Assembly (NCBI RefSeq): GCF_964355755.1 | Contig: NC_092679.1 | Span: 17,660,932 to 17,724,931 of the forward strand | Origin: Antedon mediterranea | Lineage: Eukaryota; Echinodermata; Crinoidea; Comatulida; Antedonidae | Direction of reading: 5' to 3' | DNA length: 64,000 nt | Part shown: in pieces, positions 1 through 64,000 of the stretch | How the letters are laid out: each line of letters opens with the position of its first letter | Position numbering within the stretch: the stretch's first letter is position 1 | Position numbers and translations under genes: made by a program | Notes under the pieces: model-generated | The model's database searches: none | What the model was told of the DNA's origin: nothing | What the model saw: the letters and a program-made list of their open reading frames with translations, nothing else

Positions 1-731
1 GTTTTATATTCATAGTAATAATGGAATAATATCGTCTTTGTATTTTATTTATTTATTATGTTCAAAATGGTACGAACAAAAAGAAAATTAAGTAATTCTC
101 CAGAGCGGTTTTCAAATGTAGTTTAATAGGCTATCAGACCTTCCTAGGACCATTCCTGTCGTCCTGATACCCATGTTGTGTGTGGATGAAATGAAATATA
201 AAATGTACAACGATGGTAAAATAAATGTATTTGTTTCTATATGTATAGAAGAACAAACGTACAAAAGCGCTCTCTCTTTTAATATTTGCCATGTTGTAAA
301 GAAATGTTAGTATAGTGTCTTGGGTCTAGTACATATTTTTACAAACATTCTTGGTTGCTTCTGACCACATTTCATCTTTTAAATATATAATATTTCCTTT
401 GATTTATTTGATAAACGTTTCGTTTTCGTATTAATATGCTCCATAAACGCACTATTCTATACATTTAAAAGCCCATTTCGTTGTGTAGTCTACCGTACAC
501 CTATTTGTTACACGCTTGGTTTTTCCAGCATCTTCTCTAACAGCACATGTACTTCACATATTGTATCGCCTATATCTTGACATAACTCTGTACTTATTCT
601 TATAATACAGGTACATGTGATACTATAAGACGCTGTATTGTCGATTCTATGATACTGGGCTGATATTTTCGTATGTGGAGATACAGAACCGAGAATCAGG
701 TACCTTTATTACAATATTACTTGATACTGAT
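1..731. other. AT-rich non-coding DNA
   Basis: No reading frame with recognisable protein similarity, splice context or RNA gene was seen here. The sequence is AT-rich with ordinary composition for the window. Confidence 0.5.
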
Positions 732-839
732 TTGATATAAAGTTTGCGGTACACCACAAAATAACTGTTGAGTGAGACTCAGAGAAACTCAACAGTTTTC
801 AGAACTAATATAATATGTGTACCGCAAACTTTATATCAA
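732..839. mobile_element. Short palindromic MITE-like hairpin
   Basis: Perfect 23-bp inverted termini sit at 732-754 and 817-839, both reading TTGATATAAAGTTTGCGG inward. A second inverted pair is nested inside: AACTGTTGAGT at 763-773 and ACTCAACAGTT at 787-797. A transcript would fold into one long hairpin. The size and perfect ends suit a very small non-autonomous DNA element. A hairpin RNA source is an alternative that sequence alone cannot exclude. Confidence 0.7.
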
Positions 840-3800
840 CATTTGATTTCGCCATGCAAACCTTCAAACAATATATTATTTGATACGTTGATATGTTCGT
901 TTAAATGCACAAATTATGTATTATGATATGTTAATAACATCCTCTCAGAATAAATTCGTTGTAAAGCAAAGTGCTATGTTTTACCCTGTATGTGTTTGAC
1001 TCAAATCAAAATGTCGGTTTTGAATTTAACGAATAAAACCACTTAATATTATATTATAGTTACTTTTATGTTACTGTATTAAAGTAGGTATGTATATTTT
1101 AGATTATTGTAGAAAAATGGTGTAGAATAATTTTTTGAAGCAATTTATTTACATTTTCAAATAAAACATTGAAGGATTTTGTATACTTTAATCAAACCGA
1201 CTTACAATTATGACACAGTCTACGCGACTCATAAAGAATAAATTAAATTCAAGTTCCTTAGCTATATTTATCATGTATAGCAATGAAATTATCTAAGAAT
1301 CTATTTGAATTATGTTATTACAAAACCTGTTTACTACCGGTACTTCTTCTACAAACCTTGCTAACTAAAACATTAATAATGTTTTCACCACCGTAAAGCG
1401 ATCCCTTAATAATAATTATATATAGATTATTATTTTAAATATTTAAATAATTGCTTTTTGTAGGCCTACTACATTGCAAAAAATTCCTGCAGGAGGATTA
1501 TTCCATGAAGCTCATTGTTATTTATTAATTAACTAGAGCTACCCCTTAAAACAGTTTTATTTTCGGTACGCACAAATTGCTACAAGGTAAATCTCCGTAA
1601 AGTACGTGAATCACTTTTGAAAAGTATCAATGATATACAAGAAAGCTACATTTACCAAAAGATTGTCTGTGGTTGGAACACGGTTAATTTAATCAGAAGG
1701 TAGAGTTACGTATTTAATTAAAAAATGCTTTATAACCAGACAGAACACTGGGAAGATTAACCAAAAAGCCAAAAGGTTAAAATGTCGACTGAAAATAATC
1801 CTTTAAAGAATTCTTCTTAATTAAACTGAATAATGTGACAAGTTTCCTTAGAAATGCAAGCATTATATCGTTTTTAAATTATAGCAGTTATGAATTATTT
1901 TATTTCAATTCGCTTGTAATAGTGGGGAGTTGGTCACTTACAGAATGAAATACATTAGCAAGGAGACACCATAAAAAGAAAAGTAAAGATCAGTTCAAGA
2001 CACAAAACTACCGTAATACATCTTAATTAAAAAATTATATAAAGAAAACAAAATGTTAAAGAAGATATTAAACGAAGAAGAGTACAATAATATCAAAAAC
2101 AATGTAAGTAGTTTGCATTCTAGGAAATAAACTTGACTTATTTAAATGAAATTTAAAAAATAATAATACCTGGTAGATTTAAACATAAACATCATTGCGA
2201 CCGCTCATGATTTGATGTTTATTAGTACAGAACAAGAACAATAAAATACGTATAAAACACACCACATTCAATCAGTTACCAGCCAAACACAGGATAACGT
2301 TGATAAACGTATATCTTCTGTATTTTCCTCCTATTAATGTTGACCAATGTCTGGATGTAAAACTGGGAAGTTGTGGTTCCGCACGATATACCGAATGGAG
2401 TCTGTATGACGACAAATAACATTCTTCTGCTGACACGTGGTTTGTTGTAACATTTATTGTAATTTGATAACATTGTATAACATATTATATAATCTGAATG
2501 TTATCGATTTTAAATCATACCATTTTAGCTTCATTCTCATTCATGATCATATTAAGGATAAACCTATATAAATAATTGTTGAATTAGATTTTTAGATCAT
2601 TGTAAAAACATCATATTTAACTGCATTTTAAAATCTTCATATCTAGGCCAGTAATAGCTAGTTGCGATCAACCGATATCGGACAGTCATCGAACAAAGGT
2701 ACTCGTAAGGTAATTCCTTGTGTCAGACGATGTTTACGTTTCTGTCATTTAGTTAAAATCGCATGTTTATTTACACTACACATAGATGCGTGAATCTTTT
2801 CAGCGTGAATCTTTTAGACGAGGGTGTATTTTAGTAAACAGATATGGCAGAATGGTATTTTGGTTTATAGAAGCACAGTGTATTGTATTTATTATTTATT
2901 ATGCAGTTATGGCACCTGTGGGTCTACTAGGATAACCTACTTTCAATATGAATTTGGACTAATACCAATTTTGACAATTTAAATACCACATAGATTTCAA
3001 ACATTTTAAAACAGTGTTTATATTATTGGAGCTACATTTATTAGGTTAAGTGTGGTGATATGAAAAGTTGTCAGAATTAGCTCCCACGCAATTGGCCTAT
3101 ATTTTGTATAGAATAATGTGTTAACAGCAACAATAACGTTGAACAAATAATAATGAGAAACGGAATAAGACGGGAATATTTGATGGTGAAGAAAGTCGCA
3201 TAGACTCGACATTTACGGAGATTCGACGGCACAAACCATGAACGTGTATCGTGTTGCAAACTATTGACGTTGTATGTACGACATGGAAAATGCATTATAC
3301 ACAACGGAGAATATCAACATTGCGCTCTCAACAATATCAAAATGGGTTGGCTATGTAGAAAAACATTATGTAACCTCGACTCGAAAACGCAACGAGAGAA
3401 ACTATTGATGATAGCTGATAATAAAGAATAGGCCTAAAGATGTGAAAATCCGCGTGTTAAAAAAGTCGTCCCAATAAACAACTTACTGGTATGTTCCAAC
3501 TATATATGCTTTATCTGTATTATTATTATTCGATTGAATATAATAATAAAAAAAAAATAAATATAAATAAAATTATTATTATTATTATTATTATAATGAT
3601 CTAGTTTAATAATTCGTTAGTATTTTTATTAGTAAATTTGTTTAGTATTTAGTAAGTTTATTAAGAAAGTGACTGATATTTTATTTTGTTGATTAAGGTA
3701 ATCATATAATTTGTTTTCATAAACATTTGTTATTATATTAGTAAGACTATTTATTTTCATTTCATATATTTACAGTAGTAGTCACAAAGACTTACTATTT

Positions 3801-5183
3801 ATGTATGTACACTTTTCAATGTAAATAGATTATAATCATCTGTAAACTTTTTTTTTCAACGGAAATCTTCCAGATGGGTCGATAAAACACACTGTAATGG
3901 ACTAGAATATTGTTTTTTTATATTTAGTAAGTTTAATAAGAAGGTTGTTTACGTTTTTTTATTTTTTTATTAAGGTAATCGTATAATTTATTTTCAAATT
4001 TGTTATTATTGCCTATTAGTAATATTATTTATTGTTGATTAGCCTATAATATTTTGATTAGTTCAAATTTAGTTCAACTTAAAACGATTAAATTAAAAAT
4101 ATAAAATATTCGTAATAGTCGTAACAATTATTATATACATTTGTAAAATGTTTATTTTAAATTTTTTAATAGAGGTATTTGAATAACAGAGATTACAATA
4201 AATATTCAATTTGTAAACAAATAAACAAATTCAGTATTAGAATAAATAAAAGAAACGATAGTAACAATAATGCATATAATAATAAAAAAAAAAATTTCGA
4301 TCACATTTTTGGTCTTAAAAAATTGAAAAAGCCTAGGCCTAACTATTTATATATATACCAATGTTAATTTATTGTCATTTGAAAATTAGCTATTATGCAT
4401 TTTTATTTTTTATTTATTACAATTATGAGTAAATTAAAGAAAATAATCAGGAAAGTAGTAATAAAGAAAGAGAAATAATAACTAACATTTATAATGTATT
4501 TTTGATATATGACGAATGAACAAAAGAGAAACAAAGTGAATAACTATTATATATGACATTAAAATGGAATATTCAACAAAAGAAAATGGTTTTAAATTAT
4601 TTTTTTAGGATAATAATTTATCTAGATGTAGGCCTAATTGAATTATATTTATTTTTTCAAAAAACACATTAATACTTTTTTTTAAGTACTACCATCTATG
4701 AAAAAATGTAAATAATTAGGGCCTATAACCGCCGAGCAATATATACTGCAGAAAGTACATTTAAAACAAGACGGTATACAGTACTTCAAATCGTAAGAAA
4801 TTTCGCACAAAAACGAATTTATGTATAACATTAATATTAATAAATATTTGTTGTTAAATAGATTCTTTTAATGTTACATAATAATTCACTTTGACCAAAA
4901 ATAGGATGTTTTTTGTTGTTTTTTAGGACCATTTTTCTGAAAGTAAATAGATTTTAATTTTTTTGTTTTTACTCTTTTGTGTTGGCAACGGGTGAATAAA
5001 ACAGCAAGTTGTGCCATTCAAAACTTGATTTATTCATTATTTTTAAACGGGAGACTAATTCATCTTTGAACGGTAGAGTAGGCCTATCGAAGCCTATACT
5101 GTACAAACCATCCAAAAACTGTCTCTAGATGATGTTTGTCGCATGATAGTCCAGGCCTACAAAATGAAAACTCACGACTTATT
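840..5183. other. Gene-free AT-rich stretch
   Basis: Only short frames of about 60-75 codons occur, none resembling a known family and none flanked by convincing splice sites. Simple AT-rich runs are common, for example a TTA repeat near 3570-3595. I see no gene, RNA gene or clear mobile element. Confidence 0.5.
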
Positions 5184-5506
5184 TAAAGATGTATTGTCCC
5201 CCAAAAACATGAAAAATGAAGATTAAATAAATCAGACTTTGAATAGGTTATTTTGTAGTTTTAATAAAGTTTCACTTCCGTAGAAATAAAAACTGAAAAA
5301 AATAATGTTTTCACTTATAAAATAACATGATAAATGGTTAAATTCAACCAAAAATCCATTGGCTGGCAGCCAATTTGACCATTTTTTGCTTTAAATTCCA
5401 GTTTTTTCAGGTAAATAAAAAAAATTTTTATTCAATTTTTGGTCGAAGTCAATAACTATTATGTGACATTAAAAAAAGTTATTTTCAGGGGGACAATACA
5501 TCTTTA
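5184..5506. mobile_element. MITE family 2 (TAAAGATGTATTGTCCCC ends), copy 1
   Basis: The copy begins TAAAGATGTATTGTCCCCC and ends with the inverse, GGGGGACAATACATCTTTA. Its interior is AT-rich and shared with copies near 10919, 12267, 19977, 25254 and 60450, including the internal motif TTGGCTGGCAGCCAA. It has no coding capacity, so it is a non-autonomous DNA element. Both ends are intact, making this one of the best copies for defining the family. Confidence 0.8.
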
Positions 5507-7361
5507 GGTGATGTATGTAGGCCTAATCTGAAGATAAAAGTATTAGCAATAATCGTAACATATTATTTACCATTATAATTGATAATAATTTAGACTTATA
5601 TAAGCGCATTATGCTAAAGCCTCAATGCGCCAATAAAAACAAAAGTGCAAGAAAATTAAGAAAAACATAGTTAATGATAAGAGATAGACTTACCGTATAT
5701 AACTCCTTTACATCTACAAGATTTTGTGAAATAAGGAGAATGATATTTTACACAGAGTTTATATTACTTATTTTGTAGGTCTTGTCCAATAAGATAGTTG
5801 AAATCAAAACTATGCGTAGATTATAGACAAGTAACAAATTGTGGTTTTTTTGTAAAATGTATTTTTAACCGGGAATGAATGTTTGTAAAAAGGCCGTAAA
5901 TGTGAGGAAAACAGTAGCAAATCAAATCAAATTTACTATCAATCATTTACCAGAGCATACAGGTTTACATTATGTAATCAAATACTATTTATAACTATAT
6001 ATATAGGCCTCTATATCAAAAACGTCGTCGACGGAAAAATTGTTTAGTTGAATGTTTTCTCAATTTTCCAATTGTTGGAAAAAATAAATAATAAAGTTTA
6101 AGAAAATAAAAATGATGAAATATTAATATATAGCCTATGAGGATAAAATCGAATGCCTTGTTGAATTTTTGTAACAATTCTGACTTATCTGACTTAAAAA
6201 TATATATACATAATTCAGACTGTTCATACTGTACATACTATAGGCCTACAGTTCTGCTTTGATATCTTTTTATGATTTCTCCTCTATTATTTGTTAACAA
6301 GATCATCTGATTGAACACAGCCACTTTATATATGACTACATTATTCAAGAAAAACCGAGATAAATCGTTGGAGGAAATTGTATCATCTGTAAAATATTCA
6401 TCGAAATAAAAGTAACTCAACACTCAAATTCAACGAAATCTTAGCAAATAATAATAAACTCATTTAAGAAAGTACTTTAATATCATCGCTATAACATATT
6501 TGCCGATAGAAACATAAGTTAGTTATTGCTAAATAAGTATTAATATTATTAAATAGAATTAACCATGATAACATGTAGGCATATATCAGATATATTGTAA
6601 ATGTCAGAAATAAGATATTGTAAGCAAAGTTCAATCGCGTCTGACAGGTTAGTGACCTTTCAGAATGGAGACAATCTCCAGACACCGAGCCTTGCGAGAA
6701 TTGATTTAATGTATTTGGTGAACATAATTTACTTTTATAAAACAACGAACTTAAGAATCATATTTATAAATCCGGAAAGTTTCAGAATTACAGTATACAT
6801 TTGTATTTTAAAGAACATTTTTTTTACTTTTTATATATCGAGACTTCAATTTAAACTAGATGTATCGAGGGAATGGTCTTCTAAATGCCTTATTGTTTAT
6901 ATATTTCAGTTGGAGAAACTAAAGGCATATCGAGGGACAAAAATAATGTATATTTTCATTGAGGGCAGTATTATTATAAATGAGGGATTGTTCGAATTTT
7001 TCCTGAAGACCTCATTGTGTACATTTTAAGTAAAGACAAATCGTACACAATTAATGTATCGAGTGTTGTTTTTCATTTATAGGACTCCGTTAAATTTCGC
7101 TAAGGGCAGCAACATCCAAAACTTGTTAGTGGTCTTTATGAATTTGTAATGCAAGTGTTTGCAAGATTTAAGTTATTAATATAGAATTGATTGTTTTTTA
7201 TTATTTACCAATTGCTGTTAAGCCTGTAGGTATAATATTAAAGTTGTTAATTGAATATATTACGCTTAATTTGGATTTTAAGTCAAAAATACAGTTTTTA
7301 TTGACAACTTTTACTCTTAATCAGTTCTTAACTTTCCACACTATCAAACTTTATCTGAAAC
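5507..7361. other. Gene-free AT-rich stretch
   Basis: The longest frame here (6601-7029, plus, 142 codons) has low-complexity composition rich in I, F, L and Y, no recognisable domain and no supporting context. I treat it as chance. Nothing else was recognised. Confidence 0.45.
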
Positions 7362-8146
7362 AAGGCCAACAGCCATTAAGTCGCGTGCTACAATGCATAG
7401 TGATACCGGACCGACCGACAGACCGACAGACAGACCGACAGACAGACAGACAGACCGACCGACCGACATAGTGAACTATACTGACCGAAATTACTGAACA
7501 TGTTTAAAAATGTTGAAATGTTTAAAAACATTTATATTTTTTTAATTTACACGTGCGTAGCCTGTCACTTTTGACGTGCTCGTATAACGTAATTTCGAGT
7601 TGAAAAGTAAGTCAAGAAAACAGAAATCGGGAAAAAAGAGTGCGCAATAACATTTAACGCGCAGTGCGCGCGCAAAAATATGCGCACTCATGGCAATTTT
7701 GTAAACGCTTAAAATTGCCTGAAACGTACTCTTATTTCATCGAAAATAAATTTTGAAAATTTTAAGCGCGCGTACGCATGCGTTACATGCGCTACGCACG
7801 TAATTGTATTGCCATATGATGATTTATGCCCTGAAATTTATGAGTACCAAATTTTATTTAATTGTGATTCATGGTTGTGAAGATATGATTACAAACGTGA
7901 TTTCGTTAAATCGTGCGTAGACCGCGTAATTTTTTATTGCGCACCGTGAAAACATAACCACATTGATTCCTGGGCATAAGGAATATACTGTGAAAAATTT
8001 ACCTAGCTAGATTAAACTGATATCAAGATAAGGTCAGAAAGCGATAAAACGCATAGTGATACCGGACCGACAGACCGAAAGACAGACAGACAGACCGACC
8101 AACCGACCGACATAGTGAACTATAGAGTTGCTTCCACGCGACTAAA
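7362..8146 (+). mobile_element. GACC/GACA-flanked dispersed element, copy 1
   Basis: About 785 bp bounded by GTCGCGTG-type ends (AAGTCGCGTGC at the left, CCACGCGACT at the right). Each end carries a short tandem run of GACC and GACA units between the motifs TAGTGATACCGGACC and CATAGTGAACTATA. The middle is CpG-rich (GCGCAGTGCGCGCGC near 7660). A long inverted copy lies at 22715-23448 and deletion derivatives lie at 51048-51256 and 41053-41150. No open frame of useful length exists, so it is a non-autonomous element. Confidence 0.75.
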
Positions 8147-8149
8147 AAT

Positions 8150-8700
8150 GTGATGTGCCCATATATGGATGTCATACCATATTTTAGCACATCATACTTT
8201 TTTATCGAAATAGTCTAATAGTAGACAGAGCTTTCTGAAAATGTATTGTGTTTTCAGAAAAAACTGAATCACTATTACAAATATAATATCACATTACAAT
8301 GAGAAATCTCTTGGCTGTCTCATCCACGAGTTCTGTGTACTCAGGGTAGTACCATATTTAAGGATATCACTACCATATTTCAGCATATCACTATACCATA
8401 TTTAAGCACATTACTGCCATATTTAAGCACATCACTGCCACATTTAAGCATATACTGCCATATTTAAACATATCACTACCATATTTAAGCATATCACTAC
8501 CAAATTTAAGCATATCACTATACCATATTTAAGCACATTACTGCCATATTTAAGCACATCACTGCCACATTTAAGCATATACTGCCATATTTAAACATAT
8601 CACTACCATATTTAAGCATATCACTACCAAATTTAAGCATATCACTACCAAATTTGGACACATTACACTTGTTTTTGTCAAACCGACAGACAGAGCTTTA
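8150..8700. repeat. CATATTTAAGCA minisatellite inside a CACTATCAAAC-family element
   Basis: Units of about 20-24 bp on the theme CCATATTTAAGCAYATCACTA repeat through 8352-8665, with a higher-order duplication of roughly 135 bp. The flanks (AATGTGATGTGCCCATATATGG before, TTTTTGTCAAAC and AGAGCTTT after) match the MITE family at 31506 and 47273. The array has therefore expanded from the interior of one such element. Confidence 0.7.
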
Positions 8701-9523
8701 TTATTATTATTATTATTTCATACAACAATGTTTATGAGTTGAGAACAATCAACTTTAACTCTGCATTATTAGTAGCAATTATATAATTTTATATAATAAA
8801 ACTACAAGTTCGACAAAAAAAATGTTAGGCCTATAAGAAAAAAATGTATAATTTTGATTTGAAAAGAATCTGAAGGGAATATTTTTTTTTTTATAAAAGG
8901 AAAATTAGCATTTGTTATAGGCCGAACTTTTTAAATTAATTAAAAGTATAAAATATTTAAAACGGAAGCGTTACGAAAATGTAAAAGAGTCTTTCTACTT
9001 TATCATTCATTCTGTATCATCATTAAATAATAAAAAAAAAACATTATTTGCTTTAATAAGTAACCACCATTTCGCTCAGTATTGATAACAGTATGCATAA
9101 TAAATTATATAATTTTTGAATAAATACATTTCACAATAATTAATAAGAGAGTTTCTCCGACTTAAGAGTATATTTATAAATGTACAAGTAGCCTACAAGA
9201 TAACTGCCCAGTGCTAAGTATTTTCTCAAAACTGTCTTCTGTACCAAATTTATTAAGACTTTGTTTTATGAAACAAGATTTTAACTTGTGTTTTACCACA
9301 GAAGAAGATCTCTGTGCTCGATTCTTCTTATTGTATCTTAATTCAGTGTTCTGACAAATTATCCGTGACTCCAACATCACATAAAACAGTAACACAGGTT
9401 ATAAAGGTTATAGATAGGCCCTACGTGTCACACTATTAATATGGATTTGAAAATATGCTATTTACATAATATGACACGATACACTAGAAGAATCGACTAA
9501 AACGCAGTTTTCTCTTTGTATTA
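8701..9523. other. Region downstream of FGF gene A
   Basis: AT-rich DNA with a short TTA run at about 8700-8716. Its right part should contain the 3' untranslated region of the minus-strand FGF gene ending at 9524, but I could not fix a poly(A) site. No other gene is seen. Confidence 0.4.
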
Positions 9524-12055
9524 TTAATGATCGTATTGTGGCATTAAAAAGAAATGCGTTTTGAACTTGTTGTCTGCTGTAGAAGAAGAAGCACGACCGT
9601 CCTTCGTGATACTAAGATACCGACCACTTTTTGTGTTTCCATCGTATGACTGTCTCATAAGCCCTTCTGGTTCACTCCGAATGTTATAGAGTTTGAATTG
9701 GATTAGTGACTGCAAGGACACAAAACACGACCCGGATTTAAACTGTTCTCGCCACAGAATGTCAAAGTTTTGTCGACAAAGAAGCATTGTCTGAGTATTC
9801 TGAAATGTAATTAAGTTAGAAATTTAATACACTAGATAGTGGTAAAGTGGCCACTATTATGAAGAGTGAGAATCACTCTAGAAAAAGAGTGAATGTATTT
9901 CACGCTAAGGATTGAGAAAATAGTGAATTCCTTTCACTGTTTTCTAGATTGACAAACTCTTTAAGAGTTTTCCTTAATAACACTTCTCAATCAAGTGAGC
10001 AACATGGATTGCTACTCTTTTGTGTTAAAAAGTAATATTTTGTGACGATTCTCGGTTGTTTCGAACTGTATTTAATTATTATATGAATCTGTACGATTCC
10101 TATTCTTTTTACTCGCGAGTGTTAAAGCGCTGACTGTTTCTCCCACAAACATTAATGATTTAAATAAGCTATTGAGGGCGCTATCTATTATTATGAAGAC
10201 CGTAACTGAAACAAACATCCACAACGTACCTCTGATCACCGTAATGTACCGTAATGTATTGTAATGTATTGTGCATAAATTCATATTTGTCAAAATTACA
10301 TACAAATAGTATAATAATAGAAATGCCATTTTCTCTCAGGCCTACATTATAACAATTATTAAATTCGGGTTTTTTTTATGAAACATTGTGTTGTATCTTT
10401 CGATAAAAAATGTAGCTCTTTAAAAATAACGAAAATAACTTACATTTCTGGCCGAAACTTTCCCGGTTTCATCCATCGATAAATAAAGACCCGACTCACT
10501 CCCTTTGATAACAACTAAGCTAGGGCCCACGGCAAACGTTTTCACTTTTACTAACAAGAAAATAATATTGTTTAGGCTAACTTTGGTTTTTCACCACAAA
10601 GTCGGAACTCTGACCCAACTCATTTCAGAGTCAAAAAGATACATCATCATAACTGTCACAAAGTGTATCGGTTGATGACAACATGTCTATGTCGACATTG
10701 CCTTAAAATATTTATATATTTATTTCTTATGTTTATTCATGGAGAAATAAGTTTTCTCCATGGTTTATTATACTGTTTAAACTGTTTTATTGTGTATATT
10801 ATAGTCATAGACCAGCATTCGTATTTCATTACATGTACAACCATTTCAATATATAAAGTATGTTTGATTTATAATGACAACTAGAGAAATTATGATGATA
10901 AAGATGTATTCATTGTGGTAAAGATATATTGTCCCTGAAAATTTTTTAATGCCATTTTAAGGTAAAATAATAGAATATTCACTTCGACCAAAAATTGGAT
11001 TGAAAAAAAAAGTTATTTACCTGAAAAAAAAACCACTGTAATTTAAACAAAATATAGTCAATAGTTAATGGGTATTTGGTTGAATTTACCCGTTTATTTT
11101 TTCTTTTTATAATTTTAGGGGTTTTTTTTCTACGGAACTTATGAACTTGATTAAAACTGCGAAACAGCCTATTCAAAGTTTCTTTTTTATTCAAATTTAT
11201 TTGTCATGTTTTTGAAGGACAATTCACCTTTAAGTTTAAGTTGTATTAATTATTACATTATTTAAATGCACCAAAAAAGGCAAACAAATAGAGACAAGCC
11301 AAATCAAAATCATCATTGTTTTTGCAAAATTCTACTATTCTTACTAATTAGTTTATTCTTACAAGAAGTAAACCGCCGAGTTTACACAACATTGTTTTAG
11401 GAATTGTAACCATGGGACGTTTAATGTCGGAGCATTTATAATTAACAATGTTGCGAAAACTACTGTCAATCTACTTGGTGAAGCAAGGAATCTAGAGTTG
11501 AAATTTGTTTGTTGTTGAAAGATTAGAAATTAAAACATTAGGAGGAAGGACAGTTGATCTGAAATCTTTATCATTAATTGGAATAATAGAAATGTATTTC
11601 TTTTGTTATTTTGACATAGAAGATCTGCTAAAACAATAAATAATGTTAATGTTTACGATAACTTAGAAATGAGGTTATTCGGTCCAATAGTTTATAAACG
11701 TGATTGATTGATATTGATTGATATTGATTGATATTGATTTATACAAACCATATTTGTCTTTACAGTTACTTGTACCATGTGTACGTCCGTTTGGTCCAAT
11801 TCGAAGAAAGAACCCCGTTCTTGATAAAACATGTTGTAAGACGTCATAGCGATCATCTTCTAGATGAACATCTTCAGTAGATGAGTATGTTTTCTTATCT
11901 GGTGACACTCCATCGTTTATGTAACGGTAGTCAAAAGATTGGTTATTGACACCAGTCTCTTCGATTGTCTGTTTCATGGCAGACGACAATGTTGATGACA
12001 AATAGTGTGAAACAAACAATGAAATACATATCTGCAGTAACACATGCATCTTCAT
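9524..12055 (-). CDS. FGF-like secreted growth factor, gene A (3 coding exons)
   Basis: Coding exons on the minus strand are 12055-11749, 10550-10444 and 9799-9524 (307+107+276 nt, 229 residues). All introns are GT-AG, with phase 1 then phase 0. Exon 1 encodes an N-terminal signal peptide (MKMHVLLQICISLF) and reaches the first FGF core strands, RTGFFLRIGPNG. Exon 2 gives FAVGPSLVVIKGSESGLYL, the classic FGF pattern of a conserved VG...IxGxxSGLYL strand. Exon 3 gives FDILWRE, GRYLSITKDG and FKTHFFLMP, matching the FGF C-terminal trefoil strands. FGF ligands bind receptor tyrosine kinases outside the cell, usually with heparan sulfate. The cysteine that many FGFs carry just before the RE of exon 3 is not in its usual place. 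A TTTTTAG just before the ATG segment suggests an upstream non-coding exon. Family assignment is strong; the FGF subfamily is not resolved. Confidence 0.9.
10919..11233. mobile_element. MITE family 2, copy in intron 1 of FGF A
   Basis: It starts AAAGATATATTGTCCCTG and ends AAGGACAATTCACCTTTA, with the same AT-rich interior as the copy at 5184. It lies between FGF A exons 1 and 2. The ends are more diverged than in the copies at 5184 and 19977, so it is older. Confidence 0.7.
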
Positions 12056-12266
12056 AGATGATTGTATATGGTGACCTAAAAAGCGTAAAAAGTGAGTAAT
12101 TGAAAAATAAAGTAAAATAAAACCGTAGTTGGGCTGCGGCTATTGCATCAAGTAAAATATCTTTTCCATCGGAAAAAAAATGTCAATTGGATCAAGATTT
12201 AGAATTTGTTTAGACCAGGGAAGATTTAAACTAAAAAGTAGGTTAATTTCTTCCAATCTAACTATC

Positions 12267-12543
12267 AAAGATTATTTCCCACCCAAAACTGAAGATTACT
12301 TAAATCAGACTTTGATGTTATTTTGTTTAAATAATAATAATTTTAATAAACTTAATCACTTTCATAGAAAAAAAACAAAACAAAAATGTTTTCACTAATA
12401 CAAAATAAATAGTTCAATTCCACCAAAAACCCATTGGTTGGCAGCCAATTTGACAATTTTTTGCTATAATTACAGGTTTTTAGGTAAATAGATTTTTTTG
12501 TCAAAGTATTTTATTATTTTTTCAGGGGTACAATACATCTTTA
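12267..12543. mobile_element. MITE family 2, copy upstream of FGF A
   Basis: The right end is CAATACATCTTTA and the interior includes TTGGTTGGCAGCCAATTTGAC, shared with other copies. The left end is degraded. It lies about 0.2-0.5 kb 5' of the FGF A start exon. Confidence 0.7.
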
Positions 12544-12948
12544 AAGAGAAGACTCAAACCGAAAACCCCCAATGTTCTCGTTTAAAGTTCTATAGCAGAT
12601 TATAGTTAAAAGAAGGCGAACTGATGATCTTTTTGTTCTTTCATTCTTTCATTAAAAATAATACATGAAATTATAATACATTAATATAAAAAAAAATATT
12701 TACACTTACCGATTTCGTCAGTTGGTGAACAATATTAATAATTCTTGTTGTACGACCGTTGTGCACCAACCTTTAGTGACATGTAAAACATATAAACTAA
12801 ATATATATTGCAGTAACATTTTATTACCATCACCAGGCGCTTTATCATAACTAGAATACAACACACGTGCACGTTCCCAGGAACAGTTGTGATGGAGCTG
12901 TATAATTATTTGTAAATATGCCTGTATAAAGGTATGGACAGCAGCGTA
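12544..12948. other. Upstream region of FGF A
   Basis: AT-rich DNA between two mobile elements. It may hold a non-coding first exon or promoter of FGF A, but no specific signal could be assigned. Confidence 0.3.
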
Positions 12949-13135
12949 AAGCGTGGTTCCCACTAGCGACGCAACGCAAGGACGTAACGCAATGCAAGTG
13001 AATTGACCAATCACAAGCGATGACTTATTCGCTTGTGATTGCTAACTGTGATTAACAACAATGTGTTGTATTGCACAATAGTGCTGCAAACATCGCAGGT
13101 ATGATTTTCACGTAGGCGGGGGCAAACACAACTAT
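12949..13135. mobile_element. GGTTCCCACTAG MITE, chimeric copy
   Basis: It starts AAAGCGTGGTTCCCACTAG followed by the CAACGCAAGGACGTAACG tract of subtype A. It then switches near 13070 to the GTGCTGCAAACATCGCAGG and GGCGGGGGCAAACACAA tracts of subtype B. The right end is missing. Confidence 0.65.
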
Positions 13136-13153
13136 CGATCGTTAAACAGTGCG

Positions 13154-13559
13154 TATTATAACACCTAAATACATTCCTGTTATTTGATTGGACGAATGTG
13201 GATCACATGGCGTGCAATAGTACGCACTATTAAACGATCGTTTAATAGTACCTTTTTTCTGTGTACGAAAAAAAAATCTTTTCGCATTTGGAAAATATTT
13301 TGTATTATACTACTACCTAATAAAGTCACTTATTTTTTATTTTCGCCGTTATTTGAATGTTATGACTGGTTTTTCGCGATTGAAATACATTTCTGGAGAG
13401 ATATATGTATTAATTTAGATCAAAAAAGCATTTAAAATAGCTTTAGATCGTTTGTATGATTTTAATTAATGGAAACTTGCATTAATTTGTATACTATTAC
13501 ACACCATTTGACCCACAATTGTCCAATCAAATGACAGGAATTCATTGAGGTGTTATAAA
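13154..13559. mobile_element. Element with about 70-bp inverted arms
   Basis: The left arm at 13154-13223 (TATAACACCTAAATACATTC, TTATTTGATTGGACGAATG) is matched in inverse by 13490-13559 (TTGTCCAATCAAATGACAGG, GAGGTGTTATAAAA). The 0.27-kb middle has no real frame. It fits a non-autonomous DNA transposon not otherwise seen in the window. Confidence 0.6.
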
Positions 13560-14100
13560 ACGAAATAACCAACATTTATACGAAATAATAAAATAAATTG
13601 GGATATTCTTTGGTATGTCTAATAAAGTAGAATATAAAATTAATATTAATTTATGATAATATTATTATGAGTGGCTAAATAAGTTACTATATCAATATCA
13701 TTGGCGATCGATCCGCTCAAATGTCAGATTACCGTAAATCCTTGTTTGTCATGATGAACTTTGGGTATATTAACAAAAAACTTTTGTTTTTATATTAGAT
13801 TAATCCCAAACCATTAAAAAATACTATAGATGTTATAAAATTTAATTGATGAAATTAAATGTTATTTTCCATTGTTTTTATTCATTTATTACAAACGAAA
13901 ACTCACGAAACCGTGTCGATATTAAAATATTGTCTAATGATATTTTATTGATAGAAATCATATTCATTTACACAGTCTGGAATGTATAAATGGAATTAAT
14001 GTCTTAATGTGCGTTGCCAAGATAGAAACTCGTAACAGTGTTTTGATCTAATGTCTAGCAGAGTACTGTGTACATTCTCCGCGGCGCGCAGTGTCTGTTA

Positions 14101-14313
14101 AAGTGTGGTTTCCACTAGAACGCAACGCAACGACGTATCGACGCGACGCAAAGTGCTGTATTTCGTAATCACAAGTGGGAACCGACGATGCAACAGTGCT
14201 GCAAATATCGCAGGTTGGATTTCACGCAGGCGGGGGCAAACACAATTATTGGAAGGGCATTTTCTTACGTTGCGTAGATTGCGATACGTTTCGTCGCAAG
14301 TGGAAACCACGCT
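14101..14313. mobile_element. GGTTCCCACTAG MITE, subtype B copy
   Basis: Its ends (GTGTGGTTTCCACTAG and CAAGTGGAAACCACGCT) are inverted repeats of the same type as subtype A. The core is different: CAAAGTGCTGTATTTCG, CAACAGTGCTGC and GGCGGGGGCAAACACAA. Open frames on both strands are by-products of the palindrome. Confidence 0.75.
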
Positions 14314-14350
14314 AAGGGGCGTGGAGCTGATCGTGTCGCAGCCACTGATA

Positions 14351-14531
14351 AAGCGTGGTTCCCACTAGCGACGCAACACAAGGACTTAACGCAACGCAAG
14401 TGAATTGACCAATCACAAGCGATGGCTTATTCGCTTGTGATTGCTAACTGTCTATAACTTCGCTTGTCATTGGTTAAAACGCTTGCGTTGCGTTTACGTC
14501 CTTGCGTTACGTTCTAGTGGGAACCAAGCTT
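14351..14531. mobile_element. GGTTCCCACTAG MITE, subtype A full copy
   Basis: About 180 bp running from AGCGTGGTTCCCACTAG to CTAGTGGGAACCAAGCT and palindromic over nearly its whole length. Each arm carries GACGTAAcGCAACGCAAG-type motifs. Flanking TAA on both sides suggests a TAA target duplication, as in PIF/Harbinger-type elements, although other copies fit TA equally well. Confidence 0.8.
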
Positions 14532-14708
14532 AAACACTTTGGTCTCCGGAGTTAGGCATCATGTTGTTATGATTGACTTGCTCTCACCATAGACAGAACC
14601 AACTCAATGATTTCCTATCCCATCCACTGAACTAATAATATCTATACTGTCAATATCATGAAGGAAGTAACAGAAGTGGTGCTTTCCATTTTTTCGAGCT
14701 TTTTGCTC

Positions 14709-14920
14709 AAGCTTCATTCCCACTAGCGACGCAACGCAACCTACGCAACGTAAGAAAATTCCCTTCCAATAATTGTGTTTGCCCCGCCCCCGCCTGCATT
14801 AAATCAAACCTGTGATGTTTCCAGCACTGTTGCATCGTTGGTTCCCGCTTGTGATTACGCAATACAGCACTTTGCTTCGATACGTCGCTGCGTTACGTTA
14901 CGTTTCGTTCCGTTTGTAGC
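14709..14920. mobile_element. GGTTCCCACTAG MITE, subtype B copy (inverted)
   Basis: It carries the subtype B core in the opposite direction to the copy at 14101: CCAATAATTGTGTTTGCCCC, CCTGTGATG, CAGCACTGTTGCATCG. The right terminus is diverged. With its neighbours it forms a cluster of four copies in about 2 kb. Confidence 0.7.
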
Positions 14921-15667
14921 CACCATATACAAGATACAAGATGTTTTTATTGTCACTTTTGGAAGAAAACAAAAACTGACGCTAAAAGAAGTACCGCAAT
15001 ACCAATGTATACAGATATAATAAAATTATACAGAAATAAAGCATGGCGTATGTACAGGCAATCATGGGCCAAAGTTAAATATACAACAACCAGCAACATT
15101 ATCGTTCACAGTATTTTTATTAGTGTTTTTGAAACTGTAGAAAACTTAATAGAAATTTATAGAGTGAACTTACGCCCTGGATTAAGTAGTAAAATGTTAT
15201 TTACATTACAAAACAGTTGATTACTATATCTATGGTAGAACATTTATTGCGTTAGACCCACATTATTCACCCGATACTAAACAGTCCTAACTCTATAGAC
15301 AAAAGACAATAGAAAAGTTTCATGGGTTGTGTCGCATAGGCCTATCACATGTGTTTGCTGTTTATTGTCATAAGAGCTTAACTCTGTCACACGACAAGTA
15401 TGAGGTGAGACAGTTCTAGATAAATGTGCGTTTACACGTGGAAATCGGGTAAAGTTATCGGTATATTTTTTTGTTTATGCATCATGGTTGTGCAATCTGA
15501 AATCACACCACAGAGTAGGCGATAATTAGGCCTATTCAAGGACCAGGGGTACGTAGGCATAATTAGTCCGTGCCTACTTTTCTTTGAAGGCAGTATTCCG
15601 GATTTAGAAAAGCATATGAATAAGCATACCAACCATTATAGTATGATGGATGATGTCGATTTCATAA

Positions 15668-15811
15668 GCTTGGTTCCCACTACGACGCAACGTTAGTACA
15701 ACGCAACCAAGTTGACAAGCGACAGTTTGAATAATCCTCCGCTTATGATTGGTCAAATACTTGGGTTGCTCTTAACGCCCTTGCGTAGCGTCCTAGTGGG
15801 AACCAGGCTTT
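15668..15811. mobile_element. GGTTCCCACTAG MITE, shortened copy
   Basis: Left end AAGCTTGGTTCCCACTACG, right end CTAGTGGGAACCAGGCTT. The palindromic interior has lost part of the arms but retains CCGCTTATGATTGGTCAA. Confidence 0.7.
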
Positions 15812-15812
15812 A

Positions 15813-16774
15813 TGATATCGTGATTATGTAAGTATAGTGCAATGTTCGGTAGTTACATCTTGAAGAATGCTATAGTACCAGTAAGTACTACAGTTCATGA
15901 ATATTTTACTTTTTTTCAATATTATTAATAAAATAAACGTCAGTAACAAACGCATTTGTGTTAGGTCGTTCAACCTACTTTAAAAATCAAGCTTTCTGTG
16001 TTAATTTGCAACGTTTTGTCTTCCCAGTTAAAACCATTTCAAATCGTTATTCCATCATAAAAAAATAAACAAATGTATGTAAAACAAAGCCTGAAAAAAT
16101 ATTTATAACACAAGTAATTTGACCAATCAAAAGCGATGGATTATTGCGTGTACGCCGTTGCGTTGCTCAGTGGAAACCACGCTTTAAAGACAGAAACCGG
16201 TTATACGAAATCTTTAAGCGGTAGCGCGCGGTAGAGTTTTACAAATGAAATGTTGTCAAGTACATGCTAACATTATGTTTAATGTTATTTGAATATTTAA
16301 TTGTTTTCTGCAATTTCTTATAGTAAATAAAAGCCCAAAATCCCTGTTGATGCGTTGTTTCACAAAGAAAAAGTAGACCTACAATCATTTTTCAATCTGT
16401 AACTTGTCTCTGGTAGATAATTAACAATAAAGAACGCACCTCTTTCCTAAATAAGTGACACATACTCTCTTTAACCATTAACGTAGTCATTTTACCGTAT
16501 ACGGAGTTTTGGCGGAAATAAATAATGTTTCCTGATCAAAGTTGATGACAAATAATTCTAACATTTAGATAGTGTATTAATGGGTGTGACAACAGGGCCA
16601 TAGAAGGAAGTCACTCCGCGACAAGATTTCCTATTGTCATTTTACTAACTTCTTCCGCATTACGAAGTGTGACGTAGACGACCTAGTAATATTGATTATT
16701 GGAATTGTTCGAATATGATGTCACCGTACTTTACACCGTTACAGTACAGTACTTCGAACATCCGTCTCTTGTGG
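15813..16774. other. Gene-free stretch with a MITE end
   Basis: A partial family copy (CAATCAAAAGCGATGG then CAGTGGAAACCACGCTTTA) is present at about 16120-16185. No coding sequence is recognised elsewhere. Confidence 0.45.
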
Positions 16775-17680
16775 TCATAGGGGAATGATGTTAAAGGTCA
16801 TCTCGTCTTAGCCCTCCTCAGCATGACTGGGTCATGGGGAATGATATAGGCCTGACAGGACCTCCTCGTATTCCGTCCTTAACGTGACTGGGTCATGGGG
16901 GAATGATATAGGCCTAACAGGGCCTCCTTGTATTCCGTCCTAAACAACATGACTGGGTCATATGGGAATGATATAGGCCTCCTAACAGGGCCTCCTCCTA
17001 TTCCGTCCTCAACATGACTGGGTCATGGGGGAATGATAGGCATCCTCGTATTCCCTCCCCAATATGAATGGGTCATGGGGAAATGATGTAACAGGGCCTC
17101 CTCGTCTTAGGCCTCCTCCGCACGACTGAGTCATGGGGGAATGATGTAATAGGGCCTCTTCGTATTCCCTCCCCAACATGACTGGGTCATGCGGGAATTA
17201 ACAGAGCCTCACCTCGTATTCTCTCCTCAACACGACTGGGTCACAGAGGAATGATATAACAGGGCCTCCTTGACCTATGCGTTCTCTCAGCATGACTGGG
17301 TCACAGGAAATGATGTAGCATGGTCACCTCGTGTTAGACCTCTTCAGCGTGACTGAGTCACAGAGGAACGATGTAACAGAGCCTGCTCGTGTTAGGCCTC
17401 CTCAACATTATTAGGTCATCATTGGGGGAATGATGTAGCATGGTCACCTCGTGTTAAACCTCTTCAGCGTGATTGAGTCACAGAGGAACGATGTAACAGA
17501 GCCTACTCGTGTTAGGCCTCCTCAACATTATTAGGTCATGGGGGAATGATGTAGCATGGTCACCTCGTGTTAGAACTCTTCAGCGTGACTGAGTCACAGA
17601 GGAATGATGTAGCATGATCAACTCGTGTTAGGTCTCCTCCGCATGAGTGGGTCACAAAGGAAATGGGGATGAATGATATA
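16775..17680. repeat. About 60-bp minisatellite with AP-1-like sites
   Basis: Around 15 imperfect units on the plan TGACTGGGTCATGGGGGAATG, then GCCTCCTCGTATTCC, then TCCTCAACA. Units on the right drift to TGACTGAGTCACAGAGG and so contain exact TGAGTCA (AP-1 consensus) at 17127, 17354, 17474 and 17590. Unit length varies from about 50 to 65 bp, so it is not a translated repeat. Confidence 0.85.
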
Positions 17681-18115
17681 ATTAACATGAACGTATTGAT
17701 GATGACGGTGTTCTGCTTATATATATTATTGTTTGGAAAATAACACTTTTCGAAAAAAAACAAGGAATTCACTCAAGACGAGACAATGAGCTCAACTATT
17801 TCCTAGAGGAAATAATTAAGAAGTAAAAATACATCATGATGGTTGATTCATAATTTTTGGTTTGAAAAAACAAACAAATATCGACTAAAATACACATGAT
17901 TTAGAATATATCCCTAAGGAGACAACATAATGTAAATACATTTAATTTCGTTTTTATTCCAATTGAAAGTTTATAATGATGTCATTTCCACGGTTATTCA
18001 GTATTTAAGCCGCGTTGGTATACAAGGAAAACAGTGACCACAGACCATCATATACATCACGACTTAAGCGCTTGAGGGTGACGCGAAGCCCGTAAAGGTG
18101 ACGCGAAGCCGGTAA

Positions 18116-18294
18116 AGCGTGGTTCCCACTAGAACGTAACGCAAGGACGTAAACGCAACGCAAGCGTTTTAACCAATGACAAGCGAAGTTATAGACAGTT
18201 AGCAATCACAAGCGAATAAGCCATCGCTTGTGATTGGTCAATTCATTTGCGTTGCGTTACGTCCTTGCGTTGCGTCGCTAGTGGGAACCACGCT
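18116..18294. mobile_element. GGTTCCCACTAG MITE, subtype A copy
   Basis: AGCGTGGTTCCCACTAG at the left and CTAGTGGGAACCACGCT at the right, with the same palindromic interior as the copy at 14351 but in the opposite orientation. Flanking sequence carries a small repeat, GGGTGACGCGAAGCC, at 18075-18385. Confidence 0.8.
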
Positions 18295-18865
18295 TTAGGG
18301 CGACGCAAAGCCTGTTGAGGGTGACGCGAAGCCCGTGTGTGGTGGGGGAAACCCGTGAGGGTGACAACACGAAGGTCGTACGAGTGACGCGAATGCCATG
18401 AGGATGCCAAGCCCAAGCTTTTACTGTCGTTATTCTGTGTTCTCAAGGCGAATTACTGTTTAATTAAAAAGAAAATATATTAAATCCTTATATGCCTTAC
18501 ATGAATTATACCATGGATCTAAGGTCCATGATTATACCTTTCAATGTTTATTTTTCTCTAATAGTACTTCATATTTATAATAATAATTATTACATAAGGT
18601 CGAAGAACAATGGATTATTCGCACCTGGTCGCAGGTATTGATGTACAATACGGTACTGTCTAACTTTCCGGATCGCATTATCCTGTTACAAGGTTTTGAC
18701 GTTTATTGTCACGTACATCATTGTTTTAAATTTTTATCTTCCAGCAGAATTTGGATTCTTTTTTGTTTTTCTTTTTTTTTTTTGCAATATCACTCACAAA
18801 GAATACGTTACAATTAAATGTAGACTCGCTATTTCAGTTGACGTAAATGTATGTTTGTTTTATCT

Positions 18866-19160
18866 TTATACTGGGTGACCTCTTCAGTCAAAGACTGATC
18901 TCCCAGAGGGCCCAGTTGGTGATCAGTGGCTGTGATGTACTAATACACCGGGGTAACCCCCTACTCGTCTCGAAAGATGTACTAGGTTCTTTAAAGTGCA
19001 CACGAGCAAGTTGTGTACACTGGACCTACGGTTTATAGTCCTTATCCGAGAAGACTCGTTCTACCACCAGAACCATGGAGTGAGTGAGCCTCGAACCCCT
19101 GCCGATGTTATGGCTACGTGATTACGGTTCCACTGTCTTAACCGCTCGGCCACTCACCCA
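18866..19160 (-). mobile_element. tRNA-headed SINE, copy 1
   Basis: Read on the minus strand it begins GTGAGTGGCCGAGCGGTTAA, a type-II-tRNA-like box A, followed by a box B-like GGGGTTCGAGGC. The body of about 200 bp is shared with the copy at 36367 (ACTATAAACCGTAGGTCCAG, GTAGGGGGTTACCCCGGTG) and ends CCCAGTATA. These are the marks of a Pol III-promoted retroposon, not a working tRNA gene. Confidence 0.8.
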
Positions 19161-19976
19161 CCCTAGGCGGTCTATAATATATTTTAGCCCCTCGAATGGA
19201 TATAATTATGCGCTATATGTTGTGTATATTATTATATAGAGAAGAGCTTTTATTTATCACAAAGAAAAACTATTTTAGTTGACGTTAAACGCATGTTCCT
19301 CTAAAGACGATACTTTTTAGCGCCTCTTCTGAGCACTTGAACGCTATATAATTTTTTTTATTATCAGCCCTATTATTCCGTAAAGAGTGAATGTTCGTAT
19401 TTTTCATTTCACCGTCAGGTTAAATAAATATATAATCTTATTTCAAAATAAATGGAAAAGCTTGGTTTAATGATGACATAAAGTCACTTGTTTGACAAGT
19501 CACCGGAAATGATTATTTTCCAGTATTTCCTCTACTTAGTTCCTTATCATCTGCGCATGTGTATATGTATCTCGTCCTCAGAGAGCACTACTTAAAACCA
19601 ATTGTACGGGGAAAGGGACTGCACATTTTTTACCTGGTTTCCGAGGATATACCATGCTTTTTGAACAGCAAAGTTTCAGCAGTTTGTGGCCTCAGTCAGG
19701 TTGGTAAAATATATTGTTTTAATCTTAGCACTGTATAGGCCTAATCACTATTTTCAATTATAGACTTGTTTCGTTTGATGGGTTTTTTTTTACTATTGAA
19801 TGTAAATAATTGCCTGCTTTAAGAAATCTTACTTTATTTTAAAAATATCTTCAGCAAAAGATGGAGATTTAATTTGTTTAATGTTTATTATTATAATTAT
19901 ATAATAGTACTATGATTTTTGTTAATAATTTTAATTATAACAAACAAATTATTATGATTATAATTCTACTGTATGT
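19161..19976. other. Gene-free stretch
   Basis: No gene or repeat family recognised between the SINE and the next MITE. Confidence 0.4.
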
Positions 19977-20335
19977 TAAAGATGTATTGTCCCCCTGAAA
20001 AAATAATTCTTAAATTTTAATTTTTTTTAATATACCATTTTAATGTAGGCCTAACATAACAGTTATCCACTTTGACCAAAAATTGGATCGAAAAAAAATG
20101 TATTTACCTGAAAAAATGTAGTTTAAAGCAAAAAATTGTCAAATTGGCTGCCAGCAAATGGATTTTTGGTTGAATTTAACCATTTATTTTGTCATTTTAC
20201 AAGTGAAAGCATTATTTGTTCCGTTTTTGTTTACTATGGAAGTGATTAACTTTATTAAAACTACAAAATAACATATTCAAAGTCTTATTTAATTAATCTT
20301 CATTTTTCATGTTTTTGGGGGACAATATATCTTTA
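19977..20335. mobile_element. MITE family 2, copy with both ends
   Basis: It starts TTAAAGATGTATTGTCCCCC and ends GGGGGACAATATATCTTTA, with the shared interior including TTGGCTGCCAGCAAATGG. Its orientation is opposite to the copy at 5184. Confidence 0.8.
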
Positions 20336-21794
20336 ATTATGATATTTTTACAATCTTTTTGTACAGTAGTTCCTTCATTCTCCTCTTTCAAAATTTGAAA
20401 ACAATAATACTACATGTTCATTAGGAAAACGAGCCCTATTTAACGTGAGCTTTTAGTACCCCGGCTAACCCGGGGTACTATAATTGCCTGTAATTGTTTT
20501 GACCCTGATCAGTCTTGTTGATGGGTAATTAACAGAACAGTGGCCATCAATCATGCAGGAAAGTATCTGGGTACTAAAAGAGGCCAAGCCCACTTTGTTT
20601 GCCAACAGCCAATCACCGACAGCATCAGGTTTCAGTTACAGCATGTTTTAATGATTAGGTAATAGTTTGATTTCATGAAATAAATGAATATTTATATAAT
20701 AGCCTTTTCACGCCTTATAATTATTTAAGTAAGCCTTTATTTCCATGTTTCCTTTTCGATTTTGTACATTTTAACAACATTGTATGGGGAGCTACAAAGT
20801 TCAACCTTAGATTGAGTAGTCAAGCGATCAACCAATTACAATTGAATAATTTTAATTTTATTAATTTACCAATGAAATACATAGCCTACTACAAATGGAT
20901 TCTGAAATAAACTGGGATGGTGCGATGGGATTTGGTAGGGATGTCAAGAGGTACACCATCACATCAGACTCGGGCTGAGGTATAGGCAGGGAGTTGTTAT
21001 TAATAACAACTCCCTGGTATAGGTAGGCCTACAATTTTTGAGAATATGAGCGGGAAATTCAAATAAAATAATGTAGCCGTAGGGGGTGGTACCCATACGC
21101 TTCCCAAAAAGTGTTTGCGCTATATTAGTATATAGGACCAGATATATGAATTAATTAATAATACTAAAAAATCTAAAAAATAAATCTTTTTATTTAAAAA
21201 AATGTAATTGAATGAATGTTAATAAACATAAACGAAACCCATATAAATAACAATCTTTTTTATTGTGTAATAACAAGTTGATGTTATACGATATTATAAT
21301 AGAGGGATTATGCCTCATTTTAGTTGTTTATGTTATTCTAAGAAAACTGCACATAGGCCTACATACATTATGTTCACTTTAGCACTCTAGTATTTTAAAA
21401 CATTGATGACTAGCAATTATACACGCCCGGGCGGGTTTCCTATGTAGTTTTAAAACTTCACAGTACATTCCCGATCATTTGATAACTCATTATCCAGATG
21501 CCCTAAAATGCACCCACCTCCCCAACACACACCCGCACTCGGGGATTTTTTAACTTATAATGTTAAACTTCCTGGTACAAATTCTATTGCACACCCCGGC
21601 TTTATGACGGTTTTCAAATGCAGTTAAAACATACCCCCAGTTCACATTACTCATGTGGTCATTGATACTAACCCCAGCAAATCACTAAGCCTCCAACCCC
21701 TCTAACCTCTGCACACTGTGATTTTTTTAAATATAGTTTAAAACCTTCCCAGTACAATTGTGGTCATACAATCACGAAATATTGTGCTACCTAC

Positions 21795-22560
21795 ATTTGA
21801 GAAAGTGTGCTCCTCTTTGAGAAATTGTGCAATATGCAACATTCAGGAAATTGTGCTACCTTTTTGAGAAATAATTGTGCTAACCATTCGGGAAATTGTG
21901 CTACCTCTTTGAGAAATTGTGCTACCCATTCGGGAAATTGTGCTACCTCTTTGAGAAATTGTGCTAACCATTCGGGAAATTGTGCTACCTCTTTGAGAAA
22001 TTGTGCTAACCATTCGAGAAATTGTGCTACCCATTCGGGAAATTGTGCTACCTCTTTGAGAAATTGTGCTACCCATTCGGGAAATTGTGCTACCTCTTTG
22101 AGAAATTGTGCTAACCATTCCGGAAATTGTGCTACCTCTTTGAGAAATTATGCAATCCTTTCGGGAAATTGTGCTACCTCTTTGAGAAATTGTGCTAACC
22201 ATTTGGGAAATTGTGCTACCTCTTTGAGAAATTGTGCTAACCATTCGGGAAATTGTGCTACCTCTTTGAGAAATTGTGCTAACCATTCGGGAAATTGTGC
22301 TACCTCTTTGAGAAATTGTGCTAACCATTTGGGAAATTGTGCTACCTCTTTGAGACATTGTGCTAACCATTCGGGAAATTGTGCTACCTCTTTGAGAAAT
22401 TGTGCTAACCATTTGAGAAATTGTGCTCCCTCTTTGAGAAATTGTGCTAACCATTCGGGAAATTGTGCTACCTCTTTGAGAAATTGTGCAATCCATTCCG
22501 AAAGTTGTGCTACTTCTTTGAGAAATTGTACGTACGGTATACCTATTTGAGAAATTGTGC
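21795..22560. repeat. 42-bp minisatellite (two alternating 21-mers)
   Basis: Units alternate GAAATTGTGCTACCTCTTTGA with GAAATTGTGCTAACCATTCGG for about 36 monomers. Because 42 is a multiple of three and the unit lacks stops, long frames stay open on both strands. These frames have no start context, codon bias or family match and are not annotated as genes. Confidence 0.9.
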
Positions 22561-22714
22561 TATCTTTTTCACGTTTTTTCATCCCCTTCATAATCCATAT
22601 TCCTATATCTTACCATGCACCAACTCATTCCAAATGTTAAAGGATACAAGATAATACTGTGACGGGATTTAATATATGTGCCAACAATACTTTATCGCAT
22701 TATGCAGGTTCACA

Positions 22715-23448
22715 TTTTTAGTCGCGTGCACGCGACTCTATAGTTCACTATGTCGGTCGGTCGGTCCGTCTGTCTGTCGGTCCGGTATCACTATGCATGT
22801 TATCGCTTTCTGACCTTATCTTGATATCAGTTTAATCTAGCTAAGTCAATTTTTCACAGTATATTCCTTATGGCCAGGAATCGATGTGGTTATGTTTTCA
22901 CGGTGCGCAATAAAAAATTACGCGGTCTACGCACGATTTAACGAAATCACGTTTGTAATCATATCTTCACAACCATGAATCACAATTAAATAAAATTTGG
23001 TACTCATAAATTTCAGGGCATAAATCATTATATGGCAATACAATTACGTGCGTAGCGCATGTAACGCATGCGTACGCGCGCTTAAAATTTTCAAAATTTA
23101 TTTTCGATGAAATAAGAGTACGTTTCAGGCAATTTTAAGCGTTTACAAAATTGCCATGAGTGCGCAGATTTTTGCGCGCGCACTGCGCGTTAAATGTTAT
23201 TGCGCACTCTTTTTGCCCGATTTCTGTTTTCTTGACTTACTTTTCAACTAGAAATTACGTTATATGAGCACGTCAAAAGTGACAGGCTACGCACGTGTAA
23301 ATTAAAAAAATATAAATGTTTTTAAACATTTCAACATTTTTACACATGTTCAGTAGTTCACTATGTCGGTCGGTCTGTCGGTCTGTCTGTCGGTCGGTCC
23401 GGTATCACTATGCATTGTAGCACGCGACTTAATGGCTGTTGGCCTTGT
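22715..23448 (-). mobile_element. GACC/GACA-flanked dispersed element, copy 2
   Basis: Inverse of the copy at 7362-8146 across its whole length: TTTAGTCGCGTGCACGCGAC at the left, GTCGGTCGG runs, the CGCGCGCACTGCGCG core near 23175, then TAGCACGCGACTTAATGGC at the right. Identity looks high by eye, implying recent activity. Confidence 0.8.
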
Positions 23449-24763
23449 TTTTTAACGGACAGGAATTTTTTAAGAATATATACTCTATAAAATTTAATTC
23501 AAATTAGGCCCATAATATATGTTTACATGGCAATTGTTAATTTTCAAATTAAAATAAATATATAACATGCACATACAGATTTTATTCAGTGTATTAATTA
23601 CAGTATCTGATTTTTTAGTTAATCGTTAAAATAATGATATCCTGGCCTATAACAAAAATGTTCCATCTGTAACATTAACCACCATTTTTTAATATTTACT
23701 TAGACCTAATCTATTGATTACAATTCAGGAGTTACAAATTAAGAGTTAACATTTTTGGTATCATTACTTCACACAACTTAGACAAACAAATGTCACATTA
23801 ATGTGAAAAAAAAACTGAACTATTATGTATTGAGAAAAACATAAATATATATTTCCTCCATAAATGTGCATACAATTGGGGTATACTCAAGAAAAGGGGT
23901 TTATAATTGAGACATAAAGTAACTATTATATAAAATATGATTATAAAATACAGTATTTAATTGTTTGCTTATAATTTGAAATAGTATTACTGTACTATTT
24001 ATTATAGGCCTATATATTTAACATTAGAGGGGTGGCAAATCCATAGAGATCATTTTGAGATCTCAGCTGAAGAACATGAAATAGTTTATAAATATAGTTT
24101 TAATTTCAAAACAAAAGTTTTTGCTTTTCCAGCGATTTTAGTCTGGGTGCACAAAACACAAATTTTTATTTTAAACTCATCTCTACAGTTCATTCTTTGG
24201 CTCCCTGCTGTTAGATTAGAACTGACCTTGCTAACCACAAGGCCACTTGCATTCTTTAATTTTGTGTGCAAAAAATTTACCCATGGTATAATGGTGGTTT
24301 CTAAATACAATGAGTGACCAATTCCAAAATAGGCTGTGCATTGCAGCCAATCAGAAGCAAGGAAGGCTGAGCCTGGAAGATGAACAAGGTGTTACGTGAT
24401 TTATTAATTGCCTAAGACATTAATGACTGGCTTTAGGCAAAAATAAACAAGTAAGATGCCAGAGGCAAAAGCTCACGCTAAATAGGGCTCGTTCTCCTAA
24501 TGATTGTAATGGTTGCAAAAGTATAATATATAACAATATAATATAAACAAAAAATATACTGCTGCGTCACGACTCCGACAAAAACAGACAGGATCTTTGT
24601 TACAAATATCACCTTTTCCTTAAGCCGTATTAAAAAAATATTACTAATAAATAAATTAATAAAAATGTGTATCGTAATTATTATTATAAAGTATTGGTAT
24701 ACTTTATATTGTCAATAATGTGTGATTTATACAATATGTGATGACGATGAACACAATTTTTAG

Positions 24764-24827
24764 TGACGTCACATGTAGCCAACGCGTTACGTTGCAACAT
24801 AACAGTGTGCAATAAGTATATGACTCA
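24764..24827. promoter_or_regulatory. CRE and AP-1 consensus sites upstream of bZIP gene 1
   Basis: A perfect CRE (TGACGTCA) is at 24764-24771 and a perfect AP-1/TRE site (TGACTCA) at 24821-24827, about 0.9 kb before the first coding exon of the bZIP gene at 25724. GTTGCAACAT between them resembles a C/EBP-type site. Vertebrate FOS and ATF3 promoters use the same site classes, often for autoregulation. No transcription start could be placed. Confidence 0.5.
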
Positions 24828-25253
24828 TATGAAAGTGTAATTTAATGACGAGTTGATAAACGATTATTAACCTACACATGGTACTTATTTCTTCCTGTTT
24901 GTTTGGTATATTAAAGTTGACTTTCAAAGAGTGACACTGATGGGAACATTTCATCCCAAATCGTGTTGCCTTCATTAGGCGGAAATAATTCTTTACTCGT
25001 TTCAAAAGCTCTTGCGGAAACTGTTAGTTCCAAAAGTTCGCCAAGTAGAATGAACACTAAATTCTTTGTGGTATCAAAAGTAATAACAAACCACTTCATT
25101 ATTCAATTGTGGCCTCGCTATGAGAACGATTTTGTGTTTTATATATAGATTGGCATTGTTTATTCGAAACTCTGGTCTGGACAGGATTTGCTAACCATTA
25201 TCCTGTTCAGACTTGTACGTTGATTTTAAAAACGTGCGATCGTTTTTGTGAAA

Positions 25254-25555
25254 TGTCCCCCAAAAACATGAAAAATAAAGATAATATCAGACTTTGAATG
25301 TATTATTTTGTAGTTTTAATAGTCATTCACTTCTTTAAAAAACCTCAAAGAATAATTATTTCACTTATAAAAAGAAAAAAGAAACGGTTAATTTTAACCA
25401 AAAAACCATTGTCTGACAGACAATTTAGACTTTTTTTTAGGTAAATAATGTTGTTTTCGATCAAATTTATAATCAATTTTTAGGCACTAAAATACGTGAC
25501 GTTAAAATGGCATATTTAACAACAAAATTGAAAATTGGGGGACAATATATCTTTA
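25254..25555. mobile_element. MITE family 2, copy upstream of bZIP gene 1
   Basis: Right end GGGGGACAATATATCTTTA and the shared interior; the left end starts inside the TGTCCCCC motif. It lies within 0.2 kb of the first coding exon. Confidence 0.65.
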
Positions 25556-25723
25556 GAGTATAGTCTTATATTATATATAAATGTTTAATATTTAAGTAAA
25601 AGATATTTCTATAATTCTTTCTTAAATTGAACAAAATGTTTGATTTCTTTTATTTTAATAGCAAGGCGGTTTACAAACAAACTTATTTATGGTGGTATAT
25701 TGTATTTTTCAGATAATATAGAT

Positions 25724-27172
25724 ATGTATTCAACTTTTGACAGTCAGTCTGCTCTTCAAGGTGATAATCCAATGTTCTCTGACAGCTCTCAGGCCCAATA
25801 CGAGGACGGAACAAACCACTTGGAGGAGGCTAAACACTTAGAGGATATCCGACTAGGTATCTTGCAAAAGCGAATACAAATGGGCCTAGGTCATATAAAC
25901 CTACAGACATTATGGAGACTGAGTGGTCCACATAAGGTAGATACTTCATTTACATTATCAAACCTATTCTATCCAAATACTTGGCTAAAACAAATATATC
26001 TGTCAAGCATTGGTAAATTCATATATTTTCTATTCTTTCGGAGAAACTTGTGTAAATTATTTGTAAATAGTAAATTTGATCCGATTTTTGAAAATTATAA
26101 AATAGATCGAAACGTTGAATTCTCAATAATATCTTTTCTGTCTCTTAATTCATTAATTTGGAGTTGGTCTATTTTATCTGAAACTATATTAAATTCATCT
26201 TCGCATAGAAATAGATGATCTTCTGGTATTTTTTATTCTAGAATAAGATCGAATCGTTTTATTAAATCATCTGTAATAGTGTATTTGCCTTTACAATAAC
26301 AATTAAAATAAACATAACTTTATTTGCAATTTATTGAATCGTCAAAGCAAACTCTGATCAGAACGTGGCTTCTCCATAGAGCCAAACATAGAGCCAAACA
26401 TTTATTGAATACTCTTTCTTTTTCAATAAAATTTAGCTAAGTCCTGAGGAAGAGCAGAAACGTAATCAGAGGCGGGAACGTAATCGCCAGGCTGCAGCGA
26501 GATGTAGAGAAAGAAGACGTCAGCGAGCATACGTACTGGTTCAGGTAAACATTCTATAACTTAAATAGACAAGATTGGGCCTACCTGTACCCATAGGATT
26601 CAATTAGGGGGACTACATGACCTTTGACCTTGATTACCTAACGAACGCAAACTCGGTCTTTCTTATACCCAACTGCACCCACCCACAAAGTTTTAAGATC
26701 TTGCGACACATATAGTTTCTGAATAAAGCCGGACAGACGGACAGACACATAAGTACCGTATAAATAACACGCCCTCAGTATACAAACACAATAAAGTATT
26801 ATTACTACTTGACTACAGAGGTTGCACTCCTATTATTACTTCAATATATCTATAGGCCTCAATGCAAATATTATGGACCGTTTTAATTCAGTTGAAAATA
26901 ATTTTTTTTTTTAGGAAGCCGAAGAACTTGAAAATAGTAATGATGACCTAAAGAAAGAAATACAGGCTTTAGAGCACCAAAGACAGCAGTTAGCCAAAGT
27001 GTTAAATGAACACCAACCGAATTGCGCCGTTCAAGAACCAGCAAAAGGAATAAGTCTGCTAGAATCTGCTGAATGTCTTGCACAGTCTGTAGCACAATGT
27101 CCAATAGAAAGTGAACTGAGATCTTCATGTATAGTGAAGACAGCTTCTTTTTGGCCAACATCTTCAATGTAA
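25724..27172 (+). CDS. ATF3/FOS-class bZIP transcription factor, gene 1
   Basis: Three coding exons, 25724-25936, 26437-26544 and 26915-27172 (213+108+258 nt, 192 residues), both introns phase 0 and GT-AG. The TTTTTCAG before 25713 implies an upstream non-coding exon. Exon 2 encodes the basic region with the signature NRQAAARCRERRRQR. In FOS the corresponding exon is also 108 nt and also ends just before the zipper. Exon 3 begins EAEELENSNDDLKKE, giving five leucines at strict seven-residue spacing, then LNEHQPNCAV, like the HRPxC end of FOS and ATF3. The protein should bind AP-1 or CRE DNA in the nucleus as a dimer. A short acidic/amphipathic N-terminus (EDIRLGILQKRIQ) resembles ATF3/JDP2 more than FOS; exact orthology is open. 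The 3' flank has an AU-rich nonamer at 27735. Confidence 0.92.
26600..26770 (+). repeat. Dispersed repeat in intron 2 of bZIP gene 1
   Basis: It contains TGACCTTTGACCTTGATTACC, then AAGTTTTAAGATCTTGCGAC, and ends in GGACAGACGGACAGACAC. This order is typical of short interspersed repeats in marine invertebrates. No coding capacity. Confidence 0.4.
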
Positions 27173-28300
27173 CGCCGTCAATTTTGAATATTATTTAAAG
27201 TTTCAATGTATTCAGAAATAACTCAAAGTTACACACGGATATCTACAAGGTTAAACAAATTCCGGATTTGTTCAGATTCAACATTTGTTCAGATTCAGGC
27301 TTTCGTAAATTCATGATTTTTAAAGAGCCATAACCGACTGTTCATCACTTATATTCGTTATTTTTTCTAAACGATGTTGCTTTTAAAGACGTTTTCCTAC
27401 GGAATATCGGCCGATGAGAAGCATTGGTCCGAATTCCTTACTAACACATCCAGTACTATTTACAGAGTCATCCACCTTTATATAATTCTCTCGATGTACA
27501 TATTGATATTGGTATGCCTAACAGCCGTTTCATTTATACACAATGTGCAATACGTATACACGGCAGGTCCGCGTAAAACAAAAGCAATTTTATAATTGAA
27601 TAACATTTGGATGGAGTTTGCACTCCATAACCGTAACCGTAATCTCATTTAAAGATTACGGTGCAATGGTATTATGTCCTTACCATGCAAAATGAAATAT
27701 ACTACAGGTACTAATTGCTTCGTATATTTATTGTTTATTTATTTTTTCACGATAACATCCATAATTTTTAAGTTATTATTATTATTATCCTGATAATTAG
27801 GTATATACCACCAAAATACCATGTCTATTTATTTTTTAGAAGAACGATTGACGTCAAAAAAGCTTATTAAAATCTCGTTTTCTTTATATCTCTAATATGG
27901 GCCGACATATAAAATAGTGACTGCCGTATTTCGTTCCGTTTCTGAGCACTTGCTATTTCTTATATTGATTATAAGATCAGCATTTTTTATTATTATTGTT
28001 GTTGTTATAGCATTAGTATCAATTCCAATTCAATTCAATTCAACACCATCGTCCATCAACACTACATTATTACCATATTCATCTTCAATAACATAATTAT
28101 TATTATATTTAGTAAATAGTTGCAATTATTTTACCTATAGTTTTATGTATGTTTTGTATATGATATTTTTATTTTACCTTTGCAAGGCTGGTCCTTATTG
28201 TCGCGATAGATTGCATTTTAATAATGTATTATTATTAAGAATATTAATTTGTACATTAATCATTTTACGAACATTTTATATGTAATAAATATTATATTGC
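27173..28300 (+). promoter_or_regulatory. Probable 3' UTR of bZIP gene 1 with AU-rich element
   Basis: TTATTTATT, the AU-rich destabilising nonamer of immediate-early mRNAs, occurs at 27735-27743 within a T-rich tract. A candidate AATAAA poly(A) signal is at 28284-28289. In AT-rich DNA both could occur by chance. No other gene is seen before 29300. Confidence 0.4.
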
Positions 28301-29307
28301 CTCACTGGTTGAGGATTTTATACTGTATATTATGGTATTAATACTATTTTATAAAATAAATCATGTAGATGTGTGTTTGAATTGCTGTGATAAAACAATA
28401 CTGCCCTCAAGAGTCATGCCATTCCTATCATTCTGTGTGCGCATGTGCATCAAAGTCAACTGCCCTTTTACTCCTGTTGTAAATCAATAGTTTTACTTCA
28501 CCAGTTACGTTTTTTTTCACGATACAAACAACTTAAAATAATTTATTTGCAGTATCTATTGTAAGGCCCAGTAATATGGTCGAATCGTATATGATTTATT
28601 AAACGCGCATTATACCACTCCAAGCGCAATCAATAAGCCTATAGCACGTTGAATCAGTAGGCCTATTTTTTGTATTACAACATTTATGGTGAACAAATAT
28701 AATTACGATACGATAGTTGGATTGTCATTTTTACAACTAGGAACAAATGAAATTTGGTTGTTGATTTACATTTGATTTACATACAATATAGGCCTCTACA
28801 AATATATAATGACAACAAAAAAAGAGTTTAACCAATACATTATTGTTATTATTTATTCAGGCAAAAGATACATTTCACAAAAAATAATACAAATCAACAA
28901 ATTAAACAAACACGACGCAAAAAGAAAACTAAAATTATTGCCACTAGGAAAGCACAAAAGCAGCCTAAGCCACTGTCACCAATTAGGTGTGTACCATGAC
29001 CTCCAACTAGTGACTAATTAAGGAGATCTAACGAATTTGCTATTAAATACGTGAATAGAATTATAAACAAATGATTGTCGGCAAAGTTTAGTGTTACTCA
29101 GTAACATGTTGTAATACCTGAACTGTATACTTTATATACGGGGAATCACCGACTATTTTATCACGCTTACATTTTATTTCATATTTGTTTCCTGGAACAA
29201 TACAATTGACAACGTACATTGTTCCGGATACCAAAGTATATTTATCCTGTTCGGTTTATTCACGAATATTAAAGAAAACGCCATTTTGTAAGCATTCCTT
29301 CCACTAT

Positions 29308-29690
29308 TTGAGTGAGTCAAATGACCGAGCGGTTAAGGGGGGATGTGGATAGAGGTGCTTGTCACCTGTTCATCCCTTTCTTTTTGCTGTCTCTGTATGC
29401 AGTGATAAAGTTTAATAAATAAAATAAATAAATAAAATAAAGGCAGGGGAGCCGTACCTAAAGAGCCACACAACATCGGCAAGGGTTTGAGGCCGACTCG
29501 CTCCTAGTTCTGGTTGTGAAACAAGTCTTCTCAGATAAGGACTATAAACCATAGGTCCAGTGTACACAGTTATAACCTGTGTGCACTTTAAAGACCCGGT
29601 TCATTATTCGAGAAGAGTAGGGGGTGGGGAGGGGATTACCCCGGTGAACTGGTTCACAAAATGGCCCTGTATCAGAGGGATTACCACATA
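29308..29690 (+). mobile_element. tRNA-headed SINE, copy 3, interrupted by a retroposed tail
   Basis: The head TGACCGAGCGGTTAAG is at 29322 and the body (ACTATAAACCATAGGTCCAG, TTACCCCGGTG) lies at 29530-29650. About 110 bp ending in AATAAATAAAATAAATAAAT interrupts it at 29338-29450, which looks like the 3' tail of another retroposon. The copy is diverged. Confidence 0.6.
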
Positions 29691-29909
29691 TATGATAGGA
29701 TAGTGAATAATTTACTATTGGTAATCCTTGGTCACATTGCCTAAATACATAGGCCTAAAATAAAAAAATAAATAAATATTTTACAATTTTTTAAAACTTA
29801 TTATTAACTTAAATATAATATTAGAATACCTGTACTACTTTTTTCATTATTCATTGAGTAATTAGACTATATATATATACATGTATTTCTCGTCACCACA
29901 GTGCATTCA

Positions 29910-30170
29910 TGACGTCAATATGTGACAGAAAGCGTCACTTGACATAGTATGCAAATGAAATTAGCATATATAAGCAAGTGGAGTCATCCACAAACTAACA
30001 GTTAGGCGCTACTTTTTTACATTATTTCATTGACAAACAATCAGGTAGTGTATCGGCCTACAGCAGATTCCCTTTACCGTATTATGACGTCAATATAAAA
30101 GTGTTTCAGGAATCGTAAACTGACATAGTATGCAAATTAAAATTAGCATATTATGCCAAAGGTGGGAGTC
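29910..30170 (+). promoter_or_regulatory. Duplicated CRE + octamer promoter module of bZIP gene 2
   Basis: Module 1: CRE TGACGTCA at 29910-29917, TGACATAG, octamer ATGCAAAT at 29949-29956, inverted variant ATTAGCAT from 29960, and a TATATAA at 29966-29972. Module 2 repeats the order 175-181 bp downstream: CRE at 30085-30092, TGACATAG, ATGCAAAT at 30130-30137, then ATTAGCAT. CREs bind CREB/ATF proteins; octamers bind POU factors. The block precedes a probable non-coding exon whose donor GTAAGT follows 30684. The motifs are seen directly; promoter function is inference. Confidence 0.7.
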
Positions 30171-30199
30171 CCACATTGTTTACGCTTGAGTGTGTGACT

Positions 30200-30684
30200 T
30201 GAGAAAGGGTTGTTTTTAGGAGTATTTGGCCTGTTTGAAAGAAGAATACGAATATCGAAGATTTACTGTGTTTATAGGACACGCTCGTTTATGTATTGAA
30301 ACGTTTCGAGACAAATAATATTAACAAAGTTGAATTTAGAAAGTAAAGCAAAGTTCCTGTAATTAACAAACAAACGATGAAATATAATTGCCGAAACTGA
30401 CATGCATGAATGAACATTGAAAAACACAGTACACGAGAGTTGCAAAGGTTGGCAATAATACGTAAACAAAACAATTATTTGTATTTTATTCTGTGTGGTT
30501 TTTTGCCGAACGTGAAAGATAACACGTCATATCTTGGAATTCGTGTGGATTATGATGTAATGTAAATACGTAAATGTTTGTATTTTTCTAAATAAATAAG
30601 TCAAGCACTCATCCGACGATCACGTCTAGATGTTTTATCCAAAACAAGACTGACACAACTGCGGACTTAAATCTTCAACGTCGC
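30200..30684 (+). other. Probable non-coding first exon of bZIP gene 2
   Basis: The sequence ends AACGTCGCG followed by a strong donor, GTAAGT, at 30685. The next good acceptor before the bZIP start codon is at 31806-31807, giving a 1.1-kb intron. The 5' boundary is a guess from the promoter module to the left. Confidence 0.5.
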
Positions 30685-30899
30685 GGTAAGTTTCATGTAA
30701 TTATATTATATATGTTAAAACTCACTTATTAATAATAGACATTGTCTGTCAATCACGCATAAAAATACCTATACAAACCCCATAACTGTATACCGGTATG
30801 TTACCAATATGACATAATTCCGATGCTCTATGTATTATAGAGGGTCGATAACATGTAGGCCTAACTGTTAGGAGCTCGTTGTACTAAGCCTCTGCATTA

Positions 30900-31060
30900 T
30901 GTGGTAGGGTGGCCAGTTCCTTTCCACGCCGCCTTTTTCTCCCTAGTATTTTCAACCAGGTACTCATTTACAGCTGAGTGGACTGGGAGTTGTCGGGAAT
31001 TGAACCCGGGTCTATCTGTATGACAGTCAAGTGTCCTAACCACTCGGCTATCCAAATCCT
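30900..31060 (-). mobile_element. tRNA-derived SINE, second family, in bZIP gene 2 intron 1
   Basis: On the minus strand: GGATAGCCGAGTGGTTAGG (box A), then CCCGGGTTCAATTCCCGAC (box B), about 35 bases apart, followed by an unrelated tail. The head would almost fold as a tRNA, but the tail and the lack of matching acceptor ends argue for a SINE. Confidence 0.7.
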
Positions 31061-31505
31061 TGGGATACAGAATGGATATTTGACTTTATCTTAGTTTTAT
31101 AGCAAGTTTGTTAGATCTCTGTAATTTCTTGTTGTATTTATATCAAATGTAAATCAACAAACCTAATTTCAGTTGTACCTTGTTGTATAAATGATAATAA
31201 ATACTACCGTATCGTATTGTGGTACTCCGCAAACGCACACGGTACACCTTATTCCATTCGTTAAATTGTCTTCGACCACCATTTAGCTATGAAAATAATA
31301 ATATTAATATTTAAAAAGTCCGATAAACAAATACAGTAAACACGAGGAAGGTAATTTTCTATAAACTATAATATTATTTACGCTCAGTCAGTCAGCACTG
31401 AGTACTTAGTTAATTATAAAGTTGTGTGCCGTTATTGTTATAATGTTTGGTTACAATCGGGATTGTGTTTGTATCCGGATTCGGCATTCATGTAGGAAAT
31501 TTCCA

Positions 31506-31654
31506 TAAAGCTTTGTCTACACTATCAAACTTTAAGTGAAACAAAATATCATATCACTACCATATTTGGACATAATTATCTCTACCATATTTTGGACACA
31601 TCACACTCTTGTCACACTCTTGTCAAACTAGTTTGATAGTGTAGCCGGAGCTTA
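31506..31654. mobile_element. MITE family 3 (CTACACTATCAAACTTTA ends)
   Basis: TAAAGCTTTGTCTACACTATC at the left and GTTTGATAGTGTAGCCGGAGC at the right form inverted ends. The interior has repeated ACCATATTTGGACA motifs. Same family as 47273-47436, and fragments at 8150, 41999 and 49579. It sits in the intron just before bZIP gene 2 coding exon 1. Confidence 0.75.
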
Positions 31655-31811
31655 CAAAGAGATCACAAATAATATGGGCCTATACATCATTGTTATTAAT
31701 TTGCAAAATGCAAGAATGTATAACTGTGTATATGTATCTAGTAGATTCAATTTGATAATACTATAGCATTTACCTTACAGTAAAATGTTGAACATTTGTT
31801 TTTGTAGAATC

Positions 31812-34604
31812 ATGGCCTTGGTACCACTTCTTACCGGAGGCAGGAATATGGATCACCATATCCAATTCAAGTCCGACTGTTTTGACAACTCTGATACAAA
31901 TAATAAGGTACTGTGTAACACCATCTATCATTATTTCAACGTATTGGTAATTCATTTTTATTTTGACGCTGTTCTGAGCATGCATCATCAACCATATACT
32001 CAAAACTGAAGTCTCTTAAACTCGGAATTTCTTTAAAAAAAAAACTATAAATGTGTGGTCATATTCTTTTATTTTGCTAATAGTTTATCATAAGTCAGAA
32101 CATATAATATAAATCAATAAAACTATATAATTGTAATATAAAGTTCACATTGAGTTCACTTTATGTATTCTAGTAGCTTCGTTAATTTTATGTTAACGTT
32201 TTTTCTTTTTTCCCCTTTATTCTATTCCGCATTGTACAATTATGTTTGTATCTTTGTGTAAATACACACAATTATCACGAGTATTGATATTGTAAAACTG
32301 ACAAATTTTTTTGAAATTTGATACTGAAGACTAATAGATGTTTCTATTATGAGTATAACAATGCACGATTTACCCATGTTATGCATTCTGTAAGCCGTTA
32401 CAAACGGATTCACACACTTATAGGCTTTAACCTGGAGAAACCGCTAATCCAAAAAAAAAAAATTGTAGTTTTTTTAATTTTGTGTAAATTTCACTAAATG
32501 AAATAATGAAAAAATTAAAATTCTTTATTAATTATATTCGAATACTTTACATTGACCCCGCCTGCTCTTGAACGGGCCGAATTAATGTGCATTTTTATAT
32601 AGGCCTAAACGAAATATTAAGGACGGCCTCGAATAAAACCATTTTTATACATTTTTCATTGTACGACGCGGTACCGAAAGAAGGCCAATAAAAAGAACTT
32701 TGTAAGCATTTATTTTTTCAGTTCTTTATTAAAACAACAACAATACGGCTACAACCCACATTAAAAGATACCTTTGTAACCGTATAAAGAAGTCAACATA
32801 ATATTACTTAAATTGACAAGGGAGTGCCCATTCAGGCCAACACAAACTTAGTTTGCAACGTAAAGCTAACAATTGTTATTATGGAAGACGACGCTACGCT
32901 TTTCTTTAATTCGTTTCACAGATCTCAAAAGATGTACATTTGCAACAGCAACTGATTCGACGAGAGCGGAACAGGCAAGCGGCAATGCGGTGCCGCGAAC
33001 GTCAACGACAACGCACAAACGCATTATCACAGGTTAATTTAATACAAATTTCCATAAATAAAACAATACCTAACATGTCAGTTAACAATAAAGCATGTTT
33101 AAAAAATGTTTCAACTAAACATGTTTCAACTAAACAAATGTTTAGCCTAAGAATGTTACAACTCAACATGTTTAAGAATATTGCAATTCAACATGTTTAA
33201 GAATGTTACAACTCAACATGTTAAAGAATGTTACAACTCAACATGTTAAAGAATGTTACAACTCAACATGTTGAAGAATGTTACAACTCAACATGTTGAA
33301 GAATGTTACAACTCAACATGTTAAAGAATGTTACAACTCAACATGTTGAAGAATGTTACAACTCAACATGTTGAAGAATGTTACAACTCAACATGTTGAA
33401 GAATGTTACAACTCAACATGTTGAAGAATGTTACAACTCAACATGTTGAAGAATGTTACAACTCAACATGTTGAAGAATGTTACAACTCAAAATGTTTCA
33501 AAGAAGATTACAACTCAACATGTTGAAGAATGTTGCAACTCAACATGTTGAAGAATGTTGCAACTCAACATGTTGAAGAATGTTACAACTCAACATGTTT
33601 AAGAATGTTGCAATTCAACATGTTAAAGAGTGTTGCAACTCAACATGTTAAAGAATGTTACAACTCAACATGTTTAAGAATGTTACAATTCAACATGTTT
33701 AAGAATATTGCAATTCAACATGTTGAAGAATGTTGCAACTCAACATGTTGAAGAATGTTGCAACTCAACATGTTGAAGAATGTTACAACTCAACATGTTA
33801 AAGAATGTTACAACTCAACATGTTAAAGAATGTTACAACTCAACATGTTAAAGAATGTTACAACTCAACATGTTAAAGAATGTTACAACTCAACATGTTA
33901 AAGAATGTTACAACTCAACATGTTAAAGAATGTTACAACTCAACATGTTTAAGAATGTTACAACTCAACATGTTGAAGAATGTTACAACTCAACATGTTG
34001 AAGAATGTTAAAACTCAAAATGTTTCAAAGAAGATTACAACTCAACATGTTGAAGAATGTTGCAACTCAACGTGTTGAAGAATGTTGCAACTCAACATGT
34101 TGAAGAATGTTGCAACTCAACATGTTGAAGAATGTTGCAACTGAACATGTTGAAGAATGTTGCAACTGAACATGTTGAAGAATGTTGCAACTGAACATGT
34201 TGAAGAATGTTACAACTCAACATGTTGAAGAATGTTACAACTCAACACGTTCTAAAGAAGATTACAACTCAACATAGGAATGTTACAACTCAACATGTTC
34301 CAAAGAAGATTACAACTCAACATATTCCAATAATTATGTTGCTATGTGTACAAACACAGGATCAATTTAATGTATTCGCCAATAAACACGAAATTAGATG
34401 GCAAACACTTAAGTTAAGTTTAATAATAGTAGTCTTACTGACGTACTTTTAATTTACTTTTTAAAGGAAGTACGAAGTCTTGCAGATACAAACTTAAGTT
34501 TACGAAGACAGATATCACAGTTACAGTTGGAGGCAGAGGCTCTTAACATTCTACTACATGAACATAATAACACTAACGAATGTATGGTTGGAAAAGGCAG
34601 TTAG
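31812..34604 (+). CDS. Short ATF3/FOS-class bZIP transcription factor, gene 2
   Basis: Coding exons 31812-31907, 32922-33032 and 34467-34604 (96+111+138 nt, 114 residues), phase 0 introns, all GT-AG. Exon 2 encodes the basic region (IRRERNRQAAMRCRERQRQR). Exon 3 supplies the zipper, with leucines every seven residues through LSQEVRSL, LSLRRQIS, LQLEAEAL and ending LLHEH. The split between basic region and zipper is at the same place as in gene 1, so the two arose by duplication. At 114 residues it is close in size to BATF and has almost no room for a transactivation domain. It may act as a partner or repressor (inference). Intron 2 is filled by a 25-bp minisatellite. A poly(A) signal AATAAA lies at 34709, about 105 nt after the stop. 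The basic region has methionine where gene 1 has the third alanine (AAM versus AAA). Confidence 0.88.
33148..34328. repeat. 25-bp minisatellite in intron 2 of bZIP gene 2
   Basis: About 47 tandem copies of a 25-bp unit, AAGAATGTTACAACTCAACA followed by TGTTG. Each contains the palindrome CAACATGTTG. Variant units (GTTGCAACT, TTTCAAAGAAGATTACAACT) come in blocks, showing segmental expansion. Short open frames across it are by-products of the repeat. Confidence 0.92.
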
Positions 34605-34708
34605 TAAATTAACTAAAATGTTTCTCAGGGATGTATGATGGCTTAAAAAACAATGTATATAGTTTAATTTATTGTACTTTAAATGGGGATACAGTTTTTT
34701 TAGATACA

Positions 34709-34714
34709 AATAAA
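34709..34714 (+). promoter_or_regulatory. Candidate poly(A) signal of bZIP gene 2
   Basis: AATAAA about 105 nt downstream of the stop codon. Position and context fit, but the motif is common in AT-rich DNA. Confidence 0.5.
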
Positions 34715-36078
34715 GAATAATTCTTTGATTTTTCGCAATTCTTACCAAAGAATAATTCAAATTAAAGTCCTGTCATAAGGATAGATTAGGATTAATTAGT
34801 ATTTGTAGAAGCTAGATACTCTATACCAAAGATCTCCTCAATAAGTTGCTCTAATATCATACTACAATTTTATAAAGGCTATAATTAGGAGGATAAATGT
34901 GTTCAATTAAAATAATGTACGTATTCAAGCTAGCTACTCGTTAATACATTTACGCATGCTCATAAGTTTACTGATACCTATAGATAATTACTTACATGGA
35001 CCAACAACGCCAATTTCCGTGCCTCCTACAACACTAATACAAATCATGTTTCACAATGTTTAAAAGAACAGATAGCAGGATATGTCTGTATTTTCCGTTC
35101 AGTCACTCTTAATTTGTACGTCTGGTCAAATCGTGACCAATTTGTCAGAGTCACTAGGCATATATCTTATTAAGTTTGCAATGATGTTCAATTAAGTAAT
35201 AGCGAACTGTCGTTTCGGAACAGGCAGTGGTGTAACGGTTATGAGCGCCCACTGGCTAAACCCAGGGGCCCGGGGGAAAAGGCAAAAGAATAATGTCGGC
35301 GTTGGATGGCCACTTAGCGTCCCTACACCAGTGGCCTCAGACCTCTGGGGACAGGACGAGCGTTTATCGACCAACTCAAACGAATGAACGGAACTGGGTA
35401 TACTGGGATTGCATGCATGGGTATCTTTTGTACAAATAATTGCCGTCTCAAAACGAAAGTTCGTCGGATGTTATACGAGGATGAATAGGTCGATGGCCTA
35501 TAAGGGAACCCTATTCAATAAATTCACCGACATCTAATTCTTTACAGAGGGCGTATGCTTAGCAAGCAAAAGACCTTTTCAACCGTTTACATAATTATCT
35601 ATTTATTGTTTTAACTATTTAATATATTTTAAATAAATGTAAAGTATTTATAAATGTATATTCGATATTGTTTTTTTCATATATTAATATTTTAGGAAAA
35701 AAAACAATGGTTTAAAGAATTATCAGCTTCAAGAACTTGCAAACTTAAAATATAATAACAATAATGCAGCGTACCAACCAACAATACTTTATTTTTGTAA
35801 AAACCTAACAAAATTATGAAGAAAAAAAACCAATGTAAATTTGTAAATATACGATCACTAATAATACCAGCAAATATTGTAAAATTACAGAATTACTACC
35901 AACTAAAATTAATTACCGGAACTGACGCTTACGCATGGTCAACAAACTTTCTGTATTTATATATTTGTCGTCTATATTCGACGATGGTTCTTCGATTAAT
36001 ATGATCCATCCAATAATAGGTTCCCGAAAATTCAAAACCTGTTCTTAGTCAGTGAATTTCACCAGGACATTTGTTCAA
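34715..36078. other. Intergenic region between bZIP gene 2 and FGF B
   Basis: At 35210-35360 there is a GC-richer segment (GGCAGTGGTGTAACGGTTATG, GGGGCCCGGGGG) that resembles a tRNA-like box A, perhaps another SINE head. The right part should contain the FGF B 3' UTR. No further gene is recognised. Confidence 0.4.
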
Positions 36079-37769
36079 TCATGAGACAAGATAGAAATCC
36101 GTTTTAAAGTCCGTATTCTTTGCTGATGAAGATACTCTACCACTTTTCTTTATGGTAAGAAATCTGCCATTAGCCGTTGCGTTCGTTGATTTTGCAATAT
36201 TGGCTAGATCCACACGATGTTGTTGAGCATTGTTATCGAACTGTATTAATGATCTGAATGAAACAAAACAGGAATCTAGCTTGAAGTATTCCCGCCACAG
36301 AATATCAAAATTATGTTCGGAGAGAATGCGTGACCGCGTGTTCTGAAAATAAACAAAAGCATTCTGTGAGTGAGTGAGTGGCCGAGCGGTTAAGACAGTG
36401 GAACCGTAATTACGTAGCCATAACATCGGCAGGGTTCGAGTCTCACTCATGGTTCCGGTGGTAAAACGAGTCTTCTCGGATAAGGACTATAAACCGTAGG
36501 TCCAGTCTAGCTAGCTCGTGTACACTTTAAAGAACCTAGTACATATTTTGAGACGAGTAGGGGGTTACCCCGGTGTATTAGTACATCACAGCCACTTATC
36601 ATAACTAAGCCCTCTGGGAGACCAGTCTTTGACTGAAGAGGTTACCCAGTATAAATATATATTTCAATTCCAATCATTTACAAACAAAAAGCACACAACA
36701 CTAAAACTTTAGGCAAGTAATACATGTGTAAAGTGTCATTTTATTCCATCACGAGCCTTTACTCACATTCCTTCCGCAAATTTGTGGCTGCTGTTTTATA
36801 GCCAAACGTAGGCCTACAGTTTGACGTTTGATGATTACTGTCGACACCCACCGCAGATGAGTGCAAACTCCGTAGATCTGTTTGGCGTTAGTTATGTGAA
36901 AGGATTATTATTATTCTACTTACATTTCTAGCAGATATCCTCCCACGTCTTCCTATTGATAAGTAAAGCCCTGTCTTTGTCCCTCTGATTATTAACAAAT
37001 TCGGTCCAACCGCAAATGTTGTCATTCGTGCTGAAAGTCAATTGGATGATATGTTATCCTTCATCTTGTTTCCACTAAGGACGGACGCAAGGACGTAATA
37101 ATGATTATTCTTTCTTCTTTATAACTGCCGCTTGCCATTGGTCAACTTCATAGTGGGAAACAAGCTTACATAGAAGAAACTTACAGAAGAAAATTATTCT
37201 CAAACATCGTGGTTTTCGACATTTTGATCAAAAGTTCATTGTATCGAAAATTGGATCGTCCATGTTTGGAATGGAACTCTCCGTTAAATATCTGAAAAAA
37301 TTATCAAGACTGTATCTCCTTATGACAACATTTGTCTGTGATACAGAATATCATTTCTATCATATTGGGTATCTGTATCATGAACAGGTAAAGGTTAGGG
37401 TCTATGGTACAGGATTGCGGTAATGGAGATACAGCCCCGAGAATCTTTTCAGATATTTTCCCATTAAATACACATAAGCCTAATCTACTCACTGTATTTA
37501 TCATTAAAGACATCGGTACCACGAACGTCTCCATTGGGTCCAATACGAAGAAATAACCCAGTTCTTGATATAATTCTCTTCACACCTTTCGGGTTCGCAT
37601 AGACATTTATACCACTTGAATATTTTGTATAACTTTGTAGGCCTACGCCGTCATTCATAATACTATCAAATCCCAACTCGTGGTCCAAGCCAAGCGACGC
37701 GTTTAAATGCTGAGCTAGTGCCATAGAATAATGCATCCCTGTCAACAGCAAGTATATTTTCAAAAGCAT
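36079..37769 (-). CDS. FGF-like secreted growth factor, gene B (3 coding exons)
   Basis: Minus-strand coding exons 37769-37493, 37030-36924 and 36342-36079 (277+107+264 nt, 215 residues), with phase 1 then phase 0 introns exactly as in gene A. Exon 1 carries a signal peptide (MLLKIYLLLTGMHYSMALAQ) and the core start RTGLFLRIGPNGDVRGT. Exon 2 gives FAVGPNLLIIRGTKTGLYLS. Exon 3 gives NFDILWREYF, GRFLTIKKSGR and DFKTDFYLVS, then stop, so the C-terminal tail is shorter than in gene A. An ACTAG/GTAATG context at the start codon suggests a 5' non-coding exon. The protein should be secreted and signal through FGF receptors if these exist in the organism. A SINE lies in the second intron, only 24 nt from exon 3. 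FGF identity is secure from three independent exons; subfamily unknown. Confidence 0.9.
36367..36660 (+). mobile_element. tRNA-headed SINE, copy 2, in FGF B intron 2
   Basis: Box A region GTGGCCGAGCGGTTAAGACA and box B region GGGTTCGAGTCTCACTC, then the body shared with the copy at 18866, ending CCCAGTATAAATATATAT. It is antisense to FGF B and its 5' end lies 24 bp from the exon 3 acceptor. Confidence 0.82.
37064..37168. mobile_element. GGTTCCCACTAG MITE, internally deleted relic
   Basis: TTGTTTCCACTAAGGACG at the left and AGTGGGAAACAAGCTTA at the right with ACTGCCGCTTGCCATTGGTCAA inside. It lies in FGF B intron 1. Confidence 0.5.
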
Positions 37770-38045
37770 TACCTAGTAAACAAAGTAGTATAATGTTCTA
37801 AATGAAACTGTGAAAGTGTTTTACACACGTTGATAGGTCTAAATGATTGTTTTACTATTTTCTCCACACACTTTTAACATTATATAATACAGACATTACG
37901 TAATTTCGTTATACGTTTGTATAAACGTGTGTGAAAAAATGATATTTAGTTGCAAAAACTAAAACTTTTAAAAGCTACTAATATAGAAACAAAGTTACAT
38001 AATATAATTTTACATTAAAACACAAATCTAAAATAATGATTCTAT

Positions 38046-38555
38046 TGCATTTTCTGGCATATTAGAATACTAATGCAACAAGTGAAGATAAAAAACAAAC
38101 AAAATAAATGGAAATTGCTAGATGAACGTAAAGCTTGTATTATGTACAAATATATACATGGTATTGCACCTCCCCGTCTGTGCAACGATATTGAAATGGT
38201 TTACGAGATATTCCCAATCTCTGAATGTTATACCACCTATGCCAAATTGCTTGTTAATGAACGGATCGCTAAAGATAGCAGGAGCAAAAGCTTGGAATAA
38301 AATCCCTGTAAAAATTCAACAAAGTTTGTCTATAAATATTTTTAAAATTATTATAAAAAGCATTTCTTTAAAAAAAAATTGTATTTCCAACGTATTATTA
38401 TTAACGTTCTATGTTTTCTAATTGTTATATTTTTTTTCTATTTAATTTTTATAGTTATTTCATTGCAGGACCATATTGAAAAACAGAAATGTTGTGATCT
38501 TTCTTTTCTAAATTATGTTATCCTGCCTAAATATGTTTTAATAAAATAAAATGAA
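38046..38555 (+). pseudogene. 3' end of a non-LTR retrotransposon (RT C-terminus), broken
   Basis: Two overlapping frames together encode a segment like the conserved end of LINE reverse transcriptase ORFs: KLLDERKACIMYKYIHGIAPP, then, after a frameshift near 38280, AWNKIPVKIQQS and FKIIIKS. After a stop come a short 3' UTR and a tail of the type AATAAAATAAAATGAAATGA at 38540-38560, as expected of a 5'-truncated LINE insertion. It is not functional. Confidence 0.65.
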
Positions 38556-38564
38556 ATGAAAAAG

Positions 38565-39473
38565 ATCATCAGAGTCGAGTGGTCGAATCAAGAGGTCGAG
38601 TCGAGTCTTCGGGCCGCGAGTTGTCGAATTGAATGGTCGAGTAGAGTCTTCGAGTCGAGTCTTCGGGCCGCGAGTTGTCGAATTGAATGGTCGAGTAGAG
38701 TCTTCGAATCGAGTTTTCGGGCCGCGAGTTGTCGAATTGAATGGTCGAGTAGATTCTTCGAGTCGAGTCTTCGGGCCGTGAGTTGTCGAATTGAATGGTC
38801 GAGTAGAGTCTTCGAGTCGAGTCTTCGGGCCGCGAGTTGTCGAATTGAATGGTCGAGTAGAGTCTTCGAGTCGAGTCTTCGGGCCGCGAGTTGTCGAATT
38901 GAATGGTCAAGTAGAGTCTTCGAGTCGAGTCTTCGGGCCGCGAGTTGTCGAATTGAATGGTCGAGTAGAGTCTTTGAGTCGAGTTTTCGGGCCGCGAGTT
39001 GTCGAATTGAATGGTCGAGTAGAGTCTTCGAGTCGAGTCTTCGGGCCGCGAGTTGTCGAATTGAATGGTCGAGTAGAGTCTTCGAGTCGAGTCTTCGGGC
39101 CGCGAGTTGTCGAATTGAATGGTCAAGTAGAGTCTTCGAGTCGAGTCTTCGGGCCGCGAGTTGTCGAATTGAATGGTCGAGTAGAGTCTTCGAGTCGAGT
39201 CTTCGGGCCGCGAGTTGTCGAATTGAATGGTCGAGTAGAGTCTTCGAGTCGAGTCTTCGGGCCGCGAGTTGTCGAATTGAATGGTCGAGTAGAGTCTTCG
39301 AGTCGAGTCTTCGGGCCGCGAGTTGTCGAATTGAATGGTCGAGTAGAGTCTTCGAGTCGAGTTTTTGGGCCGCGAGTTGTCGAATTGAATGGTCGAGTAG
39401 AGTCTTCGAGTCGAGTCTTCGGGCCGGGAGTTGTCGAATTGAATGGTCGAGTAGAGTCTTCGAGCTGACTCAT
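38565..39473. repeat. 54-bp GC-rich minisatellite
   Basis: Nearly 17 copies of a 54-bp unit (GAATGGTCGAGTAGAGTCTT, CGAGTCGAGTCTTCGGGCC, GCGAGTTGTCGAATT). It is much richer in GC and CpG than its surroundings, and TCGA occurs several times per unit. The unit is 18 codons long and lacks stops, so frames of 185-353 codons stay open on both strands. These carry no domain and start or stop in repeat edges, so no gene is called. It begins right at the LINE tail. Confidence 0.92.
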
Positions 39474-41050
39474 AGTATCACTGGTATTTTTTATTCAATA
39501 CAAAGTAAATTTTTTTTCTTCGATAAAAAGTTACAAATATATCTAAATATTCATAAAACCATTTTTTTTATCTTTAGATTCTCTGTAATTTGTTCAGTAT
39601 CTTATATGTTTTCGTGATACAGTATCACATATTCGTTACATGTTACGTTGGTTTTCTCAGGAGAATCCTATATCTTACCATTTCTAATCACTTTCTACTG
39701 TCTTCTCAGGGTCAGAATAGCAGTAAGCATTAATAGTTCTTGTCCCTCACAATTCAATCTTGGTCCTGGTCATATTGTTATCCATTCAAAATACTGTTGC
39801 TCCCAAAAAATCGTAATATCCACAGACAACACAAAACAAATAATATTTTTACAATTTACAACAAAAGTGCTGCATTGTTAAAAGCTAGCTTGAGTGTTAC
39901 TAATACATAACAAAATCTTAGCACACAGAAGTACAGATAGCATATAAAAAACACTACCAGTAACATTTCTAAAATAGCATAACAAGTAATATTTTCCGAT
40001 GTAGTAAAAATCTCAATCAAATTCAGACGGTAAATTAGGCTTGTTTTCTGTAATTTATTCTCTAACGAATGTAAGCGTAAAGTTGTTGATTAATTTGAAT
40101 ACGATCCTAAATCTTTCATTCAAGTCTTCTGGATTGTCTGCACATGCTCTATAGGTGGCGATATACATCCGGTTTTGGTTTTAAAGCTCATGTACAGGCA
40201 TGCATTTTAATATAATATCTGGTTAATTGTACATAAATTAAACATTTGTATAGAAATCAAGACGAAAAAACATGAATTTCCCTTAAAACACCAGGAACAC
40301 TTTTTTTAGTAGTTAGGTAGTTTAACCTAATGTAATAACATGTCTGGTGACTCTATAGAAAATTTAGAAAAGATGGTGGATATACGGTGGATAATTTGTG
40401 GTATAGCATGAAAATAAAACTCTGAAGTTGAATAAAAATACTAGAAACGTAAAATTTAAGTTATATTGCCTATATTTAGTCGTCTGATAACATTTTTTAC
40501 CCACCGTATTTTTGTCACCCGGCCTTTAAAAGACTGGTGGCATTTGGCAGACCAGTTACACCCCGAGTAAACTTGGTTTGATTCAACCATTATTGTTTTC
40601 TCCGTGAGGAGGTGTTCTTACTCTTTATGGCCAATCAAAACAACAACAAACAACTACAAAGTCAGTGGCAGGAAACACAAAGGGGAACTAAATCCCTATG
40701 ACAAGAGCCTGTGAATCCTCTTACCAAGTAGCACATAAAGATAAAATATAGAATTTCAATAAATATATCGGAAATATCCACACAAGAACTATCAAAAAAC
40801 CATTCATAAAAATACAAAAAACAAGCTGAAAAGTAAAAAAAAACTTTACTCTGAGTAGAAATTCATTTTTAAGTTTAAATAAAAAATGTTGGAAAATTAT
40901 TCATTAAAAATAAGTCCTTGACTTCGTCTTGGATTTCTTCCCACAATCGCGGGAAAATGTGAATCACTGATCGATGCAGGCAGTTAGTTCGTGGATACAA
41001 GTGTCTGAAACTTAAGGTTTCTAGACGACGTGTATTGACGCAAACATTTT
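39474..41050. other. Gene-free stretch
   Basis: No recognisable coding exon, RNA gene or repeat family. AT-rich with short chance frames only. Confidence 0.4.
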
Positions 41051-41052
41051 GA

Positions 41053-41150
41053 CAGCTCACTATGTCCGTCGGTTGGTCGGTCGGTCGGTTGGTTGATCGG
41101 TAAACACTAACTTAAGCACGCGACTGCAACCATGTATATGGCCTCTTGTT
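41053..41150 (-). mobile_element. Fragment of the GACC/GACA element
   Basis: CTCACTATGTCCGTCGG followed by TTGGTCGGTCGGTCGG and AGCACGCGACTGCAACCATG. The remainder of the element is absent. Confidence 0.55.
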
Positions 41151-41179
41151 ACGGATACTTTCACAGTCTATGTACCCCA

Positions 41180-41515
41180 TTAGCGTTTACAGACAAAATG
41201 ACACAGAAAAGTACCGTTGGCTCTACGGCTGGATAACCGGACCAATTCAGTTGTCCTAATCTAAGATCATAATCTATATCACCCCTTCTCTGTTTCAATT
41301 CTAGCCTAGTGGCTCTCTACGTTGAACAGATTTAATCTTATCAATCAACTTAAAAGTTTGAGGAAGCCGATTCCATACTCAAGTATGGGAATAGTAAGTG
41401 CACGGTATAATGAAAATATAGCTGCAGACGAGGTGCCTCCGGAAATACTTGCAATATAACCAAGCATCCTATTAGCACTTGCAGTGTTAGAGTGCTAGGG
41501 TCATACTAGAGAAAA
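41180..41515 (-). pseudogene. Decayed LINE reverse-transcriptase fragment
   Basis: On the minus strand, broken frames give LGYIASISGG, LYRALTIPILEYGIGFLK, then after a frameshift IDKIKSVQRR, and further on GDIDYDLRLGQLNW. The order YRALxxPxLEYG, then DKIxxVQRR, then RLxxLNW is that of the C-terminal part of CR1/L2/jockey-like reverse transcriptases. At least one frameshift and two stops are present. Confidence 0.6.
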
Positions 41516-41998
41516 GTAGTAGCCTAGAAAACGATGGATGGAGTAAAAATGTAACAGCTTTTATCATTCAGTTTCCATAGTAGGCTATCCGATTGTGTTT
41601 TTGCTTGTTTTTTGTGAGGGATGCTACTGTGTGTATAGCAAGAATATCGGAATCAAAGAAAATACATTGTGTATCTGTTATAAAATATCTTATTTATAAT
41701 ATCATGCCTTTATATTAATGTGTTATTACAAATAGCATTAATTATCAAAACGGAAATAACTATAACACACTACCAGTACAATAAGAGTTATGAAGAGATA
41801 TTAAATTTAATAATGTCATGATCGTCTAAACATCGTCACAATTTGTATTACAGTGAAATACAGAATTACAATTATAATCTTTAGGCCCGTGTTTATTTAT
41901 TATTATTCAAAAATATATTATCTCATGTTAAATAAATATACTTACATCATTTATTATGATATGTTATTATACTAAAAAAATAAATTGCCATATTGCAA

Positions 41999-42113
41999 AG
42001 CTATTAACTTGATTTTTAAAAAGTGTGATGTTCCCAAATATGGTGATGATATGCCCATTTATGAACACATTATTTGGTCAAACTAGTTTGATAGTGTAGA
42101 CAGAGGTTTAGCT
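41999..42113. mobile_element. MITE family 3 fragment
   Basis: AAAGTGTGATGTTCCCAAATATGG and the right end TAGTTTGATAGTGTAGACAG match the family at 31506 and 47273. The left end is degraded. It lies downstream of FGF C. Confidence 0.55.
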
Positions 42114-42556
42114 TAAATTTTTACAGTTTATTCGTATCCATCCAAGTTGGATTACTATTTGAAATGTATTATATATGGCTCTGAATTATAGTATATTTTA
42201 GAGCCCTCTATCGCCTATTATTATAGAACCGCTTCTATAACCGAAGCTAGGTAAATTACTTACTTCAGTTTTTGGCTCAAAATAACGAGTTTAATTGATT
42301 TTTCTTTCGTATTCAAATATATCTAGTAATTATATCAGAATAAAAATCACAGCGTCTACTTTAGGTGTCTAGTTTATCAACAATTAGCGCCCTCTATTAA
42401 TATTATTATAGAGCCCTCTATCGCCTTTTAAAGCCATCGTGTTAACTTAAGTTTCTAGTTAAAATAATACTTTAAATACTTTAGTTTACTTTACTTATTT
42501 TAATATAATAGCATACATTTTTTTGGGGGGGGGAATTAATTGACTTGCTTTTAAAA

Positions 42557-43236
42557 TTACGATATGCCTATCAGGAAAAAATTGTTTTTGAAGTCTGTAT
42601 CGGTTTCTGAGGAGGTCACCCGGCCACTCTTATTAATGGTAAGGTACCGACCCTGTTTTACCATACCGGGTGTATCCACGTTTTTCGTATAAAACAGCCT
42701 GAGTGATTGAAATGATACAAAACATCCGGGATACTGGTATTTTTCTCTCCAAAGAATATCAAAGTTTTGTTCAGATAGGATACTTGATTGTGTATTCTAA
42801 AAAAAAATGAAAATTATAGTTACAATGACAATGTATTCTTTTCTTTCGGAGAACATAAACTAATTGTACAATAAGTATCATCTTATTCTAAGTATAAAAC
42901 CAATCAAAGAAAAGGGGATATTAGCATTAACAACATGCTACTCGATTTTTATTTATTTATTAATGTTTATTCCATACGCATTAACAGTGAGCAACGCGCC
43001 AATTACAGGATGGATAAACTTTATAGTTTATCGTGAGTTTAATCTAAATTGAGGCTTATGGGGTGGCATGGCGAAGAGTTGTGAATTACCACCCTGGCAA
43101 CAGGGCAAGATTAAACCCTGGACCCTGAGATTGGAAGGCAAGCACGTTAACCACCAGGCTACTCAGCTCCACACTCTGAGCACTTGATTTATTAGACTTG
43201 CCCCAAGTCTGTATTCATTGTCTTTTTTTTATTAAA

Positions 43237-43267
<31 letters not shown>

Positions 43268-46200
43268 CTATGTTTTTATTTCGAATTTTGTCAAGCTCAA
43301 GTAGTATACCTATGAAACGCCATATGTGCCAAAATAATGATCTTTTAACTAATATTAAGACATTAGTTTATCTACTTATTCTTACATTTCTCGCCGTTAT
43401 CTTGCCGCTTTTACTGATTGATAAGTAAAGGCCTGAATTCGTACCACGAATGACGATCAAACTAGGACCGACGGCAAATGCTGTCACGTGGACTAAAAAG
43501 AAATGTTTCAAAAAAGTTAAATTTCATTCAAAAGTTAATTTCCAGATATTTTTTTATATTGTCTGAATCATGCAAATCCCACATTAATGTTTGTCAAGGT
43601 TACATTGATCTATCAGCGATAGAATTGGACAAATGTGGTCCATGTAACAATTCATTTCCGACATTTGACACGTGTTATGATTTATGTTTATTAACACATG
43701 TTTTTAACATTTTATGTAAGATTTTGAACAGATATATTAAATTTTTCTGTCCGCCCCGCGTTATGTGTAAATGACAATAATAGTAGAGCAGTTAACGCCA
43801 AGTTGTGCACTTTATTACCAAAGCATGAAACTTTCCACAAAGTTTTTTTGATGTATATAGATTCAAAATATTGGGGGGTGCCAAGTGTCCAACGTCCGGT
43901 ATGGCGGCCATCTTGATTTCAAAATGGCCGCCATAAAAACAAAAAGTGTTCATATCTTGGCAACTATAAACATTAGAGACTTGATTCAGGTGTTAAATTG
44001 TTCACAAACCACATATTTCTATTTGCTCTAATGAAAAGTTTCGTCCAAAAATGACCGGAAATGACGTTTCTTCCAGTTTGACCTTTGACCTCTTATCTGT
44101 ATATCTCAGTAACTACTGATCATTTTCAATCGATTTTGGTGTCATTTTGTTCAGAATAGAGACATTTATATTTTTAGTAATGAAACATTTTCACATAAAA
44201 TTACTGGAAATACAATTTATAACCTTTGACATATATCATTATGTACTGTATGTGGTTTAATTGGTATAAATGCACCTAATTTTTTTACCGAAATAAATGA
44301 CACGGATTTATTATTAACTTTTGATGTGATAGGATAGGCATAAAGTATGACAGATCACTGAGCTCATCTATGCCGACATGTTTGCTAAACTGTGATGCGT
44401 CAATCGTTTTTTCGTTGCATCTAAAAAAATGTACTCCATTTTTATGGTAATGGGCCTTTTTTACCGAAATAAATGACACGGATTTATTATTAACTTTTGA
44501 TGTGATAGGATAGGCATAAAGTATGACAGATCACTGAGCTCATCTATGCCGACATGTTTGCTAAACTGTGATGTGTCAATCGTTTTTTCGTTGCATCTAA
44601 AAAAATTTACTCCATTTTTATGGTAATGGGCCTTTGCTGTAAACCTTTCATCTGAATCCTTTTCCTCGATTTTCTCTAGTCATTGATTTTTTAGAAAAAT
44701 CCGAACTAAATCAATTCATAAAAGACATCTCAATATAATTATTCAAGTAATCCTCAAATTAGTGACATGGACCTACAATATACTGTTCTGTACAAGACCT
44801 GTTTAGGCATCCACCTGTAGGCTTTCACTTTAAAGGTCTTGGTTTCCTAATCATACAAGAAACATATCTCTAATTTAATCAATCAAAGTAGTGGGTCCAG
44901 ACAAAGAAGGGGGTGTAAGACCATCCACAGACAAAGAAGGGGTTGTAAGACCATCCACATACAAAGAAGAGGGTATAAGACCACCCACAGACAAAAAAGG
45001 GGGTGTAAGACCATCCACACACAAAGAAGGAGGTGTAAGACCATCCACACACAAAGAAGGAGGTATAAGACCATCCACAGACAAAGAAAGGGGTGTAAGG
45101 CCATCTACAGACAAAGAAGGGGATGTAGGACCGTCCACAGACAAAGAAGGAGGTATAAGACCATCCACTGACAAAAAAGGGGTATAGGACCATCCACAGA
45201 CAAAGGAGGGGGCGTAGGACCGTCCACAGACAAAGAATGGGGTGCAAGACCATCCCCTGACAAAGAAAGGGGTATAGGACCACTTACAGACAAAGAAGAG
45301 GGTATAAGACCATCCACAGACAAATAAGGGGTGTAGGACCATCCACAGACAAAGAAGGGGGTGTAGGACCATCCACAGACAAAGAAGGGGAGAAGACCAT
45401 CCACAGACAAAGAAGGGGAGAAGACCATCCACAGACAAAGAAGGGGATATAAGACCATCCACAGACAAAAAAGGGGGTATAAGACCATCCACAGACAAAT
45501 AAGGGGGTGTAAGACCACCATCCACAGACAAATTAAAGGAGTCCAAGACCATCCATACACAAAGAAAGAGGTGTATAAGACCATCCACATACAAAAAAGG
45601 GGTTTAATACCATCAACGGACAAAGAAAGGGGTGTAATACCATCAACAGACAAAGAAGGGGGTATAAGATCACCCACAGGTACAGAAGGGGGTATAAGAC
45701 CGTCCACAGAAAAAGAAAGGGGTGTAAGACCATCCACAGACAAAGAAGGGAGTGTAGAACCGTCCACAGACAAAGAAGGGGGTGTAAGACCATCCACCAC
45801 TGACAAAGAAAGGGGTATAGGACCACTTCAGACAAAGAAGGGGTATAAGACCATCCACAGACAAAAAAGGAGGTGTAGGACCATCGGACCATCCACAGAC
45901 AAAGAAGGGGATGTAAGACCACCCACAGACAAAGAAAGGGTGTAAGACCATCCACATACAAAGAAGGGATTATAAGACCATCTACAGACGAGACAAAGAA
46001 GGGATTATAAGACCATCTACAGACAAAGACAGGGGTGTAAGACCATCCACACACAAAGAAAGGGGTTTAATACCGGGTGTCACGAAACCTAAGACCACGA
46101 AAGCTAAGACCCCCTAAGACCTAAGATCACGAAAGCTAAGACCCAAGACCTAAGATTACAAATTCTAAGATATACTACAGCTTAAAAACAATACTTGTTT

Positions 46201-49200
46201 ATCCATACATAATTTTAAACACAGTAGGTGTCATTTATTACCATAAATATAATTTAATACTACCGCAAAACATAGATAAACTCACATTATTTTCGCCCGT
46301 TGAGTAAATGTATATTTTTTCTTTACAACAAACAACTTGAGGGTGTCACGAAAGCTCAGACCACGAAAGCTCAGACCCCCTAAGACCTAAGATCACGAAA
46401 GCTAAGACCCAACACCTAAGATATACAAATACTAAGATATACTACAGCTTAAAAACAATACTTGTTTATCCATACATAATTTTAAACACAGTAGGTTTCA
46501 TTTATTACCATAAATATAATTTAATACTACCGCAAAACATAGATAAACTCACATTATTTTCGCCCGTTGAGTAAATGTATATTTTTTCTTTACAACAAAC
46601 AAACTTGACGGGTTGTTTGTTGGTATATATTTACTCCATTGTGTTGGTTCAGAGGATGTTTTTCTTACGCACCTGCCTTTCTTGTATTTTGACTCCAAAT
46701 TTGTTGACTAACTTTATCCTGAACACCACACTTTAAAATTAGGACTTATAAGTACTTTCAGAAGGAGAAACACATAATGACAAATAAATAAATCCTTTAA
46801 ATTGATGATTTTACAGATGTGTTTCTTTGTATACTGTAATGACAATGTAACTCCTCGAGTTCCCAATGCTCAATGTTTTTGTTTCTATGGAGCGCCAAAA
46901 GAGCAACAATAATAGTACAAGTATAAAAACAGAAAGAAAACGAAACAAAAAAACTTATCATGATTTTTTAATTAAAATTTATTTGCCAGTATTTATTTCT
47001 TCGTACTTGCATGATTATACTATTATCATTACAATTTAAATTTTACATTGTTCCATCCACACTGTAGATGGACTCCACAGAGTTTTCAGCCCTCTATATA
47101 ATTTTTGCTCTTTTGACGTTCCATAGAAACAAAAACATTGAACATGGCCCATGGGGTAGGCCTACTGTACTGTAGGCTAGTCATTTTGTGTGCGAGAAAA
47201 ACGTCTGTAAAATCATCAATTTAAAAATGTATTACTTTTTATGTGATTCTTTTTCATGAAAGTGCCAATTCTAAAGCTTTGTCTACACTATCAAACTTTA
47301 TGTGTCAAAAAAATGTGATGTGCCCATATATGGACATGATGATGTCATATCACTACCATATTTAAGCATAGCCCTACCATATATAGGCAAATCAAACTTT
47401 TTTGACACATAAAGTTTGATAGTGTAGACAAGGCTTAAGGTGTGGTATTCAGAATAAATGTTGGGAGTTAAAATACAAGGCAGGTGCGAAAGATAAATAT
47501 TTGTAATCTTAGGTCTTGGGTCTTAGCTTTCGTGATCTTAGGTCTTAGGGGGTCTTAGCTTTCGTGGTCTTAGGTTTCGTGACACCCGTTTAATACCATC
47601 AACTGACAAAGAAAGGGTGTAATACCATCAACAGACACAGAAGGGGGTATAAGACCATCCACAGACAAAGAAAGGGGTATAAGACCGTCCACAGACAAAG
47701 AAAGGGGTGTAAGACCATCCACAGACAAAGACGGGTGCATAAGACTATCCAGACAAAGAAGGGGGTGTAGGACCATCCACAGAAAAAGAAGGGGATGTAG
47801 GACCATCCACAGACAAAGAAGGGAGTGTAGGACCATCCACAGACAAAGAAGGGGTGTAAGACCATCTACAGACAAAGAAATGGGTGTAAGACCATCCACA
47901 CATAAAGAAAGGGGTGTAATAATACCATCAACAGACACAGAAGCGGGTATAAGACCATCCACAGACAAAGAATGGGGTATAAGACCATCTACAGACAAAG
48001 AAGGAGGGTTAGGACCATATTAACCGAGGAAGCATACAAAAATAAGATCAAAATAGGCCTACCACTTGGAAAACAATAAATTGTAGAATAACTGTGGCTT
48101 AATTGTTGAAATAGAAAGGGTTCTTTGTAAGGTCATTAATAATATATTGATATAAACACGATCATCATACTATTCATTTGACAATCAAATACAGTCTGTC
48201 TCGAAAAGAAGCTCATACTATCACCTTTTCGAGGTTTTACGGTATTCAATAAACATGTATGTTATTTCCTCTGTCAAACTATTAAAACTTTTAGCGAATC
48301 AGAAGGTGCCAACATCATTGAACTAATGGTACCACCAAGCACAATGTTTACCAATTTTATGTACTATATACAATTTAAGTCCATTAATCATTTAATATAA
48401 TTACGCCTATCAGGTTAAAGTTCAAAATTAGGTGCACTTTAGACCAACAAAAACCACCTACAGTATATTCACATAATTAAAAATCAATAAATTAATGTCA
48501 AAGGTCATAAATTGTATTTCCTGTCATTTTATGTGAAAATGTTTCATTACTACAAATATAAATGTATTTATTCTGAACAAAATGACACCAAAATCGATTG
48601 AAAATGACCAGTAGTTACAGAGATATACAAATACGAGGTCAAAGGTCAAACTGAAAGAAACGTCATTTCCGGTCATTTTTGGACGAAACTTTTCATAAGA
48701 GCAAATAGAAATATATAGTTTGTGAACAATTTAGTCTCTAATGTGTATAGTTGCCAAGATATGAACATTTTTTGTTTTTATGATGGCCATTTTGAAATCA
48801 AGATGGCCGCCATACCGGACGTTGGACACTTGGCACCCCCCAATATTTTGAATCTATATACTTCAAAGAAACTTTGTGCCAAGTTTCATGCTTTGGTAAT
48901 AAAATGCACAGCTCATGTCATTAACTGCTCTACTAATAAGGAGTAACATGAGATTCTATATTTTTATTACCGTTACCGCTTGTCTGTGTAAATTGGCCTT
49001 TGTTGTGATAAAAGTTAGGCCTACAGGCCATGGAATTTACACAAACGAGCGGTAAGCGGAAAACCGCGTAGATTGTCCCATCCACCCCGCTTTGTGTGTA
49101 AATGGCAATAAGGAGTAATATATTATATATTTTTATTATTTATACCGCTCGTCTGTGTAAATTGGCCTTTATGGTAATAATGTATTTAATGCTAACAGAA

Positions 49201-49527
49201 CTAACCGTATTTATCTTTACAATTACTTGTTCCACGAACACTGCCATCTGGATCGATACGAAGAAACAATCCCGTCCTTGATGCGATTTTCTTGTCGCTA
49301 ATGCGTTGGTTCTCAGTGCCATCTCGATGGTGAACGTTTGATGCGTTTGATGATTTTCTTTTAAGTTTTATATAACTGCCGTCATTGTACCGAATTTTAA
49401 ATAATTCGTAAGTTTTACTGTTGTTGTGTGTTACTTTGCTTACGGCTTCGTCCAAGACCGACGGTGGCGTCGTCGATAGGCATATCTGAAGAACCGCCCA
49501 GACTAAACATATCTTCAACAAAATCAT
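42557..49527 (-). CDS. FGF-like secreted growth factor, gene C (3 coding exons)
   Basis: Minus-strand coding exons 49527-49206, 43492-43386 and 42796-42557 (322+107+240 nt, 222 residues), phase 1 then phase 0, donors GTTAGT and GTAAGA. Exon 1 has a signal peptide (MILLKICLVWAVLQICLS) and core RTGLFLRIDPDGSVRGT. Exon 2 gives FAVGPSLIVIRGTNSGLYLS. Exon 3 gives QNFDILWREKY, GRYLTINKSGRVTSSE and DFKNNFFLIGIS, then stop. The plan is identical to genes A and B, so the three are tandem paralogues in the same orientation. TTTTAG immediately before AAAATG hints at a 5' non-coding exon. Intron 1 is 5713 bp because of a nested transposon insertion; without it the intron would be about 554 bp. No disabling change is seen in the exons. 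Linking exon 1 across this long intron rests on phase and exon content, and transcripts would confirm it. Confidence 0.87.
43063..43172 (-). mobile_element. tRNA-like SINE head in FGF C intron 2
   Basis: On the minus strand: GAGTAGCCTGGTGGTTAACG (box A-like) and CCAGGGTTTAATCTTGCCC (box B-like), followed by a non-tRNA tail. Box B is diverged, so this is probably an old copy. Confidence 0.5.
44282..44640. repeat. 180-bp direct tandem duplication
   Basis: Two nearly identical copies, 44282-44458 and 44459-44638, each running from TTTTTACCGAAATAAATGAC to TTATGGTAATGGGCC. Only a few substitutions separate them, so the duplication is recent. It is inside the 5.2-kb element, next to its left arm. 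Confidence 0.85.
44888..46074. repeat. 30-bp minisatellite, left block
   Basis: Roughly 38 units of GACCATCCACAGACAAAGAA followed by GGGGGTGTAA, with variable length (28-33 bp). Length changes shift frame between units, so the long frames in several phases (up to 239 codons) are not a conserved protein. The array continues at 47588 after an insertion. Confidence 0.9.
46075..47587. mobile_element. 1513-bp foldback element with 10-bp target duplication
   Basis: The tips GGGTGTCACGAAACC and GGTTTCGTGACACCC begin inverted ends that match without a difference for about 89 bp and hold repeated CTAAGACC motifs. The target duplication GTTTAATACC is present at 46065-46074 and 47588-47597. The left end is itself duplicated in tandem (46075-46341 and 46342-46610). 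The inner arms also pair (TTTTTGTTTCTATGGAGCGCC near 46876 with TTCCATAGAAACAAAAAC near 47120), so the whole element is a large hairpin. A 9-10-bp duplication with long inverted ends is the pattern of Mutator-like elements. No transposase frame. Confidence 0.88.
47273..47436. mobile_element. MITE family 3, nested in the foldback element
   Basis: Inverted ends AAAGCTTTGTCTACACTATC and GATAGTGTAGACAAGGCTT extend for about 40 bp each (through TTTATGTGTCAAAAAA). The interior has ACCATATTTAAGCATA. It interrupts the right arm of the foldback element, whose pairing partner in the left arm lacks it, so it inserted later. Confidence 0.85.
47588..48015. repeat. 30-bp minisatellite, right block
   Basis: Continuation of the array at 44888, about 14 units of the same sequence. 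The array was one block before the foldback insertion. Confidence 0.88.
48950..49195. mobile_element. MITE with TACCGCTYGTCTGTGTAAATTGGCC ends
   Basis: TTACCGCTTGTCTGTGTAAATT at about 48977 and inverse TTTACACAAACGAGCGGTAAGC at 49032, then a further TACCGCTCGTCTGTGTAAAT at 49141. The same motif appears at 54636 and 54953. It lies in FGF C intron 1 next to exon 1. Confidence 0.6.
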
Positions 49528-50385
49528 TTTCTAAAAGAGTAAACATAAGATGAGAATAATTATATCCATGCATAATGCTCTGTCAACACTATCAAACTTT
49601 ACAAAAATATATATGGACATGATTATGTCACTTCACTGCCATATTTGAGCATATCACTACCATATTTGGGTACATCACACGAGTAGTGAGTTCGACATTA
49701 CAAGCTATACAAAAATATGTATGGACATGGTGATGTCATATCACTACGATATTAGGGCATATCACTAACATAATTTGGGTACATCACACGAGCAGGTGAG
49801 TTCAACATATACAAGCTATCATGCAATGGCATTAACGGCAAATCTTATCAATATATTTCACAACCCAGTGTTAGTAACATTGCCAAATTGAACGATGGTC
49901 CCTATCCCATCGACCACAACTATTTCCTTTGAAAACAAATAAATAATTAAATGATTGCTTAATACAAAGTGAACATCTCTGATCGAAATATCTTATGTTA
50001 CGTACCTATGAAATTATATAATTGTGTACATTTGGCGTCTTCATTATATGCCGCTAGCTACCACAGACCATAATTTCTGATATTATGGAGAAATATTATA
50101 TAGTGTTTCATTATGAAACGAATCAAATCAGTTCAACCCTCGCGAAATTACGTAACGTCCTCCGAGACCATCATCTTTACAAAATAAAACACTGCAGACG
50201 GAAATTTCGGGTTGCTCCTAATACACGTTCCCATGAACTTTAGGATGAACTTTTGGACTTGTTTTATCGGAAATTGATTACGAATATGCTTATTAATTTT
50301 CACCAAAGAATATTATTTGACACAAATCACAGGAGATTAATATCGAGTTTTAACACCACAGCCTCGTTGACCTCTGACACAGACA
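49528..50385. other. Upstream region of FGF C
   Basis: It contains MITE family 3 relics at 49579-49810 (AACACTATCAAACTTTAC, ACCATATTTGGGTACATCACAC in two tandem copies). It should also hold the 5' non-coding exon and promoter of FGF C, but no signal was assigned. Confidence 0.45.
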
Positions 50386-50387
50386 TC

Positions 50388-51040
50388 TATATATAAATTT
50401 ACGTAAGGGCAAAATTCGGTAAATCGCGCCTTACTTCTAGAATGTTTACTCGATGGTATATAAAGTTGGTTCGTACTTTCGGTACTGATTTTAACCACCT
50501 GATGTAGCCCTGTTTACTAATTAAATTAAGTTAGATAATTAGTTATTGATGATTAAAACGAATTTAGGTTCAACGATTTGCCCCAAATTGGGGTGTTTTC
50601 CGATCGTGGTATACACTGTCTAATGGATGTCCATCTTGAAAAATACCCGCCATAAAAATGCGAAGAAGCTTCGCATTTTCCTATCTCCTCCTACGATAAT
50701 TGTTTTTAATAGCTGAAAACCGGTTGAACAGCTAGAGTACAGCATCATAATGTTGAAGAAAGGCCGATTTTCTTTAAAAAATACTATTTTGATAGATTTA
50801 ATATACGAGTATACAAATGTATTGATTTGCGATGAATGGAACATCCCAATCTCTCAGTCTGCCAGAGTTTGGCTTAACACGAGTAGGTAAATTTATGAGC
50901 CCTTGGTTTAACACATACGGTAGGTAAATATATGGGCCCTTTGAGAATAAACTTGCAATACTTTGACAATACTGTAAATACCTATTAACTATTTTTGGTC
51001 CTCATTTGAATCGAACATTTCTTACTGTGAATGTTCGTAC
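50388..51040 (+). repeat. About 650-bp dispersed repeat, copy 1
   Basis: From TATAAATTTACGTAAGGGC to the AATTTTTGGTCNCCATTTGAAT region it matches 63333-64000 in the same orientation with scattered differences. It includes a perfect 11-bp-arm hairpin, AAAATGCGAAG/CTTCGCATTTT, near 50656. No frame of note. Confidence 0.75.
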
Positions 51041-51047
51041 TTTTATA

Positions 51048-51256
51048 TCAAGGCCAACAGCCATAAGTCGCGTGCGTACTCTCAGAAAAAAAAAGAACTT
51101 TCAAAAAGTAATGTACTTTAAAACTTTTCTGTACATCAAAACAGTTCAAAAAGTACAGAAAAGCGATAAAACGCATAGTGATACCGGACCGACAGACAGA
51201 CCGACAGACCGACCGACCGACATAGTGAACTGAGTCGCGTCCACGCGACTAAAAAT
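51048..51256 (+). mobile_element. GACC/GACA element, internally deleted copy
   Basis: Both ends of the 785-bp element are present (CAAGGCCAACAGCC, GTCGCGTGC; CATAGTGAAC, GTCCACGCGACTAAAAAT), with the GACC/GACA run between 51185 and 51222. The core is replaced or deleted. Confidence 0.7.
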
Positions 51257-53215
51257 ATATACAAATAAACTTTATTACTGATATTGTGGATAGGCTCTAC
51301 TATCTACAAATAAACTTTATACTGACAGTTCCTTCTCAACGTTTGTATTAATTAATAATTACCAATAATATAAACGTCGTAGTGGTGTATCGTGACATAT
51401 ACTTTAATATTTCAATCGATTATGACAGTGACAGTTTTAACAAAGTATTAAATCGCAAATGTTTTACTGTATTTAGAGGTATATTATTTATAGGCCTATA
51501 AAACATGAACAAAATATTTCGTTACTGAGTGGATAAAGAATATATTTAAAAATTGTTCCTCTTTGTACCTATCCGCTTTCCCATCCCTCAAACCTAATGT
51601 TATATACAAAACACAAATTGGGTTTCTTTAAATGAGTCCAAATCAAAAATTTGGACTCATTTTGTGATAAGTTTCTCCTTCGGAAGTAATTCCCAGGGTG
51701 CTAATTTTAGTTGACTACATAAATCATCGTGTCTATTTATTCGTTTCTGTAAACGACAATGTATTATAGTCCTGCGGTACGTACATTTGAAATCGCCAGT
51801 TTTGTTACGCTGAAATTACTGTGTATTCGAGAACCATCTAGTGTATACAATGCCGCGTAATAGGGTTCCCACCGCCTAAATCAGTCAAAATAAAACCCCG
51901 AGAAATTCGGTAGGTATAAGGAACATTAAAGTTTAGAATAATAAATGTGTAAATTTGATTGACTCAATTTTATTGTTTTATGGAAGATTTAAAAAAAATC
52001 ATATTATGGGGCGTACGGACACGCCCAACTTCTCTTACATCTTCCTATATAAAATAGCTATTTTAGTTTTATTAATTTTTATCTATTCATTAAGGTATAA
52101 GAAAACATATTGCAAGTTGGCAACCGAAGCTGAAAAGATCATTGAAAAACATGAAAATTGTTAAAATCTGATATAAAATGAGTTAAAATGATTGCACAGT
52201 TATCAACATGGTTGATTCACTTTTAAAACCACTTGTAAAATAAATCGCTTTACCTTAGTATAATGTAATAGTGTGTACAGCAAGTGTATCGTCCTATTTA
52301 AAACAAAAACCAAGTAGTACTTACCGTAAATTGAATGTTCATATTGTTGCTATTCAGGCCTAGCCTATACTTAAACCTTTTATGAAAAAAATGACATTAA
52401 AATTAAAGTTAAATACACATAAAATTAATGATAGGCGTGTTGAAGTTTGTTTATGTAATATTATAATCTCCAGCAGAGAGCTAGATGTCCAATTTTACAA
52501 AAATACTGTCGATTATCAGTAGATTTTAATATGCCTCAGATGTTAATTTAAAGTGATTGTTACAATGATTTGGTTTACTCACGTTTGGCGTCCACAACCT
52601 TCTGAATAGGTCTATGCCCTCTGCCTAGAAACTGTCCTATAACTATTACTGTCATAATCTCTTGCATGATGTAAATCAGATAGTACAGTTTTTTAAACTA
52701 TTTTTTTTCTCAAGGATTTCCACATGTGACCGTGAATATATTTTAAGATATTCTACAGCTGCAACACTCAAAATTAATTTCAGCCAAAATTAAAACGGAA
52801 ATAAAATAGTGTCTTCTAATATTTCTTTTTATTTCAATTTGTTAATAAATATTTTTTACAGGCGTATCTAAGAAATCTTGATTCATGCTCTGTCAACATT
52901 ACAATAATCTTGTCATCGGAAATATATTATATATTAATATTGTTTTGTTTTGTAAAAGAATTTATAGATTTAAATTATCCAAGAAACATGTTTATACCAG
53001 AATGTCAAATAGGCTACGAACATTACATGAGACAAAGGGATGATTGATGTAACAATTTACTTTATTTCATTCTTTATTTTGGTTTATACGTTTTCAAATT
53101 GATAGGCGTTAGTTTTAGGGGCTAAAGAAATCATTATAATTATTTCTTGTTTGAAATTATTCTCCAACCAAAGTCCATGCCTCCCACTTGGACGCAACGC
53201 AAAGACGTAACCGTT
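51257..53215. other. Gene-free stretch
   Basis: No coding exon, RNA gene or repeat family recognised. Short inverted motifs are present, for example around ATGAGTCCAAA/TTTGGACTCAT at 51632-51660. Confidence 0.4.
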
Positions 53216-53216
53216 A

Positions 53217-53563
53217 AAGCGTGGTTCCCACTAGCGACGCAACACAAGGACGTAACGCAACGCAATTGAATTGACCAATCACAAGCGATGGCTTATTCGC
53301 TTGTGATTGCTAACTGTCTATAACTTCGCTTGTCATTGGTTAAAACGCTTGCGTTGCGTTTACGTCCTTGCGTTACGTTCTAGTGGGAACCAAGCTTCAA
53401 GCGTGGTTCCCACTAGAGACGCAACACAAGGACGTGTGCGCAACGTGAGCGTGTTGACCAATGACAAGCGACAGTTCGAAAAATCCATCGTTTATGATTG
53501 GTCAACTCACTTACTTACATTACATTACGTCCTTGTGTTGCGTCTCTAGTGGGAACCAAGCAT
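53217..53563. mobile_element. Two GGTTCCCACTAG MITEs back to back
   Basis: Copy one, 53217-53396, is a full subtype A palindrome. Copy two, 53400-53563, starts AGCGTGGTTCCCACTAGAG and ends TCTAGTGGGAACCAAGC. They are separated by three bases, meaning one inserted at the terminus of the other. Confidence 0.8.
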
Positions 53564-54037
53564 TACAAATAATTTAGCTAATCGACGACGTAATTGACCA
53601 TATGAACTGTCGCTTGTCATTGGTGAATTCACTTGTGTTACGTCAGTGTGTTACATTCAAAAGTGAGAACCAAGCCTTAAAAACTAAAATCACACGAACT
53701 TGTTTTACTTCATATTAGCGTATAATGTTCCATATTTAACATCACGGCGCTGACATTCGTTTCGTGAAACGGAACCAGTGTGAATGTGGCTATAATTCCT
53801 AAAACTTTACATTAGGTACGTTCTTTATTCGATACATTGATGTCCTCAACAGAGAGCTTAATTGAGGTTATTTCGTGGTCAGTCAAACCGTGACGACACG
53901 TAGTAACGTGCGTGATTTACAGCTCCAGCTACGCACGTATAGAGGTCTACGCGTACATATCAATGTCCCTCCCTGCAGAACCGACAGCAGCAAAAAACGA
54001 AATCAGTCGTGTAATAATATCGTCCATGCGTCTTGTC

Positions 54038-56006
54038 TTATTGGATAGAACACACTGTGCTTTTGCTCTGCTCCAGAGACGTTGGTAATGCAGTTTTCTT
54101 GTTCTGGTGTAATCTGTCAATTACCTGCATTCAAACAAAAATCATTTTAAATTTTAAATAAATATGTATCTTGGCCTATCGTAATTCATTAACGTCTAGT
54201 ATAAACTCTTTTACGCCTAGGCTCACAAAGCATTGTTTACTGCGGTCTAAAATTGTTATTTCACTTTAAACATGTCATGTCAATGTGTACTATACTTCTA
54301 ATAATCTTCTAAAATGTGACCATCATAATGCTTTTAATGCTACTCTACTATTATACGTTTTTTTACCAATGTTAGATTGCCATGTTACCGATGAATCAAT
54401 CGAGAACATTTTGGGGGAACCCTAATTGATCGTATTGCCTAAAGCGTGGTTCCCACTAGCGACGCAACACAAGGACGTAACGCAGCGCAAGTGAATTGAC
54501 CAATCACAAGCGATGGCTTATTCGCTTGTGATTGCTAACTGTCTATAACTTCGCTTGTCATTGGTTAAAACGCTTGCGTTGCGTTTACGTCCTTGCGTTA
54601 CGTTCTAGTGGGAACCAAGCTTTAAGGCCAGTTGACACAGACGAGCGGTAGCGGTAATAAAAAAATATAGAATATATGTTGTTCCTTCTGACTATTTACA
54701 CAAAACGCGGAGCGGACGGGCGATCTCCGCTCATGAGTACATAATATTCTACGTGGGACGCTAAAGCTTGGTTCCCACTAGCGACGCAACTTAAGAAAAT
54801 GCCCTTCCAAAAATGGTGTTTGCCTCCGCCTGCGTGAAATCAAACCTGCGATTTTTTCAGCACTTTTGCGTCGTCGGTTCCCATTTGTGATTACGCAATA
54901 TATCACTTTGCGTAAATACGTCACTGTGTTGCGTTCTAATGGGAACCACGCTTTACCGTTACCGCTTGTCTGTGTAAATTTGTTTTTATTGGCTATACTT
55001 ACCGCAAGACATTCGATAAAGTCTAACGAATTTGAATCATCGGCATCGATCTCTTTCACAATATTTCGTACTTGCTGCTTTGTAAACAACATTCCGCTGT
55101 TGTCCAGAATCTGATCCAATTCCTCTGCATCTATCGTCTGTGAAATATTAACATATTTTTAATTAAATTAAGAGGTGGAACATGAGGATTTTTTGACGAA
55201 GTTGGCTTGCCATATTCAATGAAATACAAGGGGGGATTGACAGCTGAAATATTGAATGATACTAACAAACAACATACAATATGTTTAACAGTAGGCCTGT
55301 TATTTCTTTCCTTAACTTGTAAAAAAATGTATAATGTACTGGTACATGGTGTATTTATAACTACCACTGTTAGTGGCAATAACTGTGTTGTATAAAATGG
55401 ACAATACGGTGTTATCCGCAGTCAATATAAACAAGAAATATTTTTTACAAAAAACGCTGCTTGCTTGTTGGCTTAAAGATACATTATTTAATTTATAGAT
55501 TTGACAGTGAATTATTACCATACTGGCCTAGGTTGACAGCAAGAACAAAGTCATTATTTACAGATTACTATATATTCATCTATTTAATAAATACTGTATT
55601 ATCAGCAAATCTTTTCATAGACTCTCTTCTCCCAGACGTGCTTTGGGGTGTTTAATTTTAGTAATGAACCGTCCTAGTTTTTTATCAAAAACGTCGGCCT
55701 CTAGAACTATAACTGCTGCTTGCGTATAGCTTCTGAATGAGTAGTTTCTCTTGGGACGTGGCTGGCTGAAGCAGCAGCGTGAACAATAGATACAAATAAT
55801 ACTATTAGGCCTGTACACCCCATCGTACACTAGAACAGTTAGAAACAACTACAAGAGGCAGGATACTTAAACTAGTTGGATGGCGCTCATCGGTAGTCTC
55901 AACCCGTTTTACTCACAAAAATCAATAATCTACGTATCTAAATAAATCCAACAGTTGCAAGAAGTTAGCATCCACTTTACCTGACTAAAACGATTATATT
56001 CGAAGT

Positions 56007-56064
<58 letters not shown>

Positions 56065-59000
56065 ATATATAATAATATATAATAATATATAATAAATTAT
56101 GAATCGAATGTTTTAACCGATGTGGGAATAAATCAACGTCAATGTGTTTAAAAGTAGGCCTACTTTAGCTTTCTATCTATCAAGATATCATTTACAGGAA
56201 GGGGATGGGTGGTGGGGTTTATTCATCCTTGACGTCACAACCCATTTGGCACAAAGGAGTATATAGGCCTATAGTAGGCTAACGTGTTCGGATTAATCAG
56301 GCGGTGTGCATTTGAGGTGACCAGTGGAAATGTTTGTTTCTTTAAGGTTCAGTAACGTCAGTTCATCGGATTCACTTGGTCGAATTTTATTTATTTTTTA
56401 ATCGTGCATCCATTCATCAGGGAGATGTTCCTGCATGCATACAGATAAATTGGTTAATTAAAGGATGACTCCAGAGTTTAAAATTTCTATTAAATTATTG
56501 ACCATTGGGCGCGCCTATGATGTTCTTACCCCGTCGTTGTTGACATCTGCTTCGATAAACTTCGCTTCAGCAGCAAGCAGAACTGACAGCCGAAGCATTG
56601 GATATTTTTCGGCTATTTCCTATTATTAGATAGATAGATAGAATTTTCAATTGTGTTATAACAAAAAAAATCAATAATGGTTTACGAATGTTTTTTAAGA
56701 AGGTGGGGGGCGGATGTGTCATCACTTCGTGATATTCCGTTGAGTGTATTAACAGTAAACTTGAGTTGAAAAGTATGATTGGTTAGGCCTACATATATCA
56801 TATAGAAGTATTATAGGCCTTAGAACATCCGAGACACCCAACAATTTGTCCCCTTCCCCCACCCCCTTAGGGTCGTGTTCCATAATTGAGGTGTCCGAAC
56901 GAAAGTTCTACTGTAGTTTTCAGTAGTTATTACTTAAAGATGTATTCAAGTTGGCATCCATTATATAAAACAAAAATTCAATTATATTGCGTAGGCCCTT
57001 ATTCATTAAATTTTACCTTATAATATTAAGTAGGCCCTTTACCTTATAATATGTGTACGTGTCTTTGGTTGGTACCGAAGCGGCTTCAGTCTCTTTGGTG
57101 GCGCTCTTTAAATTTGCTTTACTTGTTGCACCTTTTCTCGGTGTTTTCCTGGTATGCGCATGTCTTGATGTCTTTGGTCTGGTATGCTTTTTCTTCTGTA
57201 AAAATAATAATAAATAATTTTAAAATAACCATTAAAAACGCCTAAAATGTAGAACAAACTGCCTTCATCTTTCTGCGGCTATCTATGAGTCGCGGTTCTG
57301 GCAACATTGTCTACTTCTCTCGACAAGGGCTTGATATTTTCCACATCATTCTACCCTTTTTGTGGTTTTTTTTTATGCAGTGTATAGTTTTAGGATATAC
57401 AGTTTTTATATTTGTGTTTATTTGTGATACCTGCGATGGTAAGGGTCATATACTTAAAATAAAATAAGATGAATGTTCATTTTAGTGGTTTGGAATGCAG
57501 TTTAAGAATTAGTTAAATATTGACTTAATTCTTATTTGTTTTCTTCACCACTTCACCCGGATCTAGGTTATTTCTCCGCAACCTTAGTATTTTTTCAAGC
57601 TTGCAATATTGGTCAACATAGTTGTGGATACGGAATATGTTTAAATGCCATGTAAGAGAATTATACTGTATATTTGAGGGCAAGTGTGTTTCAAAAAAAT
57701 AAATAGAAATGTTTTATGTATATTAATAATGGTTTAGAAAGGTAGCCTTTATTTATTTATCTATTTATATTTAAATGTTTAGGGGCTGAACTTGATTAGT
57801 TTTAACTATTTTTAGCCCTTCCCTTGATATATTTATTATTATTTGTATATTTATGGGTAAATAAAGAAAGAAAGAAAACTATCTAGGCTTTAAATGAAAC
57901 TAAAATGTTTATATTAATTTATATACTATAATGCCTATACTAATAGGCCTACTTCATAAAAAAAGTAGATTCATAATTCATCGATGAAACACGATGGATT
58001 GTGAAGGGTTTCTTTACCATGTTTGGCGATCCATTTGTTAGTTGCTGCTCAGGATTTGCGGCTTGTTGTGCTGCTTTCATCTTTTCTTTTTCCGTTTTTC
58101 TTTCTTCCTTGATACTCGCTAGCTAAATTGGTAATTGGAAATATTAAGTATTTTGTTATGAACTATTTTCATTTAAAATGATAAAATTGTTTAAAATTAA
58201 AAAAAAGTTCAAGTTTATATATTAATATATTATTAAACATAAATTTGGTTTAATGATAATGTATGTAGGCATATAAACAACAGAATATGTATAGAAAATA
58301 TGTATAAGAACTAAAAGGTTTTGGAAATATATTAAAAGAAAATATGTATAAAAATCATACAAATTATGGTAAATAATGATACAGAATAGAGAAATGATTA
58401 CAACAACAAAATCATGTATGTAAACATGATAAAAAAATAATGTTAGAAAAACTATGTGTTTTTTATTTCAAAAAGTTACATAATGGAAATAAAAGTGTGA
58501 TGAATCCACATAAGACAAACAAAAGCTATTGTCATTAGTTGTTTAACATGCAACAAATCCCCCCCCCCCCCTCCCCAGGCAGTCGGACCTGTCTACTCCA
58601 TGTTGCTCATTAAGGCGTAACCTGTTTTTATACAGTAAAGTTTTTTTACAACCCCCACTGAGCTTTTATATTGTGTTGTCTTTTTCGTTTCTATCCATTG
58701 TTGTTATATTTTTAATTGTAATTGTTGTGTATTCAGAAGAAGATTGACTAAAATGTCAGAAAAACAATGTCATATTATCGGTAACCTGCATCTTATTCGC
58801 TTAAATATTTGTATAATAAGTAGGGTCAATCGCAACTACGATAATAACGATAGCAACTATATAGGTTATGTTTATATCAACCAAATAATTTGTCAATAAT
58901 AAACGTCTGATTAATTTATGTTTTCTTTCAAAGATTGGTTACAATTTAACATGGTAACATGTTCAATATTCTTTGAGTGAAATCAAGTCAAACTGTTATT

Positions 59001-59831
59001 GATAATAAATGCTTTTTAAAATCAGTCCTTTTCTTTTTCTTGTTGTTTGATTAGCCGTTCTCAATTGAGAACATCAGGCTGTCATTGACTGAAGTTACAT
59101 TGCCTTTGCGTGAGAGAGACCCAACTTATGTGCATCATAGATGTATTTATTTTAATTAATTTATTTATTTTTATTAAACTTTGTTTAATAAGGGTGACTC
59201 AAAACAGCCGAAGCTGACATGTATGAGGCCCTCAAAACGTAAACGATACAAATACGAAAAGACGAGAAAAGGGATATAAAAAAAGGTGAAAAAAGGAACA
59301 ATCGAATGGAGTAGGCATTATACTAAATATAATTAGACATAGGCCATACAATAATTTTCGAATGAACTCAATTCTGTAATGAAAAAAGGGCTAAAACTAT
59401 GAATTATTGAGTTAATTTAGTATAGGGGTCAGAGAAATCTCGTCTCTTCGTAGCTCATCTAGTTCGGCACAACATGACGCACATAATTATGGGAATTTCA
59501 ATTATCTGTCTAATAGTTCCACCGTGTAAACATTCATACAATAATATTTAATGTGTTACAACATTCGTGTTTGTGTACATAGTGTACGAAAAGGCGGCAA
59601 ATTTAGACGGTTCGTGATTTGACAGTGGTGTCACCAACCTACCTCTTTCTCCATTTTGTCAATCTGTTGCATTAAACCATAATTTCTGCTTCTAGTACTG
59701 GTTAGTTCCTTTTCTTTTTCAGCAAGCTGTGTGCTTATTGCCTCTTTTTCTTTCAGTATAAGAACAAATTGTGATGTACTCTCGCTTCTGGTTTCTGTGT
59801 GTCCCCCTTCCCCACTAGATATGCTCTCCAT
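54038..59831 (-). CDS. EF-hand, coiled-coil protein with CaaX-like end (6 coding exons)
   Basis: Minus-strand coding exons 59831-59643, 58122-58018, 57195-57043, 56619-56530, 55137-55003 and 54124-54038 (189+105+153+90+135+87 nt, 252 residues). All five introns are phase 0, and the donors include GTAGGT, GTAAAG, GTAAGA and GTAAGT. Exons 1-2 encode a charged helix likely to form a coiled coil (LKEKEAISTQLAEKEKELTS, IKEERKTEKEKMKAAQQ). Exon 3 is Lys/Thr-rich and probably disordered. Exons 4-5 encode two complete calcium loops, DVNNDGTIDAEE and DADDSNSLDFIE, with acidic or polar residues at positions 1, 3, 5, 9 and 12. The last exon ends VCSIQ and a stop, which fits a CaaX prenylation signal, so membrane attachment is possible. 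I do not recognise a named orthologue. Exon joins rest on phase and splice sites. Confidence 0.85.
54442..54623. mobile_element. GGTTCCCACTAG MITE, subtype A copy in the EF-hand gene
   Basis: AGCGTGGTTCCCACTAG to CTAGTGGGAACCAAGCTT, almost identical to the copies at 14351 and 53217. It lies in the last intron of the EF-hand gene. Confidence 0.82.
54632..54985. mobile_element. MITE interrupted by a subtype B GGTTCCCACTAG element
   Basis: CACAGACGAGCGGTAGCGG at 54640 and inverse TACCGTTACCGCTTGTCTGTG at 54953 are the two ends of one element (as at 48950). Between them, 54766-54953 is a subtype B palindrome (AAGCTTGGTTCCCACTAGC to GGGAACCACGCTT). The right edge reaches to within about 20 bp of EF-hand exon 5. 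Confidence 0.7.
55430..55800 (+). repeat. Dispersed repeat, copy 1 (pairs with 60379-60985)
   Basis: AACAAGAAATATTTTTTACA, AACGCTGCTTGCTTGTTGG, TAGACTCTCTTCTCCCAGACG, GAACTATAACTGCTGCTTGC and AGCAGCAGCGTGAA occur in the same order as at 60379-60985. It lies in the intron between EF-hand exons 4 and 5. Confidence 0.65.
56008..56098. repeat. AT dinucleotide microsatellite
   Basis: A TA/AT run of about 50 bp followed by degenerate TATAATA units. Confidence 0.9.
58650..58749 (+). repeat. About 97-bp duplicated segment, copy 1
   Basis: From CCCCCACTGAGCTTTTATAT to GTATTCAGAAGAAGATTGA it is repeated at 60283-60379 with no difference that I could see. In copy 2 the sequence after GATTGA runs into the dispersed repeat shared with 55430. 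Confidence 0.8.
59150..59240 (-). repeat. Retroposon-like 3' tail
   Basis: On the minus strand: CCTCATACATGTCAGCTTCG, GAGTCACCCTTATTAAAC, AAAGTTTAATAAAAATAAAT. This is the usual form of a truncated LINE or SINE 3' end with an A/T-rich tail. It is in intron 1 of the EF-hand gene. Confidence 0.4.
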
Positions 59832-60282
59832 TTTTGCGAAAATTGACCGGAAAACGTTATATGTTATATATGATAATAATTATTAGGCCTGTTCTAGTTG
59901 ACGACAGAGATTCCAATAGGCTGTGTTTACTATCATTAAGGTAGATTGTCTCCTCTGACGCATCGAACCGTTTATTTAAGCATGTAACATATTACCTATT
60001 GACAATAACAAAGTCGTTAACGAACAATGCGCATTATGTTTGCTTAGCGCATACCAACTTTGTTTGTTATATATTTTAACTATTCTATTTGTTGACTTGA
60101 CGACTATAACTGTAGCTATTCATTGGTCACATCAGAGATTATAGTTTGTGTACAAAGAAATAATGAAACCGTTGTTTCATTGTTGTGACGTATTACAATT
60201 TCAATCTAGCCCCCTCTTTAGTTTCTACGATCCTTGGATTTTTAGTCTATGATCGGAACAGAATAAAAAAAAACCAAAAAAA

Positions 60283-60985
60283 ACCCCCACTGAGCTTTTA
60301 TATTGTGTTGTCTTTTTCGTTTCTATCCATTGTTGTTATATTTTTAATTGTAATTGTTGTGTATTCAGAAGAAGATTGAACAAGAAATATTTCTTACAAA
60401 AAACGCTGCTCGCTTATTGAAAAATATTTTTTATTTCAAATGTTTTTGAATGTGTCATTTTATTGTCACATAATAGTTATTTTACCTGAAAAAAATGTAA
60501 TTTAAAGCAACAAATACTTAAATTGTCTGTCAGACAATGGTTTTGGGGTTTCTTTTCTTTTTTTATAGGCCTATGTGAATACTAAATATTATTTTTTTGT
60601 TACAGAAGTGAATACTCAATTTCTGTCACTTTAGATTGCTAAGGTCAAATCTGGGGGGTCACTTCATCACCCTAGATATTTCAATTGTGAAGTATCCTAT
60701 TACAAACACAAACTTTAATGGACTGTTTCGATAATAATTCAATGAATATCTGACAGTGAATATACCAGAAATGCTTTGGGATTTGTAATTTTAGCATGAC
60801 ATGTCCTAATAGACTCTTTCCCAGACGTTTTTTGGGTCTACTGTAGCAGCTGGAATCAATAAATTATAGTGGAGTTTCCATTTTCACAAAACTGTCTGTC
60901 CTTAGAACTATAACTGCTGCTTGCTTTAGCTTCTGATTGAGTAGTCCTAATGGGACGTAGCCGGCTAGAGCAGCAGCGTGAAAAA
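60283..60985 (+). repeat. 97-bp duplicate, dispersed repeat copy 2 and MITE 2 fragment
   Basis: 60283-60379 duplicates 58652-58748. 60379-60985 follows the repeat at 55430 (AACGCTGCTCGCTTATTG, AGACTCTTTCCCAGACG, GAACTATAACTGCTGCTTGC, AGCAGCAGCGTGAA). A MITE family 2 fragment (TTATTTTACCTGAAAAAAATG, TTGTCTGTCAGACAATGG) lies inside at about 60450-60625, explaining the extra length over the copy at 55430. Confidence 0.6.
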
Positions 60986-61877
60986 AAAAAGGAGGTTCGC
61001 GTCTAGTGGGTTTTAAATCATTATAGAGGGCGTGTGGTGCAATTGGATTTCCTTTCCAACAGCGAGCTGTGTGAGAGAGTGCGCGAGATCGACTTCTGCT
61101 GAGTGCTGATTGTGTGAATGGATGGAAACTGTGATGTTTTGTTGTGTTATGATGGCCTAGCTAAAGAAAGTTATTTTTGGGCTTTAAAATATCATACTGT
61201 AGAGTATATTTAATCCATTATTTACACACGGATATAATAGATAAATTATTAGTTATTTGAAAAGGTATTGTATAAATTATTTTTTGATTTTGTAAGTACT
61301 ATAAAATAGATAATTTAATGTCTTCTGTCGTATCTAGAGAGGCCTAACCTATGCCTAGGCCTACCTAGGCCTAGTAGTAGCTACAAGTGTAGTGTAGGCT
61401 AGGCTAGATAGTCTAAATTAGCATGTACTCGACGACTTATCTATGTCTAGGTACTAGGCTACTATACTATGGGCACGGCCTATTAAGACAACAATTACTA
61501 TGCATTTATTTATTTTCAAACGGGACTATTTATAGAATTTAAAAATATTTAGGCCTAGGTAGCTAGGCTAGAGGCTAGGGCCAGGCCTATAAGTAAAGAA
61601 GCCCGATGTCTTTTTATGTTGTCATTGGTTGTTTGTCTAACTTTATATTTTGTATTAGGCTACTGTCAATTTGTAAAAGAAAACAAAAGAGAGAAGATAT
61701 TTGATGATTATTGTTATTTATTTTATAGTGTAACATTATTATGTATTGTTCTGTGTCGATAAATATTAGAAAATAATATATTGCATTTAATGTTTTTAAT
61801 TTGTTTACAAAAATAACAGTTTGAAACTCATTGAGTCGTGCAGGAGGGATTGCCATTATTTTAAGGTGTAGGCTAAG

Positions 61878-64000
61878 ATGGCTGACGTGGACCCTGAAAC
61901 GTTACTAGAATGGCTACAGATGGGCCAGGGAGAGGAGCGGGACATGCAACTTATTGCATTGGAACAGCTTTGTATGCTTCTGCTAATGTCGGATAATGTG
62001 GATCGCTGTTTCGAAAGGTACGTACAGTACTGTTCCGCTATTATGAGTATGACTATTTTTTTCAATCTAAATTCTGGTCAGGCCTTTTTCTTTACACATG
62101 TTGTAATAATAAAGATAGTAATGTATGCCAGATTTGTAACATTTTTTACTGTATTTGTTTATTATTATATTTATTCAATGACAGTATAATACTTAATACT
62201 AAATAGAACCCTTTTAAGGGGACACCTTTGGGGCCTACAGTTACAAAGGTGTCCCCTGAATAGTGGTTGGCTGTTACAGTGTTAAAATGTACATTTGCGC
62301 TTGTTTGATTTTTAAGACAATAATTGGGATGTCCCTATGTGTTCCAAAGAAAATGTTCTACTGTACTGCTATTGTATACTGGCCCAGTTTGTTTGTTTGT
62401 TTTTATTGATTTTCCACACAAAATGAATATTATAATTAAGTAACAATAAACATACAAGAAAGATGTGTGGCTGGTGGGAAAATAAGTTCAAAGAACTTAA
62501 AGGCTTACCCACCAGAAAAGATACAATAAACATTATCAAGTATGACGAGTAATTAATACATAGTAAGAATATAAAATAAGAAGTAAAAATACATAGTAAA
62601 ATAAAAAATTTAAAAAGGTAGATAAATAAGAAAAACAGTAGTATAAGTCATTAAAATGTAATAGTAATCCCACTACCAATATGGAATAATTTGCATGTAA
62701 AATGATATGAAGTAAACACATTACATTTTAAGCTTTTATTGGAAACCCAGTGCACTGTATTAAAAAGATAAAAATCACTGTCTGCTTATTGAAGGCTTTG
62801 CTTTGTCCTGGTTTTCTCCTTTGTGTACAACAGAACAAAGCTTTACAGTGTGAACCAGAATAACAGGTTGTTGTACCTTGGACCTGCTTCTCCCCCCATT
62901 TGATTGAACTGAAATTTAATTTAACATTATATTTAACCTTCTTTTGTTGCTGTATGCTATTATAGTTAGGTAGTATAGTAACAGTTGCTTCTCTTCTATA
63001 TTAGTTCAGCATAGTATTCCTATTTACACTAGCTATGTGTGAACCCATGGTACTTTGTGCTGTGTTTCAGACTAACGTACTTAAAGTAATATAGTTTGTG
63101 ACAGTCTGAGTAAACACAGTTACTTATTTTACATATCAATACGATTGAGTGAAAGCTGTACTGTACAACACAGTACAGTTAGTAGGCTACATACATTCTT
63201 CTCAAAGGTTTTATATGTGGTTATGGACAAAAGAGTGGGAAACCACCTGGTGGTACAGTATACATACAGTACAGGTACATTGTTTTGAAATATAGATACA
63301 CTTTTATAATCCAATAAATTTAATTTTCACTCATGTATAAATTTACGTAAGGGCACAATTCCGTAAATCGTGAGTTCTAGAATATTTACTCGATGGTATA
63401 TAAATTTGTTTCGTACAGTACTTTTGGTACTGATTTTAACCACCTGATGTAACCCTGTTTACTAATTAAATTGAGTTAGATAATTAGTTATTGACAATTG
63501 AAACGAATTTAGGTTCAACAATTTGCCCCAAATGGGATGTTTTCTGATCGTGGTATACACCGTCTAATAGATGTTGTCCATCTTGAAAAATACCCGCACA
63601 ATAATATGAGGATGCTTCGCATTTACCTATCTCCTTCTACAATAATTGTTTTTAATAGCTGAAGACCGGTTGAACAGCTCAAGTACAGCATCATAATGTT
63701 GAAAACCGCCGATTTTCTTTAAAAAAATACTATTTTGATAGATTTAATATACATTTATTTTTACAAATGTATTGATTTGCAATGAATGGAACATTCCAAT
63801 CTGTCAGTTTCTCCCAGTTTAACACAAGTAGGTAAATTTATTGGCCCTTAGGGATAAACTTACGTAAAACCTTTACTGTAGATACAGTATTGCAATTTAT
63901 TTTGACAATACTGTAAATACGTATTAACAATTTTTGGTCGCCATTTGAATGGCAAATTTCTTACTGTGAGTGTGGGTACTGACACTGTTATATATATAAA
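61878..64000 (+). CDS. HECTD1: HECTD1 E3 ubiquitin ligase, first coding exon (gene continues past window)
   Basis: Exon 61878-62017 encodes 46 residues plus two bases, starting [18 protein letters not shown] and continuing [20 protein letters not shown] to CFE, then donor GTACGT (phase 2). This is almost residue for residue the N-terminus of vertebrate HECTD1, a very large HECT-type E3 ubiquitin ligase with armadillo-like, ankyrin, SUN, MIB and HECT regions. Only about 2% of the protein lies here, and no second exon is recognisable up to the right edge. AATAACAG at 61812-61820 is a possible acceptor for a 5' non-coding exon. The gene is divergent from the EF-hand gene, with start codons about 2 kb apart. 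The high conservation makes the identification firm. Confidence 0.93.
62210..62265. repeat. Short inverted repeat in HECTD1 intron 1
   Basis: AAGGGGACACCTTTG at about 62217 pairs with CAAAGGTGTCCCCT at about 62244, giving a stable 14-bp hairpin stem. Purpose unknown. Confidence 0.6.
62270..63330. other. HECTD1 intron 1 sequence
   Basis: No exon is recognised. 62391-62530 resembles an old retroposon end with the inverted pair CTGGTGGGAAAATAAGTTC and GAACTTAAAGGCTTACCCACC. Confidence 0.35.
63333..64000 (+). repeat. About 650-bp dispersed repeat, copy 2 (runs off window)
   Basis: Same order and orientation as 50388-51040: ATAAATTTACGTAAGGGC, CTGATTTTAACCACCTGATGT, GCTGAAGACCGGTTGAACAGC. The right end is cut by the window edge, so the true length is unknown. 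Confidence 0.75.

Follow-up and report, generated by a model that had tools for sequence, protein, structure and literature searches.

The window analyzed here, a 64-kb (64,000-nucleotide) stretch of the Antedon mediterranea genome, carries three neighboring genes (A, B and C) which a sequence-only reading had proposed to be FGF paralogues, and the question raised by this locus is whether they encode FGFs and, if so, of what kind. The exon coordinates of that reading proved correct to the base, with all three genes on the minus strand (Table 1), and the exon plan which it described, a 107-nt middle exon flanked by a phase 1 first intron and a phase 0 second intron, was recovered in each of them, with GT..AG boundaries in all six predicted introns and open reading frames. 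The predicted proteins are 229 (A), 215 (B) and 222 (C) amino acids in length, and B and C are 46% and 49% identical to A. An Rfam search of the window returned nothing at gathering thresholds.

Table 1. Predicted exons of genes A, B and C and acceptor-like sites upstream of their start codons (window coordinates).
Feature	Position	Strand	Length (nt)	Description
Gene A exon 1	11749..12055	-	307	Carries the start codon and encodes a hydrophobic N-terminus, a variable spacer and the first FGF strands; 3' boundary phase 1
Gene A exon 2	10444..10550	-	107	Phase 1 in, phase 0 out; last codon is Asn of NNT sequon
Gene A exon 3	9524..9799	-	276	Includes stop; NFDILWRE...CFVS...GRYLSI
Gene A acceptor-like site	12076..12091	-		20 nt upstream of ATG; score 6.3
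Gene B exon 1	37493..37769	-	277	
Gene B exon 2	36924..37030	-	107	Last codon is Asn of NNT sequon
Gene B exon 3	36079..36342	-	264	Includes stop
Gene B weak acceptor-like site	37773..37788	-		3 nt upstream of ATG; score 1.2, below threshold
Gene C exon 1	49206..49527	-	322	
Gene C exon 2	43386..43492	-	107	Last codon is Asn of NNT sequon
Gene C exon 3	42557..42796	-	240	Includes stop
Gene C acceptor-like site	49531..49546	-		3 nt upstream of ATG; score 7.7

When the proteins were compared with the Pfam FGF model (PF00167, cut-off 24 bits), A, B and C scored 54.3, 48.4 and 59.6 bits respectively, so that their resemblance to FGFs is not due to chance and the proposed FGF assignment was upheld. 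A chance or false assignment is ruled out by these scores together with the common exon structure. A profile built from the three genes and searched against the PDB matched designed FGF1-derived trefoils (3.8e-16) ahead of natural FGFs, the latter including FGF7 (4.3e-11) and FGF20 (1.7e-10). Gene C also exceeded the cut-off of the Pfam model for Fascin, another beta-trefoil (31.2 versus 23.1 bits); for A, B and C alike, FGF was the higher scoring of the two models.

Whole-genome searches yielded 11 gene models and one relic, giving a family of at least 11 members. The three paralogues are real but were an undercount, as six of the 11 models, A, B and C included, lie within 98 kb on one strand, with the other five on contigs C5, C9 and C10. 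All 11 models matched PF00167 at E<=0.001, while a genome-wide PF00167 search recovered none of the family genes at that threshold. A genome search with a non-family FGF gene on C5 (L011) returned only its own three exons. Ten of the models have an uninterrupted reading frame between ATG and stop; the remaining one (g3) lacks an in-frame start around the expected position, and the relic, on C9 at 14.305 Mb, carries an in-frame stop. The middle exon measured 107 nt in every family model, with phase 1 followed by phase 0, although in the eight models that lie beyond the window exon 2 was taken as the best-scoring AG..GT stretch of 92-128 nt and of length 3n+2, so that their GT..AG boundaries are given by construction. 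The middle exon of vertebrate FGFs is 104 nt, and those of the three other FGF genes in this genome are 104, 104 and 110 nt. FGFs in general have this three-exon arrangement, which is no evidence for a new kind of ligand; only the extra codon is special to the family. In 9/11 models this codon, which sits at the exon 2/3 junction, supplies the Asn for an N-glycosylation sequon. The NFDILWRE block said to be shared among the genes was found in that exact form in seven models, with the looser NxDILW present in all 11.

Phylogenetic analysis of the 11 models, 14 human FGFs and the other FGFs of the same genome placed the family in one group with support of 100/100, apart from the human proteins and nested in none of the subfamilies 1/2, 3, 4/5, 7/10, 8/18, 9, 12 or 19/21/23. 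The proposed expansion of paralogues was thus borne out on a larger scale than claimed, and the scatter into older FGF subfamilies that had been named as its refutation was not seen among human and own-genome FGFs. The nearest non-family gene was L011 (94/88), with FGF12 next outside it at weak support (78/82; the midpoint root serves for drawing only), and the other two FGFs of the genome were highly divergent, with end branches of 1.67 and 2.09. The tandem trio are neighbors and paralogues but do not form a self-contained unit, as A paired with g7, located 4 Mb away (support 91/94, and 76/90 in a second analysis). Constraining the six array genes to group together was weakly rejected (AU p 0.043) and, in the second analysis, not rejected (p 0.092); nor was a constraint on A, B and C alone in that analysis (p 0.28). 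FGF clusters, said in that reading to be uncommon outside vertebrates, are known there: amphioxus FGFB and FGFE are described as clustered (PMC3420111).

With respect to the N-terminus, a hydrophobic stretch, assessed by Kyte-Doolittle hydrophobicity only, is the basis for the predicted signal peptide; in two of the proteins, g2 and B, hydrophobicity at the N-terminus peaked no higher than in other regions. The claimed signal-peptide exon may not be the first one, since acceptor-like sites scoring >=6 were located upstream of the ATG in 7/10 models (g3, having no in-frame start, was excluded), in six of the seven at a distance of 20-22 nt. Among control ATGs, a set which still contains the ten starts, 4.7% of 5261 reached this score. 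The site upstream of A could possibly mark a 5' UTR intron or a trans-splice site. Sites of this kind close to the ATG had raised the idea of a tunicate origin, but a Ciona spliced-leader pattern gave no matches, and the ordered Hox cluster of 12 genes in this genome speaks against it and points to an echinoderm, probably a crinoid. A search with Pfam GH6, part of the tunicate cellulose synthase, returned nothing, in the controls as well as in the genome, and a search for COX1, aimed at the mitochondrial code, returned no match.

Exon 3 departs strongly from that of other FGFs. Identity in this exon was 43.3% within the family, 11.8% between family and human proteins and 34.0% among the human proteins, while for the exon 1 core the family-human value was 30.7% versus 31.9% among human FGFs, all of these values being alignment-dependent. 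Thirteen columns of exon 3, among them N.DILW, CF and GR, are invariant in the family, and exon 3 is therefore not drifting freely. When the family exon 3 profile was aligned with that of human FGFs, a 14-column match was obtained with a score of 17.4 (hhalign probability 4.6%), compared with a best score of 12.7 in 40 shuffles. As the match spans only 14 columns, the third-lobe fold and the strand assignments are to be read as predictions. As judged from these alignments, exon 3 is conserved inside the family and barely alignable to other FGFs.

Sequence motifs of the canonical FGF contact surfaces were also missing from their sites. The heparin-binding glycine box was present at its site in 0/11 models, versus regex matches in 11/14 human FGFs, and the two matches in the family (A and C) fall off site in a variable loop. 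Similarly, the receptor-binding Tyr motif (NYNTY-like, before strand 9) was found at its site in none of the 11 models and by regex in 14/14 human FGFs; three off-site matches fall within exon 1 (g9 and A) or at the junction of exons 1 and 2 (g11). An aromatic residue at the FGF2 Tyr24 site, which along with the Tyr motif we take to be a contact in FGFR binding, was retained in only two models (Phe in g10 and g11). Net charge over the 20 residues after strand 10 ranged from 0 to +3 in nine models and was +6 in g10 and g11; the same region in human proteins carries +4 to +8 in 11 FGFs and +3 to +4 in FGF19/21/23. Loss of the canonical contacts would equally fit a ligand which no longer uses FGFR. 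The genome contains FGFR1-like kinase fragments 67% identical to FGFR1.

At the level of sequence the 11 models are homologues of FGF which form one tree group and have a common structure and a diverged exon 3. The reading which we favor as probable is that A, B and C belong to at least 11 paralogous secreted FGF-fold ligands with a remodelled receptor and co-receptor face, produced by an expansion in one echinoderm lineage, probably the crinoids. Such proteins would be exported by means of the N-terminal signal peptide, would in most members carry an N-glycan at the exon 2/3 junction, and would act as diffusible ligands with a beta-trefoil fold. Because the glycine box and Tyr motif are gone and charge is low in 9/11, they would most likely engage FGF receptors through altered contacts or together with another co-receptor, and would be only weakly retained by heparan sulfate, the basic g10 and g11 excepted. 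Members of the array may serve as tissue- or stage-specific ligands. More tentatively, the crinoid branch, with its rebuilt receptor- and heparan sulfate-binding half, might constitute a new class of at least 11 glycosylated ligands with a receptor or co-receptor partner of its own. If true, the presence of at least 11 FGFs with a rewritten contact exon would mean that FGFs of non-vertebrates are more diverse than has been appreciated, in part because exon-by-exon profile searches nearly miss such genes, and the family would provide a natural test of how the FGF receptor face can change while the fold is kept.

Synonymous differences were near saturation in 54/55 pairs (pS 0.63-0.83), so the duplications appear to be mostly old. 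In line with the favored reading, dN/dS was 0.12-0.43 in 36 pairs, a rough estimate given dS near saturation, with 18 further pairs not estimable. Other readings of the same data were weighed. The dN/dS of 0.75 for g10/g11, together with the relic and the start-less g3, would suit decaying duplicates or assembly artefacts; with ten models open throughout, and A, B and C intact despite mutual synonymous saturation, this is highly improbable.

It is also unlikely that the family represents ordinary FGFR ligands, that is, a fast-evolving branch of normal echinoderm FGF related to L011, with the usual FGFR and heparan sulfate binding and an exon 3 made odd only by rapid evolution and poor alignment. 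Such an origin is consistent with the position of L011 in the tree, the long end branches of the other two FGFs and the +6 charge and Phe of g10 and g11, but the 13 invariant columns argue against free drift and both contact motifs are missing at their sites in 11/11 models. Those same losses, the conserved exon 3 with its invariant Cys, and matches to the Fascin model in 7/11 models at E<=0.001 (C above the curated cut-off) could instead point to FGF-derived secreted proteins without FGFR signalling, such as matrix, lectin-like or immune beta-trefoil proteins. We regard this as improbable, as A, B and C fit the Pfam FGF model better than the Fascin one and all 11 models match it, identity to human FGFs in the exon 1 core is as high as that among the human proteins themselves, and FGFR-like kinase fragments are present in the genome.

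Compared with known systems, the family resembles vertebrate paracrine FGFs (FGF9/16/20, FGF7/10, FGF1/2) in having an FGF domain across the exon 1 core and exon 2, and in the phase 1 and phase 0 introns between its coding exons, and differs in the additional exon 2 codon, a longer exon 3, its separate tree group and the two motifs absent from their sites. Endocrine FGF19/21/23 likewise have no heparin-binding glycine box and a lower basic charge in that region, but keep a Y-N-V-Y or Y-D-V-Y motif and fall elsewhere in the tree. Among ambulacrarians, PMC6091094 and PMC3420111 list fgf8/17/18 and fgfa to fgfd in Ptychodera and six genes in Saccoglossus, derived partly from lineage duplications; this comparison, with five or six ligands, is by reported counts. 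Within the same phylum and with the same domain, one FGF is given for sea urchin and two, Fgf9/16/20 and Fgf8/17/18, for brittle star (PMC8180256), compared by count only with the 11 family members and three other FGFs here. No such family appeared in the titles and abstract beginnings of the FGF literature matches listed, a set which mostly leaves out subscription papers, so that the family may nonetheless have been published. In echinoderms, FGF signalling is central to the skeleton and to muscle (PMC8180256 and PMC6091094).

The exon coordinates first read from the sequence for A, B and C, the three minus-strand FGF paralogues of the window, were correct to the base, and the exon plan held, with a middle exon of 107 nt in all three, intron phases 1 and 0, and GT..AG boundaries at all six introns. 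The spliced proteins are 229, 215 and 222 aa for A, B and C respectively, B being 46% and C 49% identical to A. The Pfam FGF profile recognized each of them (54.3, 48.4 and 59.6 bits; cut-off 24), with a best-scoring stretch that spans the exon 1 core plus exon 2 for A and B; that of C extends into exon 3. The C protein additionally scored above the cut-off of the model for Fascin, another beta-trefoil (31.2 bits vs 23.1).

The window corresponds to C10:17660932-17724931. A search of the genome (354 Mb, 18 contigs) using C, A and a further gene, g11, as queries gave 33, 34 and 30 matches, all at the same twelve places. The count of three genes given by the sequence-only reading was therefore too low: A, B and C were confirmed, as part of a family of at least 11 gene models, six of which (g1, g2, g3, A, B and C) form an array on one strand within 98 kb. 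The eight models outside the window were read from genomic DNA. Candidates for their exon 2 were limited to AG..GT stretches of 92-128 nt and of length 3n+2, of which a script kept the one most similar to A, B or C; this was 107 nt in 8/8 models. The reading frame was open from ATG to stop in 10 of the 11 family models. Around the expected start of g3, the ATGs are out of frame, and its sole in-frame ATG lies within the FGF domain; g3 may be a pseudogene, have a missed upstream exon or reflect an assembly error. At L009, no exon 2 or 3 was found with the three queries or in the surrounding 7.6 kb.

Locations of FGF-family genes and of a relic in the genome (C4, C5, C9 and C10 are contigs; A, B and C in window coordinates)
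Gene	Location	Strand	Remark
A	12055-11749, 10550-10444, 9799-9524	minus	array
B	37769-37493, 37030-36924, 36342-36079	minus	array
C	49527-49206, 43492-43386, 42796-42557	minus	array
g1	C10 17.6126-17.6147 Mb	minus	array
g2	C10 17.6384-17.6411 Mb	minus	array
g3	C10 17.6528-17.6554 Mb	minus	array
g7	C10 13.656-13.658 Mb	plus	
g8	C10 23.870-23.872 Mb	plus	
g9	C5 29.327-29.330 Mb	minus	
g10	C9 12.466-12.470 Mb	minus	
g11	C9 13.859-13.865 Mb	plus	
L009	C9:14.305 Mb		relic; partial FGF-family exon 1 close to g11, in-frame stop before
L011/L013	C5:10.63-10.64 Mb		FGF gene; one L011 exon above Pfam cut-off
L010/L014	C5:27.013-27.021 Mb		FGF gene; one L010 exon above Pfam cut-off
L012	C4:1.069 Mb		FGF gene; 20 bits, under cut-off 24

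Three further FGF genes, uneven in their evidence, were indicated by a genome-wide PF00167 search together with a home-made human FGF profile. Two exons of L012 were matched by the home-made profile (E 2.6e-4 and 0.011) and its first exon was found by neither search, while the first exon of the L010 gene (in L014) was below the inclusion threshold (E 0.59). The middle exons of L011, L010 and L012 are 104, 110 and 104 nt, which indicates that a plan of three coding exons is normal for FGFs and that the length of 107 nt marks the family within this genome. Gapless alignment with L011 and FGF1 showed the additional codon to be the last of exon 2, the Asn preceding the splice junction in ...ARN/NT. 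Joined to the opening codons of exon 3, this Asn creates an N-x-T sequon in 9/11 models; the position is Glu in g10 and Tyr in g11.

A 28-row tree was built from the 11 family models, the genome's three other FGFs and the cores of 14 human FGFs, two of which were verified, with a midpoint root for drawing only. The proposed expansion, which may be lineage-specific, was upheld insofar as all 11 models fell on one side of a branch (100/100), against a comparison set of human FGFs and the genome's own. L011 was placed next to the family (94/88), on long branches. The partner of A was g7, at a distance of 4 Mb (91/94, and 76/90 in a tree of 11 rows), and B paired weakly with C (84/17). Constraining the six array genes to one group lowered the log-likelihood by 16 to 17 units, with AU p values of 0.043 (28-row tree) and 0.092 (11-row tree); holding A, B and C together was not rejected (p 0.28). 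Nei-Gojobori synonymous differences were at or near saturation in 54/55 pairs (pS 0.63-0.83), the only recent pair being g10/g11 (dS 0.16, dN 0.12, ratio 0.75). For 36 other pairs dN/dS was 0.12-0.43, rough values since dS is so high, and for 18 it was inestimable. The tree and the synonymous saturation indicate that the array is mostly old; some members probably moved elsewhere.

Within the family, the exon 1 core was 59.6% identical (30.7% vs human FGFs, 31.9% human-human), exon 2 59.2% (25.9% and 38.0%) and exon 3 43.3% (11.8% and 34.0%; these exon 3 values depend on an alignment of poor quality). A profile built from the exon-3 peptides of all 11 models retrieved 19 PDB sequences (E<=10), of which 17 are FGFs, led by a consensus FGF (1.5e-4) and followed by FGF1/FGF2 entries from 0.0052, to whose second trefoil lobe it aligned. 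Compared with the human exon-3 profile, it matched over 14 columns (score 17.4, probability 4.6%); none of 40 column shuffles scored above 12.7. We infer that strand 8 corresponds to FDILW and strand 9 to CFVSF. With respect to what we take to be FGF contact residues, neither the glycine box nor an NYNTY-like Tyr motif was present at the aligned site in any of the 11 models; pattern matches to the former fell in a variable loop (A, C), and to the latter in exon 1 (g9, A) or at the exon 1/2 junction (g11). The FGF2 Tyr24 site, presumably also a contact, is aliphatic or Ala in nine models and Phe in two. Charge after strand 10 was 0 to +3 in 9/11 models and +6 in g10 and g11. Among human FGFs, 11 lie at +4 to +8, with FGF19/21/23 at +3 to +4. 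These genes are a real, strongly modified branch of the FGF family, larger than first described; rather than a new kind of system, it is a clear variant with a putative, testable change of function. A piece of the FGFR1 kinase gave at least 38 matches at E<=1e-8 (best 150 of 181 candidates scored). Of these matches, C4:1176491 and C10:16983507 ranked highest, with 67% identity over 75 and 72 residues, and some shorter fragments were equally identical, so that the matches do not settle the number of FGFRs.

Using a matrix built from the 22 acceptors of family coding introns, an acceptor-like site scoring >=6 was detected within 55 nt 5' of the ATG in 7/10 models, g3 being excluded from the count. 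The distance is 20-22 nt for six of these and 3 nt for C, and the scores of g7, g8 and B were <6. Such scores occurred at 4.7% of 5261 control ATGs, family starts included. Candidate explanations are an intron in the 5' UTR and trans-splicing of a spliced leader.

Intron 1 of C contains inverted arms (43801-44232/48495-48913; 239 plus an adjoining 186 nt, ~425 nt in total, 94% complementary, ~4.3 kb apart) enclosing 30-bp tandem repeats, an arrangement resembling a transposable element bounded by long terminal inverted repeats. Between A and B, on the opposite strand, lie a bZIP-type basic region (32910-33200, plus; PF07716 26.8 bits, cut-off 22.3) and two frames resembling leucine zippers (26915-27172 and 34413-34604, plus), which matched nothing in Pfam. 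An EF-hand-like frame at 54778-55158 (minus) scored just below the PF13833 cut-off (27.1 bits vs 28). An open frame at 61872-62189 (plus), without a Pfam match, holds a 35-residue stretch that is presumably the start of HECTD1. Tandem arrays at 38596-39464, 21873-22529 and 44898-46074 have periods of 54, 42 and 30, multiples of three, and hence leave both strands open over long frames; the period of a fourth array (33149-34323) is 25.

A homeodomain search of the genome gave 23 matches, 12 of them ordered in C2:7.83-8.21 Mb (L015-L026), which we take to resemble Hox1-8, 9/10 and 11/13a-c. One member of the last pair lies on the opposite strand and faces its neighbor; all the others share a strand. 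With a posterior-Hox query, two partial homeodomains of posterior-like type were added from outside the cluster (C2:8.834 Mb and C8:11.080 Mb), which would fit Hox11/13d and e, genes described in echinoderms and not hemichordates (PMC6307216). In a feather star, PMC7351957 reports Hox1-11/13a in order, Hox4 and Hox6 included, and a face-to-face 11/13b-c pair. Two observations keep the match from being simple: the feather star's pair lies >360 kb from the cluster, as opposed to about 47 kb here, and a brittle star is likewise reported to have a full but rearranged set (PMC12126913). The Hox genes thus point to an echinoderm, probably a crinoid, as the source of the window. GC content is uninformative here: the 33.6% of the window lies between the feather star's 33.2% and the 33.7% of a sea urchin.
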